NCBI RefSeq assembly: GCF_018406645.1
Contig: NZ_AP024546.1
Span: 2,418,001-2,482,000 of the forward strand
Direction: 5' to 3'
From: Lysobacter helvus
GTDB lineage: Bacteria; Pseudomonadota; Gammaproteobacteria; Xanthomonadales; Xanthomonadaceae
DNA: 64,000 nucleotides
Part shown: positions 1 to 64,000 of the stretch, piece by piece
Layout of the letters: each line of letters starts with the position of its first letter
Numbering within the stretch: position 1 is the stretch's first letter
Notes under the pieces: generated by a model
Told to the model about the DNA's origin: nothing
What the model saw: the letters and a program-made list of their open reading frames with translations, nothing else
The model's database searches: none
Position numbers and translations under genes: made by a program

Positions 1-519
1 GACGAAGTTGAACGTGGTGCCCGAGCCGTCGGCGCGGTGCAGGACGGTGATCTTCTTCGCCGGCAGCTGCAGGCCGCTGTTGAGTTCGACGATGCGCGGG
101 TCGTTCCACATCGTGACCTTGCCGAGGAAGATGTCGGCCAGCAGCGGGCCGTCGAGCTTCATCGCACCGGCCTGGATGCCGGGGACGTTGACGACCGGCA
201 CGACGCCGCCGATCACCGACGGGAACTGCGCGAGGCCGAATTTGGCGAGCTCTTCCGGCTTCATCGGCGCGTCGGACGAACCGAAATCAACGGTGCCGGC
301 CTTGATCTGCGCGATGCCGCCGCCGGAGCCGATGGACTGGTAGTTCACCTTCTTGCTGGTGGCCGCGGCGTAGTCGGAGGACCACTTCGACATGATCGGG
401 TAGACGAACGAAGCGCCCGCGCCGGTGACGTCGGCGGCACTGGCGGCAGACGCGAACCCACCGGCCAGGACGAGCGCCAGGGTGAGCGTGGTGGTGCGAA
501 GCGACTGGAACTTGGACAC
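1..519 (-). CDS. pstS: Phosphate ABC transporter substrate-binding protein PstS (C-terminal part outside window)
   Basis: Periplasmic phosphate-binding component of the PstSCAB high-affinity importer. Only the first 173 codons are in the window. A Sec signal peptide (about residues 1-28, ending ASAASA) is followed by the family opening DVTGAGASFVYPIMSKW, then IGSGGGIAQIKAGTVDFGSSDAPM and HRADGSGTTFNF, the PstS phosphate-loop motifs. The start is GTG at 519, preceded by a strong GAGGAG about 10 nt upstream; no ATG fits better. A Pho box array lies about 40-85 bp upstream, so PhoB control is expected. The OprO-like porin lies upstream on the same strand. Confidence 0.95.
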   Translation of the reverse strand, partial: MSKFQSLRTTTLTLALVLAGGFASAASAADVTGAGASFVYPIMSKWSSDYAAATSKKVNYQSIGSGGGIAQIKAGTVDFGSSDAPMKPEELAKFGLAQFPSVIGGVVPVVNVPGIQAGAMKLDGPLLADIFLGKVTMWNDPRIVELNSGLQLPAKKITVLHRADGSGTTFNFV

Positions 520-559
520 GGGCGCAACTCCTCGAGTGGATGCGCGCATTCCATAACCA

Positions 560-603
560 TCCGATGACAGTGCGATGTTGGCGATATGACAGGCGCGTGA
601 CAT
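560..603 (-). promoter_or_regulatory. Pho box array (PhoB sites) upstream of pstS
   Basis: On the minus strand, four consecutive 11-bp units read ATGTCACGCGC, CTGTCATATCG, CCAACATCGCA and CTGTCATCGGA. Three of the four carry TGTCA in exact 11-bp phase, the known geometry of tandem PhoB half-sites (CTGTCAT). The array lies about 40 bp before the GTG start of pstS, with an AT-containing stretch (TTATGGAAT) between them that could serve as the -10 region. Confidence 0.8.
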
Positions 604-647
604 CCGGCGGGCGGGTCAGGCTTCTTGTGCGGATTCAGGTTTGCGTC

Positions 648-667
648 GTCCCCGCGGAAGCGGGGAC
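648..667. repeat. REP-like short hairpin
   Basis: GTCCCCGC-GGAA-GCGGGGAC, a perfect 8-bp stem with a tetraloop inside the wider string CGTCGTCCCCGCGGAAGCGG. It resembles the abundant CGTCATCCCCGCGAAAGCGGGG extragenic palindrome of proteobacteria. It lies between pstS and the upstream porin gene. Confidence 0.6.
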
Positions 668-695
668 ACCCATTGGGGGCGCTCCGCCACGCCCC

Positions 696-748
696 GTCGC
701 ACAGTCTTTTCTGCCGCAAGAGCAACGCGGCAGAAAAGACTGTGCGAC
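696..748. repeat. 22-bp perfect inverted repeat (long hairpin)
   Basis: The left arm at 696-717 (beginning GTCGCACAGTCTTTTCTGCC) and the right arm at 727-748 are exact reverse complements around a 9-nt spacer (AAGAGCAAC). No T-run follows on either strand, so it is not an ordinary terminator. It lies 29 bp after the REP-like stem. Confidence 0.85.
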
Positions 749-1221
749 GTGACGCGTCGGATCTCGTCGCCGTTTTGTTCGCGCTAACACGCTTGCGTAG
801 ACCCGCGCACCGAATCGGAGGGTCGCTGGCGAACACATCTTCTCCGGATGGACGGCGCGCCGCCCACCTCGAGCCCTCGCATCTGAAATGCCTCACTGCT
901 CTCTGGCAGGCGGGGCGCCTGTCCAAGTCTGTGCCTTCCACACATTAGGAAGGAAAGCGGTCGCGCCGTGCTCTTGATTGTCGCGAAAGAATTGATTGGG
1001 TTGTGCGTGCGTTACCACGCACGCCAGCGACCCTTGGAAAAGGTCGGCCCCTTGATCGAAAAGGCTCGAATGGTGATGCCCCAGCCCGTGGTGGGGTGAG
1101 AATTTTCGCCGCCACGTCGGCGAGAAATTCTTACCACGCCGCGGGTTCGGGCGACGCGGTCTTCACCCCAGGCGGGCTTCTGCAGCGCACCCAAAACCCC
1201 TGCTTTCCCACGAGCGCAAAA
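749..1221. other. Intergenic stretch without a supportable gene
   Basis: Together with the flanking elements this belongs to a 755-bp gap between pstS and the porin. Short open frames exist on both strands, but none has a ribosome site, family features or codon structure worth calling. The only structure seen is an imperfect inverted repeat at 1087-1140. Confidence 0.6.
1087..1140. repeat. Imperfect inverted repeat with AT-rich core
   Basis: The left arm at 1087-1111 (CGTGGTGGGGTGAGAATTTT...) pairs with the right arm at 1118-1140 (CGGCGAGAAATTCTTACCAC...) around CCACGT. There is a four-base bulge and a few mismatches. The AATT-containing core stands out in very GC-rich DNA. Function unknown. 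Confidence 0.5.
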
Positions 1222-1252
1222 CAAAAAAAAGCGCGGCCGAAGCCGCGCTTTT
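1222..1252 (-). terminator. Rho-independent terminator of the porin gene
   Basis: GCGCGGC-CGAA-GCCGCGC stem (1231-1248) flanked by A8 on the left and TTTT on the right. Read on the minus strand, it gives a stable stem followed by a run of T, 22 bp after the porin stop codon. Confidence 0.85.
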
Positions 1253-1274
1253 CCCGACCCTATGGGGGAGTCGA

Positions 1275-2552
1275 TTACCAGTAGAACTGCACGCGCGCTT
1301 CCACGATGCTCGGGTTGTCGTCCACGAACGCGTTGAACGTGCGGTTGTTGTTGATCGGATCGGCGGCCTGCGTAGCGCTGGTGCGGCCGATGAAGCGCGT
1401 GCTGCTGACGTCGACGTAGTTCAGCATGAACTTGAAGTTCGAACGCCAGTACCAGTTCACGCCGACCGTCCAGGTATCCATCTCGCCGCCGAGCGCACCG
1501 ATCACCGTCGGGTTCGCCGTCGGCGTCGCGCCCGGGATCACCGAGCCATCGTTCAGGTCGATCGTGTCGTAGCGCAGCGCCAGCTGGAACATGCCGCTGC
1601 CCGGGTTGTTCGGCAGCGGCGTGGACGGCGTGCCCGACTTGTAGCCCCAGGTTTCGCCCGTGATGTTCCAGACGCCGGAGATGTAGCCGCTGGACGCCTT
1701 GAAGTCACCCGCGACGCCGCTGTAGCGGTCCGTCGTGCTGGTCATGTACTCGCCCTGCAGCTTGAACGGGCCATGCACCCAGAACGATTCCAGGCCCGTC
1801 GTCGCGATGCGGTCCGTGTTGCGCAGCGCGCCGGTATCGACGATGCGCTGGCCGGCCAGGTCGGCGTCCGGACGCGCGCGCCACTGCACCGTGTCGGTAA
1901 AGGTGTCGTAGTTGTTGTACGACAGGCCCACGTGGAAGATCGAGCCCGTCGCGTTGATGGGCGCCCAGTAGGCGCGCACGCCCCAGCCCGGACCGTGCGG
2001 CGTCGGCGCCGGATGCTCGGTGAGTTCCTTGGTGAAGACGCTGCCGGCGATCGCCCAGTTGTTGTCGCCGTACTGGTACATCGCACCGAGGCGGCGCGCG
2101 ATGCCGAAGGTGTTGGTGGTGACGGCCTTGGAGATGAAGTCGTTGTTCTTCGTCGACGACAGCTCTTCGAGCGAGTTGAGCTGCTTGTACTGGCCGACCT
2201 GGAAGAAGTGGTTGGCGTTGCCGCGGATCTTGTACTTGGCGTTGACGTCGAGCCACTTGTCGGCCTTCGCGTCGTAACCGAGCACCCACTCGAGGTTGCC
2301 CGGGCCCTTGCCCTTGAGCACGAGTTCGGCGCGGCGCATTTCGAAGTCGGCGTCCTTGCCGTCCGGCGCATCGCCGTTGAGGTTGGCGAAGTCGTTGTTG
2401 AACCAGTTGCCGTCGGCCTGGACCAGGCCTTCGAAGGTGACTTCGGAATCGGCGATGACGTCGAGCGCGACCTGCGCGTGCGCGGCGGGCGCGGCGAACA
2501 TGCCAAGCGCGCCGAGGACGGCGAGGGTCAGGGTGCTGCGGGTGAGGTTCAT
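1275..2552 (-). CDS. Phosphate-selective porin (OprO/OprP family)
   Basis: Outer membrane beta-barrel channel of the polyphosphate/phosphate porin family, 425 aa. It has a Sec signal peptide (MNLTRSTLTLAVLGALGMFA...AHA, cleavage near residue 26). Family features include DGNWFNNDFAN, DFEMRRAELVLKGK and GYDAKADKWLDVNAKYKI, barrel strands with alternating aromatic residues, and the terminal aromatic signature VEARVQFYW. Adjacency to pstS supports phosphate uptake. Two TGTCAC words occur upstream, but they are 18 bp apart and not in Pho box phase. A weak GAAGGG precedes the ATG. Confidence 0.88.
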   Translation of the reverse strand: MNLTRSTLTLAVLGALGMFAAPAAHAQVALDVIADSEVTFEGLVQADGNWFNNDFANLNGDAPDGKDADFEMRRAELVLKGKGPGNLEWVLGYDAKADKWLDVNAKYKIRGNANHFFQVGQYKQLNSLEELSSTKNNDFISKAVTTNTFGIARRLGAMYQYGDNNWAIAGSVFTKELTEHPAPTPHGPGWGVRAYWAPINATGSIFHVGLSYNNYDTFTDTVQWRARPDADLAGQRIVDTGALRNTDRIATTGLESFWVHGPFKLQGEYMTSTTDRYSGVAGDFKASSGYISGVWNITGETWGYKSGTPSTPLPNNPGSGMFQLALRYDTIDLNDGSVIPGATPTANPTVIGALGGEMDTWTVGVNWYWRSNFKFMLNYVDVSSTRFIGRTSATQAADPINNNRTFNAFVDDNPSIVEARVQFYW

Positions 2553-2612
2553 GGCGAGCCCTTCGGGCGGGGTGGTGAGGAATGCCGCGCAGCCTAGGGC
2601 GTGAATCTTTCG

Positions 2613-3332
2613 TTATTGTGACAAGTTGCGGGCGCGTGACACTTTCGGTGCGATTGCTTGCGGCGGTGGGGTCTTGTCGGGGAAGCGGCAAAGGTCCGCG
2701 ATCGGGCAGCCCGGGCAGTTGGGTTTGCGCGCGAGGCACGTGTAGCGGCCGTGGAGGATCAGCCAGTGGTGCGCATCGTGCAGGAATTCGGCGGGGATCA
2801 CGTGCACGAGGTTGTCCTCCACCGTGCGTACGTCCTTGCCCGGCGCCAGGCCCGTGCGGTTGGCGACGCGGAAGATGTGCGTGTCCACCGCCATCGTGGG
2901 TTCGCCGAAGGCGGTGTTGAGGACCACGTTCGCGGTCTTGCGGCCGACACCGGGGAGGGCTTCGAGCGCTTCGCGGGTGCGCGGCACTTGCCCGTCGTGC
3001 TCGTCCAGCAGCTGTTGCGACAGCGCCATGACATTGGCGGCCTTGGTGTTGAACAGGCCGATGGTGGCGATCGCCTTCTTCAGTTTCGCTTCGCCGAGGG
3101 CGACGATCGCGGCCGGCGTGTTGGCGACCGGGAAGAGTTTGCGCGTGGCCTTGTTGACGCCGACATCGGTGGCCTGCGCGGACAGCACCACGGCGACCAA
3201 GAGTTCGAACGGGCTCTTGAACTCGAGCTCGGTGGTGGGATGCGGGTTGAGTTCGCGCAGGCGCGTGAAGAGTTCGGTGATTTCGGCGCGGGTGAGCTTC
3301 GTGCGCTTCGTCCTGCGGGCGGGCTGCTTCAT
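2613..3332 (-). CDS. nth: Endonuclease III (DNA glycosylase/AP lyase)
   Basis: Base-excision repair enzyme that removes oxidised pyrimidines and cleaves abasic sites; 239 aa. The helix-hairpin-helix LPGVGRKTANVVL carries the catalytic Lys and is followed by AVDTHIFRVANR with the catalytic Asp. The [4Fe-4S] cluster ligands are C-x6-C-x2-C-x5-C in CLARKPNCPGCPIADLC near the C-terminus. The start codon overlaps the stop of the upstream Cys-rich gene by four bases (ATGA), so it is translationally coupled in an echA/Cys-rich/nth operon. Confidence 0.96.
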   Translation of the reverse strand: MKQPARRTKRTKLTRAEITELFTRLRELNPHPTTELEFKSPFELLVAVVLSAQATDVGVNKATRKLFPVANTPAAIVALGEAKLKKAIATIGLFNTKAANVMALSQQLLDEHDGQVPRTREALEALPGVGRKTANVVLNTAFGEPTMAVDTHIFRVANRTGLAPGKDVRTVEDNLVHVIPAEFLHDAHHWLILHGRYTCLARKPNCPGCPIADLCRFPDKTPPPQAIAPKVSRARNLSQ

Positions 3333-3697
3333 TCGGGCTTGCGTTGTGCGGCGCGGGCTTTCGCGCGGGCGAGGGCGGCCGCGGCGGCGGGCGGGAGCGT
3401 CGGCTTCGCGACGTCCGGCGTGGCGACCGGGGTGCGGCGCGCATCGCGTTCGGCGCGGCGGCGTTCGAGGCGGGCGTTGCGGGCGCGGAAGCGTTCGCGG
3501 GCGTCGAGGGCGGCGCGGCGTGCGTCGCGTGCGTTCGCGAGCAGCGCGCTACAGGCGGGCCTGCAGGCGTCGCATTCGATCGCGCCGAGCAAGCCTGCGT
3601 CGAGCGCGCGATCCACATCGTCGACGCGCAGGGCATCGACGATGCGATGCGCGGCCTCGCCGCGCGGATCAACGCAACCGCACACCGTGCAGGGCAT
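3329..3697 (-). CDS. Small cysteine-rich protein with basic Ala/Arg tail, unknown function
   Basis: 122 aa. The N-terminus MPCTVCGC and a later CDACRPAC give five to six cysteines in two knots, which could ligate a metal or Fe-S centre. The rest is a predicted coiled, Arg/Ala-rich segment (about 55-95) ending in a Pro/Ala/Lys tail. That tail resembles the C-terminal extensions seen on RnfB/RsxB proteins, which often neighbour nth in gammaproteobacteria, but no ferredoxin domain is present here. It starts 1 nt inside the upstream crotonase stop (TGATG) and overlaps nth by 4 nt, so expression is coupled. No family assignment is made. Confidence 0.6.
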   Translation of the reverse strand: MPCTVCGCVDPRGEAAHRIVDALRVDDVDRALDAGLLGAIECDACRPACSALLANARDARRAALDARERFRARNARLERRRAERDARRTPVATPDVAKPTLPPAAAAALARAKARAAQRKPE

Positions 3698-4494
3698 CAG
3701 CGGCCGTTGAACGCAGGCTTGCGGCGTTCGAGGAACGCGGTGGTGCCTTCGCGCATGTCGTCGGTCGCGAACATCAAACCGAACTGCGCGCTCTCGTATT
3801 CCAGGCCTTCCTCGATGCCGCATTCGCCGCCGACGGCGATGCAGTCGAGGATGCCGCGCATCGCGAGCGGGGCTGCGTTCGCGAGTTGCTCCGCGAAGGC
3901 CATGACGTGCGATTCCAGCTCCGCCGCCGGCACCACGCGATTGACGATGCCGAGGTGCAACGCGCGCGCCGCGTCGATCGGCGCGCCGGCCAGGCACAGT
4001 TCCAGCGTGGCGGCGCGACCGGCCAGGCGCAGCAGGCGCTGCGTGCCGCCGAAGCCGGGGATGAGGCCGAGGTTGATCTCGGGCTGGCCGACCTTCGCGG
4101 TGTCGGACGCGATGCGCAGGTGGCAGCTCATCGCCAGTTCCAGGCCGCCGCCGAGCGCGAAGCCGTTGACCATCGCGATCACGGGCTTCGGCATGCGTTC
4201 GATGCGCCGCATCATGCGTTGGCCGCGCAGCGAGAAGTCGCGCCCTTCGACCGGCGTGAGGGCGTGCATTTCGGCGATGTCGGCGCCCGCGACGAAGGCC
4301 TTCGGCCCGCTGCCCGTGAGGATCACGACGCGCACGGCCGGGTCCGCGGCGGCCGCATCGAAGGCGCGATGCAGGGCGTCCAGGGTGGCGAGGTTCAGCG
4401 CGTTGAGCTTGTCGGGGCGGTGGACCGTGAGGATTCTTATCGCGCCGTGGTCGGTGGTGAGCAGGACGGCGTCGTTCTGGGCGGAGTCGGTCAT
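3697..4494 (-). CDS. Enoyl-CoA hydratase/isomerase (crotonase) family protein
   Basis: 265 aa, crotonase fold. The oxyanion-hole segments KAFVAGADIAEM and NGFALGGGLELAMSCHLRIA are intact, and GQPEINLGLIPGFGGTQRL carries the second catalytic Glu region typical of true enoyl-CoA hydratases (beta-oxidation of 2-enoyl-CoA). The start at MTDSAQND was chosen because the upstream extension is low-complexity and unlike the family. First gene of a coupled minus-strand set with the Cys-rich gene and nth, divergent from the FkpA-like gene. The exact acyl substrate is not deducible. Confidence 0.88.
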   Translation of the reverse strand: MTDSAQNDAVLLTTDHGAIRILTVHRPDKLNALNLATLDALHRAFDAAAADPAVRVVILTGSGPKAFVAGADIAEMHALTPVEGRDFSLRGQRMMRRIERMPKPVIAMVNGFALGGGLELAMSCHLRIASDTAKVGQPEINLGLIPGFGGTQRLLRLAGRAATLELCLAGAPIDAARALHLGIVNRVVPAAELESHVMAFAEQLANAAPLAMRGILDCIAVGGECGIEEGLEYESAQFGLMFATDDMREGTTAFLERRKPAFNGR

Positions 4495-4758
4495 TCGGAA
4501 AGCTCGCTGGGGCGTGTTCGAAGGGGGGCGGGTCGCGCGCACCGCCGCTTTCACGGGGAAAAACGCGGCGAACCGGGGCGCGGAACTAAACCTGCGGGGT
4601 CCGGTCAGAGGGCCCGGTCGTCAGTGGCGATTCAGCGCGGCGGCCGCTATCCTAGCGCGCCCTTCCGGGACCAACGGACGGGCAATCCCCGGGGTGGCCT
4701 GCATGCGCAATACATCGCGCCGGATCGCTTCGATTCCTACCCAGAGAGGTTGTACCGA

Positions 4759-5457
4759 ATGAAGTTGCGCCTGCTTGCCGCCAGTGTCGCGGCCCTCACC
4801 CTTGTGTCCGGCCTCGCGCTGGCGCAGGACACCACGACCGAAAAGGGCAAGCTCAGTTATTACTTCGGCTACCAGTTCGGTCGCGACCTCGCCGAGAGTG
4901 GCGAACAGGTCGACGTCAACACGCTGGTCAAGGCCGTCCAGGACGGCTACGGCAAGAAGCAGCCTGCGCTGGCCGAAAAGGACCTGCGCCCGGCGGTCGA
5001 AGCCTTCCAGAAGCGCCAGCAGGCGAAGGCCGCTGCCGCCAAGGCCGCGTTCGACAAGGATGCCGCCGCCAACAAGACCAAGAGCGACCAGTACCTGGCC
5101 GCCAACAAGGCCAAGGCCGGCGTGAAGACGCTCGCCGGCGCCAGTGGCGTGCAGTACCGCGTGATGGAGCCGGGCACCGGCGCCAAGCCCACGGCCAACA
5201 GCACGCTCGCGCTGGAAGTCGGTGGTCCGTACCTGTTCGGCCAGAAGGCCGCGGACGACAAGATCCAGAACATCCCGAGCATCAAGCTGAGCGAAGTGCA
5301 GATGCCGGCGATGCGCGAAGCCCTGGCGCAGATGCCGGCGGGTTCGAAGTGGGAGATCGTCGTTCCGCCGGCCAGCGCCTTCGGCGCCGACCCGCGCACC
5401 GGCTTCCCGCCGAACGTCGCGGTCGCCTTCGAAGTGAAGCTGGTCAGCGTCAAGTAA
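4759..5457 (+). CDS. FkpA-like periplasmic protein with divergent FKBP domain
   Basis: 232 aa. It has a signal peptide (MKLRLLAASVAALTLVSGLALA), then the FKBP N-terminal dimerisation domain (KLSYYFGYQFGRDLAESG..., about 28-125, with a long Ala/Lys helix). The C-terminal FKBP-like domain (about 128-232) ends FGADPRTGFPPNVAVAFEVKLVSV. The usual strand HYTGTLxDGxxFDSS is missing, so prolyl isomerase activity is doubtful while a chaperone role is plausible. GAGAGG lies about 10 nt before the ATG. Confidence 0.85.
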   Translation: MKLRLLAASVAALTLVSGLALAQDTTTEKGKLSYYFGYQFGRDLAESGEQVDVNTLVKAVQDGYGKKQPALAEKDLRPAVEAFQKRQQAKAAAAKAAFDKDAAANKTKSDQYLAANKAKAGVKTLAGASGVQYRVMEPGTGAKPTANSTLALEVGGPYLFGQKAADDKIQNIPSIKLSEVQMPAMREALAQMPAGSKWEIVVPPASAFGADPRTGFPPNVAVAFEVKLVSVK

Positions 5458-5480
5458 CACCTCGCAGTCGCAAGACGACG

Positions 5481-5510
5481 AACGCCGGCCCCGCGCCGGC
5501 GTTTGTTTTT
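5481..5510 (+). terminator. Rho-independent terminator after the FkpA-like gene
   Basis: Stem AACGCCGGC/GCCGGCGTT (5481-5503) with loop CCCGC, followed by TGTTTTT, 24 bp after the stop codon. Confidence 0.85.
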
Positions 5511-5529
5511 CTGATGAGAGTTCTCCATC

Positions 5530-5721
5530 GTGCATTCCATGACTTTCCGCGCCGTCCTCAGTCCTTGCGTCGGCATCTGCAGCCTCGACGACCTGGGGCT
5601 GTGCACGGGGTGCCGTCGCACCACGGCGGAGATCGCACGCTGGGGCCAGATGAACGATGACGAGCGCCTGCGCCTGATGGAAATCGTCCTGCCGCAGCGC
5701 GCGCCCTTCGACGCGCAATGA
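5530..5721 (+). CDS. DUF1289 family small Cys protein
   Basis: 63 aa. The family signature SPCVGICSLDDLGLCTGCRR is a C-x3-C-x8-C-x2-C probable metal-binding knot, followed by TTAEIARW and a short helix, as in YdhL-type DUF1289 proteins (function not established). GTG at 5530 is preferred because GAGAG lies 10 nt upstream; ATG at 5539 is the alternative. Its stop overlaps the start of the NUDIX gene (ATGA). Confidence 0.85.
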   Translation: MHSMTFRAVLSPCVGICSLDDLGLCTGCRRTTAEIARWGQMNDDERLRLMEIVLPQRAPFDAQ

Positions 5722-6365
5722 CGCTGGACCTGGCGCACCTGCGCGCGGTGCTGCATCCGACCGACGCGCCTCCCGCCGGTCCCGGCTGGAACCACGCCGA
5801 ACTCGACGGCCTGTTGCCCGATCCTCCGTTGCGCGAAGCCGCGGTCCTCGTGGGCCTCGTGCCGCGCATCGAGGGGTGGCAGGTGTTGCTCACGCGTCGC
5901 ACCGATGCGCTGCGGCACCACGCGGGGCAGGTGAGTTTCCCCGGCGGTCGCATCGAAGCCGTGGACGCCGATGCCATCGCCGCCGCGCTGCGCGAGAGCC
6001 GCGAAGAAATCGGCTTGCTGCCGTCGCAGGCCGCGCCCGTGGGCTTCCTCGATCCGCTGTGCACGATCACGGGCTTCCGCGTGTCGCCGCTGGTCGCGAT
6101 GGTCGATGCGGAGTTCGTCGCGCGCCCGGATCCGGGCGAAGTCGCCGAGGTCTTCGAGGTCCCGCTGGACTACATCCTCGACCCGGCCAACCTGGCCGAG
6201 CTCGAAATCACGACGGTCGGCGGTCGCCCCCTCCCGGGCGGACGGCCGCGCCGCGTGCTGGAATTCGTGGATAGAGGTAACCCGCGGAACCGGATCTGGG
6301 GCGCCACCGCCTCGATCCTGTTCAACCTGCGGGAACGCATCGCAAGCGCGACGACCGCGGGCTGA
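5718..6365 (+). CDS. NUDIX hydrolase, CoA pyrophosphatase type
   Basis: 215 aa. The Nudix box begins GGRIEA and ends RESREEIGL (about residues 76-100, GX5EX7REUXEEXGU). The extra upstream segment RHHAGQVSFPGG matches the NudL/CoA-diphosphatase signature (LLTxRTxxLxxHxGQVSFPGGxxE). Probable reaction: CoA hydrolysed to 3',5'-ADP plus 4'-phosphopantetheine. Translationally coupled to the DUF1289 gene. Confidence 0.88.
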   Translation: MTLDLAHLRAVLHPTDAPPAGPGWNHAELDGLLPDPPLREAAVLVGLVPRIEGWQVLLTRRTDALRHHAGQVSFPGGRIEAVDADAIAAALRESREEIGLLPSQAAPVGFLDPLCTITGFRVSPLVAMVDAEFVARPDPGEVAEVFEVPLDYILDPANLAELEITTVGGRPLPGGRPRRVLEFVDRGNPRNRIWGATASILFNLRERIASATTAG

Positions 6366-6387
6366 GCCCGCACACCAGGAGCGTCAC

Positions 6388-7236
6388 ATGGCCGGATGGA
6401 CCACCCTCGTGCAGGCCGAAACGCTGGCCGTCGCGCTCAATCGGCCAGACCTGGCGATCGTCGATTGCCGGTTCTCGCTGATGAATCCCCTCGCGGGCGA
6501 AAGCGCCTACCTCGACGGCCACATCCCGGGCGCGGTGTACGCGCACTTGGAGCGCGACCTGTCCGACATGACGCCCGGTGGCGAAGGCCGCCATCCGTGG
6601 CCGAAGGCGGAAACCTTCACCGCGAAGCTCGGCGCGTGGGGCATCCGGCCGGAACACCAGATCGTCGCGTACGACGATGGCGAAGGTGCGCACGCGGCGC
6701 GCTTCTGGTTCCTGATGCGCATGCTCGGCCACGAGAAAGTGGCCGTGCTCGATGCAGGCTGGAAGCATTGGACGTCGGTGGGCCTGCCCGTGGATTCGCA
6801 GGTGCCCAAGCCGGTGACCGGGCGCTATCCCGGCACGTTCGATACGTCGCGCTTGCTCGACAGCGCGCAGGTGCAGGCGCGCCTCGCGCAAGGCGAGATG
6901 CTGATCGATGCGCGCGCGGCGGACCGCTTCCGCGGCGAGAACGAAATGATCGATCGCATCGCCGGCCACGTGCCGGGCGCGGTCAATCGTCCGTATCCGG
7001 ACAACCTGCTCCACGATCACTTCAAGACGCCGATGCAGCTCGCCGACGAATTCCGCGCGTTGCTCGGGCACACATCGCCGGAGCAGGTGATGGTGATGTG
7101 CGGCTCGGGCGTCACGGCGTGCCACCACCTGCTGGCGATGGAGCGCGCGGGGCTGCGCGGTGCGCGCCTGTATACCGGATCGTGGAGCGGCTGGATCACC
7201 GATCCGGCGCGGCCCATCGCAACCGGCGAGGCCTGA
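6388..7236 (+). CDS. sseA: Thiosulfate/3-mercaptopyruvate sulfurtransferase
   Basis: 282 aa with two rhodanese domains. The C-terminal domain carries the active loop CGSGVTAC; this CGSGVT(A) form is typical of 3-mercaptopyruvate sulfurtransferases. The N-terminal domain has Asp (AYDDGEGAHAAR) where the Cys would be and is structural, as usual in the family. It acts in the cytoplasm, transferring sulfur to thiophilic acceptors. AGGAG lies 6-7 nt before the ATG. Its stop abuts the stop of the convergent crotonase gene. Confidence 0.9.
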   Translation: MAGWTTLVQAETLAVALNRPDLAIVDCRFSLMNPLAGESAYLDGHIPGAVYAHLERDLSDMTPGGEGRHPWPKAETFTAKLGAWGIRPEHQIVAYDDGEGAHAARFWFLMRMLGHEKVAVLDAGWKHWTSVGLPVDSQVPKPVTGRYPGTFDTSRLLDSAQVQARLAQGEMLIDARAADRFRGENEMIDRIAGHVPGAVNRPYPDNLLHDHFKTPMQLADEFRALLGHTSPEQVMVMCGSGVTACHHLLAMERAGLRGARLYTGSWSGWITDPARPIATGEA

Positions 7237-7995
7237 TTACTTCCCGAGTCGTGCGATCAACGCACGCAACCCGGCCTGCGTGTCGGGCGCGCTCCATGCA
7301 TCGATGAAGCGGGAAAGCCCGATGCGTTCCGGCTGCATCGCCGCGACGACATCCGCGCGCGCGATCGCACGCGTTTCCAGCACGGGCTGGCGCGGCAAGG
7401 CGAGCAGCGCTTCCAGCCACACGTGCGCGCGCTTGACGACTTCATCGACGCTGGCGAGTTCATCGACCAGGCCGATGTCGAACGCGCGCTGCGCGTCCAC
7501 CATCTCGCCTCCGACCAGCAAACGCTCCGCGCGCTGCGGCCCGACCATGCGGCGCATCAAGTACTGGATGCCTTCCGGCGCGACGAGGCCCACCTGCGTT
7601 TCGTTGAGCCCGATGCGATACAGCCCGTCGGCCATGACGCGATAGTCGCAGCACAACGCGAGCACGCAGCCACCGGCGGGCGCATGGCCGGCGAGCGCGG
7701 CCACGACCGGCACCGGCGATTCGGCGAGCGCGCGCGCGGCACCGAAGAAGGCTTCCCACGCTTGCAGCAGTGCAGCGCGGTCATCGCCCAGGCTCAGCAG
7801 GTGCGGCACATCGAGGCCGGCGGAAAACACCTTGGGGCCGCCCGACAGCACGATGCCTGCAGCGCCACCGGCGATGGCCTCGGCGAGCGCGTTGCGCAGG
7901 TCCGTGCACAGCTGCGGGTTCAAGGCATTGACCGGCGGGCGCGCGAGTTTCAGTTCGACGATCGAGCCGTGCGTGGTGCGTTCGATGAGCGACAT
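7237..7995 (-). CDS. Enoyl-CoA hydratase/isomerase family protein (second paralogue)
   Basis: 252 aa crotonase-fold protein. Oxyanion motifs are present as KVFSAGLDVPHLL and AGHAPAGGCVLALCCDYRVMA. The second catalytic Glu of hydratases is only weakly preserved (ETQVGLVAPEGI), pointing to an isomerase or another crotonase chemistry rather than a classical hydratase. Divergent from the PCu(A)C gene; convergent with sseA with no gap. Confidence 0.83.
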   Translation of the reverse strand: MSLIERTTHGSIVELKLARPPVNALNPQLCTDLRNALAEAIAGGAAGIVLSGGPKVFSAGLDVPHLLSLGDDRAALLQAWEAFFGAARALAESPVPVVAALAGHAPAGGCVLALCCDYRVMADGLYRIGLNETQVGLVAPEGIQYLMRRMVGPQRAERLLVGGEMVDAQRAFDIGLVDELASVDEVVKRAHVWLEALLALPRQPVLETRAIARADVVAAMQPERIGLSRFIDAWSAPDTQAGLRALIARLGK

Positions 7996-8037
7996 GCGGG
8001 CATCCGGTGCGTGGGGTCGGCCGGTATCATAGGCCGC

Positions 8038-8499
8038 ATGAAAAACGTCCGCCTCGCACCGTTCGCTGCCGTCCTCGTCCTGTCGTTCCTGGCCCCGGCC
8101 TGCGCGAAGCAGCCGACCGCCGCGGCCGCCTGCGTGCCGGTCGTGCGCGACGGGTGGATCCGCCTGGTGCCGGGGATGGATTCGATGCAGGCGGGCTTCG
8201 GCCGCATCGAGAACCGCTGCGCCACGCCCGCGACGATCGTCGGCGCGCGCAGTCCCGCGCACGGCATGGCCGAGTTGCACGAGACGAAGATCATCGATGG
8301 CGTGAACCGCATGCGGGCGGTGCCGACGCTACGCATCGCGCCGGATGACGCGGCGGTGCTGAAGCCGGGTGGGTTGCACCTGATGCTGATGGAAGCGCGC
8401 GCGCCGCTGAAGGCGGGCAGCAAGGTGGCGATCGAATTCCCGCTGCAGGATGGGCGGGTGGTGCGGGGGGAATTTGTGGTGAAGGCACCGGGCGAATAA
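8038..8499 (+). CDS. Periplasmic copper chaperone PCu(A)C family (DUF461)
   Basis: 153 aa. N-terminal export signal with a possible lipobox (FLAPAC). The copper-binding set H-x-M ... M ... H-x-M is visible as AHGMAELHE, NRMR and GGLHLMLME. Homologues deliver Cu(I) to the CuA site of cytochrome oxidase or scavenge periplasmic copper. No Shine-Dalgarno precedes ATG, while TATCAT lies 7 nt upstream, suggesting a leaderless mRNA. No cytochrome oxidase genes are nearby. Confidence 0.85.
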   Translation: MKNVRLAPFAAVLVLSFLAPACAKQPTAAAACVPVVRDGWIRLVPGMDSMQAGFGRIENRCATPATIVGARSPAHGMAELHETKIIDGVNRMRAVPTLRIAPDDAAVLKPGGLHLMLMEARAPLKAGSKVAIEFPLQDGRVVRGEFVVKAPGE

Positions 8500-8515
8500 G
8501 AGCGCCCCCTCCCAG

Positions 8516-8540
8516 CCTCCCCCGACGGTGTCGGGGGAGG
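8516..8540. repeat. Strong hairpin between convergent genes
   Basis: CCTCCCCCGAC-GGT-GTCGGGGGAGG, an 11-bp perfect stem. It lacks a T-run, but it lies between the convergent PCu(A)C and thioesterase stops and may act as an mRNA 3' end or REP-like element. Confidence 0.55.
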
Positions 8541-8548
8541 AGCAAAAA

Positions 8549-8952
8549 CTAGCTCGCCATCTCCCGCACGGCATCCGGCAACGGAATCGGGCGGCCGCTC
8601 GCGCGTTCGATCCACACCATCACCACGTGGCCGTCGGCGTACAGCGTCTTGCCGTCCTCCGACACGATGCGATGGCCCAGCGTCGCGCTGGTGTTGCCCA
8701 CGCGATCGGCATACAGCTCGACGACCACGTTCGCCGGATACGGGATCGGCATCTTGTAGTTCATCTGCACCGCAGCCAGCAGCGGTGCCATCGTGTCATC
8801 CATCCATGCGCGGTCGAGCGATTCGAACCAGCGGATGCGCGCCTCTTCCAGGTAGGTCATGAAGTTGGCGTTGTTGACGTGGTTGAACGCGTCCAGGTCG
8901 CGCCAGCGCAACGCCATCGGCATGCGGAACAGCAGCTTGTGCGGCGTGTCCG

Positions 8953-8956
<4 letters not shown>
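8549..8956 (-). CDS. Acyl-CoA thioesterase, hotdog fold (4HBT)
   Basis: 135 aa. [23 protein letters not shown] contains the D-x-x-x-HVNN active-site helix of 4-hydroxybenzoyl-CoA thioesterase/YbgC-type enzymes, which hydrolyse acyl-CoA thioesters. Its ATG overlaps the uvrA stop by four bases (ATGA), making it the second gene of a uvrA operon. The substrate is not identifiable. Confidence 0.88.
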
Positions 8957-11955
<2,999 letters not shown>

Positions 11956-12135
11956 CGAGTGTCGGGATCCGTGGGGTGGGTGCGTGGGGGCGGGCGGCCC
12001 GGGGAACAGGGGAGCCTAGCGAGGAGGGGAGGTGGGGGCAAATCCCCGCAAACCCAGTCTGGGCGCGGCCGGTCGCAGGGGCTGCGACCTGAAGCAGTCA
12101 GGTGGGCGGATCGGGGCCGGATCGGGCCCCCGGGG

Positions 12136-12164
12136 TTGTTCCAAGCGACTGATTCCCCTAGAAT
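12136..12164 (+). promoter_or_regulatory. Sigma70-type promoter of rplU-rpmA
   Basis: TTGTTC (12136-12141), a 17-bp spacer and TAGAAT (12159-12164), about 65 bp before the rplU ATG. Confidence 0.55.
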
Positions 12165-12228
12165 CCCGCGGCTGTCCGCCCTCGAAGGCGGTCAGAGCGA
12201 CCACAATAACTACAGAGGAAGTCTGGTC

Positions 12229-12549
12229 ATGTACGCAGTACTGGTCACCGGCGGTAAGCAATACCGCGTGATGAAGGGCGAGACGCTGCGCGTCGAACTG
12301 CTCGACATCGAAGCCGGCAAGGAGATCACGTTCGACAACGTGCTCATGCTGGGCGACGGCGAAGGCGTCAAGCTCGGCGACGCGCTCAAGGGCGCCAGCG
12401 TCACCGCCACCGTCAAGGGGCACGGCCGCGCCGACAAGGTGCGCATCGTGAAGTTCCGCCGCCGCAAGCACCATCGCAAGCAGATGGGCCACCGGCAGCA
12501 TTACACCGAAATCGAGATCACCGGCATCGCCGGTGGCGACAAGAAGTAA
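12229..12549 (+). CDS. rplU: 50S ribosomal protein L21
   Basis: 106 aa. It opens [14 protein letters not shown] and has the [21 protein letters not shown] rRNA-binding region typical of bL21. GAGGAA lies about 8 nt upstream of the ATG. First gene of the conserved rplU-rpmA-obgE cluster. Confidence 0.98.
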
Positions 12550-12561
12550 GGAGCAGCAGCC

Positions 12562-12816
12562 ATGGCACATAAAAAGGGCGTAGGTTCCTCGCGCAACGGC
12601 CGCGACTCCAACCCGAAGTTCCTGGGCGTGAAGCTGTACGGCGGCCAGGCCGTCGACGCGGGCAACATCATCGTTCGCCAGCGCGGCACGCAGTTCCACC
12701 CGGGCATGGGCGTCGGCCTCGGCCGCGACCACACCCTGTTCGCGCTGATAGACGGCAAGGTCGAGTTCTCGACCAAGGGCCCGAAGAAGCGCCGCACCGT
12801 CAGCGTCGTCGCGTAA
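12562..12816 (+). CDS. rpmA: 50S ribosomal protein L27
   Basis: 84 aa. [19 protein letters not shown] start and [17 protein letters not shown] are hallmark bL27 motifs; the N-terminal tail reaches the peptidyl-transferase centre. It sits 12 bp after rplU, preceded by AAGGAG. Confidence 0.98.
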
Positions 12817-12839
12817 ATTTGACGACCCGGTGTGCGACG

Positions 12840-12868
12840 AACCCCGCTCCGGCGGGGTTCTTCGTTTT
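12840..12868 (+). terminator. Terminator after rpmA
   Basis: AACCCCGC-TCCG-GCGGGGTT stem followed by CTTCGTTTT; it separates rplU-rpmA from obgE. Confidence 0.75.
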
Positions 12869-12870
12869 GA

Positions 12871-13968
<1,098 letters not shown>

Positions 13969-13978
13969 TTCGCGGGCA

Positions 13979-14008
13979 ACAAAAAACCCGGCCGAGGCCG
14001 GGTTCTTC
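13979..14008 (-). terminator. Terminator between convergent obgE and rpsT
   Basis: AACCCGGCC/GGCCGGGTT stem (13985-14004). On the minus strand it is followed by TTTTTTGTT, so it mainly serves rpsT; the plus-strand tail is weaker (TTCTTC). Confidence 0.75.
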
Positions 14009-14032
14009 GTGACGGCGGCTGCGGCGCCTGGA

Positions 14033-14302
14033 TCAGGCGGCCTGCAGGGCCTTGATGCGCGCCGTGAGGCGGCTCTTGTGGCGGGCGGCCTTGTTCTTGT
14101 GGATCAGGCCACGGCTGCTGAAGCGATCGAGGATCGGCTGGGCGACGACGAACGCGGCCTGGGCGGCAGCGGCATCGTTGGCGTCGAGGGCCTTGAGCAC
14201 TTTCTTGACGGCGGTGCGGAGCATCGAGCGCTGGGCGGCATTGCGGGCGTTGCGCACGACGGTCTGCTTGGCGCGCTTCTTTGCGGACTTGATATTGGCC
14301 AC
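14033..14302 (-). CDS. rpsT: 30S ribosomal protein S20
   Basis: 89 aa. It opens (M)[12 protein letters not shown] and is a basic helical protein with the family ending [19 protein letters not shown]. The start codon is GTG with AGGA 8-9 nt upstream. Convergent with obgE and divergent from murJ, the usual rpsT-murJ-ribF neighbourhood. Confidence 0.97.
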
Positions 14303-14433
14303 GACTGGAATCCTGGGGTGCAGATGTTGGAATTAGGGGTGTCGACGGGGGCGCTGAAGAGCTGGGCCGGCCCGACGAAGCGCGGAAGTATGGGCGGATC
14401 AGGTACTTGCGTCAACCCGCCGGGGGATTTCCG

Positions 14434-16053
14434 ATGACGGCCGCTGCCCACAAGCCCCGGATGATGCGGGGCCTGCTGTCCTTCGGCAGCATGACGATGG
14501 TCAGCCGGGTGTTCGGCCTGGTGCGGGACGTGGCCATCACGCACGTCTTCGGCGCCAATGCGGGCACCGACGCCTTCTGGGTGGCCTTCCGCATCCCGAA
14601 CTTCATGCGGCGGCTGTTCGCCGAGGGGTCGTTCTCCACGGCGTTCGTCCCGGTGTTCACCGAGATCAAGGAGAAGCGGACCCACGCGGAGTTGAAGGAA
14701 CTGGTCTCCCGCACGGCGGGCACCCTGGGCGCCGTCCTGCTGCTGATCGTCGCGCTGGGGATGATCTTCGCGCCCCAGGTCGCCACGCTGTTCTCGGGCG
14801 GGGAGGCGCGGGACCCGGACAAGTTCACCCTCACCGTCGAGCTGCTGCGCCTCACGTTCCCGTTCCTGCTGTTCGTTTCGCTCACCGCGCTCGCGGGCGG
14901 GGCGCTCAACAGCTTCCACAAGTTCGCGATGCCGGCGCTGACGCCGGTGATCCTCAACCTGTGCATGATCGCCGGCGCCCTGTGGCTGTCGCCGAAGCTC
15001 GAGGTGCCGATCCTCGCGCTGGGCTGGGCGGTGTTCTTCGCGGGCATCCTGCAGTTGCTGTTCCAGTTGCCGCAGCTGGCGAAGCTGGACCTGCTGGCGC
15101 TGCCGAAGTGGGGCGGCTCGCATCCGGACGTGCGCAAGGTCATGCGCCTGATGGTGCCGACGCTGTTCGGTTCGTCGATCGCGCAGATCAATTTGTTGCT
15201 CGATACGGTGATCGCCGCGCTGCTGGTCGCCGGTTCGCAGACCTGGCTCTCGCAGGCCGATCGCTTCCTCGAACTGCCCCTGGGCGTGTTCGGCGTCGCG
15301 CTGGGCACCGTGATCCTGCCCTCGCTCGCGCGCCACCACATCAACACCGACCGCGCCGGCTTCTCCAATGCGCTCGACTGGGGCCTGCGCATCACGCTGA
15401 TGATCGCGATGCCCGCGATGATCGGCCTGATGCTGCTCGCGATCCCGCTGGTCTCCACATTGTTCCAGCACGGCGCGTTCACCAGCTTCGACACGCGCAT
15501 GGCGGCACTGTCGGTGTTCGGCCTGAGCTTCGGCCTGCCGGCCTTCGCGCTGGTGAAGGTGGTGCTGCCGGCGTTCTACGCGCGCCAGGACACCAAGACC
15601 CCGATGCGCGCCGGCGTGGCCTCGCTGATCGCCAACATGGTGTTCAACGGCCTGTTCCTCGCGATCCTCTACGTGCTGTGGGTGCCGGCGGAATTGCAGC
15701 AGGGCCCGATCCTGGTCGCGCTGGCCAAGCAGCCGGGCCTGCATTTCGCGCTGGGCCTGGCGAGCGCGGTGGCGAGTTACCTCAACCTGGCGCTGCTGTG
15801 GCGCTGGCTGCGGAAAGCGGGCGTGTACGAGCGGCGGCCGGGGTGGGGCGGATTCACGCTGCGCCTGCTGGTGGCCTGCAGCACGATGACCTGCGCGCTG
15901 CTGATCGGCCTGCATTTCGCGCCCGATTTCACGGCGGTGGCGTTCTGGACGCGCGTGGGCTGGCTCACCGCGCTGGTCGCGGCCGGGGTCGCGGCCTATG
16001 CGATGGCGTGGATCGCGCTGGGCTTCCGCCTGGCCGATCTGCGCGAGCACTGA
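14434..16053 (+). CDS. murJ: Lipid II flippase MurJ
   Basis: 539 aa polytopic inner-membrane protein (about 14 TM helices) of the MOP superfamily that flips lipid II for peptidoglycan synthesis. Family stretches include VSRVFGLVRD, NAGTDAFWVAFRIPN, RRLFAEGSFSTAFVP and PLGVFGVALGTVILP. The ATG at 14434 is preferred, with GGGGGA about 7 nt upstream. The following ribF begins 18 bp after the stop. Confidence 0.97.
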   Translation: MTAAAHKPRMMRGLLSFGSMTMVSRVFGLVRDVAITHVFGANAGTDAFWVAFRIPNFMRRLFAEGSFSTAFVPVFTEIKEKRTHAELKELVSRTAGTLGAVLLLIVALGMIFAPQVATLFSGGEARDPDKFTLTVELLRLTFPFLLFVSLTALAGGALNSFHKFAMPALTPVILNLCMIAGALWLSPKLEVPILALGWAVFFAGILQLLFQLPQLAKLDLLALPKWGGSHPDVRKVMRLMVPTLFGSSIAQINLLLDTVIAALLVAGSQTWLSQADRFLELPLGVFGVALGTVILPSLARHHINTDRAGFSNALDWGLRITLMIAMPAMIGLMLLAIPLVSTLFQHGAFTSFDTRMAALSVFGLSFGLPAFALVKVVLPAFYARQDTKTPMRAGVASLIANMVFNGLFLAILYVLWVPAELQQGPILVALAKQPGLHFALGLASAVASYLNLALLWRWLRKAGVYERRPGWGGFTLRLLVACSTMTCALLIGLHFAPDFTAVAFWTRVGWLTALVAAGVAAYAMAWIALGFRLADLREH

Positions 16054-16071
16054 CCTATACTCCCGCGTTCC

Positions 16072-17022
16072 ATGAGCAGGCTGTTCCGTGACGTCGAAGG
16101 CGGGCCCTTGTGCCCCCAAGGCAGCGTGGTCTGCATCGGCGCCTTCGACGGACTGCACCTCGGTCATCGCGCGCTGGTGCGCCGCGCGGTCGAGCGTGCG
16201 CGCGCCATCGGCGTGCCCGCGGTCGCGTTGAGTTTCGAACCGCTGCCGCGCGAATTCTTCCAGCCCGCCGATCCGCCGCCGCGCCTCACGCTGCCCCGCG
16301 CGAAATTCGAAGGCCTGCGCGACGCGGGCGTCGATGTCGTGGGCTTGCTGCGCTTCAACGCGCGCCTGGCCTCGATGGACGCCGAGCGCTTTGTGCGCGA
16401 GGTGCTGGTGCAACGCCTCGGCGCGCGCGAAATCTGGATCGGTCCCGATTTCCGCTTCGGCAAGGGCCGCACCGGCGATCTCGCCTTGCTGCAGCGCCTC
16501 GGGGCTGAACTCGGGTTCATCGCCGACACGATCCCGCAGGTGATGGTCGACGGCGAACGCGTCTCCAGCACGCGCATCCGCGGCGCGCTGCAGACCGGCG
16601 ACTTCGACACCGCCGCGCGCTTCCTCGGCCGTCGCTATGCGATCGCCGGCCGCGTCGTGCGCGGCAAGCAGCTCGGGCGCACGCTCGGCTATCCCACCGC
16701 CAACCTGCGCTACGGCGGCAAGCGCCCGCCGCTGCAGGGCATCTACGCGGTGCGGGTGCATGGCGATGGCTTGAATGCGCACGCCTCCGTCGCCAGTTTC
16801 GGCACTCGGCCGACGGTGGAAGGCATCGAGCCTTTGCTCGAAGCGCACCTGTTCGACTTCGACGGCGACCTGTACGGTCGCCGCATCGCCGTGGAGTTCG
16901 TGGCGCACCTGCGCGACGAGCTCACCTTCGCGGACCTGCCTTCGCTCGTCGTCCAGATGGATCGCGACGCGGCGCAGGCGCGCGACGTCCTCTCCCATTC
17001 CCCGCACCAGGCATTCGCGTGA
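16072..17022 (+). CDS. ribF: Bifunctional riboflavin kinase/FAD synthetase
   Basis: 316 aa. The N-terminal FAD synthetase domain has [15 protein letters not shown] (nucleotidyltransferase HxGH-type motif) and [11 protein letters not shown]. The C-terminal riboflavin kinase domain has [15 protein letters not shown]. Converts riboflavin to FMN and FAD. No clear Shine-Dalgarno is present; TATACT lies 10 nt before the ATG. The stop overlaps the ileS GTG start. No FMN riboswitch was seen. Confidence 0.97.
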
Positions 17023-19859
17023 CCACCGATTACAAGGCCACCATCCATTTGCCCGCGACGGACTTCCCGATGCGCGGCGACCTGCCCAAGCGCGAACCCG
17101 TCGCGCTCGCGCGCTGGGAAAGCGAGGGCCTGTACGCGCGCATCCGCGAACACGCCGCCGGCCGTCCCCTGTTCGTGCTGCACGACGGCCCGCCGTACGC
17201 CAACGGCGCGATCCACATCGGGCACGCGGTCAACAAGGTGCTCAAGGACATGGTGGTGAAGTCGAAGCTGCTGTCCGGCTTCGATGCGCCCTACGTGCCC
17301 GGCTGGGATTGCCACGGCCTGCCGATCGAACTCGTGGTCGAGAAGAAGTTCGGCAAGGTCGGCGACAAGCTCGACGCCGCCGCCTTCCGCGCGAAGTGCC
17401 GCGAATACGCCGGCGAGCAGATCGACGGCCAGCGTCGCGACTTCAAGCGCCTGGGCGTGGTCGGTCTCTGGGATCGTCCGTACCAGACCATGGATTTCCG
17501 CTACGAAGCGGACATGCTGCGCGCGCTGGCGAAGATCATCGAACGCGGGCACCTCGCGCGCGGCGTGAAGCCCGTGCACTGGTGCTTCGATTGCGGCTCG
17601 GCGCTCGCCGAGGCGGAGATCGAATACCAGGACAAGACCTCGCCTGCGATCGACGTCGCGTATCGCGCGCGGCAGCCGCAGGCGCTTGCTTCGGCGTTCG
17701 GCGTTGCGGTGCCGGAAGGCGTCGACGTCGCCGTGCCGATCTGGACCACCACGCCGTGGACGCTGCCCGCCAGCCTCGCGGTCACGCTGGGCCCGGAACT
17801 GGATTACGTGCTGGTCGAAGGCCCCGCGCGCGACGGCAATCGCCTGTGGCTGGTGCTCGCCGAAGCGCTCGCGGAGAAAGCGCTCGCGCGTTACGGCGTC
17901 ACCGATTACGTCGTGCATGCGCGTGCGCAGGGCGTGGAGCTCGAAGGCCAGCGCCTGCAGCATCCGTTCTACGACCGCGAGATCCCGCTGATCCTCGGCG
18001 ACCACGTGTCCGCCGAAGACGGCACCGGCGCCGTGCACACCGCGCCGGGCCACGGCCAGGAAGACTTCGCGGTCGGCCTGCGCTATGGCCTGACCGACAA
18101 CTACACCGCCGCGCAGATGAATCCCGTCGACGGCCGCGGCGTGTACCTGCCGTCCACGCCGCCCGCGGGCGACGTCGTGCTGGCGGGCATGCACATCTGG
18201 AAAGCGAACGACGCGATCGTCGACGTGCTGCGCGACAACCGTGCGCTGCTCGCCTTCGCCAAGCTCGTGCACAGCTATCCGCATTGCTGGCGCCACAAGA
18301 CGCCGGTGGCGTTCCGCGCCACGCCGCAGTGGTTCATCTCGATGGAACAGGCCGGCCTGCGCCGCGACGCGCTCAATGCGATCGGCAAGGTCGAATGGTT
18401 CCCGGGCTGGGGCGAAGCGCGCATCTTCGCGATGGTGGAAGGCCGCCCCGACTGGTGCATCTCGCGCCAGCGCACGTGGGGCGTGCCGATCGCGTTGTTC
18501 GTCGATCGCGAAACGGGCGAGCCGCATCCGGATTCGCCGGCGCTGATGCGCCAGGTGGCCGAGCGCGTCGAACGCGACGGCGTGGATGCCTGGTATTCGC
18601 TCGACGCGAAGGAACTGCTGGGCGCCACCGCGCACAAGTACGACAAGATCGTCGACATCCTGGACGTGTGGCTGGACTCGGGCGTGAGCCACGAGTGCGT
18701 GCTCGCGCAGCGTCCGGAAGACCAGCTGCGCAAGCCGGCCGACCTGTACCTCGAAGGCTCCGACCAGCATCGCGGCTGGTTCCAGTCGTCGCTGCTCACG
18801 GGCATCGCGATGGATGGCCACGCGCCGTATCGCCAGGTGCTCACGCACGGCTTCACGGTCGACCAGAACGGCCGGAAGATGTCGAAGTCGCTCGGCAACA
18901 CGATCGAGCCGCAGAAGGTCATCGACCAGATGGGCGCCGACGTGCTGCGCCTGTGGATCGCCTCCACCGACTACAGCAACGAAATCGCCGTGTCGGACGA
19001 GATCCTCAAGCGCACCGGCGACGTGTACCGCCGCATCCGCAACACCGCGCGCTTCCTGCTCGGCAACCTGCATGGCTTCGATCCGGCGCGCGACCTGCAG
19101 CCGCTCGAGGACATGGTGGCGCTGGATCGCTGGATCGTGCACCGCGCGCATGCGCTGCAACTCAAGCTCATCGCCGCGTACGCGCGCTACGACTTCGCGG
19201 AGATCGTGCAGGCGCTCGGCAACTTCTGCAGCGTGGACCTTGGTGCGTTGTACCTCGACGTCACCAAGGACCGCCTGTACACGCTGCGCGAGGATTCGCC
19301 CGCGCGGCGTTCGGCGCAGTCCGCGATGTACCGCATCAGCGAAGCGTTCGTGCGCTGGATCGCGCCGATCCTGTCGTTCACCGCCGACGAGATGTGGGCG
19401 CACGTGCCGGGCAAGCGGGAAGGGCACGTGCTCTTCGCCACCTGGTACGAAGGCCTCGCGCCGTTGCCCGACGACGCCCCGTTGTCGGTCGACGACATGG
19501 ACCGCCTGCTCGCGCTGCGCGACGACATCGCCAAGGTGCTCGAACCCATGCGCGCCGCCGGCGACATCGGCGCCGCGCTGGAAGCGGAGATCGGCCTGCG
19601 CTGCGGTGTCACGCAGCAGAACTGGCTCGCGCCCTTCGTCGACGAACTGCGCTTCCTGCTGATCAGCGGCGACGTGCAGCTCATCGCCGACGACGCCGCG
19701 AAGGACATCGCCATCACCGCCACGCGCACCGACAAGCCCAAGTGCGTGCGCTGCTGGCAGCACCGCGGCGACATCGGCAGCGTGGCCGCGCATCCCGAAC
19801 TGTGTGGCCGCTGCGTCTCCAACGTGGATGGCCCGGGCGAAACGAGGAAGTTCTTCTGA
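17019..19859 (+). CDS. ileS: Isoleucyl-tRNA synthetase
   Basis: 946 aa class I synthetase. HIGH motif at residues 66-69 ([11 protein letters not shown]), KMSKS near 620 ([11 protein letters not shown]), an editing (CP1) domain with [12 protein letters not shown], and a C-terminal zinc knuckle CVRCWQH...CGRC. The GTG start overlaps the ribF stop (GTGA). The ribF-ileS-lspA-ispH order is standard in gammaproteobacteria. Confidence 0.98.
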
Positions 19860-20356
19860 TGCAGCAACGTCCCAACGCACTGCCGTGGCTGCTGGTCTCC
19901 GCCGCGGTGATCGGCCTCGACCAGCTGTCGAAGGCCTGGGTGCTCGCGCGCCTGCCCGAATACCAGGCCGTGCCCGTCATCGACGGGTTCTGGAACTGGT
20001 ACCGCAGCTACAACACCGGCGCCGCCTTCAGTTTCCTGAGCGAGGCGGGCGGCTGGCAGAAGTGGGTGTTCACCGCGCTGGCGTTCGGCGTGAGCGCGCT
20101 GCTGGCGTTCTGGCTCTCGCGCACCCCGCGCCACGACTGGCGCACGGCGCTGCCGTTCGCGCTGGTGATCGGCGGGGCGGTGGGCAACGTGATCGACCGC
20201 CTCCGCCACGGCCACGTGGTCGATTTCATCCAGTGGTATTGGCGCGACCACGCGTGGCCGGCCTTCAACATCGCCGACTCGGCGATCGTCTGCGGCGCCA
20301 TCGGGATCGCCCTGTTCGGCCTGCTGCACGGCAAGAAGGCGGGGAACGCGCGATAA
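19859..20356 (+). CDS. lspA: Lipoprotein signal peptidase (signal peptidase II)
   Basis: 165 aa inner-membrane aspartyl protease with four TM helices. The catalytic Asp motifs are [15 protein letters not shown] and [18 protein letters not shown] is also conserved. It releases signal peptides from prolipoproteins after lipidation. The start overlaps the ileS stop by one base (TGATG). Confidence 0.97.
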
Positions 20357-20367
20357 TCGCGCCCGCC

Positions 20368-21318
20368 ATGGACATCCTGCTCGCCAACCCGCGCGGTTTC
20401 TGCGCCGGCGTCGACCGCGCCATCGAGATCGTCAAACGCGCGCTCGAAACGCTGGGCGCGCCGATCTACGTGCGGCACGAAGTCGTGCACAACCGCTTCG
20501 TGGTCGACGACCTCAAGCATCGCGGCGCCGTGTTCGTCGAGGAACTGGACGAAGTGCCGGACAACGCGACGGTGATCTTCTCCGCGCATGGCGTGTCGCA
20601 GGCGGTGCGCCAGGAAGCCACGCGCCGCGGGCTGAAGGTGTTCGACGCCACGTGCCCGCTGGTGACCAAGGTGCACCTGGAAGTCGCGCGCCAATGCCGC
20701 GCCGGCCGCGACATGGTGCTGATCGGCCACGCCGGGCACCCGGAAGTGGAAGGCACGATGGGGCAGTGGAACGCGCAGGCCGGCACCGGGCGCATCTACC
20801 TCATCGAAAGCATCGACGACGTCGCGCGCCTGCACATCGGCCAGCCCGAGCATTGCTCGTACACCACGCAGACCACGCTGTCGGTGGACGACACGCGCAC
20901 CATCATCGACGCCCTGCGCACGCGTTTCCCGCACATCCAGGGCCCGAAGAACGACGACATCTGCTACGCCACGCAGAACCGCCAGGACGCCGTGCGCGAA
21001 CTCACGCGCGAATGCGACCTCGTGCTGGTCGTCGGTTCGCCCAACAGCTCCAATTCCAACCGCCTGCGCGAACTCGCCGAGCGCGAGGGCGTGGAAGCGC
21101 ACCTGATCGACGGCGCGAGCGAGATCGACCCGCGCTGGGTCGCGGGCCGCAAGCACATCGGCGTGACGGCGGGCGCCAGCGCGCCGGACGTCCTGGTCCG
21201 CGGCGTGATCGAACGCCTGCGCGAACTGGGCGCCGGTGGCGTCCGCGAGCTGTCCGGCGAACCCGAGGACATGGTGTTCGCGCTGCCGAAGGAGCTGCGG
21301 GTCACGCTGGTCGATTGA
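20368..21318 (+). CDS. ispH: 4-hydroxy-3-methylbut-2-enyl diphosphate reductase
   Basis: 316 aa [4Fe-4S] enzyme of the last MEP-pathway step (HMBPP to IPP/DMAPP). Cluster cysteines occur in [23 protein letters not shown] and the [10 protein letters not shown]-preceding region [12 protein letters not shown]. Substrate-binding HEVVHN, SAHGVS and TAGASAP are intact. It lies 11 bp after lspA, and its stop overlaps the predicted -35 of the tRNA promoter. Confidence 0.97.
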
Positions 21319-21344
21319 CCCGGCCACCCCCGCGCCCCTAGAAT
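21315..21344 (+). promoter_or_regulatory. Promoter of tRNA-Thr
   Basis: TTGACC (21315-21320, overlapping the ispH stop), an 18-bp spacer and TAGAAT (21339-21344), ending 10 bp before the mature tRNA. Confidence 0.65.
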
Positions 21345-21354
21345 TCACGCCCTC

Positions 21355-21430
21355 GCCGGAATAGCTCAGTTGGTAGAGCGGCGCATTCGTAATGCGTAGG
21401 TCGTAGGTTCGATTCCTATTTCCGGCACCA
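21355..21430 (+). tRNA. tRNA-Thr(CGT), CCA encoded
   Basis: 76 nt, foldable into a full cloverleaf. Acceptor GCCGGAA/TTCCGGC, D-stem GCTC/GAGC, anticodon loop TTCGTAA with anticodon CGT (34-36), T-arm GTAGG-TTCGATT-CCTAT, and a genome-encoded CCA end. It is closely similar to E. coli thrW, a tRNA used as a chromosomal attachment site for a mobile element. Confidence 0.97.
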
Positions 21431-21491
21431 GTAGAAACAAGGGCTTGCAGGGCACCACCTTGCAGGCCCTTTTTCTTTTTGCGCGCTGGGG
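21424..21491 (+). repeat. Direct repeat copy 1: tRNA 3' end plus terminator
   Basis: GGCACCAGTAGAAACAAGGG... through the terminator to GCGCGCTGGGG. About 68 bp, repeated with roughly 10 mismatches at 22449-22516. Confidence 0.8.
21441..21480 (+). terminator. Terminator of tRNA-Thr
   Basis: A 12-bp stem (21441-21452/21458-21469, loop CACCA) followed by TTTTTCTTTTT, 10 bp after the CCA end. Confidence 0.85.
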
Positions 21492-21589
21492 TCCATGTAC
21501 CCATCCCCTGAATTGGGTAGCGGTAAGCCCCCCTGCGTTGATGCATTGTGAGTGGCAAGCCGGGAATAGTCCGCAGCAATACATCTGAA

Positions 21590-22450
21590 ATGACGACACT
21601 GCTGGTTGGTTTCGATTCGGCCTGGACCCCAGGGAAGCGCGGAGCGATCGTCGCCGCCATCCAAAACGATGATGGCGCGTTTCAGGTTCTTGGCGATCCG
21701 CAAATCGCAAACTTCCGGGAAGCTGAAGATGCAATTCGCAAGTGGCAGGCCGAACACGCCCCGGTCTCCACCGTCATCCTGCTCGACCAGCCGACGATCG
21801 TGAACAACAGCGCAGGCCAACGCCCTGTCGAAAACATCGTTTCTTCCTGCGTGAGTCTTCGGTATGGGGGCATGCAGCCGGCCAACACGGCACGAGCAGA
21901 CATGTTTGGCGAAGGCGCGCCGGTATGGGCCTTCATCAATCAGTTCGGCGGCGCAGGCGACCCGTTGACTCCCCGACCCGATGGCGCCGTTGTCTTTGAA
22001 ACCTACCCGGTCCTGGCGCTGATCGCGCTTGGCTGGCTTCGGGAGGATGCGCGTCGTGCGGGGCGCCTTCCCAAGTACAACCCGGAGCGCAGAAAGACGT
22101 TTTCGTTGGACGATTGGCAATTCCTTTGCCGCGAGGCGTCCGCTGCATTTAGAAAATTGAGTCTTGGTGGCATAGCTCGCTGGATGGATGAGGCGCGGGA
22201 CAAGGATCGCCCGCACAAGACCGACCAGGACAAGTTGGATGCCTGCCTTTGCCTGCTCGTTGCGCTGCACATGGCTGAGGGGAGGGAGTGCCTGATGGTT
22301 GGTGACCAGAAAACCGGCTACATCGTCGTGCCGCATTGTCCCGACCTCCAGATCGAAGTCGAAACGCGATGCACCGTCACCGACAGAATGGCGTCCGAGT
22401 GGGTGCGCACATTCACGCTCGCCTTGGTGACAAGGGCAAAGCGCGAGTAG
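21590..22450 (+). CDS. DUF429 family protein, predicted RNase H-fold nuclease
   Basis: 286 aa. The acidic residues spaced as in RNase H-like folds are visible in LLVGFDSAWTPG, VILLDQPTIVN, VVFETYPVLALIALGW and TDQDKLDACLCLLVALH, matching the DUF429 pattern. The biochemical function of this family is not established. ATG at 21590 starts directly at the family's N-terminal strand; GTG at 21548 is the alternative, and neither has a good ribosome site. The gene is lower in GC than its neighbours. It sits exactly between two copies of the tRNA terminator repeat, and its TAG stop overlaps copy 2, suggesting acquisition as a unit. No integrase is present. Confidence 0.75.
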   Translation: MTTLLVGFDSAWTPGKRGAIVAAIQNDDGAFQVLGDPQIANFREAEDAIRKWQAEHAPVSTVILLDQPTIVNNSAGQRPVENIVSSCVSLRYGGMQPANTARADMFGEGAPVWAFINQFGGAGDPLTPRPDGAVVFETYPVLALIALGWLREDARRAGRLPKYNPERRKTFSLDDWQFLCREASAAFRKLSLGGIARWMDEARDKDRPHKTDQDKLDACLCLLVALHMAEGRECLMVGDQKTGYIVVPHCPDLQIEVETRCTVTDRMASEWVRTFTLALVTRAKRE

Positions 22451-22516
22451 CACCAGTTGGAACAGGGGCTTGCAAGGCACCATCTTGCAGGCCCTTTTTC
22501 CTTTTCGCGCCTGGGG
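22449..22516 (+). repeat. Direct repeat copy 2 flanking the DUF429 gene
   Basis: AGCACCAGTTGGAACAGGGG... through CTGGGG. The copy keeps the CACCAGT of the tRNA end and the whole terminator. Confidence 0.8.
22466..22499 (+). terminator. Terminator after the DUF429 gene
   Basis: Stem 22466-22494 followed by TTTTT. Compared with the tRNA terminator, the substitutions inside the stem keep pairing (G-T to A-T and G-C to G-T). Confidence 0.8.
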
Positions 22517-22644
22517 GCTGGCGGGGGAGGCCACTCCGTAATCACCTTGCTGTCCGCTTTCGACCCAGGGGGATATTCGGCGAGCCTAAGTGCTGAGCGT
22601 CTGCTCGGCTTGTGAGTCGGACCCTGCCTGCATAAGCTCGCGGC

Positions 22645-22983
22645 GTGAGCCAACTCGACAACATTCCGCCCCACCTTCAGAAGCGATCAATCTCCAAGGG
22701 GGAGATCGTGCTTCCCCTCGCCGATGCATTGGAAGCAATCAACTACTTAGAGTCGCAATCGACTCTGATCCTGGGCTGGGAGGGCTGGGTAAAGGCGCCT
22801 GACGGTCGCGTTGGGCATGGCAGCGCTGGCTACTTGAATACCTTCACCGAACACCTTTCGGTTGCTGAGGCTGCCGCGGACGCGCGCAAGTCGATCCAAG
22901 CTGGCGCGTTGGACTGGCAAGAAAAACACGGTGGTGGCGCCGATGCTTTGCACTTCTGCATAACTGTGAGGTCGCCTAGGTAA
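22645..22983 (+). CDS. Hypothetical protein, 112 aa
   Basis: Not recognised. Soluble, mixed alpha/beta, no signal peptide: SKGEIVLPLADALEAINYL, LGWEGWVKAPDGRVGHG, and an Ala-rich helix SVAEAAADARKSIQAGALDW ending in a C-terminal strand FCITVRS. The size and fold type recall small immunity-like proteins found alone in genomes, but this is only an impression. GTG start; no strong ribosome site. Codon use is less GC-biased than the chromosome around it. Confidence 0.5.
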   Translation: MSQLDNIPPHLQKRSISKGEIVLPLADALEAINYLESQSTLILGWEGWVKAPDGRVGHGSAGYLNTFTEHLSVAEAAADARKSIQAGALDWQEKHGGGADALHFCITVRSPR

Positions 22984-23133
22984 CGGGACTGGCGAGCACC
23001 CGCTTTTGGCCGAATGCTGCCGTTGGTCACTCGGAGACTGCTTCCCCGCACGCCGCCATGAAGAAGTCGTAGCACGCACCGCACCACGTCACGTTCCAAC
23101 TCCTCGTCCACAACGCTTGAGAGGTGACCCTCC

Positions 23134-23322
23134 ATGAGCTCACGCCGCGAATCGTTTCGAATCGCCTTCGTTCTTGCTGCCTTTGGCCTCATGAGTCTCT
23201 GCAGCATGCTCGCTCGCCCGTCCCTCGCCACCATCCGGGCGGTGGATTTCGTGCATCTCATCGGGACTGGCATGTGTCTTGGCGCCGCGCTCGTTGCATT
23301 TGCCTGGGCGCGTTCACGGTAG
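23134..23322 (+). CDS. Small two-helix membrane protein, unknown
   Basis: 62 aa. A basic N-terminus (MSSRRESFR) and two hydrophobic segments (about 9-27 and 40-58), ending AWARSR. GAGAGG lies about 12 nt before the ATG. No homologue is recognised. It is alone on its strand in the accessory patch. Confidence 0.45.
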   Translation: MSSRRESFRIAFVLAAFGLMSLCSMLARPSLATIRAVDFVHLIGTGMCLGAALVAFAWARSR

Positions 23323-23412
23323 GTCGATCTGCGCAGCAGTGTCCGCTCCTGGCATTGGCGGACTCCTGGGAATTGTTACTCTGACCCTGTTCTTCCGTCG
23401 GCTCGAATCTCA

Positions 23413-23715
23413 ATGTGGCGCTTCGATCAAACTCCATATTCTGCAGCGCTCGTTTCCAAGTCAGTCGTGTATGACGGACACCCCATCCTTTTCGTAACAC
23501 ACGATGACGACGATCATGGCTGGCAATTCCTGGACGGCGCGGACCCGCCGTCGGACGTTGTGGTCGTCGAAATGTGTCTTCCCGTCGAAATGGACCCAAC
23601 GCTTCTGGACTTGGCCGACCTTGCTCCTGGCTGGTGCGCTTGGCGGGACAGCATTGACGTTCCTTGGACTCGTGAGCCACTGCGCGAGGAGATCGCATTT
23701 GAACACCCGGAATGA
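23413..23715 (+). CDS. Hypothetical protein, resembles DUF2185/Imm33-type
   Basis: 100 aa acidic soluble protein. The pattern ALVSKSVVYDGHPILFVTHD, HGWQFLDG, then DPTLLDLADLAPGWCAWRDS looks like DUF2185 (immunity protein Imm33-like) domains: VSK..DG, a GW.F strand, and D..L..L..LP.G.A.R. The resemblance is by eye only. Its last 17 bases overlap the next gene, so the two are probably co-translated. No toxin gene is adjacent. Confidence 0.55.
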   Translation: MWRFDQTPYSAALVSKSVVYDGHPILFVTHDDDDHGWQFLDGADPPSDVVVVEMCLPVEMDPTLLDLADLAPGWCAWRDSIDVPWTREPLREEIAFEHPE

Positions 23716-23920
23716 AAACACGGTCTATTTGTTGTCACATGCAAATCCCGGGAAGTTGCAGGACGACGAAAAGATTCTTGGCGTGTTTTCCTCAGCCGAG
23801 AAAGCCAACCAGGCAATCGCTGGTTACCTGCTGTTGCCAGGGTTCCGGGAGCAACAGGATGGCTTTCATGTGGATGCGTACGTAGTTGATCAACAAGAAT
23901 GGAGCGAAGGATTCGGCTAG
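23699..23920 (+). CDS. DUF7336-like small protein, TTG start
   Basis: 73 aa. VYLLSHANP, DDEKILGVFSSAEKANQAI, LPGFREQQDGFHVDAYVVD and WSEGFG match the compact pattern of DUF7336 proteins (YLL.H...D.KLIG.YSS...A..AI..L...PGF...P.GF.ID.Y.LD...W.EGF), function unknown. TTG at 23699 is chosen because AGGAG lies 7 nt upstream and the resulting N-terminus fits the family; longer frames upstream lie inside the previous gene. It overlaps that gene by 17 nt. Confidence 0.65.
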   Translation: MNTRNENTVYLLSHANPGKLQDDEKILGVFSSAEKANQAIAGYLLLPGFREQQDGFHVDAYVVDQQEWSEGFG

Positions 23921-23968
23921 GACGCAACAATGCGTACGACTGGATGTCCCCGTTTGCCCGGGCTTCGC

Positions 23969-23990
23969 TGGATTAAAAAAACTTAATCCA
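23969..23990. repeat. AT-rich inverted repeat at the edge of the accessory patch
   Basis: TGGATTAA-AAAAAC-TTAATCCA, an 8-bp perfect stem. It may terminate the small gene pair or mark the boundary of the inserted segment. Confidence 0.5.
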
Positions 23991-24083
23991 CATTTGCCGT
24001 TACTTCGATCGCGGCAGGACTAACGTGTGGCCGCCCGACGCGCCAGGCATCCCGCCTGTGCATGCGCGTCCATCGGAGGTCCC

Positions 24084-24416
24084 ATGAACATTCGACTTGG
24101 CTTGCTCGCATTGATGCTCACGGTTTCCACGTCGGCCTTCGCGGCCACGCCCGCCGGCCAGGCGGCGGCGACACAATCTGCCGCCACCAAGGCACCCACC
24201 GCCCAGCAACAGAAGATGGCCAGCTGCTCGGCGGCCAACAAGGGCAAGACGGGCGAGGCGTACAAGGCCGCGCAAAGCGCCTGCCTCAAGGCCCAGCCCG
24301 CCGCGGCGCCGGCGAAGATGTCCTCGCAGGAGCGCATGGCGAAGTGCTCCGCGCAGAACAAGGGCAAGAAGGGCGCCGAGTACAAGGCCGCGCAGAGCGC
24401 TTGCCTGAAGAGCTGA
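24084..24416 (+). CDS. psiF: PsiF repeat family protein
   Basis: 110 aa exported protein. The signal peptide (MNIRLGLLALMLTVSTSAFA) is followed by two PsiF repeats: QQKMASCSAANKGKTGEAYK...ACLK and QERMAKCSAQNKGKKGAEYK...ACLKS. In E. coli psiF is phosphate-starvation-inducible, but its function is unknown. The ATG has GGAGGT 4 nt upstream. No Pho box was seen in its upstream region, unlike pstS in this window. Confidence 0.9.
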   Translation: MNIRLGLLALMLTVSTSAFAATPAGQAAATQSAATKAPTAQQQKMASCSAANKGKTGEAYKAAQSACLKAQPAAAPAKMSSQERMAKCSAQNKGKKGAEYKAAQSACLKS

Positions 24417-24438
24417 TGCCGCTCCAGCAATTCGCAGG

Positions 24439-24460
24439 AGGCCCGCGCAAGCGGGCCTTC
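24439..24460 (+). terminator. Hairpin after psiF
   Basis: AGGCCCGC-GCAA-GCGGGCCT stem followed by TCCGTTG. The T-run is weak, so this is only a probable terminator between convergent genes. Confidence 0.55.
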
Positions 24461-24470
24461 CGTTGTCCGC

Positions 24471-25325
24471 TCACGTCGTCGAGTAGACCGTGATCACGAA
24501 CAGCAACCATCGATAGCCGAGCACGATCACGCCCACCGCCAGCGTCAGCAACACGCTCGCCAGCAAGCGCCTTCCGCCCAGGATCCCGTACACCGGCCCC
24601 AGCGCCGCGCGCATGTGCAGCAGGCACGCGACGATGCACACCGTCGTCAACACGTTGTCCAGCATCGCCGAACGCAATCCCGCGCCGCCACGCAACGCAT
24701 CCGCATCGGCGAACAAGGTCGCGAACGAAAACACGACCAGCAGGAACGCCCACGAATGCAGCGAAAACGTCGCGTGCGTGATGAAGGGCAATCGCCGCCG
24801 CCGGAACATCGCGGCCAGCAGCAGCGCGAACGGGATGGCCATCAGGAACACCAGCGACTTCGCGTTGCGCTCCACCGCGCGATCGAACACCGGCGCGTAT
24901 TCGGCCACCGTGCGATGCGACGGTGCGAGCCGGTGCGCCACCACGTCCTGCGCCCACGGCGCCCAGTCCTGCTGGTGCAGGTGCGATTCGAGCTTCGCGC
25001 CGAACACGTTGGCCGCCGAGAACGACTGGATCGCGAAGAACACGACGTTCGCCAGGATGAAGACCTGCAACGGCGCGATGAAGGGTTTGCGGCGCCCGGT
25101 GAGGTAGGCGACGGTCAATGCGCCGGGGCGGCGGAACAAGGTCCATGCGGTGCGCAGCACGCGGCCATCGACGCTGGTGAGCGCATGCGCCACGCGATCG
25201 AACAGGCTGCGCATCGCCAGGTCGCGGCGTTCCAGCCGGCGCTCCCCGCAGCACGCGCAGAACGCCGTGTCGACGCGGCCCCCGCAGGTGGGGCAGGTCC
25301 ACGCCGACGGTGCGGGGGTCTCCAT
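24471..25325 (-). CDS. DUF3667 family membrane protein with zinc ribbon
   Basis: 284 aa. N-terminal C-x2-C-x8-C-x2-C ribbon (CPTCGGRVDTAFCACCGERR), a short amphipathic linker, then about five TM helices, including FIAPLQVFILANVVFFAIQ, typical of DUF3667. Function unknown. The start at METPAPSAW removes an upstream extension that overlaps the promoter region of the divergent acetyltransferase gene. Confidence 0.82.
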   Translation of the reverse strand: METPAPSAWTCPTCGGRVDTAFCACCGERRLERRDLAMRSLFDRVAHALTSVDGRVLRTAWTLFRRPGALTVAYLTGRRKPFIAPLQVFILANVVFFAIQSFSAANVFGAKLESHLHQQDWAPWAQDVVAHRLAPSHRTVAEYAPVFDRAVERNAKSLVFLMAIPFALLLAAMFRRRRLPFITHATFSLHSWAFLLVVFSFATLFADADALRGGAGLRSAMLDNVLTTVCIVACLLHMRAALGPVYGILGGRRLLASVLLTLAVGVIVLGYRWLLFVITVYSTT

Positions 25326-25377
25326 GCGGGCAGGGTGGGCTTCGAACCCGGGCGATGCAACCGCTAGACTCGGCCCG

Positions 25378-25899
25378 ATGCGCTCCCTCGCCACGCTCCG
25401 CGACGCCACCCGCACCGATGCGCCCGCCCTCGCGACGATCTACAACCACTACATCGCCTCGACGTGCGTGACGTTCGAAACCGCGCCGGTCAGCGCCGAC
25501 GACATGGCCGCGCGCATCGCCGACACGCAGGCGCTGCCGTTGCCGTGGCTCGTCGCGGAAGGCGAGGGCGGGGTGGTCGGCTATGCGTACGCCACGCGTT
25601 GGCGCGCACGCCACGCGTATCGCTTCGCCGCCGAGTCCACGGTGTACCTCGCGCCCGAGCAGATGGGCCGCGGCCTGGGTACGGCGCTCTACACCGCACT
25701 CGTGCACCGCCTGCGCGCGCATTCGCTGCACACGGTCATCGGCGGCATCGCGTTGCCGAACGCGGCGAGCATCGCGCTGCACGAGCGCCTCGGCTTCCGC
25801 AAGGTGGCCCACTTCGAACAGGTGGGCTTCAAGCACGATCGCTGGATCGACGTGGGCTACTGGCAACTGCAACTGGAGCCGGCACCGGCACCGGCGTGA
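25378..25899 (+). CDS. GNAT N-acetyltransferase, phosphinothricin-acetyltransferase-like
   Basis: 173 aa. The N-terminus LRDATRTDAPALATIYNHYI and FAAESTVYLAPEQMGRGLGTALY contain the acetyl-CoA pyrophosphate-binding loop (Q/R-x-x-G-x-G/A). SIALHERLGFRKVAHFEQVGFK is the classic PAT/bar-family C-terminal motif. The likely substrate is a small amine or amino acid, not determinable here. TAGACT lies 7 nt before ATG and there is no Shine-Dalgarno, suggesting a leaderless mRNA. Confidence 0.88.
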   Translation: MRSLATLRDATRTDAPALATIYNHYIASTCVTFETAPVSADDMAARIADTQALPLPWLVAEGEGGVVGYAYATRWRARHAYRFAAESTVYLAPEQMGRGLGTALYTALVHRLRAHSLHTVIGGIALPNAASIALHERLGFRKVAHFEQVGFKHDRWIDVGYWQLQLEPAPAPA

Positions 25900-25947
25900 C
25901 GCGCGCGTGAGCAAGCGTGCATGCCGGCGGGTGTTTACACTCGCGCC

Positions 25948-26385
25948 ATGATCGAACGCATCCTGATCGTCTGCGTCGGCAACATCTGCCGAAGCCCCAT
26001 GGCCGAAATCGTCCTGCGCCACCACCTCGGCGGCGGCGACCACGTGCGCGTCGAATCGGCGGGCCTCGCCGCGCTGGTCGGCAATCCCATCGATCCGCTC
26101 GCGCAACGCGTGCTCGAAGCCAACGGCCTGTCGGGCACCGAACACGTCGCGCGCCAGGTCACCGCGGCGATGATCGGCACCGCCGACCTCGTGCTGGCCA
26201 TGCAGAAGCGGCACCTGGACGCCATCCACGCGATTTCCCCGCAGGCGCGCGGCAAGACGTTCCTCATGGGGCGGTGGAGCGGGAACACCGAAGTCTCCGA
26301 TCCCTACGGCAAGACGCAGCCGGTGTTCGAAGCCTCGTACCGCGACATCGACCGCATGGCGCACGATTGGCGCATGCACCTGTAG
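25948..26385 (+). CDS. wzb: Low-molecular-weight protein tyrosine phosphatase (Wzb type)
   Basis: 145 aa. P-loop C9-VGNIC-R15-S (CX5RS) and the general-acid Asp118 in SDPYGK. It dephosphorylates the Tyr-rich tail of the Wzc kinase, a cycle required for high-molecular-weight capsule or EPS assembly. Starts the polysaccharide locus; wzc lies two genes downstream and wza at the far end. The ATG at 25948 has TACACT 6 nt upstream and no Shine-Dalgarno; an ATG 27 nt upstream is possible but adds residues absent from the family. Confidence 0.92.
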   Translation: MIERILIVCVGNICRSPMAEIVLRHHLGGGDHVRVESAGLAALVGNPIDPLAQRVLEANGLSGTEHVARQVTAAMIGTADLVLAMQKRHLDAIHAISPQARGKTFLMGRWSGNTEVSDPYGKTQPVFEASYRDIDRMAHDWRMHL

Positions 26386-26690
26386 GGCCAATGCAGGATC
26401 GATGCCAACGCGTGGCGCGCGTTGCGTCGCGCACGGTCGGCAACGACGCATCCCCGGAGGAAACGCAGTCCGACAAGCCCAGCGGCCACGCCGACGAAAG
26501 GCAACGGTCCCTGTACGAAGGGTTCACGAAATCCGCGTTTTAACGGGATTTCTTCATCTTTCCATCAACTCCCTCTCAATAGCCTCTCCCGAACCTGCAC
26601 CACCGACACATTCGTGAACACGAAGCGGTGGTGCCGGAAAGGGGTTCCGCATGTACGCGGCGCCTGGTGTCCGGTCATCGAGAGGCGCGC
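26386..26690 (+). other. Leader region of the polysaccharide locus, no gene
   Basis: 305 bp between wzb and the transferase fusion. It is less GC-rich in its middle (26540-26600). A 7-bp stem GAAATCC/GGATTTC lies at 26528-26552. No JUMPstart/ops element, sigma54 site or terminator with a T-run was recognised. A promoter for the main transcription unit probably lies here. Confidence 0.4.
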
Positions 26691-29027
26691 ATGGAAGAAG
26701 CAAAACTGGTGGCCGCGAGTGCGATCGCGTTGGCCGTCACCCTCTTCGCGATTTTTTCCCTGCGCCCGATGGCGCGGCGGCTCGGGCTGGTCGACAAGCC
26801 CGGCGGACGGAAAGCGCACAAGGGTCGCGTCCCGCTGATCGGCGGCCTGTGCTTCTTCGCCGGCACCGTCGCGGGCCTGTTGTACCTGGGCTACATCGAT
26901 GCGTTCGTCGCGAGCCTGCTCGTGCCGTGCGCGCTGATCGTCATGACCGGCCTGGTCGACGACCTGCACGACATGAGCGTCAAGGCGCGCCTGGTGATCC
27001 AGTGCTGCACCGCGTGGCTCGTGATCGGCGCGACGGGCGTGTACCTGGATAGCGCGGGCCACCTGCTCGGCGACATGGAACTGCAGATCGGCCTGCTCGG
27101 CATCCCGGTGACGATCATCGCGGTGATCGGCCTGGTCAACGCCTTCAACATGATGGACGGCATCGACGGCCTCGCCGCGGGCATGGCGATGGTCACGATC
27201 GGCACGATCCTGCTGTTCGCCAACGGCGGGTTCCCGGTGCTGGGCGTGCTGCTCCTGCTGCAGGTGCTGTTCGCTGCGCTGGTGCCGTACCTGTGCGTCA
27301 ACCTCGGTTGGCCCGACGGCCGCAAGATCTTCATGGGCGATGCGGGCAGCACGCTCATCGGCTTCCTGATGGCGTGGAGCCTGATCTATCTGAGCCACGG
27401 CAAGGTCGGCGTGCTCGCGCCGGTGGACACGCTGTGGTGCGTGGCGATCCCGGTGATGGATACCCTCGGCGTGATGCTGCGCCGCATGCGCGCGGGCAAC
27501 TCGCCGTTCAAGCCCGATCGCCAGCACCTGCACCACTTGCTGCTCGATGCCGGTTTCAATGCGCGCATGGCGCTGGCGATGATCACGGGCGCTGGCCTGC
27601 TGATCGGCGGCCTCGGCTTCGTGCTGCGCGATGCGCCGGAGTCGGTGAGCCTGGCCACGTTCGGCGTATTGCTGTTCGCCTACATGACGCGCCTGCCCAA
27701 CCTCATCGCCGCGCTGGGCAGTCGCTTGCCGAAGGCGCACGTCCGCGAGCCGCACGTCGTCACGCATCGCACGCCCGCCGCGAACGTGCAGACGCTCACG
27801 CCGGTCCCGTCGTCGTCGTCCACGGCGCATGCGCCGCCGAACGTGCTCAAGGCGCTGTACGTCGTGGCCGGTGCGTCCGACGCCGCGCAGCTCGCGCCGA
27901 TCGCCGATGCGATGTCGCGCGATGCGCGCTTCGAAGCGCGCATGTGCGTCGCCGCCTCGTGCGCCGAACATCCGGAACAGGTGTTGTCGTTGTTCGACAT
28001 CGCGGCAGACGTGCGCATCAACCTCGCCGCCTCGTCCGACATCGCGCAGACCACGTCCGCCGCCCTGGGCTCGATCGACCGCGTGCTGGCCGAATACCGG
28101 CCCGACATGGTGATCGTGCCGGCCGGTGCGCCCACCAGCGTCGCCACCGCGCTGGCCGCCAGCTACCTGCAGATCCCGATCGCGTGCATCGAAGCCGCGG
28201 GGCCCGCGTCCTCGCGCAGCGCGCCGGAAGCGGCCCGCCGCGTGATCGATTCGCTGGCCACGCTGCACTTCACCGCCACCGAATCGCAGGGCCGCACGCT
28301 CATCGCCGACGGCGTGTCCGCCGAGCGCGTGCTCGTCTCCGGCGACCCGGCGGCCCGCACGCTGCACACCGCGGTCGCGCGCCTGCGCGACGAAGAGGAC
28401 CTGCGCCGCCAGCAAGTGCAGCGCTTCGGCTTCCTGCGCGAGGACGCGCCGCTGCTGCTGGTGCTGGCGCGCGACAAGCTCGGCGAACGCTCCGAACCCC
28501 TGGCCCGCGCCCTGCGCCGCATCGCGCTGCGCCGCCCGGACCTGGACATCGTCTGCCTGCTGCCGCCCTCCCGGAACATGGATGGCATCGACGGGATGCT
28601 CGGCGCCTTCGCCAACATCCACCTCGTCGAGCCGGGCGAATACCTGGACTTCGCGTACCTGGCCGATGCGGCCCACCTGGTGCTGGCCCTGTCGGGCGAC
28701 GTGGCGGCCGAAGCCGCCCCGCTCGGAACGCCTGTCCTGGTGCTGAATACGGCCGTTGACGGTCCGCTCACGAGTGAAGCGCCCAACATCCGTCGTCTCG
28801 ACCTCCATGAACAGACGATCTCGGACGTGGTGCTCCACCTGGTCAGCGATCGTCGGGCGTGGGACACGCTGCGGACCGACGAACGCATGCAGGCGGACGT
28901 GTGCGACCGGATCGTCGAGGCGCTTGCGGGGCTGCGGCCCAGCATCGCGCCGGTGGTGCCGCTGGCACCGGTGGCCGACCTGCCGCGGTACGCGGCGGCG
29001 GGCGACCGGGTGCGAGAGGTGTCCTGA
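26691..29027 (+). CDS. Polyprenyl-P sugar-1-phosphate transferase (WecA/MraY family) fused to a degenerate UDP-GlcNAc 2-epimerase domain
   Basis: 778 aa in one frame. Residues 1-345 form a complete WecA-type integral membrane enzyme with about 10-11 TM helices: VDDLHD (89-94), NAFNMMDGID (150-159), MGDAGS (215-220) and HLHHLL (279-284) are intact. It should load a HexNAc-1-phosphate on undecaprenyl phosphate. After a Pro/Ser linker (about 350-385), residues 386-750 align by eye with WecB, but key residues are replaced: GTRPE reads GASDA, HGDT reads PAGA, and the catalytic-His segment GHRRE reads ARDKL; the VEAG and PEEANR glutamates persist. It is probably a pseudo-epimerase acting as a sensor or scaffold. 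GAGAGG precedes the ATG. Confidence 0.88.
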   Translation: MEEAKLVAASAIALAVTLFAIFSLRPMARRLGLVDKPGGRKAHKGRVPLIGGLCFFAGTVAGLLYLGYIDAFVASLLVPCALIVMTGLVDDLHDMSVKARLVIQCCTAWLVIGATGVYLDSAGHLLGDMELQIGLLGIPVTIIAVIGLVNAFNMMDGIDGLAAGMAMVTIGTILLFANGGFPVLGVLLLLQVLFAALVPYLCVNLGWPDGRKIFMGDAGSTLIGFLMAWSLIYLSHGKVGVLAPVDTLWCVAIPVMDTLGVMLRRMRAGNSPFKPDRQHLHHLLLDAGFNARMALAMITGAGLLIGGLGFVLRDAPESVSLATFGVLLFAYMTRLPNLIAALGSRLPKAHVREPHVVTHRTPAANVQTLTPVPSSSSTAHAPPNVLKALYVVAGASDAAQLAPIADAMSRDARFEARMCVAASCAEHPEQVLSLFDIAADVRINLAASSDIAQTTSAALGSIDRVLAEYRPDMVIVPAGAPTSVATALAASYLQIPIACIEAAGPASSRSAPEAARRVIDSLATLHFTATESQGRTLIADGVSAERVLVSGDPAARTLHTAVARLRDEEDLRRQQVQRFGFLREDAPLLLVLARDKLGERSEPLARALRRIALRRPDLDIVCLLPPSRNMDGIDGMLGAFANIHLVEPGEYLDFAYLADAAHLVLALSGDVAAEAAPLGTPVLVLNTAVDGPLTSEAPNIRRLDLHEQTISDVVLHLVSDRRAWDTLRTDERMQADVCDRIVEALAGLRPSIAPVVPLAPVADLPRYAAAGDRVREVS

Positions 29028-29124
29028 GGAGAGCGGGGCGCTTCAAACCGGATTCGTTCTAGGGGGATCCACGGCGCAGGCAGCGGACGCCTGAGCGGGC
29101 GTGGGTTTCAACCAACTTATATGG

Positions 29125-31401
29125 ATGAGTGAAAAACCAATGGCGACATACCTTTCCACCCGCACCACGCCGCCGCCGCACATCGCCCCGTCCTCGGTGC
29201 GCGACGAGGAGCTGGACCTGCGCACGCTGATGTCCACCCTGGGCGATCACAAGCGCATGATCCTGTTCGGCACGCTCGCCTTCTTCCTGCTCAGCGTGCT
29301 GTACGTCGTGCTGGCCACGCCGAAGTACGAAGCCAATGCGACGGTGCAGGTGGAACGGCGCATGCCGACGTTCCCCGGCCTCAACGCCAACGCGGCGCAG
29401 CAGTCCTCGCCGGCCGAATCGCCGGCCACCACCGAGATCCAGCTTCTCACCTCGCGCACGGTGCTGAGCGAAGCGCTCGACAACCTCGACCTGGACGTGC
29501 AGGTGCAGCCGGCGCGCTTCCCGCTGTTCGGCAGCTACATCGCGCGCCACTTCACGCCGTCGCATCCCAACGCCGTCAACGAACCGTGGTTCGGCATGGC
29601 GCGCTACGGCTGGGGCGGCGAGTCGGTGCAGGTCGCGCGCCTGGACGTGCCGCAGGAACTGATCGACCAGCCGCTGCGCCTCGTCGCCGGCGACGCGAAT
29701 ACCTACACGCTCTACGATCCGGAAGGCCGCGCGCTCGTCCGCGGCACCGTCGGCAAGCCGGTGCAGGCCGGCGGCGTCAACATGCTGGTGCGCAGCCTCA
29801 ACGCGAACCCGGGCATGCGCTTCGAAGTGACGCGCCTCAACTCGCTGGCGATCCTCGACAAGCTGCGCCACGACATCAGCGCGTCCGAACAGGGCCGCGA
29901 TTCCGGCGTGATCGCGTTGAGCTACGAGAACGAAGACCCGGTGCTCGCGCGCCAGGTGCTCGAGCAGGTCAGCCGCGCCTACGTGCACCAGAACGTCGCG
30001 CGCAATTCGGCCGAAGCCGCCAAGCGCCTGCAGTTCGTCAAGCGCCAGCTGCCCAACGTGCGCAAGGAACTGGACAAGGCGCAGGCCGCGCTCACCGCGT
30101 TCCAGTCGCGCACGCAGACGCTGGATGTCGGCGTGCAGAACCAGTCGCTGCTCAACCAGACCGTGCAGATCGATTCGGCCATCAGCCAGCTGCGCATCCA
30201 GCAGGCCGACCTCGCCGCGCGCTTCACGCCGGCGCATCCGATGTACAAGGCGGTGCTGTCGCAGATCGCGCAGTTCCAGGCGCAGAAGGGCCAGCTGCAG
30301 GGCCGCATCGCCGCGCTGCCGGAAACGCAGCAGGGCCTGTTCCGCCTGACGCGCGACGTGGAAGTGACCAACCAGACCTACGCCAGCCTGCTCGACCAGG
30401 CGCAGCAGCTCGACATCGCGCGCGCCAGCGCGGTCGGCAATGCGCGCGTGATCGATCCGGCCGCCGTCAACTACGACAGCCCGGCGTGGCCGAAGCCGTT
30501 GCCGGTGGTGTTCGGCGGCACGCTGCTCGGCGCGCTGCTGATGTTCGGCTTCGTGCTGTTCCGCCAGATGATGCGCCGCGGCGTGGAAGACCCGGCCGAC
30601 ATCGAGCTGCTGGGCCTGCCGGTGTACGCGTCCATCCCGTACAGCGAGCGCGGCCGCGAGATCACGATGCACCCGAGCCGCTTCCCCAACGGGTCGCAGC
30701 GCCTGCTCGCGCTCAACGCACCGACCGACCTTGCGATGGAAGCGCTGCGCAGCCTGCGCACGAGCCTGCACTTCGCGCGCTTCAAGACCAAGAACAACCT
30801 GCTGATGATCTCCGCGCCGAGCCCGGGCGTCGGCAAGACCTTCGTTTGCGCCAACCTCGCCGTGACCATGGCGCAGGCCGGCCAGACGGTGCTGCTGATC
30901 GATGCGGACATGCGTCGCGGCACGCTGCACCACGCGGTGGGCGTGCGTTCGGAAGGCGGCCTGTCGGAACTGATCACCGGCCAGATCCCGCTGGAAGAAG
31001 CGATCCGCAAGGTCGCCGGCGCCGACAACCTGTCCTTCATTTCGCGCGGCGAGATCCCGCCCAACCCGTCCGAGCTGCTGATGAACCCTGCGTTCAACGA
31101 GTTGCTGGAGCAGGTGGGTCCGCGCTTCGACATCGTGATCATCGATACGCCGCCGGTGCTCGCGGTGACCGACGCGGCGGTGATCGGCCACCAGGTGGGC
31201 ACGTGCCTGATGGTGGTGCGTTTCGGCCTGAACCAGCAGCGCGAAATCGCGCTGGCCAAGCAGCGCCTGGAGCAGAACGGCGTGGAAGTGAAGGGCGCGA
31301 TCTTCAACGGCGTCCAGAAGCGCAGCGGTGGCCACTACGCATACACGTACTACGAGTACCTCCCCCAGACCACCAGCAACAAGCATCAGGCGTACCGCTG
31401 A
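29125..31401 (+). CDS. wzc: Polysaccharide co-polymerase/tyrosine autokinase (Wzc/GumC type)
   Basis: 758 aa. The N-terminal Wzz domain with TM1 (about 46-66) is followed by a periplasmic coiled-coil segment, a GNVR-like region, TM2 (about 455-477) and a cytoplasmic BY-kinase domain: Walker A SAPSPGVGKT (563-572), A' LLIDADMRRG (D593), Walker B IVIIDTPP (D674). The C-terminal Tyr cluster HYAYTYYEYLPQ is the autophosphorylation tail. It controls chain length and export together with Wza. Start uncertain: 29101 (GTG), 29125 (ATG) and 29140 (ATG) all lack a convincing ribosome site. Confidence 0.93.
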   Translation: MSEKPMATYLSTRTTPPPHIAPSSVRDEELDLRTLMSTLGDHKRMILFGTLAFFLLSVLYVVLATPKYEANATVQVERRMPTFPGLNANAAQQSSPAESPATTEIQLLTSRTVLSEALDNLDLDVQVQPARFPLFGSYIARHFTPSHPNAVNEPWFGMARYGWGGESVQVARLDVPQELIDQPLRLVAGDANTYTLYDPEGRALVRGTVGKPVQAGGVNMLVRSLNANPGMRFEVTRLNSLAILDKLRHDISASEQGRDSGVIALSYENEDPVLARQVLEQVSRAYVHQNVARNSAEAAKRLQFVKRQLPNVRKELDKAQAALTAFQSRTQTLDVGVQNQSLLNQTVQIDSAISQLRIQQADLAARFTPAHPMYKAVLSQIAQFQAQKGQLQGRIAALPETQQGLFRLTRDVEVTNQTYASLLDQAQQLDIARASAVGNARVIDPAAVNYDSPAWPKPLPVVFGGTLLGALLMFGFVLFRQMMRRGVEDPADIELLGLPVYASIPYSERGREITMHPSRFPNGSQRLLALNAPTDLAMEALRSLRTSLHFARFKTKNNLLMISAPSPGVGKTFVCANLAVTMAQAGQTVLLIDADMRRGTLHHAVGVRSEGGLSELITGQIPLEEAIRKVAGADNLSFISRGEIPPNPSELLMNPAFNELLEQVGPRFDIVIIDTPPVLAVTDAAVIGHQVGTCLMVVRFGLNQQREIALAKQRLEQNGVEVKGAIFNGVQKRSGGHYAYTYYEYLPQTTSNKHQAYR

Positions 31402-31404
31402 CCC

Positions 31405-32880
31405 ATGAATGTCTCGATGCTCGATCCCCGCGCCCTCGCGCCGTCCCTGCAGCGACCGCCGCCGCTGCAGATCACGATGTCGCCGTACTACGGCACGCCG
31501 GATTTCTCCGAAGTGGCGAACACCGCACCGCATCGCCCGATCGACTACGTCTCGGTCGCCGACATCCTGCGCAACGCGTTCGTCTATCCGCCGAACTCGA
31601 TCTTCAAGGACGTCAAGCTGGTGACGTTCGGTTTCTCGCCGGCGCAGGACATGCAGGTGGCGCCGCAGTTCCACTTCAAGTTCCGGGATTCGGGCAAGCG
31701 CGGCGACACCGATGCCTCGCATCCCGACCACGACATCGACTGGGTCGGCACGTACCACAAGCTGCTCGTCGACGCGGTGGCCGCCTCCACGCGCGAGTCG
31801 AAGAACCCGTGGCTGCTGCAGAGCGGCGGCAAGGATTCCACGACGCTCGCCATCGCGGTCGCCGATGCGCGCCCCGACACGGTGTGCATGACGTACCTGG
31901 GCGGGCGCGAGGAAAACGAAGTCGAGTCCGCCACGATGGTGGCGAAGACGCTCGGCCTGCGCCATGAATCGCTGCAGTGCGATCCGGCGCGCGCCTACGA
32001 TCGCTACCTCGCGGTCGCCGACCGCATGCCGCTGCTCACCGCGGACTTCGCGCTGCTGTCCTACGTGGACCTGGCGACCGAAATCTCCGGCCGCGGCGGC
32101 GACGGCGTGATCGACGGCCTCGGCGCCGACAGTTATTTCGGTACGCCGATGTCGCGCCAGCAGCGCTTGCTCAAGCGCCTCGCGCGCGGCGTGCGCCTGC
32201 CGCCGGCCCTGGCGGAACTGCCGCTCATCGACCGCAGCTTCGAGCTGTGCTTCATGCTCGGCACGCTGCAGATGAACTCCATCGAGCGCGTGTTCCCGGG
32301 TTCGCGCTTCACCGATGCGGAAGTCGACGAATTGTTCGGCCAGCCGATCTCGCGCGAATCGCAGGCGCGCCTGGCGCCGTTCCTGGAGGAAATCGCCTCG
32401 GCGAGCAGCCCGGATGAATGGCGCGACATGTCCACGTCCATCGCCGGCTCTGCCGGTGCCTTCGCCAAGGGCCTGTACACGTGCAGCGCGCTCGGCATGC
32501 ACGCGTCCTATCCCTTCTGCGATGTGCGTTTCAGGGAATGGGTGTACCGGGAAGTCCCGCCGCACCAGATGATCGATCCGGTGACGAGGACCAACAAGGT
32601 GCTGGTGCGCAACCATATCGCGACACGCTTCCCCGATCTTCCGTACGTCAAGCGCAAGGGCAGTTTCCGCTTCGACGTGCGCGGCCTGGCCGTCAAGCGC
32701 TTCGATACCGTGCACGAGTTCGCCGTGCAGGCACGCGACGTGTTGCCGGGCGCCGCGGGCTGGCTGGAACGCAATCGCCGTCGCCTCGACAACAAGTACC
32801 ACGCCTCCAAGTTCTACCTGCTGGCGGTGGTGCTCCCCTGGATCCAGTTGCATCGCGCACGCGAACAGCAGGTGCCGTGA
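31405..32880 (+). CDS. Asparagine-synthase-like PP-loop ATPase, copy 1 (no glutaminase domain)
   Basis: 491 aa. The PP-loop LQSGGKDSTTLAIA (SGGKDS at 140-145) and the later GDGVIDGLGADSYFG (about 232-246) correspond to the SGGxDS and SGEGADE(L)FGGY motifs of asparagine synthase C-terminal domains. There is no N-terminal Cys2 glutamine amidotransferase; instead, a ~110-residue N-terminus contains VSVADILRNAFVYPPNSIF. It should adenylate a carboxylate and pass it to an amine or ammonia. In polysaccharide loci, AsnB-like proteins amidate uronic acids (e.g. WbpS in Pseudomonas O6), so sugar-carboxyl amidation is a reasonable hypothesis. It lies 3 bp after wzc and is a tandem paralogue of the next gene. 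Confidence 0.82.
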   Translation: MNVSMLDPRALAPSLQRPPPLQITMSPYYGTPDFSEVANTAPHRPIDYVSVADILRNAFVYPPNSIFKDVKLVTFGFSPAQDMQVAPQFHFKFRDSGKRGDTDASHPDHDIDWVGTYHKLLVDAVAASTRESKNPWLLQSGGKDSTTLAIAVADARPDTVCMTYLGGREENEVESATMVAKTLGLRHESLQCDPARAYDRYLAVADRMPLLTADFALLSYVDLATEISGRGGDGVIDGLGADSYFGTPMSRQQRLLKRLARGVRLPPALAELPLIDRSFELCFMLGTLQMNSIERVFPGSRFTDAEVDELFGQPISRESQARLAPFLEEIASASSPDEWRDMSTSIAGSAGAFAKGLYTCSALGMHASYPFCDVRFREWVYREVPPHQMIDPVTRTNKVLVRNHIATRFPDLPYVKRKGSFRFDVRGLAVKRFDTVHEFAVQARDVLPGAAGWLERNRRRLDNKYHASKFYLLAVVLPWIQLHRAREQQVP

Positions 32881-34304
32881 CCCTCGTGATGACCCCGTCC
32901 GCGCTTGCCACGACCCCGTCGCCCGCGGCGGCCGCACGCGCGCCCGTCGCCGACGTGCACGGGCAGGCGATCGATGCGGTGTCCGTCGCCGACGTGTTGC
33001 GCAACGGGTTCGTCTATCCGCCGCATTCGATCTTCGAAGGCGTCGACATGCAGTCGCTCTCGGCCAACCTGGCCGGGCGCGATCCGCACGGGCCGGACGC
33101 ATGGCGCTTCCGCTGGCGCGACAGCGGGAAGAAGCGCGACCGGCACGCTGTGGCGTCCCCGGACTGGGTGGCGGCCTACCATCGCCACCTGTGCGAAGCG
33201 ATCGAGTCCAGCTGTGCGGAGATCGCCGCGCCGTTCTCGTTGCAGAGCGGCGGCAAGGATTCCACGACGCTGGCGATCGCGCTGGCCGACGCGCGGCCCG
33301 ACACCACGTGCATCACCTACCTCGGCGGCACCGAGGAAAACGAAGTCGCGTCCGCGCGCACCGTGGCCACCACGCTCGGCCTGCGCCACGAAGCGCTGAC
33401 CTGCGATCCCGGCCGCGCGTACGACCGCTACCTCGAACTCGCGCCGCGCATGCCGTCGCTCACCGCGGACTTCGCGTTGCTGTCGTACTGCGACCTGGCC
33501 TACGAGATCGCGTCGTTGCGCGGCGACGGCATGGTCGACGGGCTGGGCTCGGATACGTACTTCGGCATCCCGGTCAATTCGCAGTACAAGATCCTCAAGT
33601 GGCTCGCGCGCGGCGTGCGCCTGCCGCGCAAGACGACGGAACTGCCGTGGGTCGGCGACAACTTCGAGTTGTGCTTCGCGCTGGGCACGTTGCAGATGAA
33701 CGCCGTGGAGCGCGTGTTCCCCGGTTCGCGCTTCACCGACGCGGAAGTGGACGAACTGTGCGGCCGCACCATCGCGCACCAGTCGCGCGCGCGCCTGCAG
33801 CCGTTCCTCGATGAGATCGGCACGGCGACGAGCCCGGAGGAATTCCGGGTGATGTCGCTGTCGATCGCGGCGGCCGCCGGCGGTTTCGCGAAGGGCCTGT
33901 ACACCGCCGAAGCGATGCCGATGAAGATCGCCTATCCCTTCTGCGATCCGCATTTCTGCGACTGGATCTACCGCGACGTGCCGGTGGAGTTGCTGATGGA
34001 TCCGGTCACGGGCCTGAGCAAGGTGCTCGTGCGCCAGCACATCGCCACGCGCTTCTCGAGCCTGCCGTACGTGCAGCACAAGGGCAGCTTCCGCTTTGAC
34101 GTGCGCGGGCTCGCCGCCGCGCGCTACGACCAGGTGCATGCGTTCGCCGAAGATGCGCGGCATGCGTTGCCGGGTGCGGTCAACTGGCTGGATCGCAACC
34201 GCACGCGGCTGGACAACAAGTACCACGCCTCGAAGTTCTACCTGCTCGCCGTGCTGCTGCCCTGGCTGACGGGCCGCCTGCAGGGACAGGACCGCATCGC
34301 ATGA
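32877..34304 (+). CDS. Asparagine-synthase-like PP-loop ATPase, copy 2
   Basis: 475 aa, well over half identical by eye to the preceding protein along its whole length: VSVADVLRNGFVYPPHSIFEG, LQSGGKDSTTLAIALADARPDT, DGLGSDTYFG, LGTLQMNAVERVFPGSRF and LDNKYHASKFYLLAV. It also lacks a glutaminase domain. Copy 1 has GLGADSYFG where copy 2 has GLGSDTYFG, so the acceptor sites may differ. GTG at 32877 overlaps the previous stop (GTGA); ATG at 32889 is an alternative. Its stop overlaps the beta-helix gene start (ATGA). Confidence 0.82.
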   Translation: MTLVMTPSALATTPSPAAAARAPVADVHGQAIDAVSVADVLRNGFVYPPHSIFEGVDMQSLSANLAGRDPHGPDAWRFRWRDSGKKRDRHAVASPDWVAAYHRHLCEAIESSCAEIAAPFSLQSGGKDSTTLAIALADARPDTTCITYLGGTEENEVASARTVATTLGLRHEALTCDPGRAYDRYLELAPRMPSLTADFALLSYCDLAYEIASLRGDGMVDGLGSDTYFGIPVNSQYKILKWLARGVRLPRKTTELPWVGDNFELCFALGTLQMNAVERVFPGSRFTDAEVDELCGRTIAHQSRARLQPFLDEIGTATSPEEFRVMSLSIAAAAGGFAKGLYTAEAMPMKIAYPFCDPHFCDWIYRDVPVELLMDPVTGLSKVLVRQHIATRFSSLPYVQHKGSFRFDVRGLAAARYDQVHAFAEDARHALPGAVNWLDRNRTRLDNKYHASKFYLLAVLLPWLTGRLQGQDRIA

Positions 34305-35392
34305 CGCCTTCGAAGACCTCCGGCGCCGCCGTGTCGCGGCGCGCCTGTTTGCGCGTCGCCGTGGCGGGCGTGCCGTTGCTGGTATTCGGTGCGGGCGCTG
34401 CGACTGCGGCCGCGACGTTCGACGTGCGCAAGTTCGGCGCGCGCGGCGACGGGCGCAGCGACGACACGCGCGCGTTCCAGGACGCGATCGACGCGGCGCA
34501 CGGCGGCATCGTCGTCGTGCCGGCCGGCGACTACATGATCGATGCGCAACGCAGCGTGCGCCTGGCGAGCGGCACACAGCTGCGCATGGATCGCAACGCG
34601 CGCCTGCGTGCGATCCCGAATGCCTTGCCGCGCGCCTACGTGCTGCTGCTGCAGGGCGTGCAGGACATCACGATCAGCGGCGGGCAGATCCTCGGCGAGC
34701 GCAAGGCGCACCTGGGCACCACCGGCGAGTGGGGCCACGGCATCGCGATCTACGGCGCGTCCAACGTCAAGGTGCGCGACGTGCGCATCTCGGGCTGCTG
34801 GGGCGACGGCATTTCGATCGGCTCGACGAAGGCGGGGAAGGGCGGCGTGATGCGCCCGAGCACCGACATCGAGATCGCGAACGTGGCGAGCCTGGGCAAT
34901 CGCCGCCAGGGCCTGAGCATCGGACGCTCGCGGCGCGTGTACGTGCACGACTGCGAGTTCAGCGACACCGGGGGCACGCCGCCGTCGGCCGGCATCGACG
35001 TGGAGCCCGACGCGGGCGACATGGCGAAGGACGTGCGCATCGAGCGCTGCATCTTCCGCCGCAACCGCGGGCCGGGCATCCAGGTGTGGAAGCGCGCGAC
35101 GTCGGTGGCGATCCGCGATTGCACGATCGAAGACAACCGCAACGCCGGCATCCTGGCGGTCGGCGCGAGCGACGTGGCGATCGAGCGCAACAAGATCCGC
35201 GGCAACGGCAAGCAAGGCCTGGTGATCCGCGACAAGAGTTCGGGCGTCACGGTGGCCGGCAACACATTCGCGCGCAACGCGGGCGGCAAGCCCCTGGTGT
35301 CGTTCGGCGCCAACGCGCGCATGGCCCCGCACATCAAGATCGAGGACGGCGTGGGCCCCGTCCGCATCGCGCCGGACAACAAGACCGACTGA
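34301..35392 (+). CDS. Tat-exported right-handed beta-helix protein, copy 1 (pectate-lyase-3-like)
   Basis: 363 aa. Twin-arginine signal (VSRRACLRVAVAGVPLLVF, then AATA), followed by the family start FDVRKFGARGDGRSDDTRAFQDA and repeated beta-helix coils. LGTTGEWGHGIAIYG and SGCWGDGISIG are shared with copy 2 and may line the active cleft (Asp/His/Glu). Such proteins cleave, epimerise or bind acidic polysaccharides in the periplasm or outside the cell. Translationally coupled to the PP-loop gene. Lyase, hydrolase and epimerase cannot be distinguished by eye. Confidence 0.82.
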   Translation: MTPSKTSGAAVSRRACLRVAVAGVPLLVFGAGAATAAATFDVRKFGARGDGRSDDTRAFQDAIDAAHGGIVVVPAGDYMIDAQRSVRLASGTQLRMDRNARLRAIPNALPRAYVLLLQGVQDITISGGQILGERKAHLGTTGEWGHGIAIYGASNVKVRDVRISGCWGDGISIGSTKAGKGGVMRPSTDIEIANVASLGNRRQGLSIGRSRRVYVHDCEFSDTGGTPPSAGIDVEPDAGDMAKDVRIERCIFRRNRGPGIQVWKRATSVAIRDCTIEDNRNAGILAVGASDVAIERNKIRGNGKQGLVIRDKSSGVTVAGNTFARNAGGKPLVSFGANARMAPHIKIEDGVGPVRIAPDNKTD

Positions 35393-35398
35393 GCAAGA

Positions 35399-35471
35399 GC
35401 GGGAATGGGGAACGGGGAACAGGGAACAGGTCAACCCATCTGTTCCCTGTTCCCCTGTTCCCTGTTCCCGC
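35399..35471. repeat. GGGAACAG-rich inverted repeat (about 31 bp arms)
   Basis: The left arm at 35399-35429 (made of GGGGAAC/GGGAACAG words) and right arm at 35440-35471 (CTGTTCCCTGTTCCCC...) pair over nearly their full length with a 10-nt loop (GTCAACCCAT). It lies 7 bp after the stop of beta-helix copy 1. There is no T-run. Internally it is a tandem of GGGAACA-like heptamers. Confidence 0.8.
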
Positions 35472-35533
35472 TTGTCCATATGCGAATTGCGCACTCCGTG
35501 CACTGGATCACGCTTGCCCCCGGACGCCCGTTG

Positions 35534-35574
35534 CCCCAGTCAGGCGGGCGCAAGCCGCGCATTTCCCCAGTCAG
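35534..35574 (+). promoter_or_regulatory. Direct repeat CCCCAGTCAG x2 upstream of beta-helix copy 2
   Basis: Exact decamers at 35534-35543 and 35565-35574, 31 bp apart (about three helical turns), in the 334-bp gap before the second beta-helix gene. A possible regulator site; no known consensus is recognised. The rest of the gap holds no gene. Confidence 0.4.
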
Positions 35575-35726
35575 ATTCGTGAAACGCGTGAAGGCCGGAC
35601 CGTCCATCCGGTGAAGATTCAACGCAGTCCACAGATTGCACACGAGGCCAGTGACGTTCGCTGCGTCCTCTCCCTAGTGTCCGACCCACGCCGCGAATGT
35701 GAGCGCGACGTGAAAGGGGACGGGGA

Positions 35727-36905
35727 ATGGACACGAAGACGCAGCAGCTCGACGGCCTCGGCCGCCGCACCTTCCTTCGCAACGCACTGCTCGCGGGCGT
35801 TCCGCTCGCGCTCGGCGGCGTCGCCTTCGGCGCATCGGCCGCAACGGTCCGCCGCACGCCCACCCTCCAGTCGATCTACGCGCCGCCGGCCCGCACCCGC
35901 GGCGCCACCGTGCTGGACGTGCGCAAGTACGGCGCCTTCGGCGACGGCGTGCACGACGACACCGCCGCCTTCAACGCCGCCATCAAGGCGCTCCCGGCCG
36001 ACGGCGGCACCGTCACCGTGCCGGCCGGCAACTACCTGATCAACGCCGTCACCTCGATCAACCTTCGCAGCAAAATGCACCTGCAGCTGGATCCGGCGGC
36101 CACGCTGGTGTGCAAGCCCAACGCCGAAGAGAAGGCCTACGTCATCTACGCCTACAAGGTGTCGGACGTGGAGATCTCCGGCGGCCGCGTGACCGGCGAT
36201 CGCTACAACCACCTCGGCACGACCGGCGAGTGGGGCCACGCGGTGTTCGTGCGCGGTTCGCAGCGCGTGACCGTGCGCGACATGCTGCTGTCGGATTGCT
36301 GGGGCGACGGCATGTCGATCGGCGCGGCGCTGGTCTTCAACGGCGATCCCATCCCGTCCGAGGACGTGGTGGTCGCCAACGTCGTGTGCACCAACAACCG
36401 TCGCCAGGGCCTGTCGATCGGCCGCGGCAACAACGTGGTCATCCGCGATTCGGAATTCAGCAACAGCAACGGCACGGCGCCGGAGTGCGGCATCGACATC
36501 GAGCCGGACGATCCGGGCATCTCCAACGTGGTGTCGATCGAGAACTGCGTGCTGCGCGGCAACAAGAAGTACGGCCTGATGGCCTACAAGCGCTCGACCA
36601 ACACGTCGATCCGCCGCTGCACGATCGAGAAGAACGGCAGCTGCGGCATCGTCACCGTGGGCACCAACAGCATGCGCATCGAGGCCAACACGATCCGCCT
36701 CAATTCGGCGACCGGCGTGTACATCCAGGACGGTTCGAACGACTGCGAGATCACCGGCAACACCTTCTACGGCAACTACGCGCGCAACGGCATCGTGGAC
36801 CGCGTCGACTTCACCCAGACCGGGTGGACCTCGAAGATCGAGCGCGACATCCTGGTCAAGACGATGACGACCAACGTGCGCGTGATGTCCAACTTCTACA
36901 AGTAA
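35727..36905 (+). CDS. Tat-exported right-handed beta-helix protein, copy 2
   Basis: 392 aa. Tat signal GRRTFLRNALLAGVPLALGG with cleavage near ASAA, then LDVRKYGAFGDGVHDDTAAFNAA and beta-helix coils. It shares LGTTGEWGH, CWGDGMSIG, NRRQGLSIGR, ECGIDIEPDD and MAYKRSTNTSIRRCTIE-type coils with copy 1, so it is a tandem paralogue, but it has its own upstream region and a GGGGA ribosome site. A strong terminator follows. Probably acts on the polymer made by this locus. Confidence 0.82.
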   Translation: MDTKTQQLDGLGRRTFLRNALLAGVPLALGGVAFGASAATVRRTPTLQSIYAPPARTRGATVLDVRKYGAFGDGVHDDTAAFNAAIKALPADGGTVTVPAGNYLINAVTSINLRSKMHLQLDPAATLVCKPNAEEKAYVIYAYKVSDVEISGGRVTGDRYNHLGTTGEWGHAVFVRGSQRVTVRDMLLSDCWGDGMSIGAALVFNGDPIPSEDVVVANVVCTNNRRQGLSIGRGNNVVIRDSEFSNSNGTAPECGIDIEPDDPGISNVVSIENCVLRGNKKYGLMAYKRSTNTSIRRCTIEKNGSCGIVTVGTNSMRIEANTIRLNSATGVYIQDGSNDCEITGNTFYGNYARNGIVDRVDFTQTGWTSKIERDILVKTMTTNVRVMSNFYK

Positions 36906-36922
36906 TCCACCGGACGGCGGGC

Positions 36923-36940
36923 CCCGCGCAGCTGCGCGGG
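36923..36940. repeat. 18-bp perfect palindrome
   Basis: CCCGCGCAGCTGCGCGGG, immediately before the terminator after beta-helix copy 2; it could act as an RNA 3'-end-stabilising hairpin. Confidence 0.6.
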
Positions 36941-36947
36941 CCCACCC

Positions 36948-36983
36948 AAAGGCAGGCGTCGGGGGGCGCCTGCCTTTCTTTTT
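36948..36983 (+). terminator. Rho-independent terminator inside the polysaccharide locus
   Basis: AAAGGCAGGCG/CGCCTGCCTTT 11-bp stem (loop TCGGGGGG) followed by CTTTTT. It separates the beta-helix genes from wzx. Confidence 0.88.
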
Positions 36984-37076
36984 GCCCGTCGTTTGGCATC
37001 CATCGCCTGCTTCGTGCGTTGTTCTTCACGACGCCGCCGGTATCGTCCGGCGGCTTTGGTGCAGGACGCGGCGCGG

Positions 37077-38438
37077 ATGGATTCGAAGCAGGCAGGGGGT
37101 GCCTCGGTGGCGATGGAACCGGGCCCGGGACGGCTCGCACATTGGCTCGTGCCGGGCTGGAAACGGGCGCTGACCACGATCGGCATGCTGGGCGCGGCCA
37201 CCGCGCTGGGCGCCGTGCTGGTGTTCCTGACGCAGACGCTGCTGGCGCGCGAGCTCGGGCCGGACGACTATGGCCTGTTCGCGTCGTCGCTGGCGACGGT
37301 GACGATGATCGCGCCGCTCGCGGGTTTCGGGCTCACCCAGTTCCGGTTGAAGGTGTACGGCATCGAGGGCTGGGCCGCCGCGCGCTGGTTGCGGCCGTCG
37401 TTGCGCTTCACCACGGGCACCACGATCGCCGCGCTCGCGATCATCGTGTTCTGGGCGTTGTTCGTCGCGCCCGATGCGGACACGCGCTTCGACCTGCTCG
37501 TGCTGACGCCGGTGGTGCTCAGCATCCTGGCGATCGACTTGATGAGCAACCGCCTGCGCCTGGAGGATCGTTACGGGCAGATGGCGTCGTGGCAGCTCGC
37601 GATCCCGGCGAGCCGGTTCGTGGTGGCGCTCGCGCTGTTGCTGGTGCCGACGTTGACCGGGCGCTTCGTGTCGATTTCCTACGCGCTGATCTCGCTCGCG
37701 CTCGTCGGCTTCGCGCTGCCGCAGCTGCGCGGCATGATCCGTGGCGAGATCGACCTGCGCGGCCACGGCCCACGCGTCGACATCCCCGCACCGACGCAAC
37801 CGCCGCGCGTGGCGGAAGTGTGGTCGCAGGCGTGGATGTACGGCATGGTCGCCGTGCTCTATCCGGTGTTCTTCCAGATCAGCACGATCCTGCTGAAGTA
37901 CCTGGCGGGCGATGCGTACGCGGGCATCTACAGCATCGCGCTCGCGATCATGACGGCGATCTACCTCATCCCCGCGACGATCTACCAGAAATTCCTGTTG
38001 TCGAAACTGCACCGCTGGGCCGCGCACGACCAGCCGAAGTTCTGGCTCGTGTACAAGCGCGGCAACCTCGGCATGTTCCTGCTCGGCCTCGCCGTGAGCG
38101 CCTCGCTGGTGGTGGTGGCGCCGTTCGTGGTGCCGCGCGTGTTCGGCCACGCCTACGCCGGCGTGACCACGATCCTGATGATCCTGGCGATCTGTCCGCC
38201 GATCCGGTTCCTGTCGACCGCAATGGGCTCGGCGCTGCTCACCGACCACCACATGCGGTACCGGGTGTACGCGATGGCGTGGGCCACCGGCGTGGCCATC
38301 GTCCTGAACGCCGCCTTGATCCCGTTCTTCCATGAGGTGGGCGCCGCCTGGGCGACCGTTGCCGCGGAAACGGTGCTGTTGCTCGGGACGTGGCACGGCG
38401 TGCGGCATTTCCACCGTGCGAAGGGCATGCATTCATGA
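37077..38438 (+). CDS. wzx: Polysaccharide flippase (Wzx-like)
   Basis: 453 aa, about 12-13 TM helices, polysaccharide-synt/MOP family: MLGAATALGAVLVFLTQTLLARELGPDDYGLFAS is the typical first-helix region with the TLLAR-LGP-(E/D)-YG motif. It should translocate undecaprenyl-PP-linked repeat units. The start at MDSKQAGG (37077) is preferred; MEPGPGR at 37113 is also possible. A terminator lies upstream, so a promoter or read-through is needed. Its stop overlaps the next start (ATGA). Confidence 0.87.
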   Translation: MDSKQAGGASVAMEPGPGRLAHWLVPGWKRALTTIGMLGAATALGAVLVFLTQTLLARELGPDDYGLFASSLATVTMIAPLAGFGLTQFRLKVYGIEGWAAARWLRPSLRFTTGTTIAALAIIVFWALFVAPDADTRFDLLVLTPVVLSILAIDLMSNRLRLEDRYGQMASWQLAIPASRFVVALALLLVPTLTGRFVSISYALISLALVGFALPQLRGMIRGEIDLRGHGPRVDIPAPTQPPRVAEVWSQAWMYGMVAVLYPVFFQISTILLKYLAGDAYAGIYSIALAIMTAIYLIPATIYQKFLLSKLHRWAAHDQPKFWLVYKRGNLGMFLLGLAVSASLVVVAPFVVPRVFGHAYAGVTTILMILAICPPIRFLSTAMGSALLTDHHMRYRVYAMAWATGVAIVLNAALIPFFHEVGAAWATVAAETVLLLGTWHGVRHFHRAKGMHS

Positions 38439-39643
38439 CGGACCCCTCACGGCTCGATCGTTATCACGGCGTCATGGATCCGGCCTATACCGACATTGCC
38501 GCCGAACACCAGGCGCCGCCGCCTGCCCGCGTGATGCTTGGGAAGGCGACGATCTACGCGATCTTCGTGGCGTGGTCGCTGTTCGCGGTGTTCGTCTACA
38601 GCCGATACAGCCAGCTCGGCGATGCCCGCTCGTACCTCACGGGCGCGTACGACGATGCATCGTCGGCGCGCACGTACTTCGTGACGCAGCTGGCCACGAC
38701 GGTCATCGGCCTGGTGCACGTCGACGTGCTCGCGCACCTGGTGTTTTCCTTGTTCGCGGCGAGCGGCGTGGCCTACCTCGTCGGCCAGGCGCGCCTGCAC
38801 GGACAGTACCGCTGGCCGTTGCTCGCGATCCTGCTGATCCCCAGTTTCGGTGTGTGGGCGTCGGTGGTGGGGCGCGAATCGCTGTACATCGGCCTGCTCG
38901 GATTCTTCATGGGCGCGCTGGTCGGTTACGTGCGTTCGGGTGGATTCCTGCGTTGGTGGCTCGCGGTGTTCTGCGTCGCGGGCATGGTCTTCATCCGCGC
39001 GCCGTTCGGCGCGGCGATGGCGGGCTGCTTCCTGATGACGTGGATCCTCGTGCGCGGACCGCGTACCGGGTTGAGCACGGGCGTGCAGGCGCTGGTGATG
39101 TTCCTGCTCGCGGCGCTCGTGCTGGTGGTCGCGTGGCCGCAGCTGGATGCGTACATCGCGGGCGAAGTGCTGCCGAAGGCGCGTTCGTATTTCACGATCG
39201 GGTCGGCGACGACGCGCATGTGGGTCAACATCGCCGACACCAACGAATTGTTCTCCAGCCTGTGGTGGACGCTGCCGCTGTCGCTGGTCGGTCCCACGCC
39301 TGGCGAAGTGCTGTCGCGGCCGGTGATGTTCCCCTTCATGGTGTCGGGGCTGGTCGTCTTCTTCGTGCTGCTCTATGCGATCCAGCAGGCGTTCCGCGCC
39401 CCGGCCGGCCTGCCGCGCAAGGTGCTGGTGCTCGCCTGGTTGCCGGCGATGCTGGTGACGCTGGTCGCGTACGTGCCGTTCGGCATCTACAACCCCGGCA
39501 GTGGCATCCGTTACGCCTCGTGTTTCCTGCTGTTCCTCGTCTTCCCGTGGATGGTGCGTTCGGGCGTGGCTGCGCCGGCGGAAACGCCGCGCATGCGCCA
39601 CCGCGGCGTCATCTACGACTATCGCCTTGCGGAGCTCCGATGA
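38435..39643 (+). CDS. Multi-pass membrane protein, candidate polysaccharide polymerase (Wzy)
   Basis: 402 aa, about 10 predicted TM helices after a ~45-residue cytoplasmic N-terminus; a larger loop lies between TM7 and TM8 (about 260-300: AGEVLPKARSYFTIGSATTRM...). There is no diagnostic sequence motif. Position between wzx and a glycosyltransferase, topology, and the lack of any other polymerase candidate make Wzy the best guess. Four-base overlaps link it with both neighbours. Confidence 0.6.
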   Translation: MTDPSRLDRYHGVMDPAYTDIAAEHQAPPPARVMLGKATIYAIFVAWSLFAVFVYSRYSQLGDARSYLTGAYDDASSARTYFVTQLATTVIGLVHVDVLAHLVFSLFAASGVAYLVGQARLHGQYRWPLLAILLIPSFGVWASVVGRESLYIGLLGFFMGALVGYVRSGGFLRWWLAVFCVAGMVFIRAPFGAAMAGCFLMTWILVRGPRTGLSTGVQALVMFLLAALVLVVAWPQLDAYIAGEVLPKARSYFTIGSATTRMWVNIADTNELFSSLWWTLPLSLVGPTPGEVLSRPVMFPFMVSGLVVFFVLLYAIQQAFRAPAGLPRKVLVLAWLPAMLVTLVAYVPFGIYNPGSGIRYASCFLLFLVFPWMVRSGVAAPAETPRMRHRGVIYDYRLAELR

Positions 39644-40806
39644 AGTTCGTGTTCTACGCCAACACCGATTGGTACCTCTACAACTTCCGCCTCTCCACGG
39701 CGCTGCGCCTGAAGTCGGAGGGACACGAGGTGGTGATGCTGTCGCCGCCCGGCGAGTTCGGCGCGCGGTTCGAGACGCACGGGCTGCGCTGGATCCAGCT
39801 CGCGATGGATCGCGCCAGCCTCAACCCGGTGCGCGAAGCGGCACTGATCCGCACGCTGGCGCGCGTGCTGCGCGAAGAGCGCCCGGACCTGCTGCACAAC
39901 TTCACCGTCAAGTGCGCGATCTACGGTGCGATCGCCGCGCGCGCCGCCGGCGTGCCCGCGGTCGTCAATGCGGTGGCCGGCATGGGTTACGTGTTCGCCA
40001 GCGAACGCATGCTCGCGCGCACGCTGCGCCCGATGGTCAAGTTGCTGATGCGCGGCACGCTGGGTGGCAAGCAGTCGCGCCTGATCCTGCAGAATCCGGA
40101 CGACGCCGACGCTTTCGTGCGCGCGCGCCTGGTGCCGGAACAGCACATCCGCGTGATCCGCAGTTCCGGCGTCAACCTGGAACGCTTCCTCCCCGTGCAG
40201 CCCATCGACGAACCGCGCCCGCTGCGCGTGCTCCTCGCCGCGCGCCTGCTGTGGGAAAAGGGCATCGGCGAATACATCGAGGCCGCGCGCATCCTGCGTG
40301 CGCAGGGCCGCACCATCGAGTTCGTGATCGCCGGTTCGCCCGACCCGGGCAACCCGCGTTCGGTGAGCCGCGAACAGGTGGAAGGCTGGGCCGCCGACGG
40401 CCTCGTCGACTGGCGCGGGCACGTGGAAGACATGCCGGGCCTGATGCGTTCGATGGATGTCATCGCGTTGCCGAGCTATTACCGCGAAGGCGTGCCGAAG
40501 AGCCTCATCGAAGCCGCGGCCTGCGGCCTCGCCGTGGTGACCACCAACTTGCCCGGTTGCCGAGAAGTGGTGCGCGAACACGGCGTCGACGGCCTGCACG
40601 TCGAACCGCGTTGCGCGCGCTCGCTGGCCGATCGCCTGGTGGAGCTCGACGACGATCGCGTGCTGCTGCGCCGCCTCGGCGATCGCGCGCGCCAGAACGC
40701 GCTGGAACACTTCGACGAGCAGATGGTGATCACGCGCACCATCGCGGTGTACGACGAACTGCTGCCGACGCGCCGCGCCGCGCACAAGGCAGCCGCGGCG
40801 GCCTGA
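39640..40806 (+). CDS. GT4 family glycosyltransferase
   Basis: 388 aa, GT-B fold. The N-terminal domain MKFVFYANTDWYLYNFRLSTA resembles WcaI/PglA/WbpX-type transferases. The C-terminal donor site has LLAARLLWEKGIGEYIEAA and the EX7E motif in REGVPKSLIEAAACGLAVVTT. It should add a sugar to the lipid-linked acceptor. It is the only free-standing glycosyltransferase of the locus. ATGA overlap with the upstream gene. Confidence 0.9.
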   Translation: MKFVFYANTDWYLYNFRLSTALRLKSEGHEVVMLSPPGEFGARFETHGLRWIQLAMDRASLNPVREAALIRTLARVLREERPDLLHNFTVKCAIYGAIAARAAGVPAVVNAVAGMGYVFASERMLARTLRPMVKLLMRGTLGGKQSRLILQNPDDADAFVRARLVPEQHIRVIRSSGVNLERFLPVQPIDEPRPLRVLLAARLLWEKGIGEYIEAARILRAQGRTIEFVIAGSPDPGNPRSVSREQVEGWAADGLVDWRGHVEDMPGLMRSMDVIALPSYYREGVPKSLIEAAACGLAVVTTNLPGCREVVREHGVDGLHVEPRCARSLADRLVELDDDRVLLRRLGDRARQNALEHFDEQMVITRTIAVYDELLPTRRAAHKAAAAA

Positions 40807-40807
40807 C

Positions 40808-41572
40808 GTGATGGGTTTCCTGCGCGAAGCGCTCGTGGCGCTGACGTTTCCCCTTGCGTTGACGCTGGCGGGATTGCTGTTGGCGGCCGTCGTGTGGCGA
40901 TTGCGCTGGCGCCGCACGGCGATGACGCTCGCCGTCCTCGCGCTCGGCTGGTCGGCGGTGTGGTCGGTGCCGCGCAATTCCGAATGGCTGCGGCAGTCGC
41001 TGGAAGACCGCCACGCGAGCGAACACGAACGCGCGCTGCCCACCGCCGATGCGATCGTCGTGCTCGGCGGCGGCGGTTACACGTGGGTGAGCCGCCCCGG
41101 CGTGACCATCGATGACCTGAAATACAGCCGGCTGGCCGCGGGCGCGCGCCTGTTCCTGGCCGATCGCGCGCCGCGCGTGATCCTGTCCGGCGGCGGCGTG
41201 GGCAAGAACACCGAGGCCCGCAACATGGCGCGCGGCATGCAGGTGCTGGGCGTGCCGCAATCGGCGCTCCTGCTGGAAGAGAAGAGCCACGACACCGACG
41301 ACAACGCACGCTACGTCGGGATGCTGGCGCGCGAGCAGGGTGTCCACCGGATCCTGCTGGTCACCTCGGCGGTGCACATGCCGCGGGCCAGCCTGCTGTT
41401 CCGCCGCAACGGCATGGAAGTCTTCGAAGTGCCGGTGCCCGAGCCGACGCTCGGCGGTACCTGGGCGGACCAGTGGATCCCCAGCGGCCGTGCCCTGTGG
41501 CGCAGCGGGCGTGCGTTGAAGGAGTACGCGGGCCTCGTCGCCCTGTGCCTCGGCGCCGATAAGCCTGCGTGA
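40808..41572 (+). CDS. YdcF/SanA-like membrane protein (DUF218)
   Basis: 254 aa. Two N-terminal TM helices, then the DUF218 domain: ADAIVVLGGGGYTW, RVILSGGGVGKNTEA, EEKSHDTDDNARYVG and LLVTSAVHMPRA. Members are linked to envelope and polysaccharide biogenesis (ElyC-like), but their biochemistry is unclear. GTG at 40808 or ATG at 40811; it begins 1 nt after the glycosyltransferase stop. Confidence 0.87.
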   Translation: MMGFLREALVALTFPLALTLAGLLLAAVVWRLRWRRTAMTLAVLALGWSAVWSVPRNSEWLRQSLEDRHASEHERALPTADAIVVLGGGGYTWVSRPGVTIDDLKYSRLAAGARLFLADRAPRVILSGGGVGKNTEARNMARGMQVLGVPQSALLLEEKSHDTDDNARYVGMLAREQGVHRILLVTSAVHMPRASLLFRRNGMEVFEVPVPEPTLGGTWADQWIPSGRALWRSGRALKEYAGLVALCLGADKPA

Positions 41573-41752
41573 AACCGGTCGGGGTGGTGGGGCGGCCCTT
41601 TTTCACGTGGCGCGTGCATCCCTGTACGTAGGCTCCCGGCGACAACCTGAATTCGGCCCGCGTCGCGCGCTTTCCCTGCTTTTCCGCGACGCCAACGTGA
41701 CCACAAACGCGACGTGCGCAGGCCGCCGTCGACCAGCCAGGAGGGATCCACC

Positions 41753-42850
41753 TTGAGCACTATCTCGAGAGCTGCAATGACCAGCGCGACACTGAGCCTT
41801 GCACTCGCATCGGCCATCGCGCTCACCGGCTGCATTCCCGGCCAGCAGATGACCCAGACGGGACCGGGCTCGGTCACGGTGTCGGGCGAATCGATCAACG
41901 TCATGCCGATCACCAGCGAACTGGTCGGTGCCAAGCGCGCCCCGGTGGTGGTGCCGCAGGAACTGGCGAGCTTCCAGCCCGTCGCGTACGAAGTGAGCCC
42001 GGGCGACACGCTCATCATCACCGTGTGGGACCACCCGGAACTCACCACGCCGGCCGGCTCGCAGCAGCAGACGGTCATCAACGGCCGCCAGGTGCAGCCG
42101 GACGGGACGCTGTTCTATCCCTACGCCGGCAAGGTCAAGGTCGGCGGGATGACCGTGGAGCAGGTGCGCAGCACGCTCGAGAAGCGCCTGGCGCGTTACC
42201 TCAAGGATCCGCAGGTCGACGTCAACGTGGTCGGCTACGGCGGTCGCGTGTCGCTGCAGGGCGCCTTCACCAACACCGCGCCGCAGGACACCACCGTGGT
42301 GCCGCAGACGCTGTCGCAGGTGATCGGCCGCGCCGGCGTGGACGTGGCCAATGCCGACTTGTCGGGCCTGGTGCTCACGCGCGACGGTCGCAACTACAAC
42401 CTCGACCTCGATGCGCTCAACCGCAACGGCGTGGCGCCGGACATCTACCTCAAGCCGGGCGACCGCGTGTACCTGCCGTACAACGATCGCAAGCAGATCT
42501 ACGTGGTGGGCGAGGTGCGCACGCCGCAGGCGATCAGCTTCAAGACCAGCGACATGTCGCTGACGCAGGCCCTCGGCCGCGCCGGTGGCCTGAATCCGGA
42601 AACCTCCAAGGGCAAGGCGGTCTACGTGATCCGCGGCATGGACGACACGGCCAACATGCCGTCCACCGTCTACCACCTGGACGCGCGCTCGCCTGCCGCC
42701 TTCGCGCTCGCCTCGCGCTTCCCGCTGCGCGCCGGCGACGTCGTGTGGGTGGGCCCGGCCGGCATCACGCGCTGGAACCGCTACATCACGCAGCTGCTGC
42801 CGTTCTCGGGCCTGATCCGGAACGCCGCCGCGGCGGGCGCCGATTTGTAA
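41753..42850 (+). CDS. wza: Outer-membrane polysaccharide export lipoprotein Wza, TTG start
   Basis: 365 aa. A lipoprotein signal with lipobox LTGC (Cys about 31) is followed by the Poly_export domain (YEVSPGDTLIITVWDHPEL, DGTLFYPYAGKVKVGGMTVEQ) and two SLBB domains (RVSLQGAFTN and QIYVVGEVRTPQAISFK). The final helix RYITQLLPFSGLIRNAA would form the outer-membrane alpha-helical pore. TTG at 41753 is chosen because AGGAGGG lies 7 nt upstream and gives a correct signal peptide. A 180-bp gap separates it from the DUF218 gene. Confidence 0.93.
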   Translation: MSTISRAAMTSATLSLALASAIALTGCIPGQQMTQTGPGSVTVSGESINVMPITSELVGAKRAPVVVPQELASFQPVAYEVSPGDTLIITVWDHPELTTPAGSQQQTVINGRQVQPDGTLFYPYAGKVKVGGMTVEQVRSTLEKRLARYLKDPQVDVNVVGYGGRVSLQGAFTNTAPQDTTVVPQTLSQVIGRAGVDVANADLSGLVLTRDGRNYNLDLDALNRNGVAPDIYLKPGDRVYLPYNDRKQIYVVGEVRTPQAISFKTSDMSLTQALGRAGGLNPETSKGKAVYVIRGMDDTANMPSTVYHLDARSPAAFALASRFPLRAGDVVWVGPAGITRWNRYITQLLPFSGLIRNAAAAGADL

Positions 42851-42879
42851 GGGCGACAAACGCCACGATCGGGGAGCAA

Positions 42880-42908
42880 GGCCGGGCAGGAATGCCCGGC
42901 CTTTTTTT
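42880..42908 (+). terminator. Terminator at the end of the polysaccharide locus
   Basis: GGCCGGGCA-GGAA-TGCCCGGCC followed by TTTTTTT, 30 bp after the wza stop. Confidence 0.92.
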
Positions 42909-42991
42909 CGCGCGCGTGCCGGAGGCGTCTCGGCAGGCGAGACCGCCAGCCGCTACAGTGCCGCGTCGCTCCCCGCATCGAACAACACACC

Positions 42992-44416
42992 ATGGCCAAG
43001 GCTGTCACCGGGTTTGGATCGAACAAATCCGCCGCGTCCAAAGCGAAGGCATCGCGTTCCGCCTACGTCTGCAACGAATGCGGCGCCGACTACGCCAAAT
43101 GGCAGGGCCAGTGCGATGCGTGCGGGGCGTGGGATTCGCTGAGCGAAGTGGCGCTCGGCGCCGCGGAGGCCGCGCCCGCCGCGCGCCGCGACGGCTGGGC
43201 CGGCAAGGTCGATGCGCCGAAGGTCACCGCGTTGCGCGACGTGCAACACAGCGAAGACGCGCGCGTGCCGACGGGCATCGCGGAATTCGATCGCGTGCTC
43301 GGCGGCGGCCTGGTCGAAGGCGCGGTCGTGCTGGTGGGCGGCGATCCGGGCATCGGCAAGTCGACGTTGCTGCTGCAGGCGCTCGCGCGCATGGGCGGCG
43401 CGTTGCCGGGCCTGTACGTGACGGGCGAAGAATCCCTGGCGCAGGTCGCCGGGCGCGCGATGCGCCTCGGCCTGCCGATCGACCACCTGCACGCGCTGGC
43501 GGAAACCGGCGTGGAGCGCATCCTCGAACACGCAGTGGCGATGCGGCCGAAGGTGATCGTCGCCGACTCGGTGCAGACGCTGTGGACAGAATCGCTTGGC
43601 GCCGCACCGGGCTCGGTGAGCCAGGTGCGCGAGAGCGCGGCCCGCCTCGTGCGCTACGCGAAGGAAACGGGCACCACCGTGTTCCTGGTCGGCCATGTCA
43701 CGAAGGAAGGCGGCATCGCCGGTCCGCGCGTGCTGGAACACATGGTGGATGCGGTGCTGTATTTCGAAGGCGAGAGCGGCAGTCGTTTCCGCGTGCTGCG
43801 CGCATTCAAGAACCGCTTCGGCGCGGTGAACGAGCTCGGCGTGTTCGCGATGGGCGAGAAGGGCTTGAAGGAAGTACCCAATCCGTCGGCGATCTTCCTG
43901 TCGGGCGGCAGCGTCGCGCAGCCAGGCAGCGCGGTGATGGTGACGCGCGAAGGCACGCGGCCGTTGCTGGTGGAAGTGCAGGCGCTGGTGGATGCCTCGC
44001 CGCTGTCCAATCCGCGCCGCGTGGCCGTGGGCCTGGAACAGAATCGCCTGGCGATGCTGCTCGCGGTGCTGCATCGCCACGGGGGCGTGGGCGTCGGCGA
44101 CCAGGACGTGTTCGTCAACGTGGTCGGCGGCATGCGCCTGCAGGAAACGGCGGCGGATCTGCCGGTGCTGCTCGCGGTGTTGTCGTCGTTGCGCGATCGG
44201 CCGTTGCCCGACAAGACGGTGGCGTTCGGCGAAGTGGGCTTGTCCGGCGAGATCCGCCCGGTGCCCAACGGCGAGGAACGCTTGAAGGAAGCCGCGGCGC
44301 ATGGCTTCCTGCGCGCGATCGTGCCGAAGGCCAACGCGCCGAAAGCCGGGATGTTCAAGGGACTGGAAGTGATCCCCGTGGAGCGCTTGTCGGACGCGAT
44401 GTCCGCGGCGAGCTGA
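42992..44416 (+). CDS. radA: DNA repair protein RadA (Sms)
   Basis: 474 aa. N-terminal zinc finger YVCNECGADYAKWQGQCDACG, RecA-like ATPase with Walker A GGDPGIGKST, the RadA-specific FKNRFGAVNELGVF (KNRFG), and a C-terminal Lon-like domain with AVGLEQNRLAML and GEVGLSGEIRPV. Branch migration in recombination repair. The stop is 7 bp from the convergent hicB stop. Confidence 0.97.
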   Translation: MAKAVTGFGSNKSAASKAKASRSAYVCNECGADYAKWQGQCDACGAWDSLSEVALGAAEAAPAARRDGWAGKVDAPKVTALRDVQHSEDARVPTGIAEFDRVLGGGLVEGAVVLVGGDPGIGKSTLLLQALARMGGALPGLYVTGEESLAQVAGRAMRLGLPIDHLHALAETGVERILEHAVAMRPKVIVADSVQTLWTESLGAAPGSVSQVRESAARLVRYAKETGTTVFLVGHVTKEGGIAGPRVLEHMVDAVLYFEGESGSRFRVLRAFKNRFGAVNELGVFAMGEKGLKEVPNPSAIFLSGGSVAQPGSAVMVTREGTRPLLVEVQALVDASPLSNPRRVAVGLEQNRLAMLLAVLHRHGGVGVGDQDVFVNVVGGMRLQETAADLPVLLAVLSSLRDRPLPDKTVAFGEVGLSGEIRPVPNGEERLKEAAAHGFLRAIVPKANAPKAGMFKGLEVIPVERLSDAMSAAS

Positions 44417-44423
44417 TCCGCGA

Positions 44424-44858
44424 TCAGGCCGATTGCGGCCAACGCTTCACCTGGAAATCCAGCCGCCGGTCCATCACGCGGAACGCCTGCGCGATGGTGT
44501 CGATCTTGGTGACGTGGTCCAGGTCGATGATGCGCTGCACGGATTGCGGCGTGGTGTCGAGGCGGCGGGCGAGTTCCGCCGGCGTGATGCCCTGCACCAG
44601 CATTTCGTTGAGCAGCAGCACCTTGGCGCTGAGCGAGGCGGGCAGTTCGACCGTGTCCTGGCCCGGCTTCGCCTTGCCCGGCAACGGCACCGGACGGCGA
44701 TCCTGGAAGTAGAACTCCATCGCGCTCTCGAGCGCGTCCTGCGCCATCGACAGCGCATGCGCGCGCGAACGCCCGGAGGTGAGCGCTTCGGGGATGTCGT
44801 CGAAACGCACGAACCATCCCTTGCCATCGCGTTCGATCGTGACGGGGTAGACCAGCAT
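44424..44858 (-). CDS. hicB: HicB-type antitoxin with C-terminal HTH
   Basis: 144 aa. The N-terminal HicB fold MLVYPVTIERDGKGWFVRFDDIPEA...SRAHALSMAQDALESAMEFY is followed by a helix-turn-helix (TPAELARRLDTTPQSVQRIID, about 95-115) that would bind the operon promoter. It neutralises HicA. The gene lies 14 bp after hicA. Confidence 0.9.
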   Translation of the reverse strand: MLVYPVTIERDGKGWFVRFDDIPEALTSGRSRAHALSMAQDALESAMEFYFQDRRPVPLPGKAKPGQDTVELPASLSAKVLLLNEMLVQGITPAELARRLDTTPQSVQRIIDLDHVTKIDTIAQAFRVMDRRLDFQVKRWPQSA

Positions 44859-44872
44859 GCGCGTGCTCCTTG

Positions 44873-45046
44873 TCAGAGGCCGGGTTGGCGGATGATCGCC
44901 TTGCGCAGCGCTTCACCGATCTCGTGCGCCGGATGCCGGGGCAGGGTGCTCTGCCGGCCGCGGTAGTACACGCGCGTGTGCTTGCTGCCTTCCTTGAACA
45001 ACGCGCCGCGCAATGCGAGCCACCGGCGGAATTCGCACTGCTTCAT
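44873..45046 (-). CDS. hicA: HicA-type mRNA interferase toxin
   Basis: 57 aa from MKQCEFRRW. LFKEGSKHTRVYYRGRQSTLPRH carries the dsRBD-like HicA core with its conserved His (GSKH) and PRH segment, then EIGEALRKAIIRQPGL. The start at MKQ (45046) fits the family; M at 45052 or 45076 would add residues not usually present. Expected to cleave mRNA when unbound by HicB. Confidence 0.85.
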   Translation of the reverse strand: MKQCEFRRWLALRGALFKEGSKHTRVYYRGRQSTLPRHPAHEIGEALRKAIIRQPGL

Positions 45047-45132
45047 GTCCATGGCGCCGTGGAAACCGGCGTCCATGGTGGTGCGCGCGAACCGCGGCGA
45101 CCGTCGGGCAATGCCGCGCCGTCCTGTCGGAG

Positions 45133-45159
45133 CACTGCCCGGTCATCCGCCGGGCAGTG
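45133..45159. promoter_or_regulatory. Leader hairpin of hicAB
   Basis: CACTGCCCGG-TCATCCG-CCGGGCAGTG, a 10-bp perfect stem just downstream of the predicted hicAB transcription start. A possible attenuator or stability element. Confidence 0.5.
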
Positions 45160-45164
45160 GGCGC

Positions 45165-45193
45165 ACTGTAAACATTAATGTGAATTCAGGCAA
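45165..45193 (-). promoter_or_regulatory. hicAB promoter with palindromic operator in the spacer
   Basis: On the minus strand: TTGCCT (45193-45188), a 17-bp spacer, TACAGT (45170-45165). The spacer contains the perfect palindrome ACATTAATGT (45172-45181), a likely HicB site. The stretch is AT-rich within GC-rich DNA. Confidence 0.6.
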
Positions 45194-45221
45194 GCACGAA
45201 ACGAGGCAGAAACGTCCCGGA

Positions 45222-46793
45222 TCAGTGCCCGCCCGCTGCGGCCTCCGCCGACGGCCCGGCCTTCGCCTGGAACGGGGGCTTGGCGATCCAAACGAACGCG
45301 ATCACGCCGAGGAACACCAGGCCGAGCAGGTGGAAGATCTCGTTGAAGCCGATCTGCGCCGCCTGGTTGGAAATCATCCGTTCCAGGATGGCCGCGCCGC
45401 GTTGCAGGTCGCCGCCGCCCAGGCGCGTCGCCGTCTCGATCGTGCCGGGATCGTAGGCCGACAGTTTTTCGGTCAGGTGCGCGTGGTGCACGGCGCCGCG
45501 TTCGGTCCACGCGTACGTGGTGAGCGAGGCGGCGAAGCTGCCGCCCAGCGTGCGCATGAAGGTCGCCAACCCTGAGCCCGCCGCGATTTCATGCGGCTGC
45601 AAATCGGACAGCAGGATCTGCAACACCGGCATGAAGAACAACGCCACGCCGAAGCCTTGCAGCAACTGCACCAGCGCGATGTGGTTGAAGTCCACGTCCA
45701 GGTTGAAGCCGGCGCGCGCGAAGCTGGTGAGCGACATCGCGATGAACGCAAGGCTCGCCAGCATGCGCAGGTCGAACTTGTGCGCGTACTTGCCCACGAA
45801 GGGCGTGAGCAGCACCGGCAGGATGCCGATCGGCGCGGTGGCGAAACCCGCCCAGATCGGCGTGAATCCCAGGTTCCGCTGCAACCACAGCGGCACCAGG
45901 ATGCCGACGCTGAAGAACGCCGCGTACGCCACCACCATCGCGATCGTGCCCGCGGTGAAGTTGCGGTGGCGGAACAGGCGCAGGTTGACGATCGGATCCT
46001 TGTCCGTCATCTCCCAGATCACGAACACCGCCAGCGAAATCGTCGAGATCACCGCCAGCCACACGATCAGCGTGGAGTGGAACCAGTCTTCGTCGTTGCC
46101 CAGGTCGAGCAGGATCTGCAGCGCGCCGACGCCGAGCACGAGCGTGATCAGCCCGACGTAATCCATCTTCGGCTTCTCGAGCCGCTCCGGGCGTCCCTTC
46201 AGCTGGCGACCGACCACGAAGCTGGCGAAGATGCCGATCGGGATGTTGATGAAGAAGATCCATTCCCAGCTGTAGTTGTCGGTGATCCAGCCGCCGAGGA
46301 TCGGGCCCGCGATGGGCGCGACGACGGTGACCATCGCCAGCAACGCGATCGCCTGCCCGCGTTTGTGCGGTGGATAGATCGAGATCAGCAGCGCCTGCGT
46401 GATCGGGTACATCGGGCCCGCGACGAAGCCCTGCAACGCGCGCGCCGCGACCAGCAGGCCCATGCTGTTGGCCAGGCCGCACAACAGCGATGCGACGACG
46501 AACAACGCCGTGGCCCACACGAACAGCTTGCGTTCGCCGAAGTGGCGCGTGAGCCAGCCGGTGAGCGGGAGCGCGATGGCATTGCTCACCGCGAAGGACG
46601 TGATCACCCACGTGGCCTGGTTCGCGCTGCCGCCGAGGTTGCCGGAGATGGTCGGCAACGACACGTTCGCGATCGTCAGGTCGAGCACCTGCATGAACGA
46701 CGCCAGCGCGAGGCCGAGCGTCGTCAATGCCATGTTCGGTGGGCGGAAGGCGGCCTGCGGCTGTGCGCCGGCGTTTGCTGCAGTGGCGGACAT
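45222..46793 (-). CDS. emrB: DHA2-family multidrug efflux MFS permease (EmrB)
   Basis: 523 aa, 14 TM helices. Motifs include LDLTIANVSLPTISGNLG (motif D1), LTRHFGERKLFVWAT (motif A) and AGPILGGWITDNYSWEWIFFINIPIG (motif C), characteristic of DHA2/EmrB. Proton-driven export with EmrA and an outer-membrane channel. Last gene of the marR-OM channel-emrA-emrB operon. Confidence 0.94.
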   Translation of the reverse strand: MSATAANAGAQPQAAFRPPNMALTTLGLALASFMQVLDLTIANVSLPTISGNLGGSANQATWVITSFAVSNAIALPLTGWLTRHFGERKLFVWATALFVVASLLCGLANSMGLLVAARALQGFVAGPMYPITQALLISIYPPHKRGQAIALLAMVTVVAPIAGPILGGWITDNYSWEWIFFINIPIGIFASFVVGRQLKGRPERLEKPKMDYVGLITLVLGVGALQILLDLGNDEDWFHSTLIVWLAVISTISLAVFVIWEMTDKDPIVNLRLFRHRNFTAGTIAMVVAYAAFFSVGILVPLWLQRNLGFTPIWAGFATAPIGILPVLLTPFVGKYAHKFDLRMLASLAFIAMSLTSFARAGFNLDVDFNHIALVQLLQGFGVALFFMPVLQILLSDLQPHEIAAGSGLATFMRTLGGSFAASLTTYAWTERGAVHHAHLTEKLSAYDPGTIETATRLGGGDLQRGAAILERMISNQAAQIGFNEIFHLLGLVFLGVIAFVWIAKPPFQAKAGPSAEAAAGGH

Positions 46794-46811
46794 GGGGAGG
46801 GCTGCCCGGGC

Positions 46812-47990
46812 TCAGCCGCGGCCGGGCAGGTTGGCGCGCACGATCTTCTGGATGCGCGCGTCCGCTTCGGCCAGTTGCTTCGCGTAAGCCTGCGTGGCCA
46901 GCAGCGGCTTGGCCGGCGGCGCGGCGGCGAGCAGCGGACCGCTCTGGTCGCGGATCGCGACGTCGGTGTGCATGCTCAGGCCCAGGCGCAGCGGGTGGTC
47001 GTGCAATTGCTTGGCATCGACGGAGATGCGCACGGGCACGCGCTGCACGATCTTGATCCAGTTGCCGCTCGCGTTCTGCGCGGGCAGCAGGGCGAACGCG
47101 CTGCCGGTGCCGAGGCCGAGGCTCACGAGGTGCCCGTCGAAGCGCACGTCCTTGCCGTAGAGGTCGGAGTGCAGTTCGACCGGCTGGCCGATGCGCATCT
47201 GCGCGAGCTGCGTTTCCTTGAAGTTCGCTTCCACCCACACCTGGTCCAGCGGGATCACGGTGAGCAGCGCGACGCCGGGCTGCACGCGCTGGCCGAGCTG
47301 CGCGCTGCGCTTGGCGACGTAACCATCCACCGGCGCCACGATCGCCGTGCGCTCCAGGTTGAGGTAGGCCGAACGCAATTGCGCGGCGGCGGCGGCGACC
47401 TGCGGCTGGTCGATCAGCGTGGTTTCGTCGACGAGCGCGTTGTTCTTCGACAGGTTCTCGCGGCTGCTGGCGAGCGCGGCTTCGGCGGCGGCGAGTTCGT
47501 CGCGCGCATGCGCAAGTTCCTCGGCCGACACCGCGCCCGTGGCGACCAGGCCGCTGCGACGCGCGACGTCTTCGCGCGCCTTGTCGACGGCGACGCGGCG
47601 AGCGGCGATGTCGGCGTGGTTCGCATCCACCGCGCTGTACAGGCCGCGCACCTGGCGCACCGTATTGGCGAGGTTGGCGGCGGCCTGTTCGTAGGCGACG
47701 CGTGCATCGTTCGGGTCGAGCTGCACGAGCACCTGGCCCGCGGTGACCTTCATGCCGTCGTCGGCGCCGATGCTGACCACCGTGCCCTGCGTCTGCGGCG
47801 TGATCGTGACGATGTTGCCCTGTACGTACGCATCGTCGGTGCCTTCGTGCCAGCGCGCGACGAGGAAGTACCAGAGCAGCCAGGCGATCGCGGCGATGAG
47901 CACGACGAGCGCCAGGATGATCAGGGCGCGCTTGCGCTTGCCGTTCTTCGGCGCGGCGGCGGGGGCGGGGGGATTGATCGCAGTCGTCAT
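46812..47990 (-). CDS. emrA: Membrane fusion protein of the EmrAB efflux pump
   Basis: 392 aa. A single N-terminal TM (about 19-42) is followed by the lipoyl half-motif DDAYVQGNIVTITPQTQGTV, a long alpha-hairpin (about 90-190), then IVAPVDGYVAKRSAQLGQRV and VWVEANFKETQLAQMRIGQPV typical of HlyD/EmrA. It bridges EmrB to the outer-membrane channel. It lies 15 bp after the channel gene. Confidence 0.94.
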   Translation of the reverse strand: MTTAINPPAPAAAPKNGKRKRALIILALVVLIAAIAWLLWYFLVARWHEGTDDAYVQGNIVTITPQTQGTVVSIGADDGMKVTAGQVLVQLDPNDARVAYEQAAANLANTVRQVRGLYSAVDANHADIAARRVAVDKAREDVARRSGLVATGAVSAEELAHARDELAAAEAALASSRENLSKNNALVDETTLIDQPQVAAAAAQLRSAYLNLERTAIVAPVDGYVAKRSAQLGQRVQPGVALLTVIPLDQVWVEANFKETQLAQMRIGQPVELHSDLYGKDVRFDGHLVSLGLGTGSAFALLPAQNASGNWIKIVQRVPVRISVDAKQLHDHPLRLGLSMHTDVAIRDQSGPLLAAAPPAKPLLATQAYAKQLAEADARIQKIVRANLPGRG

Positions 47991-48005
47991 GGAAGTGGGC
48001 CGGGA

Positions 48006-49463
48006 TTAGTGGGAGGCGGTCGACGCGTCGGCGTCGAGGGCGATGGGATGCGCGATCTGCAGGCCGCCGCCGAGGGCACGCTGCAGGTCGACGGTGGCGG
48101 TGAGGCGCTGCGCTGTGAGTGCGTCGCGCTGCTGGTCGAGCTGGAACAGCGGACGCTGCGCGGCGAGCACATCGAGCTGCGTGCCGAGGCCGGCCTTGTA
48201 GCGTGCGGTGGACAAGTCGTACGCACGCTGCGCGGCGTCGCGCGCCTGGTTGGCGGACTGCAGCTGCGCATCGAGTGCACGCGCGGCCTGCACGGCGTCG
48301 GCGACTTCGCGCACGGCGCCGACGAGCGACTGGTCGTAATCGGCGACGGCGAGGTCGTAGTCGGCATCGCGCTTGGCGAGCTGGTTGCGCAGGCGGCCGC
48401 CATCGAAGATCGGCAGGCTCAGCGCGGGACCGCCGTTGACGAGCAGCGCATCGCTGGTGAACAGGTCGGAGAGATGACCCGACGCCAGGCCGACGAGCGC
48501 GGTGAGGTTCACCGTCGGATAGAAGTCGGCCTTCGCGGCGTGGACGGTTTCGCCCGCGGCTTCGACGCGCCAGCGCGCGGCGACGACGTCGGGGCGATGG
48601 CCGAGCAGTTCGTTCGGCAGCACGCCGGGCACGGTGGGCGCGGACGCCTGCAACACGCCGGGCTTGCCGATCGACAGGCCGCGATCCGGGCCCTTGCCGA
48701 GCAGCGCAGCGAGGGCGTTGCGCGAGGCATCGATCTGCTGTTGCGCGGCCTGCGATTGCTGGCGCGCGGTGGCGACGTTGGTTTCGGCGGTGCGCAGTTG
48801 CACCTGGTTGTCCAGGCCGGCCTTGACGCGTTGCTGCGCCAGTTCGGTGAGGTGCGAGGCGCGCGCGATTTCCGCTTCGGCGGTGTCGTGCGCGGCATTC
48901 GCCTGCGCGAACACGATGTAGGTGCGCGCGATGTTGGAGGCGAGCATCAGGCGCGCGGCCTGCGCTTCGACTTCGCTGGCGCGCGCCTGGTCGAGCGCGG
49001 CGCGCCACGTCGCGGCGTGGCCGCCCCACAGGTCGGGGCTCCACTTGAAATTCAGGCCCAGCAGCGTGACGCCCTGGTAATTGCCGCCGAGGTCGGAGCC
49101 GGCGATGTTCTCGGGCAGCATCACGCCGACGTATTGCGCAGTGGCGCCGAGCGTGGGCTTGCGCGCCGCATCGGCGAGGCCGGCCTGCGCGGCCGCCTGG
49201 CGCACGCGCGCATCGGCGGCGGCGAGCGACGGCGTGCCGGCGAAGGCTTCGTCGACCAGCGCATCGAGTTGCGGATCGCCGAGCGCCGTCCACCACGCCT
49301 GCGTGGGGAACTGCGCATCGGACGTTGCGCCGACGGAGCGCTGGATCTCCAGCGCGTTCGCGTCGCGCGGCTGCGATTCGGGGGCGAGGCCGCGCGAGCT
49401 CGCGCACCCGGCGAGGGCGACGGCCAGGGCCAATGCGGCGACTGTGGGGAACGCGTGGCGCAT
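48006..49463 (-). CDS. Efflux outer-membrane lipoprotein (NodT/OprM family)
   Basis: 485 aa. Lipoprotein signal ending LAGC, two TolC-like repeats with long coiled coils (AAQAGLADAARKPTLGATAQY; YKAGLGTQLDVLAAQRPLFQLDQQ). It forms the trimeric exit duct for EmrAB. One base separates its start from the marR stop. Confidence 0.92.
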   Translation of the reverse strand: MRHAFPTVAALALAVALAGCASSRGLAPESQPRDANALEIQRSVGATSDAQFPTQAWWTALGDPQLDALVDEAFAGTPSLAAADARVRQAAAQAGLADAARKPTLGATAQYVGVMLPENIAGSDLGGNYQGVTLLGLNFKWSPDLWGGHAATWRAALDQARASEVEAQAARLMLASNIARTYIVFAQANAAHDTAEAEIARASHLTELAQQRVKAGLDNQVQLRTAETNVATARQQSQAAQQQIDASRNALAALLGKGPDRGLSIGKPGVLQASAPTVPGVLPNELLGHRPDVVAARWRVEAAGETVHAAKADFYPTVNLTALVGLASGHLSDLFTSDALLVNGGPALSLPIFDGGRLRNQLAKRDADYDLAVADYDQSLVGAVREVADAVQAARALDAQLQSANQARDAAQRAYDLSTARYKAGLGTQLDVLAAQRPLFQLDQQRDALTAQRLTATVDLQRALGGGLQIAHPIALDADASTASH

Positions 49464-49464
49464 G

Positions 49465-49908
49465 TCAGCTTCCGTTCGAAAGGTTGTCGCGGACCTGCTC
49501 GAGCAGGCGGCGGAGTTCGTCCTGTTGCGATTCGTCCAGGCCTGCGGTCGCCTGCGAATGCACGCGCTGCGCGCACTCGTTGATGTCCTTCCAGATCGCC
49601 TCGCCCGTGGGGGTGAGGTGGATGTGGAGCGCGCGGCGGTCGGCGGGGTCGGCGACTCGGGTGAGGATCCCGCGGGCCTCCAGCTTGTCGAGCAGGCGGG
49701 TCATGGCGCCGGGGTGCAGGTAGGCGGCGCGGGCGAGTTCACCGACGCCGGCCGTCCCGTTGGCCAGGTACTTGATGGTGATGAACTGGCTGAAGTTGAG
49801 CTCGTGGCCGGTGGTGGCGAGCTCGCGTTCCATGCGGGCCCACATGGCGTCGCGGACCTGGCGGAAGAGCAGGCCGAGGCTGGAACCGTTGCAGGGGGCG
49901 GTGTTCAT
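49465..49908 (-). CDS. MarR-family transcriptional regulator of the efflux operon
   Basis: 147 aa winged helix: LNFSQFITIKYLAN, GELARAAYLHPGAMTRLLDKLEARGILTR (recognition helix) and the wing DPADRRALHIHLTPTGE with the MarR signature D-x-R. As first gene of the efflux operon it is probably a ligand-responsive autorepressor. Start at MNTAPCNG (49908). Confidence 0.92.
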   Translation of the reverse strand: MNTAPCNGSSLGLLFRQVRDAMWARMERELATTGHELNFSQFITIKYLANGTAGVGELARAAYLHPGAMTRLLDKLEARGILTRVADPADRRALHIHLTPTGEAIWKDINECAQRVHSQATAGLDESQQDELRRLLEQVRDNLSNGS

Positions 49909-49932
49909 GGGGCGGCATGATCCATGCGCCCG

Positions 49933-49956
49933 CAATAGTTGTCAATGCAATTATTG
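49933..49956 (-). promoter_or_regulatory. Probable MarR operator
   Basis: CAATAGTTG-TCAATG-CAATTATTG inverted repeat (one mismatch between arms), an AT-rich island 25 bp upstream of the marR start. It overlaps a TTGACA hexamer on the minus strand. Confidence 0.65.
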
Positions 49957-50001
49957 TCCCGGCAGTGGAACAAGCCGGCCCAGCGGGGCCGGGGCGGGTC
50001 G

Positions 50002-50790
50002 TCAGACCCGCTTGAGGACCATTTCGAGGACGAACTGGCTGCCGAAGAAGGCCAGCATCAGCAGGGCCATGGCCGCGAGCGTCCAGCGCACCGCGGTGGC
50101 GCCGCGCCAGCCGCGCCGCCAGCGGCCCAGCAGCAGCGCGCCGAAGGCGAGCCACGACAGGACGCTCAGCACCGTCTTGTGCACCAGGTGCTGGGCGAGG
50201 AGGTTCTCGACGAACAGCACGCCGGTCAGCAGCGTGGCGGTGAGCAGCACGAAGCCCACCGCGATGGTGCGGAACAGCAGCGATTCCAGTTCCGTCAGCG
50301 GCGGCAGCGCGCGCAGCCAGCCGTGGAATTCGCGGCGACGCAACGCGCGTTCCTGCGCCCAGAGCAGCAAGGCGAGGACCGCGGCGATCCCGAGCGTCGC
50401 GTACGCCAGCAACGCGCACCACGCGTGCAGTTGCAGGCGCCAGTCCAGCGTGTCGGTGTGCACGTGGCCATAGGCCGCGTACCCCACCAGCGCGGCCGCC
50501 GCGAGCGGGAACACGATGACGCCGAGCGCCGCCATGCGGCCCGTCGCGCCGTACAGCGTGGTCAGGATCGCCATGCCCAGGCCGACCAGCGACAGCGCGG
50601 AGAAGAAGTGCAGGTCCAGCGAGCCCGCGGTGCGCCAGGTGGTCACGTGCACCGCCACGTGCAGCACCAGTGCGATGAGCGCTGGCAGCACCCACGCGTA
50701 GCCGCGCGTCGCGCGATCGGCGGCGACGCCGCGGGCCAGCAGGCCGGCGGACAGGACGTAGGCGAGGGCGGCGAGGAGCGCGAGCGTCAT
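50002..50790 (-). CDS. CcsA-like cytochrome c assembly family membrane protein (YpjD)
   Basis: 262 aa with about eight TM helices. The tryptophan/histidine pattern (HVAVHVTTW, WRLQLHAWCALLAY, LAQHLVHKTVLSVLSWLAFG) is that of CcsA/YpjD haem-handling proteins. It is adjacent and divergent to ffh, the conserved position of ypjD in proteobacteria. The exact role is not established. Confidence 0.88.
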   Translation of the reverse strand: MTLALLAALAYVLSAGLLARGVAADRATRGYAWVLPALIALVLHVAVHVTTWRTAGSLDLHFFSALSLVGLGMAILTTLYGATGRMAALGVIVFPLAAAALVGYAAYGHVHTDTLDWRLQLHAWCALLAYATLGIAAVLALLLWAQERALRRREFHGWLRALPPLTELESLLFRTIAVGFVLLTATLLTGVLFVENLLAQHLVHKTVLSVLSWLAFGALLLGRWRRGWRGATAVRWTLAAMALLMLAFFGSQFVLEMVLKRV

Positions 50791-50883
50791 GCGGCGGAGT
50801 GTCGCATGCCGCGTTCAGGCGGGAAGGGGGTGGAGGGCGCGGCGGTATACTGCGCGGCCGTTTTCCGCAGCCGTGCATCCCCC

Positions 50884-52251
50884 ATGTTCGAATCCCTGAC
50901 CCAGCGCCTGTCCGGCACCATCGAGCGCCTGCGCGGCCGCGGTCGCCTGACCGAAGAGAACATCCGCGAATCGCTGCGCGAAGTGCGCATCGCGCTGCTC
51001 GAAGCGGACGTCGCGCTGCCGGTGGTGCAGGCGCTGATCGAACGCATCAAGGTGCGCGCCGTCGGCCAGGAAGTGCTGAAGTCGCTGACGCCTGGCCAGG
51101 CGCTGATCAAGGTGGTGCGCGACGAGCTCACCACGCTGATGGGCGCGGCCGCCACCGACCTCAACCTCAATGTCCCGGCCCCGGCCGTGGTGCTGATGGC
51201 GGGCCTGCAGGGCGCGGGCAAGACCACCACGGTGGCCAAGCTCGCCAAGCACCTGAAGGAACGCCGAAAGAAGAAAGTGATGGTGGTGTCAGCCGACGTC
51301 TATCGTCCCGCCGCGATCGAACAGCTGAAGACGCTCGCGCAGCAGGTCGACGTGCTGTTCTTCCCGTCGGATGCATCGCAGAAACCCGAAGCGATCGTGC
51401 GCGCCGCCATCGAGGACGCGCGCAAGTCCTACGTCGACGTGCTGATCGTCGACACCGCGGGCCGCACGAGCATCGACGAAGCGATGATGCGCGAGATCCA
51501 GGCGCTGCATGCCGCCGTCGCGCCGGTCGAAACGCTGTTCGTCGTCGATGCGATGACGGGCCAGGACGCCGCGGTCACCGCGAAGCATTTCGGCGAAGCG
51601 CTGCCGCTCACGGGCGTGGTGCTCACCAAGACCGACGGCGATGCGCGCGGCGGCGCCGCGTTGTCGGTGCGCTACATCACGGGCAAGCCGATCAAGTTCA
51701 TCGGCACGGGCGAGAAGCCCGATGGCCTCGACGTCTTCCATCCCGACCGCATCGCCAGCCGCATCCTCGACATGGGCGACGTGTTGTCGCTCGTCGAGCA
51801 GGTGGAACAGCAGGTCGACAAGGACAAGGCGGCGAAGCTGGCCGAGAAGGTCGCCAAGGGCAAGCGCTTCAACCTCGAAGACATGCGCGACCAGCTCGAG
51901 CAGATGCAGAACATGGGCGGCCTGAGCGGCCTGATGGACAAGCTGCCCGGCATCGGCCAGGTGCCCGAGCACCTCAAGCAGCAGGTCACGGGCAAGGAAG
52001 TGCCGCGCATGATCGCGATCATCGGGTCGATGACGCCGAAGGAGCGCCGCAACCCGCACCTGCTCAACGGCTCGCGCCGTGCGCGCATCGCGCGCGGCTC
52101 CGGCACCACGCCGGCCGACGTCAACAAGATGCTCAAGCAGTTCCAGCAGATGGAAAAGATGATGGGCAAGCTCGGCGCAGGCGGCATGAAGGGCCTGATG
52201 CGGGGCATGAAGGGGATGATGGGCGGGCGCGGCGGCATGCCGTTCCGCTGA
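50884..52251 (+). CDS. ffh: Signal recognition particle protein Ffh
   Basis: 455 aa. N domain, then the GTPase G domain (GLQGAGKTTTVAKLA, VDTAGR, TKTDGDARGG, GTGEKPDGLDVFHPDR) and a C-terminal Met-rich M domain (about 320-455, ending MKGLMRGMKGMMGGRGGM). Targets membrane proteins to FtsY/SecYEG. TATACT at 50846-50851 may be the -10. Confidence 0.98.
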   Translation: MFESLTQRLSGTIERLRGRGRLTEENIRESLREVRIALLEADVALPVVQALIERIKVRAVGQEVLKSLTPGQALIKVVRDELTTLMGAAATDLNLNVPAPAVVLMAGLQGAGKTTTVAKLAKHLKERRKKKVMVVSADVYRPAAIEQLKTLAQQVDVLFFPSDASQKPEAIVRAAIEDARKSYVDVLIVDTAGRTSIDEAMMREIQALHAAVAPVETLFVVDAMTGQDAAVTAKHFGEALPLTGVVLTKTDGDARGGAALSVRYITGKPIKFIGTGEKPDGLDVFHPDRIASRILDMGDVLSLVEQVEQQVDKDKAAKLAEKVAKGKRFNLEDMRDQLEQMQNMGGLSGLMDKLPGIGQVPEHLKQQVTGKEVPRMIAIIGSMTPKERRNPHLLNGSRRARIARGSGTTPADVNKMLKQFQQMEKMMGKLGAGGMKGLMRGMKGMMGGRGGMPFR

Positions 52252-52427
52252 GGGCGACGGCCAGGCGGGGCCCTGGCGCCCCGGTTTTGGGCGCGTTCCG
52301 GGCGGATTTCGGGTGGATCGATGGGGCCGGGCGCTCCCGCGGGTTCCCCCGGGCCGGGGGATTGGCTTAGAATCGCCGGCTTACCTCGGCACGTCCGCCG
52401 ACTGGGCAACACAGGAAACCCCGCACC

Positions 52428-52688
52428 ATGGTCAAGATCCGCCTTACCCGCGGTGGCGCGAAGAAGCGCCCCTTCTACCACATCATCGTCACCGACAGCC
52501 GCAGCGCGCGCGACGGCCGCAACATCGAGCGCCTGGGTTTCTACAACCCGATCGCCTCCGGTGCCGAGAAGCGCGTCGAGCTCAACATGGACCGCCTGAA
52601 CCACTGGGTCGGCCAGGGTGCGCAGATGACGGACAAGGTCGCCGATCTCGCCAAGCAGGCCGGCAAGGCCGCCGCGCCGGCCGCCTGA
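52428..52688 (+). CDS. rpsP: 30S ribosomal protein S16
   Basis: 86 aa. [20 protein letters not shown] and [19 protein letters not shown] are bS16 signatures. First gene of rpsP-rimM-trmD-rplS. TAGAAT at 52368-52373 may be its -10. Confidence 0.98.
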
Positions 52689-52719
52689 TATTTGCGCTCG
52701 CGCCTGGCGCGATGACCGC

Positions 52720-53244
52720 ATGAGCAACACCGACGACGCCCCGCAGAAGACGATTCTGGTGGGGCGTTTTCATGGCGCCTTCGGCGTCAAGGGTGAAGTG
52801 AAACTCGAGAGTTTCACCGAGCCCGCCGATCGCATCCTCAAATACCAACCGTGGCTGCTGCGCGATGCGCAGGGCCGCGAACGCACGCTCGCGGGCGTGC
52901 GTGGGCGTTCGAGTCCGAAGGGCCTCGTCGTGCACGTGCCCGGCATCGAAGACCGCGATGCGGCGGACGCCACGAAAGGCACCGAGCTGTACGTGCCGCG
53001 TTCCGCGCTGCCGCCGCCGGCACCCGGCGAGTACTACTGGGTCGACCTGGAAGGCCTGCGCGTGGTGAACGTCGAAGGCGTGGATTTCGGGCGCGTCTCG
53101 CACCTGTTCGCCACCGGCGCCAACGACGTGCTCGTCGCGCTCGGCGATCGCGAACGCATGATTCCCTTCGTCGCACCCGACTACATCCGTTCCGTCGATT
53201 TCGACGCCGGCGTGGTGACCGTCGACTGGGACGCGGACTTCTGA
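52720..53244 (+). CDS. rimM: Ribosome maturation factor RimM
   Basis: 174 aa. The N-terminal barrel [22 protein letters not shown] is followed by a PRC-barrel domain with [15 protein letters not shown] and [12 protein letters not shown]. Assists 30S head assembly around S19. It ends 2 bp before trmD. Confidence 0.96.
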
Positions 53245-53246
53245 CG

Positions 53247-54017
53247 ATGCGCATCGACATCGTCAGCCTCTTCCCGGAGTTCGTCGCGCAATGCGCCGCG
53301 TTCGGCGTGGTGGGGCGGGCGCAGGAACGCGCGCTACTCTCGCTGCACGGCTGGAATCCGCGCGACTACGCCACCGGCAATTACCGCCGCGTCGACGACC
53401 GCCCCTTCGGCGGCGGCCCCGGCATGGTGATGCTGATCGATCCGTTGCGCGACGCGCTCAACGCCGCGCGCGCCGCCGATCCCGCCGACGCCCGCGTCGT
53501 GTACCTCACGCCGCAGGGCACGCGCCTGACGCAGGCCAAGGTCAGGGAGCTGGCCGCGCATCCGCGCCTGGTCCTGCTGTGCGGCCGCTACGAAGGCGTC
53601 GACGAGCGCCTGATCGAAGCCGAGGTCGACGAGGAACTGTCGATCGGCGATTACGTGCTGTCCGGCGGCGAACTCGCCGCGGCGGTGCTGGTCGACGCCG
53701 TGGCCCGCCTGCAGGAGGGCGCGCTGAACGACGCCGAATCCGCGGCCCAGGACAGCTTCGAGTCCGACGGCCTGCTGGATTGCCCGCACTACACCCGGCC
53801 GCTGGAACACCCGCTGGGCCAGGTGCCCGAGGTCCTGCTGTCGGGCAACCACGCGCAAATCGCGCGCTGGCGCCGGATGGAATCGCTGGGCCGCACCTGG
53901 CTGCGCCGGCCGGACCTGCTGGACGAAGCGGCGCTGGGCAAGGCCGACCGAGCCCTGCTCGAGGCCTTCCGCAGCCGCTACCTCCGGGCCCTGGACGAAC
54001 CGGACGGAGACGCCTGA
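53247..54017 (+). CDS. trmD: tRNA (guanine37-N1)-methyltransferase
   Basis: 256 aa SPOUT methyltransferase. [38 protein letters not shown] and [13 protein letters not shown] form the trefoil-knot SAM site. Uses SAM to make m1G37 and prevent frameshifting. Confidence 0.98.
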
Positions 54018-54049
54018 CCCGCGTAAGCCCCTCAGGTTCAAAGAAAAGC

Positions 54050-54079
54050 TAGCCAATTCCCGCGAAGGCCCGCTAGAAT
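54050..54079 (+). promoter_or_regulatory. Possible promoter of rplS
   Basis: TAGCCA, an 18-bp spacer and TAGAAT (54074-54079) in the 129-bp gap between trmD and rplS. The -35 match is weak. Confidence 0.35.
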
Positions 54080-54146
54080 GCGCGGCTTCGCGTCAACCCG
54101 TCGCCGCCGTGAGGGCGCCGACGCACTTCATCTACAGGCCGTCACC

Positions 54147-54560
54147 ATGAACAAGCCCTCGCTCAACACCCTGCTTCAGAACTTCGAAGCCGACCAGATC
54201 ACGCGCCAGCTTCCCGACTTCGGCCCCGGCGACACCGTCGTGGTCAACGTCAAGGTGAAGGAAGGCAACCGCGAACGCATCCAGGCCTATGAAGGCGTGG
54301 TCATCGGCAAGAAGAACGCCGGCCTCAACTCCGCGTTCACCGTGCGCAAGATCTCGCACGGCTACGGCGTCGAGCGCGTGTTCCAGACCCACAGCGCCGT
54401 CATCGACTCGGTCGAAGTGAAGCGCCGCGGCGACGTGCGTGCGGGCAAGCTGTATTACCTCCGTGGCCTGGAAGGCAAGGCCGCGCGCATCAAGGAAGAC
54501 CTGGCGGGCAACGCCAAGGCGAAGGCCGCTGCGGCCGCCGCCGCTGCCGCGCAGCAGTAA
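54147..54560 (+). CDS. rplS: 50S ribosomal protein L19
   Basis: 137 aa. [42 protein letters not shown] and KLYYLRG are bL19 motifs. The C-terminus has an Ala/Lys tail of about 20 residues, making it longer than the ~115-aa E. coli protein. Confidence 0.97.
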
Positions 54561-54597
54561 TCCTCGTTGCATCGCGCGCCGCAAGGCGCGCCACCAG

Positions 54598-54628
54598 ACG
54601 ACCGCCCAAGTGGCGGTCGTTTGCGTTT
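54598..54628 (+). terminator. Terminator after rplS
   Basis: ACGACCGCC-CAAGT-GGCGGTCGT stem followed by TTGCGTTT. Confidence 0.7.
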
Positions 54629-54658
54629 CAGCGACAACACCAGGTCGATACTTCGCCC

Positions 54659-55078
54659 ATGACGCAATCCCCGCCCGTCGCGCCCGCGCCGCCCGCCGGC
54701 GTCCGCATCGATCTCTGGCTGTGGGCAGCGCGCTTCTACAAGACGCGCAGCCTGGCCAAGCAGGCGATCGAGCACGGGAAAGTGGACGTCGCCGGCCAGC
54801 GCGCGAAAGCGTCGCGACAAGTGCACGTCGGCGATGCGCTGGTCGTGCTGCGCGGCGAGGAACGTTTCGAAGTGGAAGTGCGCGGGTTGGCGGACAAGCG
54901 CGGGCCGGCGTCGATCGCGCAAACGTTGTTCGTCGAATCCGAAGCTTCGCGTGCACGGCGCGAATCCGAGCGCGCCACGCGCGCCGCGGAACGCGCCGGT
55001 TACCGCGCGCCCGAAGGCAAGCCCGACAAACGCGCGCGTCGCTTGATCCGCGCGCTCGGCGACATCGACGCGCTCTAG
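54659..55078 (+). CDS. hslR: Heat shock protein 15 (S4-domain RNA-binding protein)
   Basis: 139 aa. S4 domain [40 protein letters not shown], then a basic C-terminal helix ([19 protein letters not shown]). Hsp15 recycles 50S subunits carrying stalled nascent chains. GATACT lies 6 nt before the ATG with no Shine-Dalgarno. Its TAG stop overlaps the mutS stop on the other strand. Confidence 0.92.
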
Positions 55079-57675
55079 AGCAATCCCTTCAGGCGGTACA
55101 GCGCTTCCAGCGCCTGGCGTGGCGTGAGTTCGTCCGGTTCGATCGCGGCCAGCGCTTCGATCGCCGCCGACGACGGTGCGAACAAACCGAACTGCTGCGG
55201 CGACTCCAGCGCGTCCACCGTCATCGGCATCACAGGTGCATCGCGGCCTTGCTGTTCGAGTTCCGCGAGGCGCCCGCGCGCCTGGCGCACGACGGCCTTC
55301 GGCAGGCCCGCCAACGCGGCCACCTGCAAGCCGAAGCTGCGATTCGCCGGCCCGTCCTTCACCGCGTGCATGAACACCAGCGCATCGCCGTGCTCCACCG
55401 CGTCGAGGTGTACGTTCGCGATGCCGCTGCCGGGTTCGGCCAGCGCGGTGAGTTCGAAGTAATGCGTCGCGAACAGCGTGTAGCTGCGATTGACCGCGGC
55501 AAGATGCCGCGCGCACGCATCGGCGAGCGCCAGGCCATCGTACGTGGACGTGCCGCGGCCGATTTCGTCCATCAACACCAGCGACTCCGCCGTGGCGTGG
55601 TGGAGGATGTAGCTCGTCTCCGCCATCTCGACCATGAAGGTCGACTGCCCGCGCGCGAGATCGTCGCCGGCGCCGATGCGCGTGAGGATGCGGTCGATCG
55701 GGCCGATCACCGCGCGTGCGGCGGGCACGAAGCTGCCGATGTGCGCGAGCAAAACGATCAGCGCGTTCTGGCGCATGTACGTCGACTTGCCGCCCATGTT
55801 CGGGCCGGTGATCACGCGCATGCGCACGTGCTCGTCGAACACCAGGTCGTTGGGTTCGAACGGTTCGTCGCGCACGGCTTCCACCACCGGGTGCCGGCCG
55901 CGCTCGACGTGGATGCCGGGTGCGTCGCGCAATTCCGGGCGCGCCCAGTCCAGCGCCTGCGCGCGTTCGGCGAAGCAGGCGAGCACGTCGAGTTCCGACA
56001 ACGCGCCGGCGCAGCGCTTCAACGCATCGAGGTCGCGGTTGAGCGTGTCGAGCAGGCCGTCGTACAGCAGCTTCTCGCGCGCCAGCGAACGCTCGCGCGC
56101 GGACAGCACCTTGTCCTCGAACTGCTTGAGTTCCTCGGTGATGTAACGCTCGGCGCCGGTGAGCGTCTGGCGGCGCGTGTAATGCGTGGGCGCGCGCACC
56201 GACTGGCCCTTGCTGATCTCGATGAAGTAGCCGTGCACGCGGTTGTAGCCGACCTTCAGCGTCGCGATGCCGGTGGCGGCGCGTTCGCGCGCTTCCAGGT
56301 CGACGAGGAACTGGTCCGCGTTCGTCGACAGGCGACGCAGTTCGGCGAGGTCGGCGTCGTAGTCGTCCGCGAACACGCCGCCATCGCGCGCCAGCACCGG
56401 CGGCTGCGGCACGAGCGCAGTCGCGAGGAGATGCGCGTTGGCCGCGTGTTCGCCGAGTTCGGCGGCGAGCGCCTGCAGGCGGGGCGAATCCAGCGGCGCG
56501 AGCAGGGCGCGCACGCCGGGCAGCAACGCCAGGCCGTCGCGCAGCGTCGACAGGTCGCGCGGGCGCGCGCTGCGCAACGCGATGCGGGTGAGGATGCGTT
56601 CGAGGTCGCCGAGCGCGCGGAAGCTCTCGCGCAACGTGGATTCAGCGCGAGCGTCGGCGAGCGTGGCGACGGCGTGGTGGCGTTCGCCGACGATGCGCCG
56701 GTCGCGCAACGGGCGATGCAGCCAGCGGCGCAGCAGCCGCCCGCCCATCGGCGTGATCGTCGTATCGATGACGCCGAGCAGGGTGGTGCGCGTGTCGCCG
56801 TCGACGCGCGTGTCGAGTTCCAGGTGCCGGCGCGTGGCGGCGTTCATCGCGATCGCACCGTCGCTGGCTTCGATCGCGATCGCGCCGATGTGCGGCAGGC
56901 GCTGCTTCTGCGTTTCCTCGACGTAGCCGAGGAGGGCGCCGGCGGCCGCGATCGCGCGCGGACGGTCTTCGATGCCGAAGCCGGTGAGGTCGTGCAGCGC
57001 GAAGAATTGCAGCAACTGGCGACGGCCGGTGTCGGCGTCGAACAACCACGGCGGGCGACGGCGCGCGCCGGTGCGTTCGAGGACCGTGGGCGGCCACGTG
57101 CCGTCGTCGGGCACCAGGGTTTCGGCCGGCTCCAGGCGCGCGAGTTCGGCTTCGAGGGCGTCGTCGCTATCCACTTCGTTGACGAGGAACCGGCCGCTCG
57201 CCAGGTCCATCCACGCCAGGCCGTAGCCGCGCTTGTCGCGCGAGAGCGCAAGCAGCAGCGTGTCGCGGCGTTCGCTCAGCAGCGCTTCGTCGGTGACCGT
57301 GCCCGGGGTGACCACGCGCACGACCTTGCGGTCGACGATGCCCTTGGACGTCGCGGGATCCCCGATCTGTTCGCAGATCGCCACCGATTCGCCCAGCGCG
57401 ACGAGGCGCGCCAGATACCCCTCGCACGCATGCACCGGCACGCCCGCCATCGGGATGGGCTGGCCTGCGGAACTGCCGCGTTGGGTGAGCGTGATGTCGA
57501 GCAGGCGCGCGGCCTTGCGCGCGTCGTCGAAGAACAACTCGTAGAAGTCGCCCATCCGGAAGAACAGCAGGACGTCCGGGTGCTCCGCCTTCGCGGCGAA
57601 GAACTGGCGCATGAGGGGCGTGTGTTCGGCCTGGGCGCGCGCGCTGGCGGCCGCTTCCTTCTCTTTCAACGACAT
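55075..57675 (-). CDS. mutS: DNA mismatch repair protein MutS
   Basis: 866 aa. The mismatch-binding motif [12 protein letters not shown] (Phe-x-Glu) sits near the N-terminus, followed by connector and clamp domains, Walker [17 protein letters not shown], Walker [21 protein letters not shown] and C-terminal HTH. The start at MSLKEKEAA gives the family length. Stop codons of mutS and hslR interlock (CTAG). Confidence 0.98.
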
Positions 57676-57792
57676 GGCTCCGGAGTGCGGCGCACCGCGG
57701 GCGACAGTATGTCGCGATTGCGGCGCGCTTCGAAGCACGGGACGACGCGGGCGGGCAGGTAGGATGGAGCCTTCCGCAATCCCGAGGTGACG

Positions 57793-59469
57793 ATGCCCCA
57801 CGGCGTAGCTCTGATTTCCACGCTCGCGACCGCCTTCGGGGCGGCGCTGATCCTCGGGTTCATCGCGGCACGGCTGCGGCTGCCGGCGCTGGTGGGCTAC
57901 CTGCTGGCGGGCGTGCTGATCGGGCCGTTCACGCCGGGCTTCGTGGCCGACACGGCCCTGGCCGCGGAGCTCGCCGAAATCGGCGTGATGCTGCTGATGT
58001 TCGGGGTGGGGCTGCATTTCTCGCTCGACGACCTGATGGAAGTCCGCAAGGTCGCGCTGCCCGGCGCGGTGCTGCAGATCGCGGCGGCGACGGGGCTGGG
58101 GGCGCTGGTCGCGCACTGGTGGGGCTGGTCGTGGGGCGCGGCGCTGGTGTTCGGCCTGGCGTTGTCGGTGGCGAGCACGGTGGTGCTGCTGCGCGCGATG
58201 GAGTCGCGCGGCCTGCTGGAATCGATGAACGGGCGCATCGCCGTGGGCTGGCTGGTGGTGGAGGACCTGGCGATGGTGCTGGTGCTCGTGCTGCTGCCGC
58301 CGATGGCCGGCGCGCTGGGCGGCACGAATGCGCCGGAGACGGGCAACCTCTGGCTCGCGCTGGGCACGACGTTGCTGAAAGTGGGCGCGTTCCTCGCGGT
58401 GATGCTGATCGCGGGGCGCAAGTTCCTGCCGCGGCTGCTGTGGTGGGTGGCGCAGACGGGGTCGCGCGAATTGTTCACGCTGGCGGTGGTCGCGTGCGCG
58501 GTGGGCATCGCGTACGGGGCGGGCGAACTGTTCGATGTGTCGTTCGCGCTGGGTGCGTTCTTCGCGGGCATGGTGTTGCGCGAATCGGAATTCGCGCACC
58601 GCGCGGCCAGCGAATCGTTGCCGCTGCGCGATGCGTTCGCGGTGTTGTTCTTCGTGTCGGTCGGCATGTTGTTCGATCCGATGGTGCTGGTGCACGAGCC
58701 GCTGCGCGTGCTCTTGGTCGTGGCGATCATCGTGCTCGGCAAGACGCTGGCCGCCGCGTTGCTGGTGCTGCTGTTGCGCTATCCGTTGAACACGGCGCTC
58801 ACGGTGTCGGCGAGCCTGGCGCAGATCGGCGAGTTCTCTTTCATCCTCGCGGGGCTGGGCATGTCGCTGGGCCTGCTGCCTGCGGAAGGCAACAGCCTGG
58901 TGCTCGCGGGCGCGCTCATTTCGATCGCGATCAATCCGCTGTTGTTCGGCGCGATCGAACCGCTGCAGCGATGGATCCGCGCGCGATCGGCGCTGGCGCG
59001 GCAACTGGAGCAGCCCGTCGATCCGATGGCCGCGCTGCCGATGTCGACCGATCCGAAATTCCTCGCCGGCCACGCGGTGCTCGTCGGCTACGGGCGGGTG
59101 GGGCGGCGGATCGCGGCGCAACTTTCGGCGCGCGACGTGCCGGTGGTGGTGGTCGAGCAGCACCGCGAGCGCGTCGAAGCCTTGCGCGAACAGGGCGCGG
59201 CCGCGGTGTCGGGTGATGCGGCCGAACCGGGCGTGCTGGTGCAGGCGCACATCGCGCGGGCGCGCTGGTTGATCGTTGCGATCCCCGACACCTTCAGCGT
59301 GCGGCAGATGGTGGAGACCGCGCGCACGCTCAATCCCGGCATCGACATCGTCGTGCGCAGCCACAACGAGGAAGAAGCCGCGCTGCTGACGCAGGAACAC
59401 GTCGGGCGCGTGTTCCTCGGCGAAGCGGAACTGGCCGACGGCATGGCGCGCCACGTCCTCGGCCAATGA
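57793..59469 (+). CDS. CPA2-family cation:proton antiporter with RCK/TrkA-N domain (KefB/YbaL-like)
   Basis: 558 aa. About 12 TM helices ([32 protein letters not shown]) followed by a cytoplasmic NAD-binding TrkA-N domain ([16 protein letters not shown], about 430-545). Probable K+(Na+)/H+ exchange at the inner membrane. It lacks the glutathione-regulated ancillary partner gene, favouring the YbaL branch. Divergent from mutS. Confidence 0.9.
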
Positions 59470-59536
59470 CGCACGGCCTGCGCGCGCAGCGTCGATTTGC
59501 GTTACAACGCGCGCTTGTCTTCCCCCGAGCGTTCGC

Positions 59537-60043
59537 ATGACCGTTGCCGCCGTTCCCGACGATCCCGCCCTGCAGGCGTTGTCCGCGCAACTCGGCGAAC
59601 GCCTGCGCGCGTCGCACCACATGCTGGTCACCGCCGAGAGTTGCACCGGCGGCTGGATCGCGAAGGCGGTGACGGACGTGGCGGGGTCGTCCGACTGGTT
59701 CGACTGCGGCCTGGCCGCCTACAGCTACGAAGCGAAGCAGGCGTTGCTGGGCGTGCGCCCGGAGACGCTGGAACGCCACGGCGCCGTCAGCCGCGAGACC
59801 GCGCTGGAGATGGTGGCCGGGGCGCTGGTGCATTCGGGCGCGTCGCTCGCGGTGGCCGTGACCGGCATCGCCGGGCCGGGCGGTGGCACGGCCGACAAGC
59901 CGGTGGGCACGGTCTGGATCGCCTGGAAGCGGCGCGGGGGCTATCCGAAGGCCGAGGTGTTCCAGTTCGACGGCGACCGCGAGGCCGTGCGCCGGCAGAC
60001 CGTGGACGCCGCCCTGCGGGGACTGGGCGCCTTGCTCGACTGA
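59537..60043 (+). CDS. pncC: Nicotinamide-nucleotide amidohydrolase (CinA C-terminal domain)
   Basis: 168 aa single-domain CinA-C protein. [20 protein letters not shown] and [23 protein letters not shown] are the PncC catalytic motifs. Deamidates NMN to NaMN in NAD recycling. The pncC-recA neighbourhood is conserved in gammaproteobacteria. Confidence 0.94.
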
Positions 60044-60047
60044 GGTG

Positions 60048-60083
60048 TTGACGGCTCCGGGGCGTGAGTAGTATTACTACTCA
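60048..60083 (+). promoter_or_regulatory. lexA promoter with 19-bp LexA operator (SOS box)
   Basis: TGAGTAGTATTACTACTCA (60065-60083) is a perfect palindrome of the xanthomonad LexA-box type (TTAGTAGTAATACTACTAA). TTGACG (60048-60053) with an 18-bp spacer to TATTAC (60072-60077) places the -10 inside the operator. The operator ends 1 nt before the lexA ATG. Confidence 0.9.
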
Positions 60084-60084
60084 C

Positions 60085-60714
60085 ATGGACCTGACCGAAA
60101 CCCAGCAAGCCATCCTCGCCCTCATCGCCGAGCGGATCGCGCGCGACGGGGTCCCGCCGTCCCAGACGGAAATCGCCCACGCCTTCGGCTTCAAGGGCGT
60201 GCGGGCGGCGCAGTACCACCTCGAGGCGATGGAAACCGCCGGCGCCATCCAGCGCCTGCCGGGCAAGGCGCGGGGCATCCGCATCGTGCATCCGGCCGGC
60301 GACGCCGCCCCCATGGCTGCCAACGACGACGCGCTGCGCCTGCCGGTGCTGGGCCGCGTCGCGGCGGGCGTGCCGATCGGCGCGGACATCAGCGGCGACA
60401 GCTACGTGCTGCTGGATCGCGTGTTCTTCTCGCCGGCGCCGGATTACCTGCTGAAGGTCAAGGGCGATTCGATGATCGACGAAGGCATCTTCGACGGCGA
60501 CCTGATCGGCGTGCACCGCACGCGCGACGCGCGTTCCGGGCAGATTGTCGTGGCGCGCGTGGATGACGCGATCACGGTGAAGCTGCTGAAGATGTCCGCC
60601 GACCGCATCCGCCTGCTGCCCCGCAATCCCGATTACGCACCGATCGACGTGCAGCCCGGCCAGGACTTCGCGATCGAAGGGCTGTATTGCGGCCTGGTGC
60701 GGCCCAACCGATGA
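60085..60714 (+). CDS. lexA: SOS repressor LexA
   Basis: 209 aa. N-terminal winged HTH (PPSQTEIAHAFGFKGVRAAQYHL), cleavage site Ala94-Gly95 in GRVAAGVPIG, catalytic Ser129 (KGDSM) and Lys166 (ITVKLL). The ATG lies directly after the operator with no space for a Shine-Dalgarno, so the mRNA is probably leaderless. First gene of lexA-recA-recX. Confidence 0.97.
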   Translation: MDLTETQQAILALIAERIARDGVPPSQTEIAHAFGFKGVRAAQYHLEAMETAGAIQRLPGKARGIRIVHPAGDAAPMAANDDALRLPVLGRVAAGVPIGADISGDSYVLLDRVFFSPAPDYLLKVKGDSMIDEGIFDGDLIGVHRTRDARSGQIVVARVDDAITVKLLKMSADRIRLLPRNPDYAPIDVQPGQDFAIEGLYCGLVRPNR

Positions 60715-60946
60715 ATTCGATGTACGAGCGCACTTCTCCTGGGTCGGTGCTTTCCGACACGCGGGCGCGGCGTTGCCCGATGTCCAACTCCCTCCCCGAT
60801 GAGAAAAAATCTTCCCCATGCGCTCACGTCTCAGCCCACGCGACAAGTCCCGAGTAGCTTCCTCCCCAGACGACGGGGCGGCGGTTTCCAAGACGATGCC
60901 TCGCCCGGATTCGAACCCAAATCCAAATAGAGCCAAGGACACGACG

Positions 60947-61984
60947 ATGGACGAGAACAAGAAGCGCGCCCTTTCCGCCGCCCTCGGGCAGATCGAGAAG
61001 CAGTTCGGCAAGGGCTCGGTGATGCGCATGGGCGACAAGCCCGTGGAAGCGGCGGAGGTCATCGGCACCGGTTCGCTGATGCTCGACATCGCGCTCGGCA
61101 TCGGCGGCCTGCCCAAGGGGCGCGTGGTCGAGATCTACGGTCCCGAGTCCTCCGGCAAGACCACGCTCACGCTGCAGACCATCGCGCAGTGCCAGAAGGC
61201 GGGCGGCACCGCGGCGTTCATCGACGCCGAGCACGCGCTCGATCCGGGCTACGCGCAGAAGCTGGGCGTCAACATCGAAGACCTGCTGGTCTCGCAGCCC
61301 GACACCGGCGAACAGGCACTCGAGATCGCCGACATGCTCGTGCGCTCGGCCGCCGTCGACATGGTGGTCATCGACTCCGTCGCCGCACTCACCCCGCGCG
61401 CGGAAATCGAAGGCGAAATGGGCGACCAGCTCCCGGGCCTGCAGGCGCGGCTCATGAGCCAGGCGCTGCGCAAGCTGACCGGCAACATCAAGCGCAGCAA
61501 CTGCATGGTCATCTTCATCAACCAGCTGCGCATGAAGATCGGCGTGATGATGCCGGGCCAGAGCCCGGAAACCACCACGGGCGGCAACGCACTCAAGTTC
61601 TACGCCTCCATCCGCCTCGACATCCGCCGCATCGGCTCGGTGAAGAAGGGCGACGAGATCATCGGCAACGAAACGCGCATCAAGGTCGTCAAGAACAAGA
61701 TGGCGCCGCCGTTCAAGCAGGTCATCACCGAGATCCTCTACGGCGAAGGCATCAGCCGCGAAGGCGAACTGATCGAGATGGGCGTCAACGCCAAGCTCGT
61801 CGAGAAATCCGGCGCCTGGTACAGCGCGTACGACGAGCGCATCGGGCAGGGCAAGGAGAACGCGCGCCAGTTCCTCAAGGACAACCCGGCGATGGCGTTG
61901 CGCCTGGAAACGGAACTGCGCGCCAAGCTCGTGCCGCAGATCGATGCGCCGCGCGATGCCGCACCGGAAGCGATCGAAGACTGA
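60947..61984 (+). CDS. recA: Recombinase RecA
   Basis: 345 aa. Walker [10 protein letters not shown] (65-73), Walker [13 protein letters not shown], the L2 region [18 protein letters not shown] and an acidic C-terminal tail. AAGGA 8 nt upstream of ATG. No LexA-type palindrome occurs in the 232-bp lexA-recA gap, so induction probably comes via the lexA promoter. Confidence 0.99.
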
Positions 61985-62006
61985 CCCGACGTCCTCCCCG
62001 CTGGCT

Positions 62007-62579
62007 ATGGGATGGCACAGCGGGGAGGGCGATCGGGACCAGGCGGATGCACGCGAAGCCGCGGATGCGTCGTCGGAGGCCTCGGCCGCCGACGCGCGCA
62101 AACCCGACGATCGCCCCGCACGCCGCAAGCGTCCCGAAGCCACGCCTGCCCAGCGCGCCCTCGGCCTGCTGGTCCGGCGCGAACACTCCCGCCGCGAGCT
62201 GACGCGCAAGCTCACCGCGCGCGGCGTGGAGGTCGATGCCGCCGTCGCGGCCGTCGACAAGATGCAGGCGGCCGGTTGGCAGGATGACGGCCGCTTTGCG
62301 GAACAACTCATCCGTAGCCGGGCGGCCACCGGCTACGGCCCGGTCCGCATCCGCGCCGAACTGGCCATGCACGGCCTCCCGCGCGAAGCGGTCTCCACCG
62401 CGATGGAATCGGCCGAAGCCGACTGGCCCTCGCTCGCCCGCGACCTGGTGCAACGCCGCTTCGGCCCCGCCGTCGCCGACGATCGCGACCTCCGCTACAA
62501 GGCCGCCGATTGGCTGCTGCGCCGCGGTTTTTCCAACGACCACGTCCGGGCCGCGACCCGCTTCGATCCCGACGACTGA
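62007..62579 (+). CDS. recX: RecA regulator RecX
   Basis: 190 aa. After a disordered, charged N-terminus (about 1-45), the tandem three-helix repeats are visible: [42 protein letters not shown] and [23 protein letters not shown]. Inhibits RecA filaments. It follows recA by 22 bp. Start at MGWHSGEG; no better ribosome site elsewhere. Confidence 0.93.
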
Positions 62580-62747
62580 GCCCGCGGCCGCACCGATCGC
62601 AGCCGATCGCGGAACCACGCGTTTCACCCACGACCTGACGGCATTCCGGCCGGGCTGATACGCTTCGCCCCTCCCGGAGCGCAGGCTCCGCGTCCGCCCC
62701 CGGCGACGCGGCCGCCGTCGCGCCCGCGTTCCCCTTCCGGTCGCCGC

Positions 62748-64000
<1,253 letters not shown>

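Follow-up and report, generated by a model that had tools for sequence, protein, structure and literature searches.

The 64,000-nucleotide stretch of Lysobacter helvus DNA analyzed here (the window) contains a complete Wzx/Wzy exopolysaccharide (EPS) gene run of Lysobacteraceae, in which two AsnB-type PP-loop proteins and two β-helix proteins are encoded between wzc and wzx. What might these proteins do to the polymer, and do their genes behave as one unit? The locus runs in the order wzb, wecAB fusion, wzc, pp1, pp2, bh1, bh2, wzx, probable wzy, GT4, ydcF and wza, with the following features.

25921–26385, + strand: wzb, low-molecular-weight tyrosine phosphatase (PF01451, 2.1e-35; NCBIfam Wzb PRK10126, 3.7e-40, below its cut-off)
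26691–29027, + strand: fusion of a WecA-like initiating HexNAc-1-P transferase with a degenerate UDP-GlcNAc 2-epimerase domain (PF00953, 3.3e-30; PF02350, 1.6e-40)
29140–31401, + strand: wzc, tyrosine autokinase/chain-length regulator (PF02706, PF23607, PF13807; PRK11519, 7e-204, below its cut-off)
31405–32880, + strand: pp1, AsnB-type PP-loop protein without glutaminase domain (PF00733, 1.1e-14)
32877–34304, + strand: pp2, PP-loop protein, start GTG 32877 or ATG 32889 (PF00733, 1.5e-7)
34301–35392, + strand: bh1, β-helix protein of the bh1 clade, RR motif SRRACLRV (PF13229, 3.8e-31; PF12708, 1.4e-14)
35405–35479, no strand: inverted repeat of GGGAACAG units in the bh1–bh2 gap
35727–36905, + strand: bh2, β-helix protein, RR motif GRRTFLRN (PF13229, 1.4e-21)
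36948–36977, + strand: terminator-like hairpin in the bh2–wzx gap (13 pairs, then CTTTTT)
37077–38438, + strand: wzx flippase (PF01943, 1.1e-7)
38435–39643, + strand: probable Wzy polymerase (nine hydrophobic segments; position)
39640–40806, + strand: GT4 glycosyltransferase (PF13692, 1.4e-27)
40808–41572, + strand: ydcF, YdcF/DUF218 protein (PF02698, 3.1e-30)
41777–42850, + strand: wza, outer-membrane export lipoprotein (PF02563 and PF22461 on the longer frame 41714–42850)
42878–42903, + strand: terminator-like hairpin 3' of wza

The first-pass annotation had described a compact EPS locus, and the families of Wzx, Wza, Wzb and Wzc, both PP-loop proteins (PF00733) and both β-helix proteins with their RR motifs were all matched. 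A PHPT/PNPT initiator thus stands together with Wzx, Wzy, Wzc, Wzb and Wza, where Wzy is assigned by topology and position only; it has no match in the Pfam or NCBIfam profile searches, and the gene adjoins wzx also in relatives sharing the locus type. The ydcF gene is an additional member of the run. Homologues of the locus genes recur together in relatives (35–91% identity per matched gene), so the grouping is not due to chance. Coupling through overlapping starts holds for part of the run: pp2 and bh1 overlap by 4 bp (ATGA), and pp1 and pp2 by 4 bp with the GTG start at 32877 but not with the later ATG at 32889, whereas 334 bp lie between bh1 and bh2, which are uncoupled. Moreover, the 13-pair hairpin separates bh2 from wzx; as the terminator scan yielded 9 sites, and shuffled sequence 8.6 on average, it stands out for its stem length and position only.

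The single initiating transferase and single glycosyltransferase (GT4) of the earlier description stand, with the amendment that the initiator is a fusion. Its WecA-like part (PF00953) spans residues 74–234 and its UDP-GlcNAc 2-epimerase part (PF02350) residues 407–745; the ECA_wecA profile scores 281.7 bits, under the cut-off of 326. The claim that the locus has no nucleotide-sugar genes overlooked the PF02350 domain, although this domain looks inactive from its residues. In an alignment to WecB, whose catalytic Asp, Glu and His we take to be D95, E117, E131 and H213, the window fusion has G at the HGD aspartate and no counterpart of the HRRE histidine, while the HVEAG glutamate is retained. 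When 30 fused proteins are compared, the Asp position holds D in 18, N in 6, G in 4 and E in 2, the E117 position holds E in 10, D in 17 and G in 3, and the C-terminal half is lost in at least 5; the catalytic Asp, Glu and His expected of a functional WecB are not all conserved. A role in ManNAc supply is disfavored by these losses, yet the fused domain is the only PF02350 match in its own genome. A regulatory or scaffolding role of WecA with a decayed epimerase is a possibility.

To place the locus among relatives, contigs were scanned with two short peptide patterns, which divergent relatives could escape, giving 59 loci. One of them, L103, is labelled Candidatus Eremiobacteraeota, takes its tree place among Rhodanobacteraceae and is probably mis-binned. 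An EPS locus is the commonest context of the PP-loop gene, since 41 of 60 mapped loci also hold wzc; order was counted over these 41, window included. A β-helix gene follows the last PP-loop gene in 39, the remaining two being contig ends, and the PP-loop gene lies directly 3' of wzc in 31/31 Lysobacteraceae loci vs 0/10 Rhodanobacteraceae loci. Conservation of order, on which the earlier reading was to stand or fall, thus gets a mixed result, and the doubled form is not conserved: two PP-loop plus two β-helix copies occur in 7/41 loci, and the exact order wzc-pp-pp-bh-bh-wzx in 3/41, the window among them. The duplicated pairs do not form a unit. A joint doubling of both gene kinds is rejected by copy numbers and gene trees; the PP-loop gene appears to have undergone several separate duplications. 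The pp1 and pp2 proteins share 59% identity, pp2 and two relatives form a separate clade (support 100/100), and bh1 and bh2 represent two paralogous, family-wide clades. The earlier suggestion of a very short repeat remains conjectural: an extra GT2 occurs in 16 loci of the other type than the window's, 13 of which carry a pyruvyltransferase-like gene. When 369 genomes drawn at class level were searched, counting strong matches only with weaker relatives outside the count, the own genome alone matched the PP-loop profile (E 1e-15) and the β-helix profile (1e-40), and at least four further genomes of the order within the draw had no match at the thresholds used. At these thresholds, the PP-loop family is seen only in Lysobacterales, an order whose members live mostly in soil and water.

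The gene trees separate a stable frame (wzb, wecAB, wzc, PP-loop and wza) from a block (β-helix, wzx, wzy and GT) that moves together with locus type, a split between the pp and bh genes that contradicts the earlier idea of one cassette. The minimum number of locus-type changes is 4 for pp, 5 for wzc, 5 for wecAB and 4 for wza, vs 1 each for the first and last β-helix genes and wzx. Furthermore, a single type-A clade is rejected for wzc (p-AU 1e-36), wecAB (4e-6), wza (2e-5) and pp (0.007), whereas it is present for the last β-helix gene and wzx with support 100 and for the first β-helix gene with support 55; the GT is intermediate (2 changes, p-AU 0.13). This division tells which genes should set the polymer type. 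The co-inheritance of β-helix genes and wzx is only suggestive of functional coupling, because neighboring genes recombine together without it.

We propose a pathway that, taken as a whole, we consider moderately probable: a Wzx/Wzy-dependent EPS or capsule locus, with PP-loop proteins acting as ATP-dependent amide ligases on a carboxylated sugar and β-helix proteins acting as polymer-specific lyases or C5-epimerases. WecA would prime undecaprenyl phosphate with HexNAc-1-P, and GT4, joined in relatives by GT2, would add sugars, at least one bearing a carboxyl. In the cytoplasm, the PP-loop proteins would activate this carboxyl with ATP as an acyl-AMP and join nitrogen to it. The product would be a uronamide or, more probably, as the family lacks a glutaminase domain, an amide formed with an amine or an amino acid. 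Wzx, Wzy, Wzc and Wza would flip, polymerize and export the chain. Finally, the β-helix proteins, exported folded by Tat, would act on the completed polymer, binding it and either cutting it or inverting its uronates, each fitted to its own polymer type.

The bh2 structure model (pLDDT 90.7) is a parallel β-helix, and its best Foldseek matches are the C5-epimerases AlgE4/AlgE6 and an alginate epimerase/lyase, followed by the lyase RbmB; this fold by itself cannot separate lyase from epimerase. RR signal motifs, read by eye, are carried by bh1 and bh2, and a simple RR pattern by only 44/67 β-helix gene calls in relatives (starts unverified), so that Tat export is probable for the window pair and less certain across relatives. 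Among 95 β-helix stretches, GDRxxH is found in 95, GEW in 87, GDG in 95, NRRQG in 86 and DIEP in 71. These family motifs appear in an alignment with a phage tail fibre, and phage tail fibres and spikes are the top sequence or viral-fold relatives. The earlier suggestion that the polymer is trimmed or modified outside the cell agrees with the fold, and judging from the model, the β-helix enzymes probably cut or reshape it there. Rather than in maturation, they may serve as depolymerases for dispersal or clearance, like RbmB, a quite plausible option, if short of probable, that fits either reading of the PP-loop proteins. The phage relatives point that way, as do the RbmB crystal structures among the fold matches; RbmB is described as a β-elimination lyase with a predicted β-helix and a substrate bearing a C6 glycine amide (PMC11637428). 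However, most Lysobacteraceae loci contain both paralogous clades, suggesting two distinct steps, and the best fold matches are epimerases.

For the PP-loop proteins, the pp1 model (pLDDT 90.6) is closest to the hydroxyamidotransferase TsnB9 (Z 20.6, 3.9 Å over 383 residues, 16% identity; residues 26–487 on TsnB9 142–609), followed by carbapenam, β-lactam and asparagine synthetases. AsnB-superfamily ligases of this kind make amides through carboxyl activation. Membership in this superfamily is indicated by the synthetase fold, PF00733 scores above cut-off and the SGGxDS signature; SGGKDS and lysines K398 and K418 are retained in 79/79 matched stretches. The amide formation on carboxyls proposed earlier is thus supported as likely, and the PP-loop enzymes probably put nitrogen groups on acid sugars inside the cell. 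In contrast to WbpS-type enzymes, neither protein has an N-terminal class-II glutaminase domain: neither pp1 nor pp2 matched a glutaminase family in the Pfam and NCBIfam profile searches, alignments to TIGR03104/TIGR03108 begin at profile position 174, and the gap between the wzc and PP-loop matches is at most 195 bases in 31/31 Lysobacteraceae loci, leaving no room for one. In the own genome, two class-II glutaminase families other than PF00310 match two places only, both distant from the locus. The other PF00733 matches there are next to a queE-like gene and within one that starts like GMP synthase. Furthermore, the position that we take to align with the ammonia-handling Glu348 of AsnB is L in 67, M in 8, I in 3 and Q in 1 of the 79 stretches.

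These observations bear on a simpler reading in which the PP-loop proteins work as WbpS does, using free ammonia or a borrowed glutaminase to yield CONH2, so that the lost domain is the only novelty. It would account for the retained motif and lysines, and there is precedent: WbpS is described as a uronamide maker for O-antigen, and it is reported that deletion of PGN_1234, an AsnB-like gene adjoining wzx whose product converts a uronic-acid carboxyl to the amide, removed a uronamide (PMC7468200, PMC3684757). Nevertheless, the missing domain, the two glutaminase places alone that the two families locate in the genome and the hydrophobic residue at the Glu348 position in 78/79 stretches argue against it, and we regard it as unlikely, though far from negligible.

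With respect to the acid sugar, the window's locus has no dehydrogenase gene. A UDP-glucose-dehydrogenase-like gene lies within or at the edge of four relatives' loci (L102, L104, L113 and L129), and the own genome encodes one outside the locus together with a TviB-like dehydrogenase. As the TviB-like enzyme occurs in 232/247 family genomes and is thus near universal, its co-occurrence with the PP-loop gene was uninformative as a substrate pointer, and no given uronic acid is tied to the polymer. The carboxyl sugar as substrate, the nature of the nucleophile and the chemistry of the β-helix step are what we infer from the features above.

Lone PP-loop paralogues also occur away from EPS loci. 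In one clade (100/100), each member, from Luteimonas, Lysobacter and Vulcaniibacterium, immediately follows an exported tyrosinase (3/3), 4/5 members of a second lie behind a flavin aromatic hydroxylase, and a third, of three members, lies behind a GT2; two Frateuria loci have a tyrosinase amid the β-helix genes, and a tyrosinase is carried by 11/34 PP-loop genomes vs 17/213 others. Paralogues beside a tyrosinase, which has an RR signal in the first clade, or beside an aromatic hydroxylase could have small molecules as substrates, but that the family as a whole makes a small amide metabolite, its EPS placement being regulatory or historical, is improbable given the wzc-bearing majority of loci, the β-helix gene adjoining the PP-loop gene in 39/39 loci free of contig-end truncation and the clade behind a GT2. 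Hinted at by these neighborhoods, but a long shot, is the idea that the PP-loop family represents a novel type of carboxyl-amine ligase, which attaches aromatic amines or amino acids to the uronic acids of an exported polysaccharide, and that in some lineages exported tyrosinases oxidize the attached phenols and so cross-link the matrix; if true, bacteria would have a glycan-based analogue of catechol adhesion in mussels.

Among the matches listed in a literature search with most subscription journals outside its scope, this gene set is described nowhere. Vibrio cholerae VPS is likewise a Wzx/Wzy-type EPS, with the rbmB gene nearby and a different initiating enzyme; it shares the β-helix element, RbmB structures matching the bh2 model, and we know of no PP-loop/β-helix pair at its locus. 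VPS is reported to carry an amide-linked glycine on C6 of a gulose-type residue and to be cut by RbmB (PMC11637428). WbpS and PGN_1234 share the AsnB-superfamily synthetase and, for PGN_1234, adjacency to wzx (PMC7468200, PMC3684757), whereas the locus proteins have no glutaminase domain, form their own subfamily and have β-helix partners instead of Wbp sugar genes. TsnB9, the solved structure nearest in fold to the PP-loop protein, is a Streptomyces natural-product enzyme with a longer N-terminal region; for its homologue SaHAT, ATP-dependent activation of a free carboxyl is reported (PMC13418202). AlgE4/AlgE6 and the alginate epimerase/lyase share with bh2 a right-handed β-helix and a similar N-terminal stretch, but at 16–20% identity. 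To our knowledge, the enzymes described as amidating uronic acids in bacterial surface polymers depend on glutamine and are of the WbpS type; here, lineage-wide glutaminase-free AsnB-type candidate ligases, with an adjoining β-helix gene wherever the EPS locus is whole, make a defined and testable pair.

The exopolysaccharide (EPS) run of the window lies between a GNAT gene and a radA-like gene, the latter named from its sequence and Pfam matches, in a genome (GCF_018406645.1) that forms a single contig of 3.27 Mb. Its features are as follows.

25921-42850: EPS run of wzb, wecA-epimerase fusion (wecAB), wzc, pp1, pp2, bh1, bh2, wzx, probable wzy, gt4, ydcF and wza
27909-28925: UDP-GlcNAc 2-epimerase domain fused to WecA (residues 407-745; PF02350, 1.6e-40)
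31405-32880 and 32877-34304: pp1 and pp2, AsnB-type PP-loop proteins
34301-35392 and 35727-36905: bh1 and bh2, exported beta-helix proteins
Between bh2 and wzx: terminator-like hairpin of 13 pairs
3' of wza: second terminator-like hairpin

The first-pass annotation listed these genes correctly overall but missed a second domain (PF02350) in the initiating transferase and omitted ydcF, which is part of the run. The identity of wzy is probable, as judged from topology. Contrary to what had been proposed, the two beta-helix genes are not translationally coupled to each other. Between them, at 35405-35479, lies an inverted repeat of GGGAACAG units; this pattern has four matches in the window, all within that interval, with 0 expected by chance.

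Within the family, 34 of 247 genomes (11/54 genera) have a PP-loop relative; in a class-level draw of 369 genomes, only that of L. helvus itself matched at the threshold used. In the tree, the relatives nearest to pp1 belong to Lysobacter gilvus, L. dokdonensis and L. lactosilyticus. Named genomes yielded 59 loci with a PP-loop relative, all labelled Lysobacterales or its families or genera except one MAG contig, and the window brought the mapped loci to 60. Both wzc and a PP-loop gene are present in 41 of these (31 from Lysobacteraceae and 10 from Rhodanobacteraceae, with two of the latter assigned manually); the other 19 have no wzc in the fetched stretch, some being partial EPS loci and others lone paralogues. 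The PP-loop gene is directly 3' of wzc in 31/31 Lysobacteraceae loci, in contrast to 0/10 in Rhodanobacteraceae. With relatives' genes taken as match stretches, the two matches are at most 195 bases apart in all 31; the spacing in the window is three bases. Downstream of the final PP-loop gene, a beta-helix gene comes next in the map in 29/31 Lysobacteraceae loci, two being contig ends, and in 10/10 Rhodanobacteraceae loci. Of the order expected in relatives, the PP-loop to beta-helix adjacency is kept (39 loci, the rest contig ends), whereas the exact order with both pairs is found in three loci, including the window. One PP-loop and two beta-helix copies are present in 21 loci, and two of each in seven (3 Lysobacteraceae, 4 Rhodanobacteraceae).

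The PP-loop duplicates appear, from the gene tree, to have arisen several times: pp2 of the window clusters with pp2 of two relatives (support 100/100), and the pairs of loci L089, L093 and L085/L097 separate. Each of the first and second beta-helix genes forms its own clade of 24 rows across the family (SH-aLRT 91 and 88, neither starred). Two locus types, chosen after the trees had been viewed, were compared: type A, as in the window (bh-bh-wzx-wzy-gt), and type B (bh-bh-gt-wzx, a pyruvyltransferase-like gene in 13/16, GT2 and an EpsG-type polymerase). Gene trees covering up to 24 loci require a minimum of 5 type changes for each of wzb, wecAB and wzc and 4 for each of pp and wza, versus 1 for each of the first beta-helix gene, the last beta-helix gene and wzx and 2 for each of gt and ydcF. 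A single type A clade was rejected for pp (p-AU 0.007), wzc (1e-36), wecAB (4e-6) and wza (2e-5) but not for gt (0.13); it is present in the last beta-helix and wzx trees (support 100) and has support 55 for the first beta-helix gene. Because the types are defined by wzx/wzy/gt arrangement, the outcome for wzx partly follows from the definition, while that for the beta-helix genes is independent apart from linkage. From these counts and tests, we read the locus as two parts: a stable frame, to which the PP-loop gene would belong, and an exchanged block, which would contain the beta-helix genes and set the polymer type.

Both pp1 and pp2 match PF00733, and no glutaminase family was matched in either by Pfam or NCBIfam; two class-II glutaminase families matched two places in the genome, both distant from the locus. 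The AlphaFold2 model built from 43 sequences (pLDDT 90.6) has TsnB9 as its best solved fold (Z 20.6, rmsd 3.9, 383 residues), followed by carbapenam synthetase, asparagine synthetases and beta-lactam synthetase. Residues 26-487 align to TsnB9 142-609, and the front domain is therefore absent. SGGKDS, K398 and K418 are invariant in 79 matched stretches, and the column that we take, from motifs, to be the AsnB Glu348 position holds L 67, M 8, I 3 and Q 1. We infer that the PP-loop proteins are ATP-dependent carboxyl ligases and that their nitrogen donor does not reach them by channelling from glutamine.

For the beta-helix protein, the AlphaFold2 model (pLDDT 90.7) most resembles the AlgE4/AlgE6 C5-epimerases and alginate epimerase/lyase, with RbmB, a lyase of Vibrio polysaccharide (VPS), lower down. 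The best solved sequence-profile match is phage tail fibre gp22 (7qoj, 4e-45), in an alignment that contains the family's motifs; PHROGs and viral-fold matches are likewise tail proteins. Similar stretches occur in 387 phage records, 0 of which reach 80% query coverage. Collectively, these folds and tail matches predict proteins that bind polysaccharide and probably cut or modify it. Two further family members lie outside the EPS locus in the L. helvus genome (G000:C1:2375499-2376626 and 3264710-3265837).

The fused domain of wecAB matches WecB structures at about 1e-47 and is the sole PF02350 match in the genome. Aligned with E. coli WecB, the domain has glycine in place of the HGD aspartate and no counterpart of the HRRE histidine but retains the HVEAG glutamate; all three residues are catalytic in WecB. 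Across 30 fused proteins, the aspartate column holds D 18, N 6, G 4 and E 2, the glutamate column E 10, D 17 and G 3, and at least five have lost the C-terminal half. Given these loose columns and losses, the domain looks like a non-catalytic remnant, degenerate across the family, which may sense UDP-sugars or act as a scaffold. WecA is unfused in nine loci of relatives (Rhodanobacteraceae and kin), where it measures 361-410 residues.

Lone PP-loop paralogues, away from any EPS locus, form separate groups. One clade from three genera (100/100) has an exported, twin-arginine-type (RR) signal tyrosinase directly upstream, a five-member Dyella clade (100/100) has a flavin hydroxylase there in 4/5, and the three members of a third clade lie downstream of a GT2.

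L105 1984-3639, L111 8397-9950, L127 8251-9891: tyrosinases
L109 8481-9944, L115 8492-9952, L120 8184-9644, L128 8265-9803: flavin hydroxylases

The Dyella hydroxylase is presumably kynurenine-monooxygenase-like; that of L109 best matches VioC in NCBIfam, below cut-off. RR-signal tyrosinases also lie amid beta-helix genes in two Frateuria loci (L113, partial, 10120-11631; L129, 17494-18948) and, in the L. helvus genome, in tandem beside dnaJ/dnaK-like genes (L167, 4877-6460 and 6603-8111); a third tyrosinase-like domain of that genome occupies a 1004-residue frame (L168, 5326-8340). Of the 247 family genomes, 28 carry tyrosinase, including 11 of the 34 with a PP-loop relative (Fisher one-sided p 3e-4, phylogeny ignored), and the enzyme is present in 7/11 PP-loop genera versus 6/43 others (p 0.002, phylogeny ignored, counting g16, where separate genomes hold the two genes). 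It is absent from 23/34 PP-loop genomes, and its use with the PP-loop gene is therefore lineage-specific at most.

A UDP-glucose-dehydrogenase-like gene lies within or at the edge of four relatives' loci (L102, L104, L113 and L129), that of L129 sharing 73% identity with the TuaD-like enzyme of L. helvus. A TviB-like dehydrogenase is also encoded there, away from the EPS locus, and has relatives in 232/247 family genomes. Among known counterparts, WbpS and PGN_1234 are AsnB-like enzymes in uronamide formation, PGN_1234 adjoining wzx (PMC7468200, PMC3684757); VPS bears amide-linked glycine and is cleaved by RbmB (PMC11637428); and a TsnB9-type enzyme uses ATP to activate a free carboxyl (PMC13418202). 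WbpS has a defining glutaminase domain, whereas the window PP-loop proteins do not, and the locus is therefore a variant rather than a WbpS-type member. It brings together the WbpS/PGN_1234, VPS/RbmB and TsnB9 themes in one gene neighbourhood.
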